Source: Amyelois transitella (Eukaryota > Arthropoda > Insecta > Lepidoptera > Pyralidae). From it: a stretch of 64,000 nt of DNA. The notes under the pieces are model-generated. The model worked only from the letters and a program-made list of their open reading frames with translations, had not been told where the DNA came from and did no database searches. Location: positions 5,394,001 to 5,458,000 of the forward strand of contig NC_083520.1 of the NCBI RefSeq assembly GCF_032362555.1, given 5' to 3'. Shown piece after piece: positions 1 to 64,000 of this stretch. How positions within the stretch are numbered: the stretch's first letter is position 1; each line of letters opens with the position of its first letter. Position numbers and translations under genes: made by a program.

Positions 1-89
1 GATATCGATCAAGTTATCTTAATATCGAAAGTTACTTAAAGACAATGTCAAAATTAAAATTTTACCATCTCAGGTCAAAATGCTCTAGC

Positions 90-1405
90 CAATTTATGAG
101 AGAACTTGTTGACTCTTAGACCTTCACGGGAAGGCATTTTGTCTCTATCAGACTAGTAATGAGGCAATTTCGAACGAAAGTTCTGTAAGAAGACGAACAA
201 AAAAGTCCGACTAATTAGTTCGAATTTTATGATCAAGACCGAAGGGTTAAATTATCTTAAGAATAAGTGAGTGTTACATAAGTAATAATCGTAGAACAAC
301 AATATTACGTGCAATGGCGTTATGGTAAATTCATCTTTGCCATTGACAGACTGCCAAATGATTTGATGGTCTTTAATCAGAACGTGACTATCTAAATTGT
401 TACACGTGACTGATTGCAATTCAGTGATGATTTCCTATACGATATTGATACTATAGTGTGAGGGGTTACATATGTTTCTACATTCAATATTTATTTATAG
501 TGTTAATGTGAACGAAGACTATAATGTTACAGCATTGTTTATCAATTTTCAATAAATATCGCATTTTATCCCTTAAGTGGTGGTTGGTGTAGTTCCCGGC
601 ACCAATAGAAAAAAGAATAGGACCACTCTATCTCTTTCCCATAAATGTCGTAAAAAAGGCTACAAGAGATGAGGCTTGTAAACTTGGGATTCTTCTGTTA
701 GCTCTGTCTACCCCGCAAGGGATATAGACGAGATTGTGATCAGATTCAAATTAAAACGGTTGGGTCATAAAAAAATATTAAGGTAGATGGAGTTAAATTA
801 AATAATAAGTGTAGGTATATTTATATATCACATACCCATCTTGTACATTGCAAAAAAAAATATTAAGATAATTTTAAGGAAAACAGAAAGTAATAATGTA
901 TCGAAATTGATTACTGGTGAACGAACTACTTCGATCATGCATTTAACCTTTGAACTTTTACTCCAACATTATCATGCATATCTGATGATAAGTGCCAGTT
1001 ATAATCTGTGGTTATAATTGAGTACGTTTCTATTTATATACTTTATGTAAGACTTACAATTTCAATAAGATCGAAATTTGATATATACTATGATTTCAGT
1101 CAAAAAGATAATTTCGGTTCTGTACAAAATATTTCATTGAAACTTCGCGAGCATTACTTATGTCTTTTTATTGCGACATCACTTTCTCTTGCGAATTTTT
1201 AACGTGTGCTTCTAGTTACTCAACATTGCTTATGTCTCTTTGTAATTTGTGAATAATTTAAGCTGTCCCAGAATTTTTACGCTGCTTGTGGATTTCTGAT
1301 GTTCGGTCTTAGTATCTTCACAGGAAGACATTTTTCTTCTCTTTTGTCAGACAAGCTTTGATACTATTTCGAACGAAAGATCTATAAGAACACGAGCACA
1401 AAAAT
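90..1405. repeat. Diverged direct repeat pair in gene-poor DNA
   Basis: Two stretches, about 110-210 and 1305-1405, resemble each other. Both have a Cys/Thr-rich start, then a 'TTTCGAACGAAAG' core followed by a run like 'TCTRTAAGAASACGARCAMAAAA'-type sequence, with scattered mismatches. They are probably two old copies of an unnamed interspersed repeat. I see no coding exon with good splice signals between them. Confidence 0.4.
579..742 (-). repeat. SINE-like repeat, reversed and internally deleted
   Basis: Read on the minus strand this has the 'CCCTTGCGGGGTAGACAGAG' head, 'AATCCCAAGTTTA', a degraded 'CGACATCCATGGGAAAGAG' and the 'TGGTGCCGGGAACYACAC' tail. The middle part present in full copies (for example 62641-62900) is missing. 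Confidence 0.7.
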
Positions 1406-3815
1406 GTATCATTGTCAATAATTTTATTCAGAACTCCAATTCAATACTTGTTAACCAGTTGTAACAGAATGCAAAATGGTGCAACACGTGGGAGTTCTTC
1501 CTCATTAACTTCAAATGGCACATCACAATCTGCTGTTACATTTATCCCAACCATTATCTTATTAAACTAAGTGGATAAATGTACTGTGCATCGTTTAGTG
1601 AAAATTTGATCTGTTTACAAACATCTGTTTCCACATTAAGATCAACCTTAATTTGTTTAGTCGTTTAAATATTAATATTTCGAGATTTCATAAAAATATA
1701 TTAGATGGAAATTAATGAATTCATTAATTTTTACCGCCTTCAAAAAAAGGTGGTTCTCAGTTTGATGTATGATAGTATATTATGTTTGTGTGTCTGTGTA
1801 AGTTTGTTTGTATTATCTGAGTTTCGTTAAACCTATTTGATGCGGTTTTCAGAAAAGTGTTTGTTCCACATCAGAAAGAAATATCTATTACATAAACGAG
1901 GATATCGATTGGAGGCGGATTTCTTTGTATAAAAGTTATATCTGGTAGCAATTAAATAAAATTGACGATGTCACTGAACTGCATAGAAATAAGACATCCT
2001 TTCTTGATCTCTTCAATGTTTCTTAGAAAATGGAAGTTAAATAGATACTTACGCGATCGTGACGGTCATGGCGTCACTCGTTTCTTGGTGAAATTTATAT
2101 TAATGAAATCCCCTTAATGTAAATGCTAGTAAAATATATAAATGCTAGTAAAATCTAGTGAAAATCCTAAGAAAGTCCAACATTCCGTTATGTAACTATG
2201 AGCATTGTTTTGCACAGTAATCTTGGTGACTTGTGGATATTTTTGATAAAGCTTTCCTTGTTGTAATTACGAAAGTAAACTCGATTCACAAGAAAAGGTC
2301 AGTTGTTTTATTTAATAAAACTGGAGCGAAATTTGCGAAATTTTACTGCATCAATATTGTATTTATGAAAAAAAAAAACGATCATGTACTTTAGGCAAAA
2401 GACGTAACGCCTTCGAGAATTTAGCCGATAATTTTAAAATCAAACAGCCTTAAATTTGAATACGTAATCGTGAAGTCAACAATTATAGAATAATAAAAAT
2501 AAAACACAGTGGAAACTGTGCAGTGATGACGAATACTTTCAAAAACGATCTCCGGAACCATTCTGTGCACCTTATTTTAATAAGGAAGTACAGCAACATT
2601 AACAAAAATAAAATTATATACATCTTACGATATTGACACATCATCTATAGTTACGAATACAGTGTAGATTTTATATGTCGAAGAAATAAGAAGACATTAT
2701 ACAATTCAAACTCAAAATTTAAATTCAAATATTGAATTTGACGTACTAAGTAATTCTGTTTGATAAAAAATTGCCAATTCAATGTCAAATGCAAATAAAC
2801 ATAGCTCGACAACAAAGTGAAGGCAATAGCAACTCATTACTATATCAATGGAGAAATCCGAGGTGTGGGCGACACTGCGGTGGCGAAATATACCACAAAC
2901 GAAATTGCAATGAGCCACCAAGCAACAAATTTGAATGCACACAGCGTTACATTCGATATAAGGCAAACAAAACATATAGCACAAACTTCTTTTGGAATTC
3001 AATTACAGTCATAAAATGACAATACAACTACTCGTAACAATGCTGATCGTTTCGATTATACAGTTTGATTGAAAGTTTTAACCAAATGTACTCGTAATTA
3101 TTACGCTTAAATGCTCGATTAAAAATTTTTGAAGTTATTAAATGAAATGATCTGATTAGTCTAATGGTTGAGAAGCTATTAAACAACAGAAGCTTACTTA
3201 TAGTGTAAGTATACAGTCATTCTCTTGGAATCGTTTAATAACATTGCTTAATGGAATTCTTGCAGACATATTATCCCCATTTTTATGACGCGGGAAAAGA
3301 TTTAAATGTTTGAAATGTTTTTTGTTACGAATAAACTCTTGAACTACTCTTTCAAAAGTCAATTATAAAAATATGTTTTAAAAAAACGGTATTATAAGTA
3401 ATTATAAGTTCGATTATCAATATCAGTGAAATTCAATAGAGTCATAGACTAGACCTCAGGAGTAACATCAGGCTACTATTATTCCTGATAATGCTCTTGG
3501 AAATGAAGTTTTGAGTGTTGTTATTACTTGCTCTGTTGCTCTTACATTCATCGATATGATTTTCGTGAACCTTGACGATTATTTCCTTCTTATCGAACTT
3601 TTACCATTTGCAATTACTTAATATGTTATTTCTGAAATTTAAATTGCATTGTCTGTTTCACCATAATAATTATGTACTTGTGTTTCAATATAATTTTTAC
3701 CCGACTATAACAGAAGACCTACTGGCTGACAATCTGAAAAATAAAATCACAAGGTATTGCCGATTTAGTCGCTCATCTTAACATTGTATCTCTAAGTATG
3801 TATGTTTTTGTAAAT
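1406..3815. other. Gene-poor, AT-rich stretch
   Basis: This lies downstream (in minus-strand terms) of the first exon of the 3826-4139 gene, so it is probably part of that gene's intron. There are short overlapping open frames around 2712-3019 on both strands, but none has an ATG and a splice context I can support. No RNA gene or clear repeat was recognised. Confidence 0.4.
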
Positions 3816-3825
3816 TTAGACAACA

Positions 3826-4139
3826 ATTACCTGTTTCTGTGTTTTATCCGGAAGTATGATGGAAAGTTCAAAATTACGATTTTTCTTATCGCGATGGTGA
3901 GACTTGATCAACTTTGATGAAGAGCGTGTAATACTATGCGCCTTCTCGGGCAACTTTAAAGCCACTATTGACATGCTACGTGAGAGTCTTCTACCAAGTT
4001 TCTTGGTGCGTAAAGACATGGATCCGCTGAGACCCCGCTTCGGCCCTTCTGCCGTTGTAGCTGCGGGAACCTCTTCTACACCACCACCGTCTTCACTAGC
4101 ACCAGCCATTGCCACTATCCTTATAACACCAATAGCCAA
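3826..4139 (-). CDS. First coding exon of an unidentified minus-strand gene (partial)
   Basis: On the minus strand an open frame starts at ATG 4139 (a second ATG at 4109, MAGASEDGGG, is equally possible) and runs to a clean donor CAG|GTAATT just below 3826. The peptide is basic and Ser/Arg-rich in its middle (TKKLGRRLSRSMSIVALKL), typical of a phosphorylated or membrane-associated linker. It ends with FELSIILPDKTQKQ, which looks like the first beta strands of a ubiquitin-like or Ras-binding-type fold; similar openings occur in cordon-bleu (COBL)-type ubiquitin-like domains. That family suggestion is weak. No further exon could be recognised down to position 1, so the rest probably lies outside the window. 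The gene is head-to-head with the plus-strand gene starting at 4791. Confidence 0.55.
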
Positions 4140-4790
4140 GAATACTTAAACACCAACATTCACATCTCCAACACAATCGTGTCACATAACTAATCACCGC
4201 ACTACGTGAAAGTCTTCTGTCACTGAGTCATCTTAACACGGATGTCTAGACAAAGAAATACTGCACTTTTCAACTGTTGATCGACATCGTGACTGCGTAC
4301 CGATATCGGAGATCAGGGTCGTGCAGTTCGGACGAGCACAATGCGGATCATATGGTCACAAAGCCGGTTTGGATTGCGCGGGCTAATCCTGGGATTTGGG
4401 AGGATCTGTTTTGTTGATCGCTCGCTGGGAGCGTACTATCGGTGAAATGAATGGTTCGATTGAGAAACTAGAGTGAGTGTCGAGTTCAAATGGAGCGCGT
4501 TATCGCCAAGCGTGGTTCGGAGTGGCGGCGGCGTCGCGACGTGTGTGCGGGTGATCGCTGTCGGAGCGACTACTTGACGTTGGCGTTCGAGAGACAGGCT
4601 GCGAGCCGGCGGGCATATCGCCCCCGCCAGACAGTGACAGCACCACAACAATCCACAATCAAATTATTATTATCGAACAGCATTGCAGTTCAACACTGTG
4701 CACAAGCAAACATTGAGTCCTCTGACAATGAGTCAAAGAGTTCTCCCACGAGATGTTTGACACCGAATCGGGACGATAACCACCAGTTGT
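4140..4790. promoter_or_regulatory. Probable shared (bidirectional) promoter, GC-rich
   Basis: About 650 bases separate the divergent start codons at 4139 (minus) and 4791 (plus). Positions 4310-4640 are markedly richer in G, C and CpG than anything nearby, as expected for a promoter with 5' untranslated exons. No TATA box was singled out. The exact transcription starts are unknown. Confidence 0.5.
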
Positions 4791-7700
4791 ATGGATGTTA
4801 CGGCTTGTTTCAGTTTCAGGTAACGGTACGTACTTACCTACACCTACCTATGTTTTATTGTTTCCGTGTTTATTTTTAAAATTGTGAAATGATCATTTCT
4901 TTTTTATTTAGGTTAAAGTTTAATTAAGATATTTTTTTAATATTTCCCATTAAATTGCAAAGATATGCAATTACATGGTGCAACCATGCAACAGAAAGCT
5001 GCGGGGACTGAGATTTGCAGGAATATCTATGAATACTGACAATATAAAAGCCATATTATGGTTAAAATTTTAATCTAACCTGTAAAGCAATAGTTACAAA
5101 CTGGATTGGACATGGGTCAATAAATTTCAAGGTGATCAAGTTACTATTCGACACAGATGACTTATTTGCAGCTCACTTACAATATTACCTAACACCGTTG
5201 GCAGGTAGGCTCTGAGAGTAAAATAAGCTCTAATTACAATCTCGTGCTACGCGTAGTTGTCGTAGAAATTAAACCTTATCTTTAATTAAATATTATAAAC
5301 AATAAATAATATTACGTGTCTTTTATGTTTGATATTATACTTGTGAAAATTAATAACGTGGAAAAAAATCATGCCACTGCCTCTAAGGACTGTCCACCAA
5401 GCCATTAGAAGACCTGTTACTTCTTTACTCTAAAATAATAAAACACACTCGCACATCATAACTACTCGTACATATATTCTAAATTTAAGACTCTCAGGTA
5501 TGCATGCTAGATGCAATTATGCATCATTCACTTCCTTGACCTAGTGAGTCCTTACAGTATTCTCATGTATAGGTATCCATCTTTAGAATCATCACTTAGT
5601 TCAGATAAAAGGCCGTAATATTCACTCATTTTTAGTATTAACACGCCACAGGTGGTAAACCATATTTTAGAGTCAGTTTCACGTTAGCTCTTACTGGGTT
5701 AATAAAAAACAGAATCGATAACTCACGAACTTGATTAGCCGTGGAAAACTTTTAATTAATGAAATGATGAATTAATTTAAGTATTTAAGGTTGCCATTAT
5801 AATTTTATTGGTTATTCTCCGTTATTTGCATCATAGCTTAGCAATAATGGTCTCTTAAAAGAAGTTTTGAAAAAGATTGCTGCAAAAGCGGTTCTTGCAA
5901 TAAAGAGCTACGATGATGTACAAGTCGTAACAGTATTAAAAAACTTTTGCGCAGGACATTCCGTGGGAATTTTTAGAAACAAATGTAGCCTATGTTATTT
6001 TTAAAGGTTTATTCTGCGAGGGTACCATATTTCATCAAAATTGGTTCAGTAGTATTTGAGTTTATTCCTAGCAAACAAATCTTTTCTTTTTATTATTACT
6101 GTAAAGAAGTAAAAGTGAAAAGAATTTATTCAGGAAACGTCATGAAATTTTGTGAGCATATTGAGTAGGTCTGATATAGGTCTGATATTTATATGGCAAA
6201 ACAACGTTTGCCGGGACATTATTACGATTTCTACGGTATAAACAAACCTTAGACGAGGGATATTTAAAAATTAAGTTTATGACATTTTTGGCATAAATTC
6301 ATTACAGTTTACATCAACTGTCACTATCTAAACCAAAACGTACCCCGGATTTGAGGATTTTTCAAATATTTTCTGTTAAAATTAAATATTTTTGATGACT
6401 TTAGTTTATCAGCACATAATGCCGTAAGTAGCAATATTATTTTAAACATGAAGCCAATGGCCTTAGTACTACAGTTTCGAGTTAATTGTCAAGTCTGTCA
6501 GAAATCTTGAAATACCAGTCACCTAACAAGAGACTTCTATAAAAGCCTTGTTTGTAAGAAATTCATTGACTTACACATGAAAATCTCTATAATTATAAAA
6601 GTAATACGAGAACCTTTAAAAATGTTAGCGTGTGATTGCAGTACCTACCTACTTGTTCCTTCATTCTTCATAGCTAGTTCCCTGTTGACTGCAGTATAAT
6701 TATTGATAGTAGGTAAATTAAGCCAACCGTTGTTTTTCTTTTTAAGATTTTTCAACAATGTGCAATTTGAGTCACTATTTTATGAAGTTCTTTTCCAATG
6801 TTCTTTGAATTTCAAATATAAAATTTTATCTCCTCAACATAAATCACTCGTAACTTTGTACGTTAACCATATCCAACTTCTTTGAACATTTTTCAGGCGA
6901 ATGACTATTACAACAAAAAAGCACAAGTACCTACCTACATATTTTACAATATCTACATTCGCCAATTGCATTGTCCATTTCCAGCTCATGTGTCGAATTT
7001 CTTGGCCTTTAGTTTTTAACACTTACTCCACGTTGTTTTTCATGTTTATTGCAGTTTTTCGATTACTTTTACTTTTTACAAACATAAACTTGTGTTGACC
7101 ATTTAAGGTTGACGTTCACCTACTTTTTACGTTGTAACTTCACAATACTTATAAATTTTGATTTGGAGATAATTTATCACCTTCATAAATGTTTACCCAT
7201 AAAAATATACGATTTATCACGGAAAAAATATTTTTTGACATAAACGACGCTATCTGCAGATAACTTGAAGATAGTTAAGTATTTGAACTTAGTATTTACT
7301 TTTACTATAATAATAAAGAAATAATAAAAAACTGGGGCAAACGCACATCACAGATTGATAACTTGAAATTACACTAAAGTTTTAATCGTTCCGTTAACAG
7401 AAATAGAATTAATTTTCCCCCTCTTATACGGGGGGAACTTATTTCTATTTCTGTGTATGTTTTTTTTAAATTTATTGGGATAAATAATAAAGTTACTGCA
7501 AATTTTAACTGCTGTTTATTTTTCTTTTTTTTAGCAAACTCGAATCACCTTGGAGGAAAGATGGCGACTGGAAAGCACGATATTCACGACTGTACTCCTT
7601 TCATCACTCTTCTGTGTGAGTAAATGAATTGACTATAATTAAATATTATTCAAGTATTTTTCTAGCATTCCTCCACGATTTAGCTCACCTTATTATTCTA

Positions 7701-10700
7701 TGAAATAGGAGTTGAAATTCGATATTGTGGGATATTTAACCATAAATGTTCCAGTACTGGTATTACATAATGGTCAAAAGTGCCCGAAACCGCCGAGCTT
7801 GCATGAAGAGAGTTATGAATGTGGATGAAGCAAAGGAAGTATGCAGGGATCGTGGCAAGTGAAAAGAGGTAGTCTCTGCCTACCCCTCCGGGAAAGAGGC
7901 GTGAGTTTATGTATGTATGTATGTATGTTCCAGTACCTAGTTGTTTGAATTCATTCATTACTATCCTTAATATTACCTCTCGTTTTCATTTTTTCACACA
8001 GGCAATGTTTGATCCTAAATCTCAAAGCTAAATCCTAAAGTACGTAAATCACATAATGCTGCAGTGTAGTTTGTTCCGCCGCTTCTTCTACACATGCGCT
8101 TTGGAAGCGGTAGTAGTTATAATTAGATTTAAGTTATGTGACGTCAATAAGTGATACCTTGTATCCAATTTTGAAAATAAATCTATTCTATTCTATTCTA
8201 TTCTATTCTATTCACACATAATGTCAAACTAATAATTATGTTAGTCAATATCTTTAGAATTATCAGATCTACAGTAACTACTACTATAACTACTACTACT
8301 ATACATCAACACAATGACCATTCCCTTAAAAAAAACTAGAGTTAGATTTCATGATATACATATCCATAGATATCACTTTGTTGACAATCAGCGGGTTAAT
8401 TATTATCGTTGAGAAAGACATTACGTCTTCTTTTCCCGCTAACTCTTGAGAAGAAATATGAATTTTTTTTCCAAGAAATATGAAGAGGGAGAAGGAACTC
8501 ACAGGAAAAGTCCTCGTAAAGGTCTTAAATAGCGTAGTGAAGGTGTAGTATATCATCGTTATCTTGTAGAAAAAAAAAATAAAGAAAATAAAATACTGAG
8601 TCATTTCTGCGTGACTAAGCGCAGCGACACCGTGTCGAGTGGGTATAAGCCTCATCACATTTTTTGTGAGCCGAATTATAAGTACTTAGTTTGTGGTTTT
8701 AAACCGCACTATTTATTAACTATTTGACTTAGACGGTATTTATTGAAAATTCTTATGCCAGAATTTTCTGGATCTATTGCTTCGGAATAAACTATACTTA
8801 AGTACCTTATAAGACCGAACTTTTGTATGTCTGTTAATAGAGTCTCTATCGATCACAAGCAAAATCTTTGATGCATGATAATTAGCCTCGCTTGAATGAA
8901 TATAATAATATCATTATTATTGTACAAGATCAAGAATAAGACGGGTCTAAGGTCGAATATATAACGGCTGTCTCTTAATGGCTTCAGTTATTATCTGATA
9001 GTGTTCGTGTTGATTGATCTGCACAGTTATTGATTGTCTGTTTCAAATGCTCTATTTCTGTTAAAAACGGTAGATGAATAGGTAGAAGCGAAAAACTATT
9101 TTCACAAAAGCAATCATACGTCCTACTTGTCTAACGATAAAATATTAGAGCCGATTTCGAACCATTAGCAAAAGGTAGCCATTGTCCTTTCTCAAGATCT
9201 TGTCTTTTTCTCCTATTATTATACATTATATTCTGATCATTATTTATAATACCTACTTACAAAAATTCAGGTTCAAAAAGACAAGTTACAGGTTGTTAGA
9301 CAATTAAAAAAAAGCATGAATTAATTGTGTTTTTACTCTCCATACAGCCAGAAAGAGGAAGAGCCACGCATATCGTTCATGGCGAACGACTCCTTGCCTT
9401 TCGCCTCCATGTCGAAGACACGCACGAGTCGCCAGGAGAGCTCTATTTCCGATACCTCCAGTCCTCGGTACCTCACCACCCTGCTCTCCCAAAGAAGCGA
9501 GATGTACAGCAGCAATGCGGGATCACAAAATATGCAGTAAGAGTTGATTATCCAATCCATAACTACGAGCCCCGTTTCACAAAGAAATGCAAGATATTTT
9601 TATATTTGTTTGACAGTAGTGCTTCAATTTAAACTATTATTAGCTTTTGGGTATTTTTAAAGTAGGAATTTCTGCTCTTAACGAATATTATTTTTAATTT
9701 AAACCAATTCTAAAGCATACACTTATATTCTCAGAAACGACAACTTAGGAGGCCACGAAACACTACTGCTTAATATGGTGCGCGCGCGCAGTCGGGAGTT
9801 GGAAGAAGCGGCAGATCAGACGCTGGACCTGCCGCAGGACGTATCCGATGAGTAATTCTCATTCCTCCTATTAAGAGATCAGGGAAAAAATCATACTGCT
9901 TGTAATAATGAAGATATCAGCCTGGTGTTTGTTGCATCATAACTGGAGATGATCATGGGATCCGCACCTATGACTACGATCCATTACATCTAAAATATTA
10001 TATTATATATTTTAGATTTTAGATGAATATAATATTATACTTAGTGACAGGTTGCTAGCCCATCGCCTAAAAGAAGCATCCCAAGTTTATAAGCCTACCC
10101 TTTAGTCGCCTTTTACGACATCCATGGGAAAGAGATGGAGTGGTCCTATTCTTTTTTCTCTTGGTGCCGGGAACCACACGGCAATGCCGGGAACCACACG
10201 GCAATATTATGTATATAGATATATAGAATTCATTTGTGTAGGTAGGTACTCGTATACACAATCATAATGAATCCTTGTTTTGCTGACTATAAATTTTATT
10301 TTTCTCCGAGATAAAATATAGCAATCTACAAATTTCCGAAACATACTTATAAACCAGAATTCATTTATAATGAGTTCTAATAAAATGTGAGAATAACTTA
10401 CAGCATTCACCATGCTACATTTAAACGTCTATTAAAGTACATTAAATTAGCATTATATGACACGTGCGCCTATTAAATCCGACGAAGATAAACCTAATTA
10501 GTTTATTAAGTACTTACTAGAATGACAAAGCCACATTAGTAAAAAAATGTTCATTTTCCCAGTAGACTTTCACTCTCAATTCAATTACGTGTATTAACTA
10601 CAACTTTCTCACAAGTTCTTCGACGCAGTATGTCATTGAAACAGTAGGAGCTCATATTCACAGACTTTATTAATGTTTGTCATATTCTGACACTTCCGTA

Positions 10701-12650
10701 GAGCTTTAGTTTTGTAAACATTCTCCAAAATTACTTACCTGTGTTATTTTCTTAACTATTTATCAAACTTAAAAGACATTTAAATAGGTACTCTTTATTA
10801 CATAGATCTATCTTTACTGCAATCTTGTTATAAACTCCTTATTTATATTCTCTTTCCTGACTGATCAACTTCAATCCCAGGATTCCCAGATATTAGTGCA
10901 TAAAGATAATCATACATATACATACCTATACATGCATATATATAATCACATCTATATCCCTTGCGGGGTAGACTAAGCCAACAGTCTTGGACTGATAGAC
11001 CACCAGATTCACAAAAATCTATATCTTTTGTGTATACCTCGCCTGGAAAAAATACTTTTATATATGATATATTGTATAGACAAGACCTTCAGGAGTTAAA
11101 ACCTCATTATCTTTATTTAGTTCCCAAAATATGACCTTTCCCAGCCAATCCAGTGATGTCTGCACCCACGGGCTGAACATGATGCGCATGACAGAGCGCA
11201 GCATCTCCCGTTCCCGCGTGTCCAGGATCTCTACTCGTCGTGACATGGATATTCCATCCATCCTGGCCTTCACCACCGACATCGAACCAGAACCGGTTGG
11301 TAAGCTTTCATATATTGGATTATCATTAATATGCTACTGTATCTATGTTACTATATCTGCTACTATATCTGCGCTGAATATTCGATATGTTCTAAAACCT
11401 TTACGCTTCACCTCACATTTTGATAGATAAATGACTTTAAGCAAAATTTATGCTATCAAAGCTAAATGGCCAACTAAGCGAGAATAAGCATAGTACCTAA
11501 TTACCAGTCTAAATATTCTGATAACCGTATTTATTGCACACACATAGTTTTCTTTTTCTGCCTACATCGATAGAGTAGGTAAGTACTTTACGGTAAGTTA
11601 CTAGGTAACTTATCGTTTTTTTTTTCTAGGCACATCGAGAGATTCCAGCTTTCCAAAGATCAAGTGGGGCAAAACAGGAAGAAAAACTGCGTTGGTCTAT
11701 CCGCCGTTCGGTCTGTCCAGTTTGTTCGCAGAAGTGGAAGGACCGAAGCTCTATAACTAACATCAAAAATTCCGGTTAGTGCATATTTTGGATACTTCCT
11801 ACGTTTTTTAATCAAGTAAGGAGAAGCATTTGACAAAAAATCGTTTTTAACAGTATAAATCCTTTAATTTTCAATCACAGATTTTTCAACTATAAGGTTA
11901 TCTACTAGATTTTCCAATAAAATTGGTTTAAGAAAAGAATTTGTCAAGAGAAATTATTAATTTGAGAATTCGGGGAACTTTGTTTTATACGAGGGTATAG
12001 TTTTTGCTATGCAATTAACCTAATTACTAAGTAGGATATCATTTGTTTCAGGCTTAAAACGGAACACTTCAATGGAGTTGCCATCAGTCATAGCACCAGC
12101 ACGACTACGATCTTCAATTACAATAGGATAGTTAGTTTTGCATATTTTTAACAATATATTAATACCTTAGGTTATTACTAGAAATAGATTTTTTTTGCTA
12201 CTAATTTATAAACACATGCATAAAACCAGTTTCTTTTTATTTTATTTCTCATCTCTTTTTCAAATCGTCGATTCAACTTAGGTATGCCATTCAAATATAT
12301 AACATGTGAATCTCTTGTATCGATACGCATCCCTTCTCGGTATTTATTTTCTATTAAGGCAGGGCAGGACAATGCGATAAAATCTAATTCCGTTTCCCTC
12401 TCTTTTTAGCGTTCCTCGTCCTGCCCTGCCTGCAGTTGACGAAGACTTAGGCATAAATCGCAGAATGTTCCGAAGCTCGAGTGCCTCTTGGCAGCTGATC
12501 CGTGCTCGACGCTTCAGGGCCCCAAAACCAATAGTTCCTTCGCCAGAAGACAGCAAACCCCCAATCATATCGGAACCATTGGCGCAAAAAGATTTGGATT
12601 ACCGTGTCTATCGATTTCTTACGGACGAAGATGTTAAGTTAATTTGGTGA
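4791..12650 (+). CDS. Unrecognised Ser/Arg-rich protein, two alternative 3' ends
   Basis: Exons: 4791-4819, 7535-7615, 9348-9536, 9735-9851 and 11145-11299, then either 11630-11760 (stop TAA; 233 residues) or 12052-12130 plus 12410-12650 (stop TGA; 296 residues). Every junction has GT-AG signals and only this frame stays open throughout; the other two frames stop at once in the fourth exon. ATG 4791 gives MDVTACFSFS joined in phase to KLESPWRKDGDWKARYSRLY. The body is Ser-rich and low in hydrophobic residues (RTSRQESSISDTSSPRYL, then TERSISRSRVSRISTRRD), with no signal peptide or membrane helix, so it is probably a largely disordered cytoplasmic or nuclear protein with phosphorylation sites. 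I do not recognise the family. The 3' exons are likely mutually exclusive because both accept the single G left by exon 5. AATAAA follows at 12671. Introns contain an RTE tail and SINE-like fragments. Confidence 0.75.
7397..7454. repeat. Imperfect inverted repeat (hairpin)
   Basis: The arms 'ACAGAAATAGAA' and 'TTCTATTTCTGT' enclose a C5 run facing a G6 run around a short TCTTATAC loop. It lies in the first intron of the 4791-12650 gene and may be a tiny foldback element. Confidence 0.6.
7771..7927 (+). mobile_element. 3' end of an RTE-type LINE (truncated)
   Basis: This matches the last part of the longer copies at 46480-47226 and 14790-16078: 'CCCGAAACCGCCGAGCTTGC', then 'CCCTCCGGGAAAGAGGCGTG' and a tail of TATG repeats. 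The reading frame carries an in-frame stop, so it is a dead 5'-truncated copy in an intron. Confidence 0.8.
8041..8215 (+). repeat. LINE 3' tail ending in (TCTAT)n
   Basis: 'GTTTGTTCCGCCGCTTCTTC' through 'GCTTTGGAAGCGGTAGTAGT' to 'GAAAATAAATCTATTC' followed by a five-fold pentanucleotide tail is typical of the untranslated 3' end of a moth non-LTR retrotransposon. It is intronic and has no coding part. Confidence 0.65.
8277..8306. repeat. (ACT)n microsatellite
   Basis: Short imperfect trinucleotide array, ACTACTACTATAACTACT and so on, just after the LINE tail. Confidence 0.8.
9985..10020. repeat. AT-rich palindrome
   Basis: 'TCTAAAATAT' and 'ATATTTTAGA' face each other across an AT core, with a second partial 'TTTTAGATG' copy. 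It sits directly before a SINE-like repeat. Confidence 0.6.
10043..10204 (+). repeat. SINE-like repeat, 3' half
   Basis: It starts inside the element at 'AGTGACAGGTTGCTAGCCCA' and runs through 'CGACATCCATGGGAAAGAG' to 'GCCGGGAACCACACGGCAAT'. The last 19 bases are directly duplicated. Intronic. Confidence 0.8.
10944..11016 (+). repeat. SINE-like repeat, head fragment
   Basis: Contains 'CCCTTGCGGGGTAGACTAAG' and the following 'CCAACAGTCTTGGACTGATA', then diverges. It lies shortly upstream of the exon beginning at 11145. Confidence 0.7.
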
Positions 12651-13225
12651 ATAGCTTAATAAGGAACTAAAATAAATACCTCATCCAAACCAAATAGGTA
12701 TTTTGAATTTATTGAGATGAATATCAAACTAATCGAAGACAAAATTACATTATGAGGACTTATTCAATCGAATGAGGAATAATTAATCAAACGAAGAATA
12801 ATTTATAATACTATTTGGACAACGTAGGTAACCCACATGATTCCGATTTCTATAAGGTCAGTTTAGTGAGGTGTTCGAATTAATTTCAAGAAACAAGTGG
12901 CAAGGCTTGCACGATAAGAGAAGATAGATAGATAGATACCTGTACCTAGGGTCTGTTTTGTAAAAAAATATATACCTACTTAAACTAATGGGAAAATCAA
13001 GCCTAATCCTGCTATTTATAAATTTATTTGAAAGAAAAAACTCAGTAGGTTAAGAAATAGTATATCTTTTTATGGTAAGATGATTTAGTTATGTAAATAG
13101 GATAAATATAAGCAGGTAAAACAAGTATACAATAACGTGAATGAGAACTTTAGATACAGAATACAGAAAGAAGGAATTTACTCCCCACTACTAGTGGTAT
13201 TATCCTTAAGAGTATGACTACATAT
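12651..13225. other. Intergenic stretch with poly(A) signal
   Basis: Contains AATAAA at 12671-12676, the likely end of the 296-residue isoform's transcript. The rest, up to the ATAT at 13222-13225 that flanks the transposon pair, shows no gene. Confidence 0.5.
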
Positions 13226-14537
13226 CGTCCCCTTACTGCAAAAACCAATTAAAGTCACTTTTTGTCAAAACTGAGTTAAGTGCACCTTCATAATCTCCTT
13301 TTCAAGCTCTATACGCTGGTAAAACCCGTTTTTTGATATGACGCTTCATTCCTGATTTAGCTTTTCGCTAAGATATCTTACAATGTAATTTTGAAAATAA
13401 TGTACAGTAAAACAGTAATGTGTAGTGGTTAAATAAAATGTTTAAATAAAATTTACAGAAAAGATCAATAATCGTATTTTCAATGGTTTTGGCATGTTAA
13501 ATTTTGACAAAAAAAAATTATTCAATTACTGCAAAAATATACTTAACAATACTAGCAAGCTTTTAGCAGTTACTTGTTAGATAAAATTCTCTATGTTACC
13601 TACTTACGAAATATTTAATAATCTGTTAGTCCTTTTTACTGATTCATATTTCCCTCGTAAATAAATATTATCTACAAGAAAAATATAATAAAGTAGTTTT
13701 GTTGGTTTTACTTGTAAGCTGTAAACTTTGATTTCATTCAGCCCGTCAGCAAAAACCGTGTAAGTCGCGTTTCAACCGTCGCTCTTACTGTGCGTCTGCG
13801 TTGAATTTCGTTAAATTTGCTGTTTTGTTTGCGTTAAACCTTGTATGTGGAGAAAGTAATAATACGAAAAAAGCGGGTAAGTAAAATCATTATGTAATTA
13901 ATTTTAGGTTAGATTTTTGTAAAAATGATTTTGTTACCTACTTAGTTGAAATTTGAAACGGAATGTATTATTATGATCTATATTTTGATTATATTACACC
14001 TAACTATAGCACAATATTATAATACGCATGTACTTTGCTGATGATATCTGACGATAAATAATTTTTCATCTACTAAGATAAATACCTACTTACGTGCGAC
14101 CTGGGGTGGCGGGAAGGCTTATTTTGTTTGTTTAATCATACTAATATTATAAAGCTGAAGAGATTGTTTCTTTGTTTGTTTGTTTGAACGCGCTAACCTC
14201 AGGAACTAATCCTATTACGGTGCACACATTTGCACAGCTAGTTAACAATATTTAACAACAGTTTTTATATCTACTAACATAAGAATGTGCATGTGATGAT
14301 GATCATTTATTTTTAGGTGACTATAATAATACCTACCCAGTCAGTGTTAATGCGAAAGAATCTAGCCCATCGGAGTTGACCGTAAGTGCTCGTATAAGTG
14401 CTTATTGCAAAAAATTACACATCTAGCTACCATTTGATATATGTTACTATGCTATTTATTTGCTAATTAAAGATATTTAAATGAATGTTTTTAGTTGTTA
14501 GGTTTTGAAAGTGAATTTAAATGTGTACATCATTTTT

Positions 14538-14612
14538 AGGGTTCCGTACCCAAAGGGTAAAACGGGACCGTATTACTAAGCCTCCGCTGTCCGTCTGTCT
14601 GTCTATCCATCT
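14538..14612 (+). repeat. LINE-type repeat tail
   Basis: 'GGGTTCCGTACCCAAAGGGT' with 'AAAACGGGACC', followed by 'CCGCTGTCCGTCTGTCTGTC', is a common dispersed repeat end in moth genomes. It is cut off at the palindrome that begins at 14613. Confidence 0.6.
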
Positions 14613-14654
14613 GGGGTGACAGGAGAGATGATGCATCATCTCCCCTGTCACCCC
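14613..14654. repeat. Near-perfect 42-bp palindrome
   Basis: Two 21-base arms, GGGGTGACAGG... and its reverse complement with one mismatch, meet with no spacer at 14633/14634 (ATG|CAT). It sits exactly where a LINE-type repeat stops. Confidence 0.85.
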
Positions 14655-14789
14655 CTTCCTACTTTACCTCTCCTTTTAGGCTTTCGACGACTCCTAGTCT
14701 TTCCATATCTAAATCGGTTCATTCAATTTATGTATTGAATAGAATATTTGCAAGTTCTGAAAGTATTCTGGAAATCCGTAAGGTTAGCC

Positions 14790-16078
14790 CTAAGATAAAC
14801 TAGAACCAGAGAGCTGACTAGGATCAGAAGCCAGGATGGTAGCGTTGTGAGAGGAGAAGAATGTGTGTTAAGATATGGAAGGAGTATTTTGAAAGTTTAT
14901 TTAAAAAAAATGAAGGAAATATTAAAAATTTATGTTATAGCGAAGAAAAAGAGAATGAGATGGAAGGCGAAATTGAAATGTTCGAAATTGTGAAAGCATT
15001 TAAGAGTATGAAAGCTGGTAAGGCTGCTGGGTATGATAGTGTCGGTCGAGATGCTAAAAAATTGTCCTGCGACAAGGCGTATTAGCTAGTCAGTTGTACT
15101 GCCTTTTCAATTTGTGTTGGAGAAGCGGCCGAGGACCTATTTATGGATAGTTGTTTGATAGATTTGAATGAGTCTGAAAGTGGATTAAGGATGAAAGAGT
15201 TACTCGTCAAATGTCTGCTCTATACCGACGATCAGGTTATACTGGCGTCATCAGCGGAAAAGTTACAGGAGATGGTAAACTGTATGCATGAAGCTTTGAA
15301 AGAGAAAAGAATGAAAGTAACGTAAGTAAAACTAAAACACTGTTTTTTTGAAATGGAGAAAGAAATGACAGCATGTAATATTTTGATTGGAGGAGAAAAA
15401 GTTGAGCAAGTGAAAGAGTTTGTATATCTAGGATCAAAGTTTACATCAGATGGAAAGTGTGATAGTGATATTGAAAGGAGAGTGAACGCGGGGAACATGG
15501 TGAATGGAGCTTTGCATGCCTTTATGAGCAGTCAGAAACTATCCAAAAAGGCTCGACTGGCTGTGCACAAGTGCGTGTTGGTCCCGACATTGATGTATGG
15601 GAGTGAAAGTTAGGTATGGCAAAAGAAGCACGAAAGCAGAATAAATGCAGTGGAAATGAGAGCGTTAAGATGTATGATCGGTGTGAAATTGAGTGACCGG
15701 ATAAGGAACAGCGTGATAAGTGAATGTTGTGATATGAAGATGAGAGATGTAGTTACAGGAATAGAAAAGGGTATGTTAAGATGGTTTGGTCATGTGGAGA
15801 GGATGAATGAAAGCAGGTTGACTAAGCAGATATACAAGGAGAGTGTGGAGGGTAAGGTCGGAGTGGGAAGACCTAGACGAACGTATCTTGATCAAATTAA
15901 GGACGTCCTGGTAAAGGTTCAGGTCAAGAGTACCCGAAACCGCCGAGCTTGCATGAAGAGAGTTATGAATGTGGATGAAGCGAAGGAAGTGTGCAGAGAT
16001 CGTGGCAAGTGGAAAGGGATAGTCGCTGCTTACCCCTCCGGGAAAGAGGCGTGATTTTATGTATGTATGCATGTATGT
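14790..16078 (+). mobile_element. RTE-type LINE fragment, internally deleted and mutated
   Basis: Pieces of a reverse-transcriptase frame are visible: 14861-15085, 15143-15325 with the catalytic box as LYTDDQVIL, and 15353-16054 (VKEFVYLGSKFTSDGK, then MYGSES followed by a TAG stop where the copy at 46503 has Trp). The 3' end is 'CCCTCCGGGAAAGAGGCGTG' plus TATG repeats. Such LINEs copy themselves by target-primed reverse transcription; this one is broken by frameshifts and stops. It lies inside transposon 1. Confidence 0.85.
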
Positions 16079-17040
16079 ATTTGCAAGTTAGCAGAGAACA
16101 ACTACTTATGCACATTTTATATTTCAGATGATAACAGTAGAGGATCTACAGACTTAAACGAATCAGCCACTAAAACTGCAGACTTTTTGTATGACGTTTT
16201 TATTTGATTTTGGTTATGTTAAATTAATAAAGTATTTTTATTTTAACAACATTGATGATGATGATTGTACTATTTGGTATTGTTTTTATACATAATAAAG
16301 TATTAAGGCCGTCAAAATTGTGTTTTAAACTTATTTGTAACATTTTAGCGAATTATGGGATATTTTAATATTAAATTAAAAGCAACTAACCCAATATTAA
16401 GTAATATTTAGGGCACTTAAGTAGTTAAGTTAAAAAATCTTTACAGTAAAAACCATTTATTTGCACCACCTCTCGCCCTAATTCCTTAATTTATTCTAGT
16501 TTTTCGAGGATTTGCTTTTATTGTACTAATTACCTTTAAAGCTTAATAAATAAGTATTAAAAATACATGAACAGATTCTTGAAAGGTTACAATCTTAATA
16601 GTGATTTGACAGTGCAAACCTTTAAACGTCAATTTCTCAAAACTTAATTTCATGCACTTAGTTGGTTTTTGCAGTAAGGGGACGATATGAGTCTACTAGA
16701 ATCAAGAACCGCAATGTCCATAAAAACCAAAAACGTGTTATCTATGGTACATGAAACTCTAGATTTAAAAAAATATTTTCGTCCATTCAAAATCTAGCTA
16801 AAACCACAATGTCCAATAGAAATAAACGTTTAAAAATAAATGTTTGCAACAATATCAGCATTGTCCGCTCGCGTATGTATCCGAACTAGCATTGTCCATT
16901 ACAGCCAATCACGATCGACCGCGGTCCGTAAAACAGTATGGCGGATTTTGGTGTCTATCGTAAGCAGTGCGCTCGGCTAATTTAATTTTTTAAGTTCAAA
17001 GACTGATTTGAGAGTTATAAAATATCGTTGAATATAAACT

Positions 17041-19502
17041 ATGGAATGTTATCCACAAGTGGTTGACAATAAAAATGCAAGGAAACGAAGAGTTGATAGT
17101 GCAAATTGGAAGAAAAACAAGGAAAAAATTTACCGGTAAGTATAGTTGAACTACGTAGCTTTGATACTTGAATTTACATGTATTTAAAAAAAATATGTCG
17201 ATGATGAAGTACGTATATAAATGTGTTTGCCAACCCATCTTCAAAGCGTGTACCCCCAAATGCAGTACTTTTAACTTACTTACGTACTTTACGTTACTTA
17301 CACACTTTGACTCTTATCAACATTTCTACACACTTTTTATTTTAAATTGGGTACCTTCTTGGCTATTTTTTTATTAGTCCGTCTTTAGATCATCAAAAAA
17401 TATGAGACAAGTATTTTTTCTTTTGTCATTTAGACAATAATATATAAAGATATAGCCTGATAAAGTTTCATAAAACGACCGAAAAAAAAATATGCTCAAA
17501 GTTTAATAGGTCAATTTTTGCTTTTTTTTTCCTAGCCTGTTGATGTTGGTTCCCACTGTTGGGCAACGGCCTCCCCTATTCTTTCACTCGTCTCTATCTA
17601 TCTCTCTCAATTTTTGTTTAAATGACAAAAAAATACGTATGCCAAATTTTTTGGATATTATTCGTCGGTTATAATAGTTTGGTGATATTTTATGATATCA
17701 AACCTGTTAAATGTGTTTTAATAAAAAGAGACTAAATATCTACAGTCCTCAAACTTTGTTGTTCCAGGTACACTGCAAAGGACTTACCTGTTAAACCGTC
17801 ATGTTTACATAAAGACAAAAAGCTGCAATGCTCTGATATTAGTATGAATGATCTGCAGTCTTTTCATGGATCGTTTTATGCTGTAACGGATAAAGTTAAA
17901 CAAGATTTGTTCATACTCAAACATGTAGTAGCTGTACAAACAAAACGCCGTCGTCCTAGGTCTAATTCTATGCATTATAAACCTAGAGAAATGCAAAGGA
18001 TGTACAGGATTTATTGTAGATCTCAAAAAAAGATGGTGTTCGTTTGCCAAAAAGCTTTTTTGCAAACATTGCATATAAAAAGATATCGGATAGAAAATGT
18101 GATAAAGAATTATTACTTAAAAGGAGAAGTCCCGAAAGAAAAACGTGGTGGTGACCATAAGTCACATAAGTACATCGAAAAAAAACGAAGTGTTATTTCA
18201 TTTATAAAATCATTTAAATGTTCTGAGGCGCATTATTGTAGAGGCAATACTAAGCGTATGTATTTGCCGTCAGAATTATCGATAAATAAAATGGCTAAAA
18301 TGTACAATGCTCAATCAGCTGATAATCTGAAAGTTAAAGCCTTATATTTCCGTAACATATTTAATACTTGTTTTAATTTGGGATTTGGCACACCACGTGT
18401 TGATGCATGTTCTACATGCTTGCAACTGTCCGAGAAAATTAAAGTGGCGAATGAGACTGATAAAAATCAGTTAATGGTGCAAAAAACTGTGCACAAGAGA
18501 CGTGCCAAAGCATTTTTTAATATGTTAAAGGCAGAAGATCCTTCAATTAAAATAATATCTTTCGATTGCCAGAAAAATATGGTTTTACCAAAAATTCCCG
18601 ACCAAAGTACATACTATTCGAGACAGCTATATTTTTTTAATTTCACAATTGTAGAAGGCAATTCGAAATCACCATTAACAAGTAAAAATGTTTTTAGTTA
18701 CTGCTGGACCGAAGATGAATTTGCAAAAGATGCAAATTTAATTTCATCTGCTGTTTATCATCAATTATCTAACACTGTTTTTACACCAGAATGTAAAACC
18801 CTTCGGATTATGGCCGACGGTTGCGGCGGACAAAATAAGAACTCAATTTTAATAGCAATGCTTTCAAAATGGTTAATTCATAATGCACCAATGCATATAA
18901 AGATTGTAGAAATTGTGTTCCCTGTAGTGGGACACTCGTTTCTTCCTGCTGACCGAGTCTTTGCTCGTATTGAAAAACAACTGCGAAAAATGGAAAATAT
19001 ATTAAATCCGAATGAATATATAGACGTCATAAGTCAACATGCAACGGTTATCAATGTAGGAAGAACATGTCAAATCTTTGACTGGAAAAGCACGGTAAAA
19101 GATATATTTAAAAATATTGGAACCTGGCATGTGCCTTTTTCTAAATGTAAAAGATTTTATTTAAAGAGGGCCAGCAGATCTAGTGATATGGTTGGTCTTC
19201 GAGGAGAACTACACTACAGACAAGACTTAGGCCAATATAAAAGTGTTTGCAAAAAAAATAAAACATCTGCAATGATTGCACCACGTATGATTACAAAGGG
19301 AGTTGATGTAAAACCCTTAAAACTTAGGGATGTCAGCAAATTACTTAAGACTCATTATGGTGACGATTGGCGAAGCTTCCCTAATTTGGTATATTTTGCT
19401 AATGTGGTACCACAAGAAATTTTGGTAAATGAAGGTGACGATGATAACCCTGAAGAGTCAATGTGCGAACTTCAAGAAGAGCTGCCGTCATTAATTATTT
19501 AG
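17041..19502 (+). CDS. Transposase-like protein of element 2 (609 aa, DDD/E core)
   Basis: Two exons: 17041-17135 and 17768-19502, with donor CCG|GTAAGT and acceptor TTCCAG. The first adds MECYPQVVDNKNARKRRVDS and a basic stretch to the long open exon. Residues about 44-125 hold scattered Cys (C44, C53, C115, C125), and C246/C249 form a CxxC (VDACSTC). The core shows ISFDCQKN (D298), IMADGCGGQNKN (D382) and SFLPADRVFARIEK (D427, E434), the order expected of an RNase H-like DDD/E transposase. Many insect genomes contain uncharacterised proteins of this layout. The frame is complete, without stops, so it may be recent; AATAAA follows at 19522. It likely cuts and inserts the element in the nucleus by recognising the terminal and subterminal repeats. 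Catalysis is inferred from the motif pattern only. Confidence 0.85.
17525..17612 (+). repeat. Dispersed repeat fragment in the transposase intron
   Basis: 'GTTGGGCAACGGCCTCCCCT' with 'TTCACTCGTCTCTATCTATC' is a moth-type interspersed repeat tail, inserted in the intron of the element 2 gene. Confidence 0.5.
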
Positions 19503-19559
19503 TTTTAGTACTTATGCTCAAAATAAACATTAACCTAAGCGTAGTATTGTTTGTTTGTT

Positions 19560-19975
19560 TTTCGTGTGTGTAAGTGGCCAACATGGTTTGGGTGGTTTTT
19601 TCAAGCCGCCTAAAGGCATCTGACATGGCTTAACGACTGCCATCTATGATGACAGCCGGGACCAACGCGTAGTATTCAGATGCATAGGACGAATATTGTA
19701 CAAAATCCCATTCAAACTTCAACCCCCCCTACAACCCCACCCACTTATTTTTTGGAATTTAAAGTAGCCTATGTCCATCTCTGTGGTACAATACAACCTA
19801 TTATAAAATTCATCGAAATCGGTTCAGCCGTTCAGCTGTGAAAAAGGAACAAACATACATACATACACACTTTCACAATTATAATATTAGTAATCGAAAT
19901 CGGTTCAGCCGTTTAGCCGTGAAAAAGGAACATACATACATACATATACACTTTGGCATTAATATTAGTAAGGAT
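19560..19975 (+). repeat. Dispersed repeat tail with duplicated segment
   Basis: Between the transposase stop and the right end lies a composite: 'GACAGCCGGGACCAACGCGT', then 'CATCGAAATCGGTTCAGCCG' present twice (about 19811 and 19896), each followed by CATACATACA repeats. It is typical of LINE-derived 3' sequence and was probably inserted after the element formed. Confidence 0.55.
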
Positions 19976-20584
19976 ACAGTGATAAAGTTGGTAAATTGGA
20001 CATAATAGTTTTGTAGCTTTATGTATGCAAACTACTCAAGGATCAAAACTTTTTAGCAGATTACATTGAGAATAGGTATGTTTCAAAATTAGCAATGTCC
20101 AACAAGCGTATGAAACAGAGACAGCAAAATCCACTTGTATGTCTCAAAACCCGCAATGTCCCAACTGTTTTAATTAATTTAACTGTAGTAACATTACAAA
20201 GTCCATAATTTTAGATATAATGTAACATCCAGGAGATATCTGCAGCCATTCACAAAAATTACAGTTACCTATAACAAGCGAATAATTTATAATCAAATTA
20301 TTATTATTTGTGAAAATACTCTAAAAGGGACATTGCTGTTTTTGATTCTAGTAGACTCATATTATCCTCGCTCAAGCATTAGTATTCGATACATTAGTAT
20401 GTATACAATATCTTTACTTTAAAGAAATTGACGCCCAAAACTTAAATGTCAAAGTCATCGACTGAGCATCTGACATTTTTTTATTTGACAAATGTCAACA
20501 CTAAAAATGAAAGAAAACAAGAAAAACCAAGATAAAATTTTCCGTTGATTTGTTTTTTTTAGTAAAAAGCCATCTAAAGTAAGC

Positions 20585-21878
20585 ATGGCTCACACACTTC
20601 TCCCCTATTCGAAATCAGTACTTACAAAAGCAAAATGTTACATTACACAGTCCTCAAATGTGAAAAGTTTCGTCAGGAATCTGATGTCAAAACAGCTGGT
20701 TTACAATGAATTTGGAGATCCACTACGAGTTGTGAAGTTGAGAGAGACCAGTGTACCACCTTTGGGCAGTCAGGATGTGCTCGTGAGGATGCTGGCTGCC
20801 CCGGTTAATCCTGCTGATATTAATACCATACAAGGTACAAAAACTTAAAAAACTTAGTTTACCTTTGCAGATTAATAGACACAATACTAGCTTGATAACG
20901 TTAACTTGTGCAAAGAGAATTCAAGAATTAAATGTGAAAAAAGGTATTTATTTTTATTCCCTTATTTTTGTCTATTATTGAGTAAGTTGTTTTATTATAA
21001 GTTGTAACTTTATTGTTTTTGTTTTAGGAAAGTATCCAGTAAAAGTAAGTTTACCAAGTATCCCTGGTAATGAAGGTGTAGGGATCGTTGAAGAAGTTGG
21101 AAAGGATGTGGAACGTATTACCTGTGGAAATAAAGTTATAGTTACCAAACCTCTGCAGGGTACTTGGAGGAACTATGGGGTCTTCAATAAGAATGTGCTA
21201 AGAGTAGTCCCTGATGAGTTAGGGGTAGTTGAGGCAGCCACACTCACTGTGAACCCATGCACAGCTTACAGAATGCTTATGGATTTTATTGACATCCAAG
21301 ATAAACAAGTTGTTATTCAAAACGGAGCAAATGGAGCTTGTGGCCAAAATGTAATTCAGCTATGTAAAGCTTGGGGTGTCCAAAACATAAATATTGTTAG
21401 ATGCAGACCTGATATAGACCAACTTAAAGCATATTTAACAACTTTGGGTGCTACACTAGTTCTGACTGAAGAGGAATTGCGGAACACATCAATTTTCAAG
21501 GACAAGACATTCCAAAAGCCCAAGTTAGCACTAAATTGTGTTGGTGGAAAAAATGCATTGGAAATAGTAAGACATATGGACCATTCTGGAAAAATGGTCA
21601 CCTATGGTGGGATGTCTCGTGACCCTGTGACAATTCCCACTTCAGCATTTATTTTTAAAAATATATCTTTCCATGGGTTCTGGATGACTGCTTGGAATGA
21701 GAAGGCCTCTCAAGTGGAGAAAGATGCAATGGTCCTTGATATTGTTAAACTGATGTGTGAAAATCGTTTGAAGGGACCAGTACATAAAATGGTGAAGTTA
21801 GAAGAATATGAAGGGGCATTGGGAAATGCTCTCTCCAGGCAGGGATTTACAGGATGCAAATACTTATTACAATTCTAA
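20585..21878 (+). CDS. MECR: Mitochondrial trans-2-enoyl-CoA/ACP reductase
   Basis: Exons 20585-20834 and 21028-21878 encode 366 residues, close to the human length (about 373). The protein reduces trans-2-enoyl thioesters with NADPH, the last step of mitochondrial fatty acid synthesis, which feeds lipoate and respiratory chain assembly. Residues 1-35 are basic and Ser/Thr-rich, as in a mitochondrial import signal. NPADINTIQGKY is the family signature, with catalytic Tyr86 (Tyr79 of the yeast enzymes); SIPGNEGVG follows. The cofactor site is near residues 180-200 (NGANGACGQNVIQLCKAWG, NIVRCRP). AATAAA is at 21952. The gene starts only about 225 bases after the right end of transposon 2. Confidence 0.95.
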
Positions 21879-22182
21879 ATTCTTGATATATATCATATTA
21901 AATATTTAATTATAACTTTGTAAGATTATGATTATGTGTATTTTGTCACTAAATAAAAGTATAAGTCAGACACTTTTTTATTTTACTGCCTTATTATAAA
22001 TTTAGAATCTTTATTTTATTAGTTTTAATCACAAAAAACACATCAATAAAATCTTTCTTCTTTTGGTTTGAAAAAATGAAGTTATCAATTTGGATGGAAT
22101 TGAACCAGTGGATAGACTAGACTATCATGAATAACCTTTTTTAATCAATGGGAGTAATATAAAGCTCCAGTCAAAAAATACA

Positions 22183-22230
22183 CACATATAATCACATCTT
22201 TATCCCTTGCGAGGTATACAGAGCCAAAAA
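22183..22230 (+). repeat. SINE-like repeat, head fragment
   Basis: 'ATCCCTTGCGAGGTATACAG' marks a short piece of the repeat between the two MECR-type exons. Confidence 0.6.
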
Positions 22231-22319
22231 CTTAAAAACAAATTTAATGAAGATATTGCAATAGAATTTACATTTATTCTTTTCAGGCCTCTAATTAGTC
22301 TTTTCTTTTTTGCTTCCAG

Positions 22320-23167
22320 GTAAAAATATTTCCTTGCCAGCGTTACCTAGTGTTGGAGGCGATGAAGGTATTGGAGAAGTTGTTGAAATTGGTGGGCTAG
22401 TTTGTAGAGTTGTCCCTGGCCAACGTGTGGTTCTCAGCTCCAGATTACTTGGTTCCTGGTGCAACTATGGTATTTATCATGAGAGAGATATTCATGTAGT
22501 TTCTCCAAACCTGTCTCTTCCAGAAGCAGCCATGCTTACTTCAGCTCCTAGTGCAGCATACAGACTAATAAAAGATTTTATTAGTGTAAAACCTGGAGAA
22601 ACAATCACACAAAATGCAGCCAATAGCCCATGTGGCCAATGTGTTATACAGTTGTGTAAAGAATGGGGGATAAATACTTTTAACATTGTGCCAAACAGAT
22701 GTAACTATAATATAATAGATCACCTTTATCGCATTGGAGCTACTACCGTCGTCACATTAGATGAAGCTGAACAGTTATCGAGTTTTAATACATCCCTAAC
22801 CCGACCTGTCTTAGCACTAAATTGTTTGGGTGGAAGATATGAGGATGTGATGCTCAAACTTCTTGAACGTAATGGCACAATTATTTATTATGGAGATGCT
22901 TACTGTTTGCCTTTGGTGAAGCAATTTCTACGCTACGATGTAACATTTACTAAATTTCACATAAGGGATTGGGATTCGAAAGCAACGCCTGTTGAAAAAG
23001 ATATCATGTTTAAAGAAATAATACAACTCATGGTGATAGGAAAGTTTATTGCACCGTTACACCAACCGCTAGAATTGAAAAATTATGTGTACGCATTAAA
23101 AGGCACAACTGCTTTTGAATCAGATGCATCTTACAGTTATATTTTTGATTTGACTTTGCCTCCCTAA
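22320..23167 (+). CDS. Second MECR-type large exon, catalytic Tyr replaced by Asn
   Basis: An intact frame of 282 complete codons begins right after a good acceptor (TGCTTCCAG) and is homologous to the second exon of MECR. It has no first exon of its own: no ATG or NPADIN segment is visible between 21879 and 22319. It accepts the single G left by MECR exon 1 (20834) in phase, which would give a 365-residue protein. It is therefore either an alternative last exon of MECR or a duplicate that lost its start. It keeps SVGGDEGIG and an altered cofactor loop (NAANSPCGQCVIQLCKEWG), but GKY has become GKN: Tyr86 is Asn. In yeast Etr1 the Tyr79-to-Asn change is reported to abolish activity, so this product is probably not a normal reductase, though the open frame suggests selection. 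Confidence 0.75.
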
Positions 23168-23385
23168 TCACACGCAGAAGGTACCTAATTTGTTTTTTTA
23201 ATTGAATTGAATTGAACGCATATTCTGTAAAATGTCATTGTCTTTTTGACAGTGACAAAGAATTGTTTACGATTCACGATTCTATTCTAGTGTTTTGGTT
23301 TCTGGACATGATTTTACAGGAATTTATATTATATAAAACGTAACTACATATTTACTACAAACCTATCTGTCTTCAGTCTGAAATT

Positions 23386-26300
23386 ATGGATAAATCTCTA
23401 GAACCCTACGAGTTTATACCTGTTGATACAGAAGGTGAAACCGGTCAATTTTTTGTTGTCCAAGAAGATGGCACATACCTTAGTAAGTACCTTTAAAAAT
23501 CATCTGAAACAATACATAAGAAAAATACAATTGGGATGCGATCTAAACTCAAGGATGAGGGATGTCCATACGTTTTATTTAAATTTATTAGAAAAACCGA
23601 CAAGCCATCGTTCATTTTCTTTAAAAATTAATTTTGCATTACAATTTTACAAGAAAGTAGATATATAGGCCTAAACCTAATATAGACCGTCATACTATTA
23701 GTGTAATTATCTTTTAAATTATTGAGTAGATCTGAAGATAACCACCTAAATACATATAAACTTACAAAGTTTTATTCAATTCTTTAAACCCTTCATTGAT
23801 TATAATTTATTTCAGTCAACAGACAAGTCCAATTTGTGACTGAGGTCCAAGATGTGAAAACTGTGCTAGATGAAGGGCAATCTTGTACAGTTTATGATGT
23901 TTCGGAGCAGCCATTTTATGTTGATGTGGATAACCCTCCAGAGTTGATGTCAGTTTCTGGTATGTGTGTCACTGCTTATATTCATAATCCAACTGCTCAA
24001 ATACAAGATATTATCTTCCTCATCTTTTAATATTCGCAGTTTCACACTTTTCCATAGTGTTTCACGGCCTGGGTCCATTAACTGTCAAGATATTATGTTT
24101 AGTATTTATTGCTTTGACCCTCTCTTCCATAATTTTATGTAATATGCTTTATGTACTTACCAAAGTAAGCAAATGAGTTTCAACCCTCCTTGGGAATAAT
24201 TTATTTGCTTATAATGTCAATGATTTATATATATTAAATAATTTTCTTTGGCATATTCTGTAGAGCAAATGACTCATTAATCACTTCTATATCTCTTGCG
24301 AGGTAGATAGAGCCATCAGCCTTGAAAAACTAAAAGGCCACATTCAGCAGTCAAATGACTTGATGGAGGTATTAAGAAAAAAAAGTAAAACAATAACAAT
24401 TCAAATAATCAAATTTTAACATATATGATATGTGTTTTGCTATTATGTATAAAAATTGTCTAAAGCTTGTTAGTTATTATGTTAAAAAAATAGATTAACA
24501 TAATCCAATATTATCTTTCAGATCAATTTGTCTTACCAAATCCACCCAGTAACCTTTATGCCAACAGTTATCTTCTTCAGACTAGCACTTCTTCTGACCA
24601 GGTACCTACTGACTATGTACGTGAATTTTTTGATAAAGTAATATAATGTGAAAGTCTGTCTGTTATTTATTCATCGCTAAACCTTTAGAGGTTTATTATT
24701 GGTCTAGACCAATATTAAGAAAACTTTGTTACAGTTTTTTAGTTATTAATCTGAGGTCAGACAGTATGCTTTTTTGGGAATGCCCATAGTTTGAATTTTA
24801 GTTTAACACGTGCAGAGCAACAAGAAAACTTATGTGATTCAAATTTATTTTACCATTGAATGTTTACAGATAGTCTTTTAATCAAAAAAAGGATGATATA
24901 CTTATTAAATATTTTAAATTACAGGTGGAGGACATACCAGAAGTACAATACAAACCCTTGAATGCATCAATAGCTCTAGATTTGGAAGCCAATTTTAGTA
25001 AACCAGTCACCAACTGCACTGAGGTATGCTATTTAGCTATTAGCCTTTTGAATATACATGTAATCACGTCCAAAACCTGGGAAAGTCATCACAAGCCATC
25101 ACATACAGGCATATAAGTTTAATGATTTCCTGATCATAAAATATAACAATACATAGTTTTAACAATTGATTTCTTGTTCATGTGTGATTCATCAGACCCC
25201 TGAGTTGACAATGAGACAAATGTTTACTTTTTTTTTAGATTACATTAACTGATGAACAGTGTCACAAGTTGGAACAAAAAGGATGGCTTTTACTTGATTT
25301 AAACGACAAAGTTTTTATCCTGGACCACACAGGCGGGTTACGTGACATCACATCGAATGATAGTAAGGGATTTTATAGTTACATTTTATAAGTTTGTGTG
25401 AAGCATGATATACAATTTCGGTATTAGATAGGCGATTGGCCATAAGACCTCATCACCCTTCTAACGCTTTTCCCAAATTTACTTAGGAATATACTAACCA
25501 GGTTACGCAAAACTTTTCAAAATTCAAAATATTATTAAGTGCGGGAAACCAAGATTGTATTAGATATGCCATTTGCATGCATGAAATCAGAATAACATAA
25601 GAGCATACATATTTTATTTTCTATATGTCTTACGGACCCTGTGAAGCCAATTGCTGAGGATGCAATTGAATATAGAAATACGCTGAGTCAGGAAGAACTA
25701 ATAGTGAAATGTACAAAAAAAATAAATTTATTCATTTAAAAACTATCCGTATCCAAAATTGTATAAAAGATATTGTTAATTCAAACTAAACTTCAAGGAA
25801 TGCTTTTAATAATTTCAGAATTGATACAAAAATTAAGAAATGACGATACTGATGTCAATTTGGACATAAAACCGCAGTGAGTAAATAATTCTCTTTTTTT
25901 GCTCATAATTATTTTGGTAGTGGAACGCAGGTAATTCGCGTCCGGGTGTTTAAATTATACGGTAGTTTCGGCTGTATGTTGCAATGTACATCTGAAACTA
26001 CTAATCTGTCAGTCACGCGGTCACTCAAGAACTGATTTTAATAATGTATATGATATTCATGTACTCACTTCACCATTTCAAAGATGATAATCTGAATATT
26101 TTTTGTTGTTATAGGTATATTAAAATTGAAAATAATTCGATTCTTCCCGTCACAGAGAATTTGGACTCACGACCTAATGACGAATTCAATATTGACAGTG
26201 ATTCTGTACAGAATGATGTAAATTTTGGTCATTTGCCTTTAGTTGTTAATGATTCAAACAAAGGTAAGTAACTATATACATTTTTTTTGCTTCACGCACT

Positions 26301-29300
26301 ATATGTAGTAAACGTTGCCTGGCGCAAATCTTTTAATATCAATCAAATCTGTAATAAAAATTCCATCAAATATTATTCATAACTAACATAACATAACATA
26401 AATATATCTTAATTGTACAGATAATTTACGACAAGAATCTGCATTTGAAAACCAGGAACTAGAAGCTACAGAAACTAATATCGCAAGTGTAAATAAAGCC
26501 ACGGTACCGCTAAGTGAAGATGTGAAAATATTTATGGTTGAGAGTGAAAGAGACGAGAACACTGAAAAAGTAAAAAATGCTATAAAAATCAAAACTAAAT
26601 TATCACTGAAAGGTGAGGAAGCAAATTGGTCCAATAGTAAAAATAAAACTTTTCATGAATATATTATTATTATTTTGCTTCTTATAGCTTTTATATAGCC
26701 ACATACAAAATACCTTGTACTTTACATATTACATTATACAAAATACATTATACAATCTATTAATTATGTTATTGCAAATGAACCATGCCATTTTACGTAT
26801 TTTAATTATTTTTAAAAATCTAAAAAATAATTATTGTTAAAAATATTATTCTCATTTTAGACATTCCAAATAGAATAGTATTAGGAAAAACAATTAACGG
26901 AAAAACTTTAGTTGCGAGAGTGAAAACCGACGTTTCTTCGCAACAAACAATTTTCAAAGATAACATAGTCAATGTTACATGTGGTAAGTATTTTATTAAA
27001 TAATGCAATAATAGATACATCCAATTTCTAATTTCTCAACATTTGATTTGTTATTAGTGGAAAGATTTAGTTTCTGCCTACCCCTCCGGGAAAGAGGCGT
27101 AATTTTATGTATGTATGTAGATTTGTTATCTCTTTGTAATTACCATGTAAAAGAATCGGCGGTATCGCACCACCCGTACATCCATCTCAGTTTGGTCCAA
27201 ATGTTCAACTAGCAGAGAATGCCTTGTGGCGTTATGTCCACCTATTGTACATTGAACGTGCATAAAGTTTATATAAATAAATAAATGATTTTTAAAATTA
27301 TTTTATACCTTTATAAGGAAAATAAGGTTTTAAACGTTTCTTTTCAGATCCCGAAGAAATGCTATTCACTGATTTCATAAAACAGGTGATACAATACCCT
27401 GAGCAACGCATGACACAAAAAGACTTAAATGCCATAGAAAATATTATTAATCACGTAGCAAAAGCATCAACAGTAGACCATTCTATTAAATGCGATGATT
27501 TTTTATTTATAACTAAAGTGAGTGCTTATACTTAATTATATATACATATATAGGTAAATATAACATACATTTTTAATCCTTCCACCCTGTTGTCACAGAG
27601 ATCAATCAAAATTTAAGAGACTGTAAGTAATGTTTGAGGTACAAGACACGCAGCTCCGGCAGCATAAAAAAAAATTCGTTATTTTTCGGTTCACGTGGGA
27701 ATTTTAGGATATCCTCTCCTCTCCTAGTCCGAAATTTCAATTGATGTCAGATTTCAGCTTCCTACACCCACAACTTTCCTTTATAAGTACATAATGTGTA
27801 CGGAAGATAATAATACTTACCTACCTGTATAATGAAATGACTTTCCTCAGGTAGTAAAAACAAATAAAAACAAAGGAAATATCGTCAAAACTAAACCAAT
27901 TATTTGGACGGGAAGTGCGATGGAATCGATGGATCAATGGCACTTCACACATTCACCGAACATTTTGCAAAACCTTCTGTTTTCTGGTAAGTAATTAATT
28001 GACCTTTCGCCTGTAAGGCCGTGTGCAATATCAGTTTTGACAAGGTATGCAGAATTATTTTATTCGAATCAGCCTCGTTCAGGTAAGAAATCATTTTTTC
28101 GGCCTCTTCCGACGGCATCGACCGACGTACTCGCCTGATCTATCCGGCTCGAGTCCATATCATAATGTATAGACAAAGAGTTCCTAATAATTGGTCTATA
28201 TAATCCTCTACAGATGACTGCTCCAGTTCGACTGTTGTACACATTCAGATAGTGGAGGAGATTCAACCGGGGACGAACGTAGTTAAAACATCAGTCAATG
28301 TTAACAAAAAACGTAAGTTGCCTTAATTTTTTTTTTTTGCTATAACTTTCATTATTTGTAAGTACCTACGAAGTAAGTAAAATTTATTTTTGCGCTCGTC
28401 GCTATTATTAATAATTTCTTTTCCGAAGAAATAATTTTATCACTAAAAGCCAAATATCGTACAGATTTAATGACGTAAGATTCGCTAATAGGATTTTTGG
28501 GAATTTTACCTAATTTGTTTTCAGAATTACTGCCAAGTCGGTCTAAAAAAGACCCTGTGTTCGCTTGCAGCGCTTGCGCATCAATCTTTCCGTCGGAAGA
28601 TGACCTCGAGTTACATCACCAGGTATTCACACAATTTATAAATTTTTCTAGCAAATACAAACATACAAGTATTCACGTCTATAACCCTTGCGGGGTAAAT
28701 AGAGCCTTGTTGGCTCTTGAAAAAACTGGAATACCACGTTCAACTGTATGCTGTTATGATGGAATTCAAATAGGTTGCTAGCCCATCATCTACAAGAAGA
28801 CTCCTAAGTTCATTGGTCTATTCTTTATAGTCACCTTTTTCAATATCCATGGGATACTTAGATATAGTTCTCTTCTAAAGTGCCGGAAACCATACGATAC
28901 CATACCATACTTATCGAAATAGAGAAAATAAGCCTTCATCGTTATTTTAAAAGAATATGTTTATTTTCAGGGATGTGTACAGTCCATGGATACCGACGAT
29001 CAATCTGCAGAAGTTGCAGTGAAACCACTGGAAATATGCTGTATAAAGTCTGGCAAAAATGAATATTATCAATGCATGCAGTGCAATGTAAGTAAATTTA
29101 GTTCCTTTAATATAAAGGTTTATTTACATGATTGCAGGAGAAAGAGTAGAGAAAGATTATTCGAATATGTTTTTATTTAATTTGTTTGATTGACTTTAGA
29201 ATAATAGTTTATTAATCGACTTTAAAACAAATGTTAAATGTAAACAACTGGAGAAGAAATTTAACCATATATAATCGAAATCAAATATTTTAGCATTACT

Positions 29301-29642
29301 AGGTCGAAAATATATACTAAAACATAAACCGTGGGCGTTTTCTAATACTTTCCTATACTCTCCCTTCTCATCGTAGAAATGTTACATGTAGGTACCATGT
29401 GACAAATGTTTACGTATGATTTCAATTTTCAGGCCAAATTCACAAAAATCAGCGCGTGCAAAAGACACATGAACACACACTACAGAGGAAGCGAGAAGCG
29501 TTCGAACAATGAAAAATGTGAAGCGGGAAAGAAACCAAATAATGGAATGCACAAATGTAATATATGTGGCAGTGTGTTCTTTCATTCATCTACACTTTCT
29601 AAACATATTGTTTGCAGTCATATTCAAGTGGTATCTGATTAA
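23386..29642 (+). CDS. Zinc-finger protein, 15 exons, 631 aa
   Basis: Exons: 23386-23482, 23816-23959, 24522-24601, 24925-25023, 25239-25362, 25819-25876, 26115-26263, 26421-26612, 26861-26983, 27348-27517, 27851-27986, 28214-28312, 28525-28622, 28971-29087, 29433-29642. All introns are GT-AG and the phases sum to 1896 bases. The first 500 residues are acidic with no domain I can name (start MDKSLEPYEFIPVDTEGETG). The C-terminus has three fingers. The first, FACSACASIFPSEDDLELHH with a following Cys, is C2HC-like and split by an intron. The second, YQCMQCNAKFTKISACKRHM, and the third, HKCNICGSVFFHSSTLSKHI, are ordinary C2H2. It is probably a DNA-binding nuclear regulator; targets are unknown. 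It starts about 220 bases after the MECR-type exon and faces HROB tail to tail. AATAAA is at 29763. SINE and LINE tails occupy several introns. Confidence 0.85.
24275..24367 (+). repeat. SINE-like repeat fragment
   Basis: 'ATCTCTTGCGAGGTAGATAG' plus 'AAAGGCCACATTCAGCAG' in a zinc-finger gene intron; the 3' half is absent. Confidence 0.65.
27054..27119 (+). mobile_element. Short RTE-type LINE 3' end
   Basis: 'CCCTCCGGGAAAGAGGCGTA' and a TATG tail; a very short 5'-truncated copy in an intron. Confidence 0.75.
27130..27292 (+). repeat. LINE 3' tail ending in ATAA repeats
   Basis: 'GCAGAGAATGCCTTGTGGCG' then 'TTGAACGTGCATAAAGTTTA' and (TAAA)n. A reversed relative lies at about 35230-35345. Intronic. 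Confidence 0.6.
28668..28906 (+). repeat. SINE-like repeat, nearly full and diverged
   Basis: It runs from 'ACCCTTGCGGGGTAAATAGA' to 'AATATCCATGGGAT' and 'GCCGGAAACCATACG' with many substitutions, so it is an old copy in the intron between exons 13 and 14 of the zinc-finger gene. Confidence 0.75.
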
Positions 29643-30190
29643 AACAGGCTATGAGTAGTTAAGATCTTTTATTAATAGCACCTTAAGCTTTTCCGTAAAT
29701 ACATAAGGGGAGCCAGTAGAATATCGTACCGTGATCGGAAGGCAGAATGGTGGAGTTTCTTAAATAAATTAAAAGTGAAAGCAATATATTTTCTTTATTA
29801 GCTGCTTAGGTATATTTTTTATTCCTCAGCTCCCTTATTCACGAACTTTGATATCACTTGTCTTATCTTCCCTCTTTTTCTAAGTCTTTCTCTCTTACTC
29901 TGCAGTTAACTTCAAAGATAGAGAGGGAAGTTAAGGCTTAAGCTTTTTAATACAGGACAATCACAGATGTTTTATGTCCCTCCATGGCCCACAGCTGGGT
30001 ATAAACCTGTCTATGCCAACTTTCGCTTTCCTGGCCCAACGCAATCCAGTTCTTGCCAGTGCTGTACTTCACGAACTCATCTTGCCGCTCGAAGTTCCGC
30101 AAAGAAATATTAGTAAAGTATAATGTAATAAATAACATTGGTTATCCAGAATGAGTCCATTGATGTGTGAAGTGACATATTAATGATTCA
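29643..30190. other. Intergenic stretch between converging genes
   Basis: Holds AATAAA (29763) for the zinc-finger gene and TTTATT (about 29793), a possible minus-strand poly(A) signal for HROB. A minus-strand frame at 29947-30138 ends in KNWIALGQESESWH, a pattern that may be a decayed retrotransposon C-terminus; it is not supported as a gene. Confidence 0.4.
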
Positions 30191-32455
30191 TCAGAATAAA
30201 TCATCTGAAAATATACTATCTAAATCATCTAATAAATGTTCATTGCTAGTGCTGTCACTTTTGGCTGTAACATCCACTCCTGGAACAAAATGGTAAAAGT
30301 CACATTTATATATATTGCTGAGCGGCTCTGGTCTGCGTAAATTACTCTATCCTCCTCCACAGTCCGTACTAAACATATGTATGTATGATCTGTTCAGTGG
30401 TTCTGACGTGAATGATAGATAAACAAATATACTTTAACATTTCTTATATTAGTAATATAGATTCAGATACATAAACTTTTCAATTTGTTATTTAAGTGAT
30501 TCAAATTTTCAGTACAATATAAATTTTAAACACATACCTAAACATTCTGGGGCCTCTTTAATCCTTATAATTGTGAAGTCATTTTCACATTCTTTCAGAT
30601 ACCGATCAGGCATTGATTCTGACTCATCATATAATATTGCTGAACTGAATATGGCATAAATATTGCTTAAAGTAATATTTAAGTAATGTTTTTTGAAAGC
30701 ACTGCCCGTTGTGAGGACTGTAGGTCTCCATAAGACAAGCGCACACTGATCTGCTACTAGATATGAAGAAAATAGTGACCAGGCATCTCTATGGAGTGTG
30801 CATTTGATATTACCTAAAAATATTTATTATTATGTATCAATCTGCAGTGATTTTAACATAGCCAGCAAATTCATGATTAATTAATCATTTACTGTTTTTA
30901 TTTTTCTATCTGTAAATTAATAGCTCAAGAAAACATTGTCATCATATTTTTTACATCACATTGTTACAATATGTTTGTTAAATGGGACCTAAATATTTTT
31001 TTTACCTGTAGGGTCCCTCAACACAATAAGCGGGTCAGTTGCTGATCTATCTACAGTCTCAATAAATGCTGTAACTGTTTGTGCTTTTCTTCTACGAAGA
31101 TTACCAGCCAGTGCTTGCTGTTTAATTCCTTTTATCGAATCGATTTCAATTAGGTTCCATGCTACAATGTCTTCTTTTAGCTTACTCCACAGTGGTGACT
31201 CAAAACATCCTCTTTTTATGCTGTTTTGTGAAAAATCAACATCCTGTAAAATGGTTTACAAAATACTGCTACCAACTCAAATTGGCTTTAATTACAATAA
31301 CATAACATATAATCATGTCCATTCGGGTATATATCCTTGCGGGGAAGACAAAACCAACAGTCATCAAAAGAAAGGCCACACTAAGCTGCTGCTGATAGAA
31401 TTGACATTCAAATAGTGACAAGTGAAAAAAGAGCAATCCCAAGTATATAAGCCTGTCCCTTAATCACCTTTTACAACATCCATGGGAAAGAGATGGAGTG
31501 GTCCTATTCTTTTTTCTGTTGGTGCCGGATACTACACAGCACTGCCGGGAACCACCAGGCACTATTTATAATATTTGCGATTAAGAAGTTGGGCAAAATA
31601 AAATCTACATAATTTAGTTTTGGGAAAGAAATAAATAAAATTTAATTATATTATGGATTGATATATTGATTATTTGCCAGTGTTTCTTTAATGTTGAGTC
31701 AATTTACAGATATAAAAACTAATTACAGTAAAAGTTGGCCTATGCCAATTTGAAAAATTAAATAATAAATTTCAGTTTAGTTGTTTTCGAATTCTATTTT
31801 CTTATTTAATTACAAACAAAAACGAAACCTTTTGTCTAAATTCATTATCATTGATTATTTTGATGAAAAATATATATTAATAAGTTGCTAAATTTTCAAT
31901 CAATTACCTGAGAAAATAGTTCCAATTGACAGACTGTTTCATCTTTACTCTCCCGAAGGCTACCTGTTAGGAGGCCTGCAGGTCCAGGAAACTTCCTTTT
32001 ACTATTATAATCAAAATGTGAATCAATAATTTTACGCTTTGAATGCTTTGGAGATACTTTCAAATCGTCAGGCATTCTGATACTTTCAGAAATATTCGTT
32101 GAACATTCTTTAAGTTGTAGTATGGGAGATGACGTGTTAAAACATTTTTTTGTTGATTGTGTTCCTTCAGTGAGGGCAGGAATAAAAGTTGAATTTGATT
32201 TATTATCAACTTTATTTGTTATATTATTGTTTTTATTTAAATTTTCTTTCACATTTGTGTGTACATTTTCGGAATTTTCTATTCCACTTTCAATGCCTTT
32301 CTGATCGACTACAGGCAAATTTGGGAAATCGAATTGCGACAGTATCTGTAAAATATATATTTTTAAAGTGTTAAATTTTATTCATTGTGTTCTTATTATC
32401 GGGATAACCTTCGTGTTGGTATAATTACCTGATCATAATCGTCAGATTCGAACAT
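30191..32455 (-). CDS. HROB: Homologous recombination OB-fold protein (MCM8-9 cofactor)
   Basis: Exons in order: 32429-32455, 31908-32345, 31006-31243, 30538-30813, 30191-30279, all GT-AG, giving 355 residues. HROB (MCM8IP/C17orf53) brings the MCM8-MCM9 helicase to damage sites for DNA synthesis after strand invasion in the nucleus. The evidence is the family hallmark KRKFPGPAGLL near the end of exon 2, followed by an OB-fold whose start reads TVTAFIETVDRSATDPLIVL then RDPTG, and an acidic tail (LLDDLDSIFSDDLF). The N-terminus starts MFESDDYDQILSQFDFP. Vertebrate proteins are about 650 residues; the difference is in the disordered N-terminal part, here a Lys/Asn/Ser-rich stretch. It is divergent from the EF-hand gene at 34882, about 2.4 kb away. 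The family assignment rests on these motifs. Confidence 0.85.
31308..31566 (+). repeat. SINE-like repeat, nearly full length
   Basis: From 'TCCTTGCGGGGAAGACAAAA' to 'GTGCCGGATACTACACAGCA', with the middle 'ACAACATCCATGGGAAAGAG'. It lies in the HROB intron between exons 2 and 3, opposite to the gene. Confidence 0.8.
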
Positions 32456-33227
32456 TTTCTTTTATATTACACTAATACCTAGTGAATTCAACTGAATTTG
32501 GGCAATGGATCTATGAAATTAACAATTCTCCGTTGGCAAAATCAAAGTTAAAATAGCGAATAAAAATTGTAAATAAAATGTAAACAAACCAATGAAACAG
32601 TAAATTGATAGCTTTTGTTTGTTTAGTGCTGCTTGGTTAATTTCTGTTGACTTTGACACTAGGAGTGGGCGTTATATATCACACTTCGTTTGCGCAACGT
32701 TGTGTCCACTCGACATCGCAAACGTTTCGAGCGACTTTGACAAAATATAAGAAAAAACAATATGTTAAACTATAAAACATAGAGTACTGTAAATTTGACT
32801 TATTAAAAATCTAATATACCTAACTGATATAATAATTATAAATATAAATCGTTTGACATATTCGTAAACATTAAATGTCTACAGATGATGATCTAGCAAA
32901 TAGGGTGTAAACTTTAACATTGTGTATGACTTTGGAGGTGTGCAATATATATAACATTGTTTTAGTAAACTTACTTAATGTTGTAGGATATATAAAGCCA
33001 GAACAAAGTTTGTTTTTTAAAAATTGCCATCATGAAATTTTCGTTGTCGAATAATCCCTCAAAGTCATTACGATACGTGCAATGACATCAATTTATCATA
33101 TTTCTATGTAGGGCATTCGGAGGATTATTCTTAATTTTGTTATTATTTGTTGAAGTTAATATATAAAAATGAAATAAATAGTTCGCTTAAAAAGAACGAC
33201 ATAAATAAAATTTATAAAATAACGCCA

Positions 33228-33296
33228 TATTCTCACAACGAGTAAGTTTTGTATTACCTCGTTACAACTGTGAAACAAACTTGTTGTGAGAATATA
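33228..33296. repeat. Imperfect hairpin, arms of about 22 bases
   Basis: 'TATTCTCACAACGAGTAAG' faces 'CTTGTTGTGAGAATATA' around a 22-base spacer, perhaps a foldback or MITE remnant. Confidence 0.65.
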
Positions 33297-33564
33297 ACCA
33301 ATTTTTTTTAAGTTGGTTATCTAATAGATCGCTTTGAAAATAGTAGATGGTTTGGATAACTTTGGCAACGTTTAGTTGTATCATGTTTCAAACGCGCAAC
33401 AACACATAACTTGTTGACACTTGAAGTTGACACTTGTGGTTAAAATTAACTGTTCGTAAATAATGACAGTGACAAACAGAATCATAGACTACAATATATT
33501 TTTAATTATATCTCTGTACTAGTTTCATGGAATAATACACATATATATACTGACATACATAAAT

Positions 33565-33650
33565 CACGTCTCTTTAGGGATAGGTAGAGACCACATTTTG
33601 CCCCTGGCCACGATCCCTGCACACTTCTTTCGCTTCATCCACATTCGGAG
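33565..33650 (-). mobile_element. RTE-type LINE 3' end, reversed
   Basis: Reads in reverse as 'GTGGATGAAGCGAAAGAAGT', 'GTGCAGGGATCGTGGCCAGG' and a degraded stop region; a dead truncated copy. Confidence 0.7.
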
Positions 33651-33792
33651 AGAGTTCAGAGACAATAATAATAATTTGAATGGATGGGTCGTCGTCGGTC
33701 AATTTATTTCTTACAAAACCACTGTCGCTAAACTCACACAATACAATGTTACAATAAAAAAATAACAATCAATCAGAACAGTCATACATTCA

Positions 33793-33880
33793 TTTAATCA
33801 CATCTATATCCCTTGTGGGGAAGACAGAGCCAACGGTTTTAAAAAAATATTCTCATGTGCCGGGAACCACACGGGATTGA
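33793..33880 (+). repeat. SINE-like repeat, internally deleted
   Basis: Head 'CCCTTGTGGGGAAGACAGAG' joined nearly directly to the tail 'GTGCCGGGAACCACACGG'; about 150 middle bases are missing. Confidence 0.7.
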
Positions 33881-34334
33881 CATTTTATTCTAGTTATGTA
33901 TTTGTCTTGGAAGGAAGAAATGGCATGTTCGAGTTAATTCCCTTTTTGCATACATTAATAATCAGGCAACAATAAAGTTTAATGGTATTATTACAAGAAA
34001 GATAACTATAATTGAAAAAATTATTACAAAAATCATACTTGGTAAAACTACTACAGCATAAGGGGAATCGAGTGCACCACGTACCTACATTATCTTTACA
34101 GAAAATGATGTATGAAGATGTGTTAAGATCACGTGGTATTTTTCTATATATATGTATATTCTAGGTGATATAGTGATGTCGCCACAAACACAACGAACTC
34201 ACGTTTTTCGTGGTTTTCTCGCCCTCACGCGGTTCTCGCGTGAGTGTGGAGCGGGCTTAATAATAATCTTTACGCGAAAAACGCCAAAATCACAAACACC
34301 TAGTAATAGTGACAAAAAATTAAAAGGAATGCTC

Positions 34335-34470
34335 TGATAGTTTGGTGATATGTCGAAGATGAATAACAGCAGGCTGACTAGAACTACGCATATACCTACA
34401 CAATGAGAGTGTGAATGGAAACGAAGACCTAGACGATCGACGTAGGTATCTAGTCGTCCTAGCAAAAGAT
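34335..34470 (+). mobile_element. Strongly diverged RTE-type LINE 3' fragment
   Basis: 'ATGAATAACAGCAGGCTGAC' and 'GAAGACCTAGACGATCGACG' match the region around 46950-47030 of the better copy with many changes and small deletions. Confidence 0.55.
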
Positions 34471-34881
34471 CAACGGTACCGACGCGTTTTCTTGATAATC
34501 GTTTAAACTATTTGTTATGGTTCACATATAAAAATAAACACTCTTGATACGAGGTTTTGTTGAAAAATACTTAAATAAGATATTAACCCTAACTTACATT
34601 AAAACTTTTCGATATATTTCTGATAAGTTGGTTTTTATTACGTGAAACAACTTAACTTCGAAAATACAATGTTATAATAAGGTTTAAATAAAGGTTATAA
34701 TGTACGGACCTATTCTGTGAAAGTAATTTTTTAAGTTCATACCTAACTCCGTATGCCCATAATTTCTATGACAATGTCATAATCCAATATTTATTGGCAT
34801 GATACAAGGAACAAATTAAAACGCACAGCTTTTTATCAAAATACATTTTTTTATATTTTTTGTATTTTTGGTTCAGTAAAA

Positions 34882-37305
34882 ATGGCAGTGTTTGATGTGT
34901 TTGATCCGTTACAAAATATTACCCCTAAATTTACTGAAGAGCAACTAGAAGTTATTATCGAGTGGTTTGATAGTAATGCCAAACCTCTCCTTGTGATAAA
35001 TGATGGAGAACCAATAAATGTAATAAGCATTGAACAAATAATAGATTTTTTGAAACTAAAGAAGTAGAGTATTGTTTTTACATATTATATATTATTTTAT
35101 AGTGTTTGTTAACATAAGTATATCTATTTTGTCAAAATCCATTTATAACTTCTGTATTACACGTTGAGGGCAAATGTAATGAAATATGTACCTATCTGTC
35201 TACGATTGCTTAGATAAAATATTCTTAAAAAGACCTGTATATCACATGCACGTAAAATGTACATCAGGTTGACTTAATGCCACAAGGCATTCTTTACCAG
35301 TCGAACCTTTGGACTTAAGTGAGATGGATGTACGGGTGCATATTATAAAATAATATCGCAACTACATAATTTTTATTTCCAGATTTCATAGAAGATCATT
35401 TCATTATCCAACTTATGGTGAAATAATGACTGAGGCGGATAATCTTAAAGCTGGACAACTAAGAATAGTCACAAAAGAACAATTTATATACATGTTAAAC
35501 CAATGGGTTCTCGAAACCACTTTGAAGCACGAACTTATGTTAGCTATTAAGGTATGTATATAACCATCGCTCAAAATATTAATTTTTAACCGACTTCAAA
35601 AAGGATTCAATTTGGTCGTATTTTTTTTATGTATGTAACCGCATATCTCCGGCATTTATAGTTCGATTTGAAAAAATCTTTTTGGATTCAATTGAGTAGT
35701 ATTTCCGATTGGTTCAATAAAATGAATTAAGTTCTGGTCATACATGTGGAAGATATTCCAGGGAGCATCTCAAAAATCAACACAGTAGGTAACCTCTGAC
35801 TTTTATGTATTTACGGCATATCTCCGGCATTTATATCAGATATTTTTTTGCATTCAAAAAAGGTCAGAGTGTCCGTGCGGTGCCATAGAAATTTGGTTAA
35901 GATCTGGTTATTAATGTGGAAGGTTTTCTAGGGAACTCTTCAAAAATAAACAGAACGAGCACTGCAATTAAGTAAATACGTAGATAATGGTGCATATGGC
36001 ATCTCATAAGGGAAAAAGTGATCATTTTACGCATTTATTTATTTAGCGTGTATAAAGCTAATTTGAAAAGAGCTAATAGATAGAGAGCAGATGTTAGGCA
36101 CTAATGACTTAAATGTACCTACCGACACTAAAAGGTTTGATACCTTTTAGTGTGAGTAAATATGTAAAAGAGTTTTTACAAAAAAAAATTAAGAAATTAA
36201 TACTTACATAAAAAAAATCATTAAAAATTGTTTTTTAAGTTTATTTTAATTAATTTTTATTTTTTTTATGTCTACCATTACATACAAAAAATGCGTGAAT
36301 AAAAGATATTTTTATTTCTTAAAAAAATGAAGTTACGCAATGAACTTTATTGTTTACAAATCAAATTCATTCTAAACTAAGTACTCCGCTTGCTTTCCTT
36401 CGTCGTAAATAAGTACAGCTTACTGGCTCATAACGCATTTTTTTCATTGTCAACGATACTACATAGTTTATGTTTTTAAAGTGTCACTATTACTTTCTGC
36501 AGATCTTTGATACAGAAAAACGTGACTTCTTGGACATAGAAGAAATTCAGTCTATAGTTACAAGTTATGGGGATGTATTCAATGACGACGAAGTAAGAGA
36601 AATGTTACGGGATGCCGATGTAAGAGGGGATGGAAATGTTGTCTACGAGGAATTTATCGATAGCATATTCAGCGTAGCACCTCAGTTAAATAATATTATG
36701 GTATGTTGAAATAATCTTTGTAATTAACCCATTCTTTGACCATCATACTTATTCTAATGTTTGCATTATGTAGGCACTTAATAGAAAAGAAGACACGAGA
36801 TTCTGTTTATCTCATAGTACGCCAAGGAAGGGACTTGGGCTAAGTAATATTTATAAGCGAAAAACACTCAGTCACTTACTTACTGATCACGATATTTTGA
36901 AAACTACTTTGCTCAGAATGTTGAAATTAGTAAAGATTTTTGGGAATTCCCACAGGAACGGATTATAAGGTAATTTTTACGCGTTTGGAGCCGCGGGCGT
37001 TCTCTAGTTAAATTTTCTTTTGCACGCAAAGACTAATTTCTGCTTTGATCACTGGTAACGCTGATGCATATGTCTTTCCTTATTCCTTTTGACGTTACTC
37101 TACTTAATAAATGCCAGAAAGAACAATTAAATACTAAGTGTTTTTTTTATGCTCACATTTGCAGATTGATTATTTATATGAAAATCCAGATGAGGACCCA
37201 TCCGTTCCACCAGAGCCAGTTGAAGAAGAACCACCACCACCACCGCCTGCACCTCCGCCTCCGCCTCCGCCACCACCACCTAAAGATAAAAAGAAGAAAA
37301 AATGA
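34882..37305 (+). CDS. EF-hand protein resembling DRC8/EFCAB2
   Basis: Exons 34882-35063, 35383-35551, 36503-36700 and 37165-37305 give 229 residues. The donor of exon 1 (AA|GTAGAG) is weak, but skipping it would end the frame at once. Residues about 118-172 form a pair of EF-hand-like helices: IFDTEKRDFLDIEEIQ, then DADVRGDGNVVYEEF, whose loop has Asp, Asp and Gly but not a full canonical set, so calcium binding is doubtful for the first. The layout resembles calmodulin-like subunit 8 of the nexin-dynein regulatory complex (DRC8/EFCAB2), a ciliary and sperm-flagellar motility regulator; that identity is an inference. The C-terminus is unusual: acidic, then runs of 6 and 10 Pro broken by Ala, and a final KDKKKKK. 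AATAAA is at 37433. In moths such a gene would be expected in testis. Confidence 0.75.
35225..35348 (-). repeat. LINE 3' tail, reversed
   Basis: The minus strand carries 'AATGCCTTGTGGCATTAAGT', related to the plus-strand copy at 27130-27292. It is intronic. Confidence 0.5.
36125..36153. repeat. Perfect 12-bp hairpin
   Basis: ACACTAAAAGGT and ACCTTTTAGTGT around a 5-base loop, in an intron of the EF-hand gene. Confidence 0.85.
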
Positions 37306-38714
37306 AAACCGTACTTTATACTTACATAGTGATGTACTTATGTCTAAAAATACATTTCATTTTCAATTATGTTGTTATTGTGACGTCAAAAAATTGTCCA
37401 TGTGAAATTATTGTATGACGTTATTTTAATGAAATAAAAATTATTTACAGATAAGTTATTTTATTATACAACCTGAGAGACAAAACTAAAAAATTTAAAT
37501 AATAAAGTTGCTTGGAAAATATCTCTTTCTCTGCGATATGGTTGAGAGAATTATGTACCTAAATTTTAAGCTTTTAGTCTATGATGGCCTTTTGTAATAT
37601 AATAAAACTAGCGACCCTCTCTGGCTTCGCACGAGTAGCATTAAAGATAGGTATAAACCTTCCTTAGAAAACCCTATTCCCAACATTTCGAACAGGAATA
37701 AAGTCCGTCTACTACTCTTAAGAGATTAGCGCATATAAATATACAAAACTATACAGCAAAACGTGGCCTTTCAGTCCTTTAAAGACCCATCCGTCCATCA
37801 TTGTTGGCTCTGACCACCCCGGAAAGAAAATAGACGTGTCGATATGTATCTACACTCACAGAGAAAAAATGAAACTGTTCTGCTTTTTTCAAGATTTTAA
37901 CCGTAGGTACACAGTAGAAGGGAGTGCAAATATTACAAAATTCTTTAATATAGAAGATATGGGTTTAGAAAAAAACTATCAAGTATTTTTTCTAATACAG
38001 TCCTATACATAATGAAAGAAGAATGTTGTCGGTGTGTGACTAGTCTCGGCGAGCTTTGACCTGCGCTTGTGATATCTATAATATCTCTCGGCGTACCTGG
38101 ATAAAATAATAAAGGCTAGCTCTAATAACACAAGTATCCCATATTTAACACAAGTCTTGAACTTATTTTGGAGTTAGCTCTGTCTGTGGAATTTGTCCCT
38201 TAAATAGATAAATATTTAACAAGATTTTGTATGCATATTTGTACAGTAGCGTCACAACTTGTTTCTGTGACAGCTTTGCTTGCCAATAACTTACATCTTA
38301 TTTATCTCTGGCTGGATGGTCTCTGGCACGCCTCTGCCTCGGACAGCCACCGATCGCTCGATGGCACGCTACGCTGCTCCGTTTAATTACACACGTTCAA
38401 TCCAGTCTGTGCGAGTCGGTTAGACCTAGGTCGGATGAAGTCGACGGCTCGCTCGACCGACGGGCCCGTACCGTAGGTTTTGTCTCTGGTCCCTATAAAT
38501 ATTATTATCTGTGGTCACTATGATGGATGACATGTCATTCATTCATGTCGTGAAATTTTTAATGCAAAATATTTGTAATAATTTTGCACTGGCTGACTGT
38601 TTTTGTTAAATATGTCCAAATAAGTATATTAATGTAGGCTAACTTTGTTTACACAGTTTTACCCACCATTTATTGTTATTTCAATATCATAACTGTTACT
38701 GTTTAATCGGAGTT
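37306..38714. other. Intergenic region before FAF2
   Basis: Starts with the EF-hand gene's 3' untranslated region. A reversed SINE-like fragment lies at about 37775-37855. The stretch 38300-38480 is more GC-rich and may hold the FAF2 promoter. No other gene was seen. Confidence 0.45.
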
Positions 38715-41700
38715 ATGGATCTTGAAGACAATGCAATGGGTTTAACCCATGAACAAACGGACAAAATACTACAGTTTCAAGATTTAACGGGTATAGAAGA
38801 CATGTCCATATGTAGGGACGTATTACAGAGACACCAATGGGATTTAGAGGTAACGTTTAAAGCTTTTGAAGTCTTGTCGTATTTAGGTCAATATTTACCG
38901 ATGTTTCTTGTTTCTTTCAGGTTGCAATACAGGAACAGCTAAATATTAGGGAAGGCCGACCATCTGTTTTCGCGACAGAGGCACGGGCGCCTCCAGTGGT
39001 ACATGATCACATAGCACAGCAAGTTTTCACTGATGATGCACCTGAAGGCCCTGGGGGCGTGCGAGGATTGTTTCGATATGTTGTCAATTTAGTGGTGTCC
39101 ATGTGCTACAATACTATAACATCTGTTTTAAATTTGCTGTTGAGTTTTGTACGTAATGATGACAGAAGATGTAAGTATTTGGGATACATGTATTCATATT
39201 TAATTATTAAATTAAATGTCTTATCTCTAGCTGTGAGCTTTGTGGCAGTATTATTTTAATAATGAGAGCTGAGCTGAGGTGAGTAAAATAGATGAATAGA
39301 ATTTTTTTATGTTAGCTTCTAGTTATACTTAATTTGCCATTATTTCTTATCAAAATAACAAAGTGTAAAAACATTTTACAGTTAAATTTGCATTTTTTTG
39401 TCTTAGTAATAGTCAAATATTTTAAGATACTAGGTTAATACACTTTAAGTAATGAAAAATCTTTGCAGTGGTGACGGATCCCTTAGGTGACGTGATGGGT
39501 TTCATCAACAGCTACACAGCACGTTATAACCCTCACCCCGTGTTCTATCAGGGCACATATGCTCAAGCACTCAATGATGCCAAAAATGAGCTGCGATTCC
39601 TCATTGTGTATTTACACTCGGATGCAGCACAAGAAACACAAAACTTCTGCAGGTGAGCTCAGAAAAGAATTGTGCTTTACATACATATCTCTTGGTCTCG
39701 TCTATATCCCTTGTGGGTAGACAGAGCCAACAGTCTTGAAAAGACTGATTGGCCACATTCAACTATTTGGCTTAATGATAGAATTGAGATTCAAATAGTG
39801 ACAGGCTGCTAGCCCATCACCTAAAAAAAGAATCCCAAGTTGATAAGCCTATCCATTAGTTGCCTATGACATTCATGGGAAAGGGATGGAGTGGTCCTAT
39901 TCTTTTTTGTGTTGGTGCTGGGAACCACATGGCATTGTGATTTGTTTAAAATAATACTCAAATTCAATCGCCAAATTTTGTTTATGTTGTAATTAAATCA
40001 TTGACTGAAAGCAAATGCTCACAACAACAAGCGAAGACTCAATAAAGGTATAAATAATTATTGAAAAGTTTACTTATACTGTCTGGGTAAACTAATATTG
40101 CATAATTTTAATTGCTAATATTGAAAGCATACTGACTACCTACTTTATTACAGGTCCACACTTGCCGACCCAGAAGTAATACAGTACATAAACACACATG
40201 CCCTCTTCTGGGGGTGTTCAATAGACAATGCAGAAGGTTGGAGAGTGGCGCAGTCAGTGGGGGGGCGACGGTACCCCCTGCTGTGTGTGGTATGTGTTAG
40301 AGATCACCGTATGACTGTGGTGGCTCGCAGTGAAGGACCTTGCTCGGCAGTCCAATTGCTACAAAGGCTGCGACGTGTGGTGTCTGATAATGAAGCCCAT
40401 TTGTCTGCAGCAAGGGCTGCAAGGTAAATATTAAATATCATAGTCATTTTAAGGCAGGAATAGCTAATATTCTCATTTTTTTTTAAATTGAACTTTGTAT
40501 GTTAGTGATAAGTCTTCAAATCGAAATAATTAATAATTGACTTACCTATAGACTCATAAAAGGTATCTTAAACATACATATAATCACGTCTATGTCCCTT
40601 GCGGGGTAGACAGAGCCAACAGTCCTGAGCGGACTGATAGGCCACATTCAGCTATTTGGCTTTAAGATAGAATTGAGATATGAAAAAATGAGTATCTTAA
40701 ACACTAATATCAAATAAAATCAAAACTATTATTCATCACGATTATTGTAAGTACACAAGTCAAAATTTTGATAATCAAATAAAAAAAAAATAGTTTTTCC
40801 CAATCTTTGGCTGTCTTATTAAAAAATGTTGCAATATTTTTAAAATCATTTCACTATTTATATTATCTGTTTTATGGCTTTAGTATTTCCTTGGAAATCT
40901 ACGAAAATATGGACAACCTGTATCTTCATACATTTTGTGTCTAGTCTTATTCTATTATTGTTCAACTTGACATAATTTTTTAGAGTGGAACGTGAAGTGA
41001 CTGCTCGCCTTCGAGCCGCTCAAGATGAAGCGTATGCGGAGTCACTAGCCGCCGACCAGGAGAAAGAAAGGCGACGCGCAGCCGACCGCGCCGCACGGGA
41101 AGAAAGGGAGAATGAGGATTTGAGGCGGCGGCAGCAGCAGGAGAGGCAGAAACAAGAGGTAAAAGTTCAAATAAGTATCTGCCAACTTTTTTATCATTAT
41201 AACTATCTATCTCTATTAAGTTATCTATACTTTTAGTATAAAAAAATTTTTAGTCAATGCAACCTTTCATAGTTCATTATCGAACATATGATAGCACAGA
41301 TTTCTGAGTTATCTATGCTTTTTATGTCATTTAATTACTTTTGTCAAGTAACTCGTACACACGAATTCCTACATAAAATTTTTTTTAGAAATATTTATTT
41401 CTGATTTCTCATATATAAAAACACACAAGTAGTCTTTGCTGTAGTTTCTTTGAAAAATAATTGTCACGTGTCAGATGCAAACTCTTTTTCATTTGTGTGG
41501 TATTGTGTGTAGCTGGTGGAGGCTCGCGCGGCGATGGCGGTGCGGCTGCCGCCGGAGCCGGCGCCGGGCCGCGGCACCGTGGCGCTGCTCATCCGGCTGC
41601 CGGGCGGCGAGCGCCTCACCAGGCGGTTCACTCTGTGTCACACCACACAGGTATTTCATTTAGAAAAATCTTCTAATTCTGCTTTATTGAAAGGCAGGGG

Positions 41701-44700
41701 AGAATCGATTTTCGAAAAGGTTGAGAAATGTCTCCCAGCAATGGAAAGCGGTTACACGGTACTCGAATTGAACCCACACCGAGGCTTTTCCTTTCTTGTT
41801 TCATTTTAGTCTATATCGCACGTTAAGAATCAAACCGTCACTATACGAAATTATGCAAATATCGACTATTAACGCCATCTAGTAGCGCGCGGTAAGAACA
41901 GTGTAACGCAGAAACTCCCATGTTTATATCATAATCCGTTCGATAGATGTCATTAGTGTCGATATGTCATTGGTGGGAGATCACGAGGCCGTTGACAGCA
42001 ACATCGTCATTTTTTCATTAGAGACATGGCCGCCGTGATGTTGAGGTCAATTCTGTATTGAACAGTGACATTTTTTGTTTACCTACGCTTTTCCTGAAAT
42101 TATAAGGTAAGTTTGACTGGGTTTATACATAAAAAACGTTTTTAAACAAAAAGTGACAGTTTTCTTTTTATTTTAGTTTGTATGTTAGATCATACTTTTA
42201 AAGAATAGTGTATTTAAATGTAAAGTGTCAGTTGTCCCGTTATTTATGTTGGATATTTGGAATATTTTTTAAAGGTATACTGTCATTAAACAATAAGTGA
42301 CAGTCTTCACATATTTTTGGTTGGATATTTGGAATATTGTTTGAAGGTATACTGTCATTAAACAATAAATGACAGTATTCGCATAATTATGTTCTTAAGT
42401 AAGATAACAATTTTAAATAATAATTGTAGTATTACAAATAGTGACAGTGTTTTCCATAAATTCAGAATGTATTATTTAAAACAATTTTAGATCTTTTATG
42501 TTTCTTTCAGTTTAAAGTCAGTATTGCTGCAATTTCGAGATGATCACCTTATTTATTAATCTGCCCCTATCCGAAAAGAAACGTTTTTGTCTTAATGTTC
42601 CAACTTTCTTGTTACTATACTAATAATAATTATTAAGAGGAATGATTTCATTGTTTGTTTGAATTTAATAGGCTACGAAAATACAACATAAATTTTAAAA
42701 AATCTTTTGCCGTTTGATAGGCCCTTATCCCTGAGTGACATAGGCTATGTAAGTAGTTTATAATAATTATGTATTAACGAATGCTGTATTTTTTATACTA
42801 AACGACAATTTTTGGTTAAAAGACATGACAATGTTCAGTGGTTTAAACGTGAAAGACGGACAAACAAACAAACAAACGTACTTTCACATTTATAATACCT
42901 ATTAGTATAGATGATAACAATCTTTTATTGACCGTGCAACCTAACTTTGCCAATATTATCTTACAGTATCTTCATCATGCCTCCTATCAACCCAAGGACT
43001 CGTAAATTTAGAGGAATTATTAAAGATATTAATTCCAAAATTGAAGAATCTCCAGAAATAAACGAAACTACGAGTATTAGAGTTGCACAAGATCCAAGCC
43101 CAAGTTCCAACATTACAGGCGTTCAACGTAAACAATACTTTAGAAACAGAAATTCTTCAAGTTCTTCCTGTAGCAGCCGTCAGTCTACTCGAGATTTTTC
43201 GCCTGCTTCCGATGATGATAAGGAGTACAAACCCAGTTCTCTAGATAATTCGTCATCTCAAGAATCTGACAATGAAACTCGTACACAAAACATTAAATTA
43301 CCAAAAAAAGTATGTCAACAACAAAATTTAGTCAGTGGGTCTCAATCACAATTCAGTTCGTACAATTCACTTACACAAAAAGAAACACTATCGTCGGGAA
43401 CTGCACCCGGATCATCTAGTTCATCTTCATCATCTAGTTCATCCACTTCTAGTACGTCTAGTAGCTCTTCTAACAGTTCTTCAGATTCTGAACAAAATTC
43501 AGTTGCACCATCGAAGCGGAAATGTGTTACAATGAACCAAGAAACAGATATTGAAATAATAATAAGCAAATCAACCGAATACTTGTCATCTTTACAACAA
43601 ATAGCATTACAATATGATTCAAATAGTTCGTCTGATATTAATGAAAATGTGATTAAAAAATGTACAACGTCTGAAAGGCCCATAACCGAAGTAGATAATT
43701 CAAACAATTACAAACATAATTTAGACTCATATTATGGAGAAACCCAAATACTCTCATTTCATGATAATCAAATTAACGCAACAGTTAATGGTAATTCTGA
43801 AGTAGCACATGACCCAGCAAATTTTATTTATGTTTCATTACCCCTAAAGCAAAATAATCCTACGTTTTATAATCCTCTATCTTTAAAATCAATTGTATTA
43901 GAGCAAATTAAAAATATTCAAACTGCAGCTATTAGTGATTTGACACCTGATAAAGTTTGCCAGAATGACTCTAATGGACAAACACGAAAAAGAAAGCGCG
44001 GCAGTAAAAAGGCTCTTGCAAAAACTTTACGAAATATGGGTTTAAAGTATACATCTTCGTCTACCAAACATAAAGTAATAACAGAAAGAAAAATAGGTGT
44101 TCCTTGTAATAATAATTGCCGATTAAAGTGTTCCAATAACTTTTCCGAAGAAGAACGTAAGGAAATTTTTTGTAACTATTGGAGAATGGGGTCACTTACA
44201 CAACAAAGATACTTTATATCTAAACATATGAGTGAGATTAAACCGAAGTATCAATATAAAAAAATATCTAACAATAGAAAACCCAAACACTCATTTTACT
44301 TAACAATAAATAACCAAAAAAAGAAGGTATGCAAAATATTTTTCAAAAGAACTTTAGGTATCAATGACAGGCCAATTCGGACTGTTATAGAAAAATTTAA
44401 TTCAACGGGTATTATTGAACCTGAACTACGTGGAAAACACAAAAATCATGGAACCAAAGTATCTGCAGAGTTATTGGCTACAGTTAAAAGACATATTGAT
44501 AGTATACCCAGAATTGAGAGCCATTATTTGCGTCAACAAACAAGTAGAGAATACATAGAGGGAGGGAAAACATTAACCGATTTATACAGAGATTATAAAA
44601 AAGATTGTGAAAAGAATGGATCTGAATATGTCAAAATTAATATTTATAGAAAAGTGTTTAAAGAAGACTTTAATATAAGTTTTTTTACACCAAAGAAAGA

Positions 44701-47700
44701 CCGTTGCGAAGATTGTGTTGCATATGAAAACGCATTACAACCAGATAAAGAAAAACTGGAAGAAAAGTATATATCACACTTAAAAGAGAAAGAATTAAGC
44801 AGGGCAGAGAAGTTACGAGACAAGGAATTTATCAGTGAGAATAATATTGTAGCATGTTATGATATGCAAGCCATGTTACAGGTTCCTAGGGGAGATGTGT
44901 CTTCTTTCTATTACAAATCCAGATTAAATTGCATGAATTTTACAATTTGCGAACTAAAAGCAGATAATACTGACTGCTTTTTTTGGAATGAGGTTGAAGG
45001 GCAAAAGGGCGCAAATGAAATAGGTACATGCATTTTCAAATTCTTAGAGAAAAAGTCCGCGTCTTTGTCAGGAAAAGTAGATATAATATTTTACTCTGAT
45101 AACGCATATGGCCAAAATAAAAACCAATTCGTATTTTCCACATACATACACGCAGTTAAGAACTTACCAAATATTAATTCAATAATTCATAAGTTTTTGA
45201 TCAAAGGTCATACGCAAAATGAGGGTGACTCTGTCCATTCCACAATAGAGCGGCAGATAAAAAGAATGTTACGTGCTGGACCTATTTACGTCCCGGATCA
45301 GTACATAAATGCCATACGAGAGGCAAAGAAAAAAGGGAACAAATATAATGTAGTAGAAATGTCTCACAAGGAATTTTATGACATAAAAAAAATTCAAGAG
45401 TATAAATTGACTAAAAATACAGAAGGAGCGGTAGTTAAAGTAAGTGATATCAAGATTATAAAGATTGAAAAAGGGGATTCAAATAATAACGTAAGAGTAT
45501 ATTACAAGGAATCTTATTCGGAAGAAAATTACAAAGAAATAAAATTGATTAAAATACCTCGTGCTCGGCCTCAATTACTCCCTCTTTATACTTCAAAATT
45601 ACCATTGTCTGATAATAAAAAAAAGGATCTTAAGGATCTTATAAAAAAAAATGCTATATTGCCGTATTATGTATCATCTTTTTATAATCACATTCTATAA
45701 TTTTCAAGGGATAATAATAATAGGTGATTAAGAAATCCATCTCAAAATTGTCACTTTCTTATTTTGTACTAAGTAAGATTTTTTTACTATTTCTTTTTAT
45801 TTTGATTTTGATTTTGATTAGGTAAATAAAGTTTATAAAAAAAACTTAAATGAAAAAGTATTTGAAATAGGTATGATTTTTGTTTCATTTTCGAACTTAA
45901 TGATACCAAAACAAAAACCAATTCGTAATTAGTGAGGAGAGTTGTTTATTGATTTTGGTCAAATTATTGTCTGTCTGTGAGACATTTGTTTAGAATTTAA
46001 TTTTGTTATCTATTGTTTCAAATAATAGTAATATTGATAGTCTGATGATTACTGTGATTTTAGATAATAAGAACAATTTCAATAAGAATACTCTACAATT
46101 ACCTAAATGGAAATAAGATTAAGACTGAATGTAGCCATATAATTGGTAATAAAACATTGTTTTTTTATATAAAACGACTGATTTCATAATAAGTCGTGGT
46201 TTCATTTACCCAATTATATTATTTTGTTTATTTATCGTTATAAATATAGGAAGATAGTGTCATTTTAACGCATGTAATGTTTCAGCTCTAACTTAAGACA
46301 TTTTGAAAAGTGACACTTTTACATATTACGTGGAACAGTGACACTATATTTAAAAAAAAAAATAACAAATCCGTTTTAATAAATAGATTTAAATCCTGTA
46401 AGTGGTTAGCACAAAGTTTATCCTAATAATAATAATATGGACACAAAAGTAAGAAAATAAATAAGTAAATAAGTAAGTAAAACTAAAACACTGGTTTTTG
46501 AAATGGAGAAAGAAATGACAGCATGTAATATTTTGATTGGAGGAGAAAAAGTGGAGCAAGTGAAAGAGTTTGTATATCTAGGATCAAAGTTTACATCAGA
46601 TGGCAAGTATGATAGTGATATTGAAAGGAGAGTGAACGCGGGGAACATGGTGAATGGAGCTTTGCATGCCTTTATGAGCAGTCAGAAACTATCCAAAAAG
46701 GCTCGACTGGCTGTGCACAGGGGCGTGTTGGTCCCGACATTAATGTATGGGAGTGAAAGTTGGGTATGGCAAAAGAAGCATGAAAGCAGAATAAATGCAG
46801 TGGAAATGAGAGCGTTAAGGAGTATGATGGGTGTGAAATTGAGTGACAGGATAAGGAACAGCGTGACAAGGGAATGTTGTGATGTGAAAGAAGATGTAGT
46901 TACAGGAATAGAAAAGGGTATGTTAAGATGGTTCGGTCATGTGGAGAGGATGAATGAAAGCAGGTTGACTAAGCAGATATACAAGGAGAGTGTGGAGGGA
47001 AAGGTCGGAGTGGGAAGACCTAGACGAACGTATCTTGATCAAATTAAGGACGTCCTGGTAAAGGGTCAGGTCAAAAGTACCCGAAACCGCCGAGCTTGTA
47101 TGAAGAGAGTTATGAATGTGGACGAAGCGAAAGAAGTATGCAGAGATCGTGGCAAGTGGAAAGAGGTAGTCTCTGCCTACCCCTCCGGGAAAGAGGCGTG
47201 ATTTTATGTATGTATGTATGTATGTAAGTAAGAAAATTATAAACATAATAATAACATTTTGCAATGATTGTAAATTTTGGGACTTCAAATGAACTTTCTG
47301 AGGTTTTGATTTTTTTGCTTAGTGACGGTTTGATTCTGAACGTGCGATATATGTTAGTGTATTTACTAGTATATGTTAGTAGGTATATTAAGCATTTTAT
47401 AATATTATGAAAAGTATAAGCCTATTACTCTTTTTATCTGGATTTAGGTTTCGGCATCATCTATTATTTTTCATTCCCAAAAATTGTAGGGCGGCTTTTT
47501 ATATCGGCGCCAAAGTGTTTTTAATTACTTACCTGTCGTGTTTGCAGGATTTATATGACTTCGTGTTCAGCCACCCACAATCTCCGGAAGAGTTCGAGAT
47601 CACCACCAACTTCCCGAAGCGCGTGTTAACCCGCGGCCCCTACAATCTGAGCGAGGTGGGACTCAAAGACCGCGATGTACTGTTTGTCAACGATGTTAAT

Positions 47701-47706
47701 GCATAG
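38715..47706 (+). CDS. FAF2: FAS-associated factor 2 (UBXD8), ER-associated degradation
   Basis: Exons 38715-38849, 38921-39170, 39469-39652, 40154-40423, 40984-41158, 41513-41650 and 47548-47706, all in phase, give 436 residues (human 445). FAF2 sits as a hairpin in the ER and lipid droplet membrane and recruits the p97/VCP ATPase to ubiquitinated proteins. Seen here: an N-terminal UBA domain (residues 8-48, DKILQFQDLTGIEDMSICRD), a hydrophobic hairpin (about 96-122, FRYVVNLVVSMCYNTITSVL), a UAS thioredoxin-like domain (PVFYQGTYAQALNDAK through exon 4), a charged coiled coil (exon 5, very rich in Glu and Arg) and a UBX domain (TVALLIRLPGGERLTRRF continued by LYDFVFSHPQSPEEFEI). The UBX domain is split by the last intron, which is 5.9 kb because transposon 3 has inserted into it. 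AATAAA is at 47863. Confidence 0.96.
39686..39940 (+). repeat. SINE-like repeat, nearly full length
   Basis: From 'ATCCCTTGTGGGTAGACAGA' to 'TTGGTGCTGGGAACCACATG' in the third FAF2 intron; the order and length match the copy at 62641-62900. Confidence 0.85.
40574..40683 (+). repeat. SINE-like repeat, 5' half
   Basis: 'GTCCCTTGCGGGGTAGACAG' to 'TTTAAGATAGAATTGAGAT', without the 3' half, in the fourth FAF2 intron. Confidence 0.8.
42026..42106 (+). other. Probable 5' untranslated exon of the element 3 gene
   Basis: Ends in TATAAG|GTAAGT at 42106/42107; the matching acceptor is TTACAG at 42966, just before the coding start. It contains a short upstream frame, ATG 42026 to TGA 42061 (11 codons). 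The 5' limit is unknown. Confidence 0.45.
42251..42392 (+). repeat. Tandem duplication, about 72-bp unit, in transposon 3
   Basis: 'GGATATTTGGAATATTTTTT' and 'GGATATTTGGAATATTGTTT' start two adjacent units. Each contains TACTGTCATTAAACAATAA followed by a GTGACAG or ATGACAG motif. Confidence 0.85.
42977..45700 (+). CDS. Transposase-like protein of element 3 (907 aa, DDD/E core)
   Basis: The start is ATG 42977 (MPPINPRTRKFRGII), eleven bases after a splice acceptor; the frame is also open upstream but without an ATG. Residues 1-340 are disordered, with a run of mostly Ser at about 146-168 and a basic patch (RKRKRGSKKALAKTLR), perhaps a nuclear signal. Then comes a Cys cluster (C377, C381, C385, C399), VCKIFFKRTLGI, RIESHYLRQ, and a CxxC at 577/580 (RCEDC). 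The core reads ACYDMQ (D629), FYSDNAYGQNKN (D708) and EGDSVHSTIER (D751, E758). Spacings of 79, 43 and 50 residues match those in the element 2 protein (84, 45, 52), so the two are distant relatives with a DDD/E-type core. The frame is intact; AATAAA is at 45825. DNA cutting and joining are inferred from the motif pattern. Confidence 0.88.
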   Translation: MPPINPRTRKFRGIIKDINSKIEESPEINETTSIRVAQDPSPSSNITGVQRKQYFRNRNSSSSSCSSRQSTRDFSPASDDDKEYKPSSLDNSSSQESDNETRTQNIKLPKKVCQQQNLVSGSQSQFSSYNSLTQKETLSSGTAPGSSSSSSSSSSSTSSTSSSSSNSSSDSEQNSVAPSKRKCVTMNQETDIEIIISKSTEYLSSLQQIALQYDSNSSSDINENVIKKCTTSERPITEVDNSNNYKHNLDSYYGETQILSFHDNQINATVNGNSEVAHDPANFIYVSLPLKQNNPTFYNPLSLKSIVLEQIKNIQTAAISDLTPDKVCQNDSNGQTRKRKRGSKKALAKTLRNMGLKYTSSSTKHKVITERKIGVPCNNNCRLKCSNNFSEEERKEIFCNYWRMGSLTQQRYFISKHMSEIKPKYQYKKISNNRKPKHSFYLTINNQKKKVCKIFFKRTLGINDRPIRTVIEKFNSTGIIEPELRGKHKNHGTKVSAELLATVKRHIDSIPRIESHYLRQQTSREYIEGGKTLTDLYRDYKKDCEKNGSEYVKINIYRKVFKEDFNISFFTPKKDRCEDCVAYENALQPDKEKLEEKYISHLKEKELSRAEKLRDKEFISENNIVACYDMQAMLQVPRGDVSSFYYKSRLNCMNFTICELKADNTDCFFWNEVEGQKGANEIGTCIFKFLEKKSASLSGKVDIIFYSDNAYGQNKNQFVFSTYIHAVKNLPNINSIIHKFLIKGHTQNEGDSVHSTIERQIKRMLRAGPIYVPDQYINAIREAKKKGNKYNVVEMSHKEFYDIKKIQEYKLTKNTEGAVVKVSDIKIIKIEKGDSNNNVRVYYKESYSEENYKEIKLIKIPRARPQLLPLYTSKLPLSDNKKKDLKDLIKKNAILPYYVSSFYNHIL
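46480..47226 (+). mobile_element. RTE-type LINE, 3' part with open frame
   Basis: A 232-residue frame (46503-47201) covers the C-terminal part of a reverse-transcriptase protein: VKEFVYLGSKFTSDGK, VLVPTLMYGSESWVWQKK, MLRWFGHVERM and GRPRRTYLDQIKDVL. It ends in GGCGTGA and TATG repeats. It lacks the catalytic box, so it cannot work by itself. It is very close to 15345-16078, but intact where that copy has a stop. Nested in transposon 3. Confidence 0.88.
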
Positions 47707-47885
47707 AACTGTCTTTACACATTAGTAAGGTGTATGATACGAGTGTCAATAGGGTGACTAAGCAAATATTTGATTCTGTTCCGTTTCGATTCGTTTCTGT
47801 CGTTAAATTAAGTCGTTTATGAACTGATTGTTTTATTTCTTGAATAATATAATTCTTCTCTTAATAAATCTTTTACAGTTTCTGT

Positions 47886-47983
47886 AAATACATAAAGTCA
47901 CGCCTTTTTCCTGGTAGGGACTAGATTTTCCGTTTGTCACGATCCTTGTATACTTCTTTCGCTCCACCCACATTCATCATTCA
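47886..47983 (-). mobile_element. RTE-type LINE 3' end, reversed
   Basis: Reverse reading gives 'GTGGGTGGAGCGAAAGAAGT' and 'GGAAAAAGGCGTGACTTTAT'; a diverged, truncated copy. Confidence 0.65.
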
Positions 47984-48001
47984 CAGTTTTTGTCTGCATT
48001 A

Positions 48002-48066
48002 ATATATACTTCTCTATACCTTACGGCGCACACAGAGCCATTAGTCTCGAAAAGACTAAAGCAAGT
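48002..48066 (+). repeat. SINE-like repeat, head fragment
   Basis: 'ACCTTACGGCGCACACAGAG' with 'TAGTCTCGAAAAGACTAAAG'; diverged. Confidence 0.55.
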
Positions 48067-51000
48067 TTCGTCTTCTTGTTCTTCACAATTTGTTTCAAAT
48101 CACATTTGTCTTCTTCTCTATGTTTATTTGGCAAAGGCCAATAAAGATAAGAAAATTTAAGAGAAAATATTTAAAAAAAAGGCTCTACTTATCTCCGATA
48201 TTTTAACGGGTTCATTCAGTGGAAACCAGAATGCTACATAAAATAAAATTACAATTTTATTATTGTTGTTCACGTTTTTTGCTTTAATACTGCATTTATT
48301 TTTATCCCTAAACAGGCATTCCACTTAATCATGTTTATAAACGACTTAATTTATCTTTATTTGACCCGGCACCAATGTTTGAATCAGAGTAGAATAAAAA
48401 AAATCTTAGTCTAAAAATATCATGTGTATATAATTCATAGAAAACAAAAAGTAATTAGCTAATAAATGAACATTTTATTTACTTTGTGATGATAAATTAA
48501 AAAGTATTAAATGTTCACAAAATTAGTTAAGTTTTAGATTAAAAGAGTGGTGTTAAAGTGTCCCTTATTTTCCAGTCAATATTATGGAATTCTTTGGATT
48601 TTCAGCTTTTGTTATGCTAATGTGGCTAGATCGAAGATTATATTCAGTATGAACGTAAGAAATTATTTAAATTTTCTTAATTTTTATCACTGCCTTCGAG
48701 TCATAATAACTTTTGACTATTATAATAAATTTGAATATTTGCTAAGGATTCCTAGAGTAAAACTAGTACCAATGTTCGGAAAGTTGTAATATAAAATAAC
48801 AACAACTACTTACGTCAAACATCTATTTGTGTATGAGAATAATAGTTCTAGAGGGTATAGAGGGTAAATTTACGTAACTTTACATATTTTTTTTTATTCT
48901 ACGACTTTTTTTTTACTAAGAAGTAACTTATATTTACAAATTTAAATGAATCACCTAATTCAATTTGTAGGTATATATCTAAACAGTCATAACGATTTGT
49001 CTTAAACATTGAATGGTATGTTGGATAATTTAGTGTTTTAAACATTATAAAAATAACTTGAAGTCTTGTGGTTAGGAAGCTCTTAGCTACAGGGTGGACT
49101 TTTGTACTTAAATGTAATCCCACAGTAGAAAATATATAAATTTTTCTAAGATTTTTTTAAACGTAGAAAAATGGTAAATGCAGTTCAGTTATTCTGAGAA
49201 AAAGTTTACTTGTACTTTATCTCATACTTTGGTTGAAGAGAAGAAATCCCGATTGAGGTAAGACCGCCATTGATCATATTCTTTTAAATCCAATGACTGC
49301 TTTCAATTTGTTTTACTTTTCTTTTTTATGTGCAATAAAGAGTTAACAAACAAACAAACTTAATGTGTCTCGCGGGACTAAAAGCATAATTATTATCATA
49401 GTGTTGAATTTGTTAACCACTTTATAAATCACATTCATGTCTTATCAATAAGATGGACAATGCATTGACTACCCCCATCTCTAAACAAATATTCACATAT
49501 TTCAGAAAACATGCATGTTGTAAATTTTTCTTGTATAGATATGTGTATGTAATTATGCATTATCAATCTTCGCTGATCTAAATGGTATGTGTAAACTCAA
49601 TGTACATTATGAACTTTGTATATAAGTGATGCTAATATTTGTGGAAGGCTGGTCCGGTTTTCTTTATTAGTTTGTTTACTTTGAGGACGATTTTTGTTTT
49701 AACATTATAAATGTATAATATAGTTCACTGAATGATTTTGTCTTCACTATAAATTAGCATTTGTTTAGTTATTCGTAAACCACACTCAAATTATAAGTTA
49801 TCTTTCGGAAAGGATATAGTATAGGTATTAGAAATTTATTTAATTATAGGTATGATATTATTTGGGCGCAAAAGACAAAATTCTATGCTTTCCTTAAAAA
49901 TATGTAAGTTGTGATCCATATTTTGTAAGCTAGCGATACAAGTTTATTGTTTTTGTTTATGCCGCTTTAGATGCAGATGCTTTTATAATAACGTAAGATT
50001 AGTTATTACAGATTTTTTGCATTTTAAATTTGTTTTTGCTTGAATGGGTTAAAGTTTTTTTGCCGTGGTTGTTTGATATAGATACCTATTTAAGAGTATC
50101 AAGCGTTATGTATTGAATAAAATACCATGTATTGATTTACTGTGTATTTTGTTGGCATATCCCAAATTGTACGTCAATATTGAAAGAAATCACATTTGAA
50201 CGCGTGTAAGATTAATGTTTTATGGAGGTAACTTTGAAAATACTGTACGGATATGTGTCGGGTTATTTGTACGACGAGCAATTACTTCACAGACAAAATG
50301 AACATTATACATATTATGTTTTGTTGTAAAATAATAATGTTCCTTTCTAAGTGTTGTTTTTTATTTCTATCAAAATATGCTAAGTGAATAAATGAAAAAT
50401 GTTAAAATTTTATCTATTTATTTAAAAACCACAAATTAACAAAACACTAAAAAGCTATAACAAAAACATTTCACCTGGAATGTAGGCACTTCTTATTAAA
50501 TATTTTCATTTAATTATGGTAACATAAGTCTACAATATTATTTATAAATCGAAAATACAATTAAGTAACTAAATAAATTTTTCTTATATAGTACATAGGT
50601 AAGGTAGGTTACAATGTAAGTACATAGGTGTTTTATTTACTTTGCCTAATGGAATTAGAAAAGTAAACATTTTTTTTATGAAAGAATACCTACTGATATG
50701 TCGCAATTACCGTGTATGTCGGAAATGAAAATCGTCCCATTTTTTTTAATTCTTTCGGAATAAACTACATCAAAATCCAAGACAGGGGAGAGTGTGGGGT
50801 CCGGTATAGAATTAATGAGGTCATTATTGTACAATTACTATTTACAAATAAACATTATACCAAAAATACATTAAATTTTCTTTATACATAAATTTAAATT
50901 CTAACTAGGTATGTAAAAATGTTAATTTGAATAGTCATTTTTAAACTTGGCCTAATTTTCCTAAAATTGCTTGTTTGATTGTTGTCCAAGTGCTTTGAAC

Positions 51001-52677
51001 TTCAAAGATTTCTTCTATTTTATTTGACTAAGTATCAAGTTAATCACATTTAAATTTTTTATACATTGAATGCTAGATGTGGTTCTCTGATGTGGTACCC
51101 TTTCCATGCGGAAGCATTATTTCAATTTCGCCGTCTCTGTACGGGCGGTTTTGTATTAAGGCCCTTCTATAAAACGATGGGCGAGATATTACGTCTTAAC
51201 AAAACTGGTTCTACTGTACGGAAGGCGTATTATTGCGTTCTGTAATTTCTTTCGCTAGACGCGGATGGCGTATTATTTCGTTTTCAAAATTATATAGACA
51301 ATTTTGGTGTTGCCATACCTTGAAACAATAACGTCTTTATAAGCAGAAATGAGCAAAATTGAATTATGATTAAGAATAATGAACATTTGCTGCAAAAATA
51401 CAAAAAGAATATCAAATATTTGTATAAAATTACTTGCATATATATTTTTTTTATAAAAAACTGAAATATGTAGTAAATTGAAATCAAATTTTTATTAATC
51501 ATAATAATTTTTTGGGCAACTGGGTATGAGCAAGCATATAAGCAAATTAACACTCAGTTTTTTACATACTCATTTTACATTTTTTTATATTATTTTATCA
51601 TGCTTTTAAAAAAAAATCTATGGTCATCTCATGAATAAACTACATCGGTTATCTATTAGGTAAAATATTGAGTACGAATCAAGGTAGAATATTAAAATTT
51701 TGGATGGATTCTTATCGTCTCCAAAAAGACTAAACTCGTAATAGTAGAATTTACAAAAGTATCTAACACATGATATTTTTTTTTAAATACATAAATTTAA
51801 ATAATTTTTTACTTGTCTTTATTTCATTTCGAATCACAATCTGATCAATGCAAAATTACCACGTAATTACATACATATGTTATCACACTTTTATTACCGA
51901 TCTAACGACAGGAACCTAGTGTACCTAGGTAGTAACCTAGAAACTTTTATTTCTAATGTCTTGGTGCTTCTATATTTGGCCGTAGATTGTTTTATTAGTA
52001 AAAAGATTATATTTAAGTCATATTTCTTTTTATGTCTGTACAAAACTTTTGTGATTATTTTTCTAATTAAACAACAAAATATTTTTATCGATATAACTTG
52101 CGGACATTTGTAGTTACTGATGATAAAAAGTAATATTTTACGTATTACTTATACAAATTCTAGCTCACATATTCACTATACTACCATATGAAAACTAAAT
52201 CTCACTCTTGGGACTACCTTTATCTAATACCTAGTCTACTTAAAAATAGATTTTAGAACAAGACAGTAACACTGGAAGCCTTATGTATAAATGATTCAAG
52301 TCAACTTCGAAACAAATTTTTACAAGTTATTACAAGCGAGAATTTTCGTCTAAAATGCAATCGCTAATCATTTACTAGATGAATTTTAACAGTATGTTTC
52401 ATTATAAAAAGCGAAAAAAAAACATTTTTCTTTCACATACTTAAGACTGATTTATATGGCGGAGTTTTTTTTCACTTCTAGCTACATATTTGTTTTTGTG
52501 GAAAGCTACTTAGTTCAATCGTCCAAACATGCTGTGAAATTTTTTAAATAGTATTGTATAGCAATGCCTGTCGCAAGTAGCACGCACGTAAGCACGGCTT
52601 GATCCACAAAATTCGGTATAGCAATAAATTATATTTGTAAAATTATCTATTGTTACTCGCATGTACATATTTACATA

Positions 52678-55600
52678 TTATCCCATAAAAGCGTGTATGC
52701 AATTCTCGTTCATATCCAAGTTCTTCAGCAACTTTAGACCGGCATGAGTAAACTCCGTAGGCCCACAAAGACAAGCAAAGTGACTGCACTGTTCCTTGCA
52801 TTTTATGGTGTCTTTCTCCAATACACTTGAGACTAATTCTTCGGTAATCCGACCTTTTAGACCGGACCAGGTTGAACTTGAGTCTGATAGAATCTGGGTG
52901 ATTTTAAATCTGTAATAAGAATTTAATGAGAATAGAACGTATTATACAAAAAGAGCTTAAATCTTTCCAATAGAGGTAAATAAGGTTGTGTACAATGTAG
53001 GATACCAATAGTATGGTATTGTTCATTCATTTCAAGCTGGCCCACACAAAGTAACCTCACGAGCCTTTTCGCCTTTGCTGCAGAACGTATTTGATCTTAT
53101 TTCATTCCAATGAGCCGCTTGGAGTCCACTATATAACATTAACTTCTTCGTTGTTTTTTTGGCTTAACTTGTTGAAACTTAGTGGCTTAATTCAACCATA
53201 ATGAATACGTCGGATAACCTAGTGTGTTATTTTTGGTCTCCATTCCAACCAAGGTTGACTGGTCGCTATGCATGATAGCCACACAGACGTGGATTGTTTT
53301 AAAAATCAAGTAAGTAGGTAATCTATAATAGTGTTTACCTTTTGTCTTCACTTGCTATATCTTCGAAATGATTTCGGAAGAGAATGTCTTTTTCAGTTTT
53401 GTTGAAAAATAACAAATGTACTCGTTCACTGCAACAAATAACAAGTCCTTCATTACAAACGATTCATCCAAGGAACCAACAGAATTAAATTTATATTAGC
53501 AAAAAACAAAATTAAGATAATCATGAAAACTTGCCATCTCGGATTGGATCTGAGCAGCATGAATTTTAGTAGACCCAACATTGGAGTGATGCCAGTGCCG
53601 GCGGCAAACAAAAACATTGTTTTGACGGATTTAAGCTGAAACAAAAAGTACATTTATTCATAAAATTATATTAACTTAAGTAATTAATAAAAGAGAATAT
53701 GCACGTTTAGCTGTTGGTACCTATATGGTGATCAGTAATTTAGTGATCGGTAGACGGTACATATGCATTTGCCTGGGGTTTACAAATATAAGTAAGATTA
53801 TGTTTGTGTCCTATAGATGTAGTGTACCTAGACTCATACAAATCATTTTATTAAAATCAGCCCAGCGGTTTCGTGCGAAAGCATAAGAGACAGACACTTG
53901 CATATTTTACAATATTATTTAGGTAACATGAATTTTCTCCATGATGGGTCTCAAAGGCAGACGAAAAGATAAACACAAGTGTGAACGAAATAAAGAAGTA
54001 TATATTTATCGCCAACCTTTTGCAGCTGAAAGTTCCCGTAAGGTCCAGACAGCTGGACTGTGTCTCCTACTTTGAGGTCTGCGAGGTGAGGCGACAGGAC
54101 CCCGTCTGCATACTTCTTCACTGCCAGCCGGAGTGGGGAGGACCCTTCCGCTGGCGGGCCCCATCCTTCGCCCACTGGCGTGTAGGAACGGACGCATTCT
54201 GAACCTGAAGTTATAAACAGAAATGGTAATAGTATTAAAATTCAGAGTATCTATACCTACTTAGTAGACCAGAAATACCTGTGTAATCAGATAATAAAGT
54301 ATTTGCTCTTATTATGTCAACTTGTGCTTATCGTGAGTAAACGTAAGCTTTTAGGACGATAATCTAGAGAATAACCACGTAATTTGTGGACAAACCTGAT
54401 ATTCGTTTATGAACTCTAACGTGGTAGCCCAATGGCACGACGACGGGTCCGGAGCGGGGTTGCAGCGAGAGCAGCACGGTGTCGTGCGACACTTCTCCCA
54501 CATGTTCCACCTTACAGTCCACTGTCCGCGGGGAGGACACGGGCGTCGCGACACCGGGAGTTAACTCGCAACTTTTCCATACGCCTGCTTCTGCTTTTTG
54601 GGCGATGATCTGGGAAATAAATATTGTTTTTATATCGATTTGATTTAAAAATGTTTAATTGTTTGATGTTTTAACATATTAAGTAATATTAAAATAATAT
54701 AACAGAATAAAAAATATATAAATATTAATTAAAAGTTCAAAACGTGAATAAATATAAGAAAACACTTAGGTATGCTAATCGATACTATTCTTATATAGCA
54801 ACACATAGCTAGATAAATGTACTAAAGTTGATTTCAGATTTGAAAAAGATGATGGCAATTGCAAAGATATTTCCATATCGTCATGTGTCATCGTCATGAA
54901 AAATAAATATAAATAATGATATAGAAATAGTTATATATGATAACTATTTCTATGGTCTTTATATTTATTTATTTTTTTAAGAAATATAAATAGAAGTATG
55001 ATAATCGTGCAACATTTTCCAGTGCAGTAGAAGGCTTGGAATAAATTTTCTATTTATTTAGCTTGTTTATACTCACATCTATTTTCCCGCTCTCGGCATA
55101 CACTTTCAGCTGTAATGGCTCTTGCAACCTCGCCTCGGGAACTACTTTGAGTGTCCTCAGCCACCCGTTCGTGGCTACTTCGACTAACAAGATTCCTTCA
55201 GTGATTCTAGCACAGCCGCCCGGGTTCGCTAGTGGACCCGTATACACAGATATCGTTATTTTTCTCGATGTCTGTATCCAGTCACATCGTAACGGTGGTA
55301 CTTCTGGTTTTTCTACCGATTTTACTGGACTAGACGCCGCTCTCCTACTTATAGATACAGGTAAATCACTAGATTGTATTAAACTCTGCATTATTTTACT
55401 AGGTGGACTTCCTTTGACGTTCTCGTCACTTTTTGAAGTAATTTTCTTTCTAACTGGCGTGATACAATTGGCTAAGTTTTCCATGGATTTCCTAACTAAC
55501 TCTTGTGCTTTGGATGGCTCTCTGAGACGATCTGATTTCGGGGAAGGACTGGAGGACTCGAATAGCTCTTCAGCACTTGGCAGGTCATGTGTTAAGGGGC

Positions 55601-56440
55601 CAACTAAACATTTTGCTAAAAGTGAATCGTAATTGACCCATGGATGAACTTTGTCGAATAACTGTGTAGCGTCCATGCCAGCACCACGCATCAGCTCCTC
55701 AGGTCCTAAATGGATAATATAAACAGTTTTAATATAAACCAATCCCATCCAATAAAAAATAAAAAAGTTCTATATTAAAAATAGTAGGGATATCACAAAG
55801 ATTGAGATAAAGTTTCCAGCAAAGTTACATATATAGTCATAAATAAAGCCAAAGATGCTGACGATAGGATAAGTTTTATGCAATATCTTACCTCCAGGAT
55901 GGTACGGCAGATAGTGGGTGATATTGTACACGCGACCTCTAATGGCTAACCATGCGTCTTCTGTAAACGAAAACACTTTTATAAAGAGAAATGCCTTAAT
56001 AACAAAAAAAATATTAATAAAGGTTTATATTACAAAAACAATTTTTTTAGTTATACATAAAAAATAGAACAATTGTGTTTTAACAGGAAATGGTGAAATA
56101 CTCTAATTCTCGCGCACCTATATACATTTATACATACCCTGGGTTACATAATTAACTTTTGATTCCATTTAGGAAAGTTTCGGAGAGCGCAGCAGTTTTT
56201 CATCTCTGATTACGTAAGAGTTTTTATATTGGAATGTCTCTGATCCTACAGTAAATGAATTTAACTGGATTCCACCTTGGCTACAAAACTAACTTTGCGT
56301 ATTGTGTGCGGCGAGTTCCGCCGGCGAGACGGGCCGGACCCGGCCGCCGACGCCGGTCAGGTCCCTTCCGGAGTTGCCTAGCCGGATCCAGTCCATCAAA
56401 CTGTGCCCCGGCTGCAGTGCGCATTTGTTCCGAGGGTTGC
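52678..56440 (-). CDS. CYB5R4: Cytochrome b5 reductase 4 (Ncb5or), first exon not found
   Basis: Exons in order: 56294-56440, 55892-55960, 55077-55705, 54396-54609, 54017-54204, 53535-53635, 53339-53428, 52678-52909; about 556 residues. This soluble flavohaemoprotein passes electrons from NAD(P)H through FAD to haem. Domains: SLMDWIRLGNSGRDLTGVGG, then cytochrome b5 with haem ligands in YLPYHPGG and FDKVHPWVNY; a longer than usual Ser/Lys-rich linker; a CS domain (CDWIQTSRKITISVYT); and the reductase part with RSYTPV (FAD), GPYGNF, and AAGTGITPMLG and CLCGPTEF (NAD(P)H). It ends HAFMG instead of the Phe common in this superfamily. The intron after 53535 begins GC (ATG|GCAAGT), a minor but functional donor class. 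The first exon, with the start codon, is not recognisable up to 64000. Confidence 0.94.
54921..54953. repeat. Perfect 14-bp hairpin
   Basis: ATAGAAATAGTTAT and its complement ATAACTATTTCTAT around ATATG, in a CYB5R4 intron. Confidence 0.85.
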
Positions 56441-58137
56441 CTGTAACGAACAAAATAATAACGTTACATTTTTCAATATAAACGTTGAATGTGAAATTGC
56501 AATAAACTTCCTTTTAATTATGTACGATATAAAAAATTTGGCACTGAAAAGCGTAAGATTAAACTGTCTAAAGCATCTTTTTTTGCAGTCTCAATATAGC
56601 AAATATTATTGATAATAAGAAATATCGGCAGCAAACTAAAATATGTGACTGATTAAAAAATAACACATAAACTAAGGAGAAAAATAAAATTAGTAAAATG
56701 ACAAAAACAGATGGTAAATAAATTGAAAAGCTGCATTATGTATTTGCTATTCGTCCGCATTTAAAGATTAAGTCTATTAAACACGCTATCAAACCAACAT
56801 TTAGCTAAAGATGAAAAAGGTTAAATGCAGACGAACAGAAAAATATTTTATTCTACAGCATAAATGTAACATCACGGTGTATTAGAATTATCTCTGGCGT
56901 TTGCGGTGGCGGACAAATAACGTCAAACCGCAGCCGGCTTTTCATCTCCACGTGAAATCATGGACATTTGCGGCGATGCAAGGTGAAAACGGCACGTTGT
57001 TGGAATACCAAACACGTTTCCAATATTATGCCGGTGCCCCGTATAATTTGAATGGGTCCCGATTGTGATTTTGAATTTTGTAACAATTTCAGTCATTTTG
57101 CAAAAAAAATCTAAGTACAGCAAAATTATGGTTTGTCTACTCCTCATTATATCTCGAAATTCCCTAATGTCAAACGGAATAGGAAATTTTCAAAAATATT
57201 TTCACATAAATCTCTAAATAGACATTTATCTCGTTTGTAAGCATCCTTTGTTGATCTGATTGTAATTTTCTTTTGGTCGTTCGAGCGAATAAAATTTCTT
57301 CTTATTACTCAATATTTGCTTATCTCACTTGTGAAAGTAAGCCGAGTAACTGGGGATTTGCGATATAATTGTTAACAAGAAAAACAGATTACGGAAAATG
57401 TTCGAGTTTTCCTTTGGATTGGAAACGTTTGTGTTTACTGTGCAACGTATAGATTAAAATTAGATTAACTCGTCAGATTGGAGTAACTCGGATTAGATTT
57501 TCAGTCTTGTATTAAATCTATTTACAATTTTTATCATAATTTGCTTAAACAAAGAACGAGACCTCGTGGCTCCAAAATAGCGATCGGCTTATTTATTAAT
57601 GTTGCAACTATGCTCGTGTGATAGTAAAGAAAAAACATGGGACACACACAAAGGTGCGTTTTAAGTTCTCTTTCCCCGTTTATCTGTACATACAATAAAA
57701 CAGTAAAAATATTTTGTCTGTACATTTAGTATTTTTGACCGAAATGGATAGAGGAACACTTAGAATGAATAATAGAAAGCAAAAATATTTTTTTTTAATT
57801 TCATGTCTGTCTGTCTGTATGTATAATCACTATTATCTCCGAAAGTACTGAACCGATTTACTTCAATTGCTTTGTTTTAACTCAGAAGAACATTTAAAGT
57901 TTGTTTCATCAAAATCGGTTTACTAAAAAAAAAGTTAAAGACATTGAAAGAATTCAAGGCATGAGTTTGCCTGCAAATAAGTTACGAAATTTAAAATTCA
58001 AAGTCATTTATCATTGTACGACAGCATAATACCTATAACATATAAATAAAAGTAAAAATCAGTTTGATAACATTCTGGTTTTGCACATAACATGCGTAAT
58101 TCTCACGTAAAGAGATTTTTGGTTTGTTAGTCTTCTT

Positions 58138-58406
58138 TAGTACCGTGTGATTCCCGGCACCAATTAATACAAAAAAGAATAGGACCACGCCATCTCTTTC
58201 CCATGGATATCGTAAAAGGCGACTAAGGGATGGCTTACAAACTTGGGATTCTTTTTAGGGGATGGGCGAGCAACCTATTAGTATTTGAATCTCAATTCTA
58301 TCATTAAGCCAAATAGCTGAACGTGGCCATTCAGTCTTTTCAAGCCTGTCGGCTCTGTCTACACCGCAAGGGATATAGACGTGACCATATTTATGTATGT
58401 AGTCTA
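58138..58406 (-). repeat. SINE-like repeat, nearly full, reversed
   Basis: Minus strand reads 'ATCCCTTGCGGTGTAGACAG' at its head and 'GGTGCCGGGAATCACACGG' at its tail, with all middle blocks present. Confidence 0.85.
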
Positions 58407-58429
58407 CTTTAATTTCGACACCACCGGCC

Positions 58430-58500
58430 TCGATGGTCCAGTGGTTGGCGCGTGAGACTGTGAAGTTGGCGGTCCAAGTTCGAGCCCGAACATAAACAAA
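58430..58500 (+). repeat. tRNA-like sequence, probably a SINE head
   Basis: Box A-like 'TGGTCCAGTGGTTGGCGCG' and box B-like 'GGTCCAAGTTCGAGCCCGA' are spaced as in a tRNA promoter, followed by a run of T. Stem pairing is poor, so I read it as a tRNA-derived SINE head or tRNA relic, not a working tRNA. The stretch after it to about 58710 ends in 'GACGAAGTCGCGGGCAACAG', a familiar moth repeat end. Confidence 0.55.
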
Positions 58501-61289
58501 TTTTTTTTTTGTGTTGTTTGAGTATTTTATTTAAAAAAACTGAAAATCAAAATACTACATACAATAAAACGGTAAAAATATTTTGTCTGTACATTTAATA
58601 TTTTGACTGAAACGGATAAATCACATTTTTTGTCTGTCTGTCTGTATCTGACTGTATGATCAAGATTCAACTCGAAATTTACGCGGACGAAGTCGCGGGC
58701 AACAGCTAGTAGATTATAAAAGACAACCAAGGAAGAGATTACAAAATAAAAGATAGCACCCTGTCACTGTTTCTCAATTTAATTATATCAATAGTCATTC
58801 AGCTAAACACGGCCAGTCTTGTGACCATTGGATCTGTTTTTCCGACATAGTCGTAGATGTGTGCGTGTGTATTATATTACTTATTAATATATGTATATCA
58901 CTTCGATTTGGATCACAATATTAATATTGAACGAGCTATTGTATATTCTTATTGCAATTGCTACGGATAAAAACAAATTTGCATAAAGTGATCCACCAAC
59001 ATATGATACAAAATTGAAGCATTAATTATCATTGGCTAATTGAATGGAATCAGTATAAAGCAATTCAATATGCTTTCAACAATCAATAGCTTCGCTCGAG
59101 TGCCATCAACAATGTTAATCAACTTACGCAAACAATATTCTGTTGATGTAACACTGTGTGTAGACAACGCCCTATTAATATGTCTCATATCAGGACTAAA
59201 TTTATGGAAACAATAGGAACAAAATCAACGCTCGAAATTAAACTTACAATGTAGCTTTATTCTTCACAATAGCAATGAATTCGTCTACAAATATAACGTT
59301 ATCACGTAAGTTTCGTTGAATAAAAAACATATTTCGTACTTACAGTTAAAAACAGTTTGTATTACGTTGCACAGAAGAAACATTTAGATATGTAATTTGT
59401 TTAGTATGCTAACAAAATAGGACTCTTTTTTAAATAAAAAAACAAATAGTAGATCAGAAATAGTTATATTATGTAGTCAGAAGTAGCGCAAGCTATGAAA
59501 GCCGTAGCAAGGATTGTAGAAATTATTTTATGGGAGATAGGGCTCGTATACTTACTTACTTTATATTACGTAACTTACGTTTATGAGGTTATATATTCTC
59601 TCTTTTCTATTTTTGAAGAAACCGAAGGGATTTAGAGAAGATTACAAGTCCGTAAAATGATCAAACGATGACGAATATGAAGCGTCGTTATCACTTTGCA
59701 GCACTAGATTGATTTTGATAAAAAATTATTTGGTAATGATCTTGTAACACAAAGACAATAAGAGTACATACAAGTTTCTTACTCATGTTCCCAACTAAGA
59801 AGAAACAAAGTATGTGTATATAGTTGTTGTTAGTCAAACAAAGAAATGTCCCCACGGGGTAGCTCAATAAATCACAGCTTACAAACTCGGGGAGGCTTCG
59901 AAGTTTTCCACTTTCCCCTGGGAGCTGTGATTCTGTTCAAATAGCACTTACGGTCGGAGGAACTTTAATTAATTTCTATTTCTAATCGCCGTCTTTACGA
60001 CCTTAACCTCAAAACTTTTGCTGTTGACAAGCTAACAATTAGCTGATGCAAATTCCTTTGACAACATTAATAACGCGCCGATCAATGGTTAGAAAGACAC
60101 ATAGGTATTGTTATTATCATTTTATTTAATAAAACCTAACATCAACGTAGAAAAATATTAAACTGATTATCCTATCAATACAAATAATTTTATAATGTTT
60201 ATTCGTTTTATAAAGTAAATACTAAGCGTTTATTTTTCAGACTGCAAGAACATGTCTTTGGATAAATAAACTATAGTTACTTATTGGTGTTGCGTAATGT
60301 TCTCCACATTTAACCTTTCTTTTCTTTAATCCCATATGGCACAAGTTAATAATAAATGATAGTTATCGAATTCGCCAATTAAATTTGAGAGGGCGTGTTT
60401 ATTTCGGCACAGTGGGTGTCGAACGATTAATCATATAGCTGTTATAGCTTAGATACCTACATATTATAACATAAATCAAAGGGGATATGGATACATATAT
60501 TGGGTACATTATAATGCAGATATTTGTATTTTAAAAAGAAAATAAATTACGTAGGCATCACATATTAATATTCTCGTATTTGACAGATTTACTGACTGTA
60601 AAATCAGGTCGACGGAAGGTAAGAGCGACGTCGACATGTTTCGTTACTTTGCTCAAAGAAATAAGTTAATTTATGCTACATTTCTCCACAACTCGTACAA
60701 AAATTGCCAACGGATAGAGTTCACATGTTGTTTATTTCAACTTTAGATGACTTTTGTATTTGATAATCCGTTAAGAAATAGGTTCTAACAAAATTACCAA
60801 GTTCATTAATGTTCAGTACAAGTTTTTTTTGGGATATCTATCAAATCTCTCATATTTGTATGAGACTGCAGAATCCATCATTTTTGTAGAATTTTTGTGT
60901 GCGCCCTACCTCTTTCAAAACGAACCCGAAATGAAAGTTAAGGTTCTTGTTTCAACCAATAAGAAAGAAGAGATCAAGGCTAGAAATAAATTAACTTTGA
61001 ATTGTATGTGTACTCCTTTCTAAATAAATGTAGCTTAGAATAAGAACATATTCAGTTAGATTGTTCTAGTAGGTCTTAGTCACTCGTGTGCATAATGCAT
61101 ATTTTCGACAAAGAAAAAAGGCTTTTGTGAATATCTGAGAGGAACAAAGTCTTTTGTGAATATTTGAAAGGGGACTTAAGAGGGACAGCTGGTTTGGTCT
61201 GCAGACGTGTAAAGACGCTGCGTTTATCTATTCTCTAATCTTAAAACTTGGAAATTTCAACAAGATTTACAAAGACATGAAAAATGTTA

Positions 61290-61337
61290 ACCAAGTATGG
61301 AGGGATCTCGGCGTGATTTTATGTATGTATGTATGAA
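61290..61337 (+). mobile_element. Very short RTE-type LINE tail
   Basis: 'GGCGTGATTTTATGTATGTA' preceded by a degraded 'GTATGGAGGGATCTC'; only the last part of the LINE remains. Confidence 0.5.
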
Positions 61338-62100
61338 GCGATGAATCTTATGAATTCGTTATTTGAAAATTTTTGTTTCATCATTTTCATCTGAAAATCG
61401 GCGAAATGGTCCCGTGGGTACAGCTTCTTTTTTACTTTTCTTGCATACAGCCAAAAAGAAACGCCTACAAATGCCTTAACAATGTAGGCCTCGAACCGAG
61501 AAAAGACGTTCACGTACTTTATAGAAGTGTGTATGTTTTTTATGCTTTTATGAGTATTAAATAAGATCTGAATTTTAATAAGAGAAGTGTATTTACTGGT
61601 ATTGATTACGCCATAAATAAGTTGATTTTCATGGAAATAACATCAACGCACAGCCCAAACGGTTGTCTAGAAATTTGAAATTTGGCAAGTGGTTTCTTAT
61701 ATGGTCTGCACTAAGAGAGGTTTTCCCAAAATTCCTGTGAGAAAGAAATTAGTAACGCGTGCGCACCCGCGGGCGTTATCTAATTATTGGATCAGAATTG
61801 GCTTTCGAAGTAAAACTCTATTACTTCATAAGCAATATTAACTAACATCAATTTTTTAATTTGTTTAAGCAGTATTTTTATCAAAAAATTAGCTAAAAAT
61901 CAATAGTTAACAACCAGTACGTCAATATACTCAGTGAATATTCGTACTCGAATTACCTGAGCGAAAAAACTTAATACATAAATAACACATAGACCATCAA
62001 TCTATATCACGGGGTGCCTATAAAAGAATGAATTGCACATTGAAGTAATTTATCAAGGAAACATTAATAGGTATCTAAAATTAAAGAAGGTATCTACCTA

Positions 62101-62215
62101 CATACATACATATAATTACATCACTATGCCTTACGGGGTAGACAGAGTCAACAGTCTCGAAAAGACTGAAAGGGTTCGATCGGCTGTACTGTATGGCTTA
62201 AAGATAGGGTTGAGA
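62101..62215 (+). repeat. SINE-like repeat, 5' half
   Basis: 'TGCCTTACGGGGTAGACAGA' through 'CTCGAAAAGACTGAAAGG' to 'TTAAAGATAGGGTTGAGA'. Confidence 0.7.
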
Positions 62216-62640
62216 GTAAAATGAAAGATGGTATTTTAATTTGTTAATATTTTACGTGTTACTTCGTTCCTATATTGAGCCAAAGGAACCTTGAAATAAT
62301 ATAGATAATCGATTGTAACGTAACAAATTTTCCTCGGCGAATGTCTTGCGGTTACCCGCCATGTCTAATCTGTACATAATAACTCCAGTCATCTTTGGAG
62401 AAAATTGTCTTACCCTACGAATTTATGCCGTGAGAGAAATTAATTGGTTACCTACTTAAGGGAATAAAGAGTCCCAACTCTTCAGCATATTAAATGGAAT
62501 TCACTACAGAGTTAAGTGAAAATACGGAAGAAATATGTTGTTATTTATGAAGTTGCTCATGACATTATATTCGCTTGCTTGTTTACTGAATGGAAGCCAG
62601 ATCTATTGACTTTGCAAAACTGATCTATCAGAGGTTACAT

Positions 62641-62900
62641 ACATATACATATAATCACGTCTATATCCCTTGCGGGGTAGACAGAGCCAACAGTCTTGTA
62701 AAGACTAATAGGCCACGTTCAGCTGTTTGACTTTAAGATGGAATTGAGATTCAAATAGTGACAGGTTGCTAGCCCATCGCCTAAAAAAAGAATCCCAAGT
62801 TTATAAGCCTACCCCTTAGTCGCCTTTTACGACATCCATGGGAAAGAGATGGAGTGGTCCTATTCTATTTTCTATTCGTGCCGGGAACCACACGGCAAAG
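62641..62900 (+). repeat. SINE-like repeat, best full-length copy
   Basis: Blocks in order: 'ATCCCTTGCGGGGTAGACAG', 'CCAACAGTCTTGTAAAGAC', 'TAGTGACAGGTTGCTAGCCC', 'CGCCTTTTACGACATCCATG' and 'GTGCCGGGAACCACACGGCA'. It is preceded by ACATACATAT repeats. There are about 15 related pieces in the window; none codes for protein. Confidence 0.9.
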
Positions 62901-63744
62901 GTATCAGATATCTATCAGAGGTTGTACGTATAAACTGCTTCATGGTCCTAAAAGTGGGTTAGGTACATATATTATGACTTTGGTTCTACGATGTAAGTCT
63001 TTCTTCTGCTGTACGGAAGTATTTTTCAGGCAAAAAAGTTGCGATACAATAAATATAAACAAGGTAAAGAAAATTACCTTAGCATGTACAATGTATCTCA
63101 ATATCAAAAGCACTATCAAATTACTCTGTCTTAAGTAGGTATATGTATAATTAATTATCTACACCTTACAATACACCTATCATCTAACAGTGTATGTAAG
63201 GAATTCAATATTGAACAGCTTAATTAGGCATCGTAATTATTTGTTCCCTAACGTCTGTGTAGTCGGCAATAGAGGGAAATTGGGATCAAAGCCTTATTAG
63301 GTACACTCATTGCATAAAGAGATATTTCATTCGAAATGTTCTGAACTTCTGATACAGAAACTTATTTAGGAGTTAAAGCAGCAATTTGGAATGTTACATA
63401 TGGTAAAGAAACTTTTGATATAACAAACTCCATTCACATATAAAGTAACTGATGTTTTATGTGTGTGAAAAGATTCAGCAAAGTTTTTACCGCCGACTGC
63501 GTGTCTGATCCCAATACGCCTTAGGTATCTTTTAGTTTTTGGTGCTTTTGTCTTTTTGTTGCTTCCTACATGCAAAGAAACAGGACCAATCTATTCAAAT
63601 GTTTCATTTACAGGAATTTTATACCTACTCTTTCATCATTATCCTCCCGAACACAGTCCTGGTTGCATTGCAGGATCGGTATAAGTAGATCTATATTATA
63701 TATCATAAAGTCTCAAGGGTCATTTTATTTTTTGGTTTCAACGT

Positions 63745-63890
63745 GCACACTTTACCCCTTCCGGGGTAGACAGAACCTAAAAGATTCAAATAGTGACAGG
63801 TTGCTAGCCTATAGCCGAAAAAAGCAATCCCACATTTATTGGCCTTTTCCGTAATAGACTTTTACAATCTGCACGGGATTTGTTATCTTG
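63745..63890 (+). repeat. SINE-like repeat, internally deleted
   Basis: 'CCCTTCCGGGGTAGACAGAA' joins directly to 'TTCAAATAGTGACAGGTTGC' and a degraded 3' part. Confidence 0.65.
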
Positions 63891-64000
63891 ATCATCCCTT
63901 TTCTCTGTATCTCACTCATTTTAAAAATATATTATAGTCTGCTAGGATGAGGTTCTACCGGATTACGTGAACTATTTGATTTATTCTGAGTGTCATATTC

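Follow-up and report, generated by a model that had tools for sequence, protein, structure and literature searches.

Three ATAT-flanked transposons in Amyelois transitella and the 4-bp target duplication of DUF7869 elements

Sola elements as the closest described system

The Sola transposons are said to have been founded as a group by Bao et al. in 2009, and Sola3 among them has TTAA as its target. Sola elements overall, according to PMC10741241, make 4-bp target duplications, encode a DDD transposase, are mostly 2-9 kb long and have inverted repeats of 11-1124 bp. The Sola2 elements of dictyostelid amoebae (DFa and PPa) have 4-bp AWWT duplications, among which ATAT, AAAT and ATTT are listed, as well as inverted repeats of 12-21 bp, an 888-aa transposase in DFa-2, and Fanzor1, which those elements carry (PMC3627910). 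Moth Sola elements are reported in baculovirus DNA in two papers whose main texts do not contain the word ATAT (PMC4735498, PMC6983493), and Sola2-derived MITEs are reported in a wasp (PMC7822920). An earlier note on the DNA described here knew of no published ATAT lineage, but the Sola2 duplications listed in PMC3627910 include ATAT; among the four papers that use most of the terms for Sola2 and target-site duplication, this is the only one that contains it.

Since a 4-bp A-N-N-T-like duplication has already been reported for the closest named transposon group, the elements described here are mostly ordinary, and they are most suitably classed as new families within an already known, Sola2-like type. 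We consider it probable that two of them, E2 and E3, move as DNA transposons by a cut-and-paste mechanism, that the third, E1, depends for its movement on the same type of transposase, and that this transposase is the DUF7869 protein, which would make a 4-bp A-N-N-T duplication and be Sola2-like. ATAT flanks by themselves, as this case also shows, are insufficient to define a new lineage.

Three elements in a 64-kb window

The window, which is the whole 64,000-nucleotide stretch analysed (C16:5394001-5458000), belongs to a genome of 327 Mb searched as 33 contigs. The earlier note had described three elements with inverted repeats and with ATAT adjoining all six ends, and this proves exact in the sequence. 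E1 (13226-16684, plus strand, 3459 bp) is bounded by perfect 23-bp inverted repeats (13226-13248 and 16662-16684) and contains a LINE-like reverse-transcriptase fragment and no DUF7869. E2 (16689-20358, plus strand, 3670 bp) is an autonomous-looking DUF7869 element with 31-bp inverted repeats differing at 2 positions (16689-16719 and 20328-20358); its transposase is predicted from two exons on the plus strand (17041-17135, with an inferred splice donor, and 17768-19502, with an inferred acceptor and containing DUF7869), which when joined give an open frame of 609 codons. E3 (41817-47346, plus strand, 5530 bp), likewise an autonomous-looking DUF7869 element, has 27-bp inverted repeats with 1 mismatch (41817-41843 and 47320-47346) and a transposase reading frame of 907 aa (42977-45700, plus strand) with DUF7869 in its C-terminal part.

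The ATAT copies, which have no strand, lie to the left of E1 (13222-13225), between E1 and E2 (16685-16688), to the right of E2 (20359-20362) and on the left and right of E3 (41813-41816 and 47347-47350). As E1 and E2 adjoin with one ATAT in common, the six ends have five ATAT copies. The boundary of E3, and of E3 only, can be shifted by one base to give TATA flanks with an equally good fit. ATAT makes up 1.17% of the 4-mers in the window (748/63,997). An unbiased scan of the whole window for 20-bp inverted-repeat pairs matching at 17 or more of 20 positions returned 539 placements, of which 11 have identical flanking 4-mers and three have ATAT, these being E1, E2 and E3; the same scan of 12 Markov shuffles gave one ATAT case altogether.

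The earlier description of the termini as unrelated stands for E1 but not for E2 and E3. The motif AGAATCAA occupies terminal positions 10-17 of both E2 and E3 in matching register (P 0.0004 by shuffling, or 0.003 with shifts of up to 3 allowed), and the same shuffle test found no relation between the termini of E1 and those of E3 (P 0.16) or E2 (P 0.43). The proposal of a single transposase class is supported for E2 and E3, which both encode DUF7869; E1 has no such protein. The sequence GCAATGTCC occurs four times in the window, always less than 600 bp from the ends of E2 and nowhere else; these subterminal repeats are candidate transposase sites of E2.

Target sites in seven families

Searching the genome with E1 DNA gave 5157 candidates, of which 40 were scored, so the E1 copy numbers are lower bounds. 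Both ends could be read in 15 copies, and the flanking 4-mers match in 14 of these (12 ATAT, one AAAT and one TTCT), the exception being L031 with ATAT on one side and ATCA on the other. In ungapped columns the window copy shares 96-99% identity with the other 14, and three copies (L003, L004 and L005) are near-identical to each other. None of the 15 copies examined contains any trace of a DUF7869 transposase remnant, and for this reason E1 is called non-autonomous; the best explanation is that it is mobilised by the kind of transposase that E2 and E3 encode.

E2 has four complete copies, two at ATAT and two at AATT. A search with its terminal pattern gave 21 hits, of which 13 with 3 mismatches were excluded from the count of target-site duplications; a reversed control pattern gave 16 hits. 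Over the aligned DNA the three other copies share 99.95-100% identity with that in the window, one of them being 107 bp shorter, and the two-exon frame is open in all four, which is direct support for recent movement; as judged by this identity, E2 is very young. These four near-identical copies with open frames make it a good model for movement in a little-studied group. E3 also has four complete copies, including that in the window, two at ATAT and two at ATGT. Two further copies are outside the count, L053 with a truncated right end and L054 with its right end lost, and these have ATGT and ATAT respectively on their left sides. One E3 copy is located on contig C31 of the same assembly.

Four sister families were added to the E2 and E3 copies. 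The DUF7869 search of the genome gave 120 matches, with all 142 candidates scored, and these include about a dozen equal-score groups, many with open frames of more than 550 codons, a pattern that suggests wide recent activity of DUF7869 elements in this genome; the same search of 14 control genomes gave no matches. Families F725, F697, F603 and F733 were picked for having several equal-score copies with open frames, and two copies of each were read (8 of the 120 matches), with ends placed by eye. The target 4-mers are ATAT and ATTT in F725, ATTT and ATAT in F697, AAGT and ATAT in F603, and ACAT in the complete F733 copy; the other F733 copy, L061, with ATAT at its left side, lacks a right end in the stretch read and was left out of the count. 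The F697 repeats have a perfect outer portion of only about 5 bp plus an inner shared motif, and the two F697 rows are weaker because the matching 4-mers helped to set the boundary.

Across all seven families the flanking 4-mers match in 29 of 30 complete copies. Nineteen of the 29 are ATAT (7 of 15 when E1 is set aside) and ten are other 4-mers (AATT, ATTT, ATGT, AAAT, AAGT, ACAT and TTCT), the first base being A in 28, the last base T in all 29, and the consensus A-N-N-T fitting 28. The preference for ATAT, read directly from these flanks, is thus strong and not absolute. The strict ATAT specificity proposed earlier does not survive, given that copies of E1, E2 and E3 also lie at AAAT, TTCT, AATT and ATGT, and sister families at ATTT, AAGT and ACAT; varied 4-mers at other copies, which the earlier note had counted against its own proposal, are present in part, alongside the majority at ATAT.

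Duplication length and empty sites

ATAT copies do not distinguish a 4-bp duplication from a 2-bp TA duplication with preferred outer A and T, because ATAT is palindromic, and all ATAT copies and ATAT empty sites would fit equally well if the elements began with T, duplicated TA as in Tc1/mariner and preferred A-TA-T. The E1 copy L008, the only one of the 29 whose 4-mer does not start with A, excludes this, since it has TTCT on both sides where a 2-bp duplication would give ATCT on the right. The middle bases are moreover not always TA (AATT, AAAT, AAGT, ATGT, ATTT and ACAT), and the E2 and E3 proteins are DUF7869, so that a TA duplication is very improbable. The 4-bp target duplication suggested earlier is thus confirmed by the TTCT/TTCT insertion and by the empty sites.

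The clearest empty sites are those of the E3 copy L052, a 4740-bp element with ATAT on both sides that sits in a high-copy repeat. When its flanks are joined through one ATAT they match all 40 scored paralogs (of 78 candidates) across the full 244 bases without any change in length, and ATAT is present once in all six of the unoccupied paralogs that were read, with 1-4 mismatches elsewhere. These paralogs also weigh against ATAT being part of the element termini with no target duplication at all. That every element end in the window has ATAT is what such termini would give, but the ten matched copies with another 4-mer and the single ATAT common to E1 and E2 are against it as well, and we regard it as barely credible.

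Two E1 copies add to this picture. L030 lies in an older repeat, for which 19 paralog alignments cross the junction with one 4-mer and no duplicate; this is AGAT in 16, ACAT in two, another 4-mer in one and ATAT in none, and most of these alignments are gapped by a few bases some distance left of the junction. L005 (G000:C32:8841583-8845082) lies in another repeat, which has ten matches when both halves of the L005 locus are counted as two of them; four paralogs were read, three at 97-98% and one at 80%. A single ATAT is present in two near-identical paralogs, the third has a longer AT run that includes ATAT, and the 80% paralog has AAAT at the site. On its left flank the occupied locus has an extra ATAC before ATAT (ATAC-ATAT) that is missing in the near-identical empty paralogs, and our guess, from this single case, is that ATAC is a footprint left when an element was excised earlier from this ATAT.

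At the junction in the window, E1 was probably the earlier insertion, with an ATAT as its target, and E2 likely inserted later into the right-hand ATAT duplicate of E1. This order is suggested by the contrast in identity, since the E2 copies are almost without differences and the window E1 is less close to other E1 copies (see above); it falls short of proof because L003, L004 and L005 are so alike that E1 has moved recently too.

The DUF7869 protein and its affiliation

DUF7869 is the sole Pfam family matched by the E2 and E3 proteins at E <= 1, and residues 340-907 of the E3 protein, the part searched, are 100% identical to LOC132903927 of Amyelois transitella. An alignment of 95 sequences has invariant aspartates at positions 266, 350 and 395 and invariant glutamates at 315 and 402, and a structural model predicts an RNase-H-like (transposase/integrase) fold. 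The best explanation is that DUF7869 is an RNase-H-fold DDD/E transposase with putative catalytic function, and the role thereby suggested for this Pfam domain of unknown function is that of a transposase with a 4-bp A-N-N-T target. The protein collection searched lists the domain in many uncharacterized insect proteins. A PDB sequence search with the DUF7869 profile gave 0 matches, NCBIfam gave one weak irrelevant match for E2 and none for E3, a viral fold library gave no match with E <= 0.001, and no relatives were confirmed in viral contigs (by protein, alignment or inverted-repeat pattern queries) or in prokaryote genome contigs.

The transposase would bind the terminal inverted repeats and then excise the element, the ends would be joined to the target with a 4-bp stagger at A-N-N-T, mostly ATAT, and gap repair would yield the 4-bp duplication. 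The elements would thus be flanked by ATAT because this kind of transposase duplicates a 4-base A-N-N-T target that is usually ATAT.

The DUF7869 elements behave like Sola2 and most likely belong to it, an assignment made from duplication length, target, element size and acidic residues rather than from direct comparison of proteins. Like the amoeba elements they have a 4-bp AT-rich duplication, with 24 of the 29 matched 4-mers fitting AWWT, short inverted repeats (23, 31 and 27 bp in E1, E2 and E3) and a large transposase, the E3 protein being similar to that of DFa-2 in size. They differ in having an insect host, in their terminal sequences and in the 5 of 29 targets outside AWWT. The repeat and element lengths of all three are within the published ranges for Sola overall.

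The DUF7869 elements could instead form a lineage outside Sola1, Sola2 and Sola3, with the A-N-N-T preference arising by descent or convergence. The word DUF7869 was not found in the literature text searched, which would fit; the duplication length is nonetheless the same and the target nearly the same as in published Sola2, the conserved acidic residues could belong to a DDD transposase as described for Sola, and we think a separate lineage unlikely. A more elaborate scenario, which we hold to be similarly doubtful, is that a separate DUF7869 lineage kept an A-N-N-T/ATAT code as its termini diverged, that E2 retains its activity in the navel orangeworm, and that excisions leave footprints such as the ATAC at one E1 copy. 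Two other known systems were considered and rejected. The piggyBac/TTAA elements also have a palindromic AT-rich 4-bp target, but TTAA is found at none of the 29 matched copies and DUF7869 is the single Pfam family that the proteins hit at the threshold used; Tc1/mariner elements share an RNase-H-type catalytic domain, predicted by modelling on the DUF7869 side, but differ in duplication length (4 bp rather than 2 bp, from TTCT/TTCT at L008) and in protein.

The window contains other features beside and within the elements. A piece of a LINE-like reverse-transcriptase repeat lies inside E1 (14756-16080) and is present in at least 9 other full-length-matching E1 copies. The same repeat forms an insert in the window E3 (46459-47225, plus strand), corresponding to a gap from element position 4642 to 5410 in the copy alignment, and is missing in all four other copies that reach this point (L050-L053); it has numerous other copies in the genome. 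The coding pieces either side of E3 (41500-47710) resemble exons of what we take to be one UBX/FAF-like gene, and flanked by two apparent exons of a single gene, E3 would be intronic. Two adjacent open reading frames at 20982-23167 resemble what are presumably tandem mitochondrial enoyl reductase-like genes.
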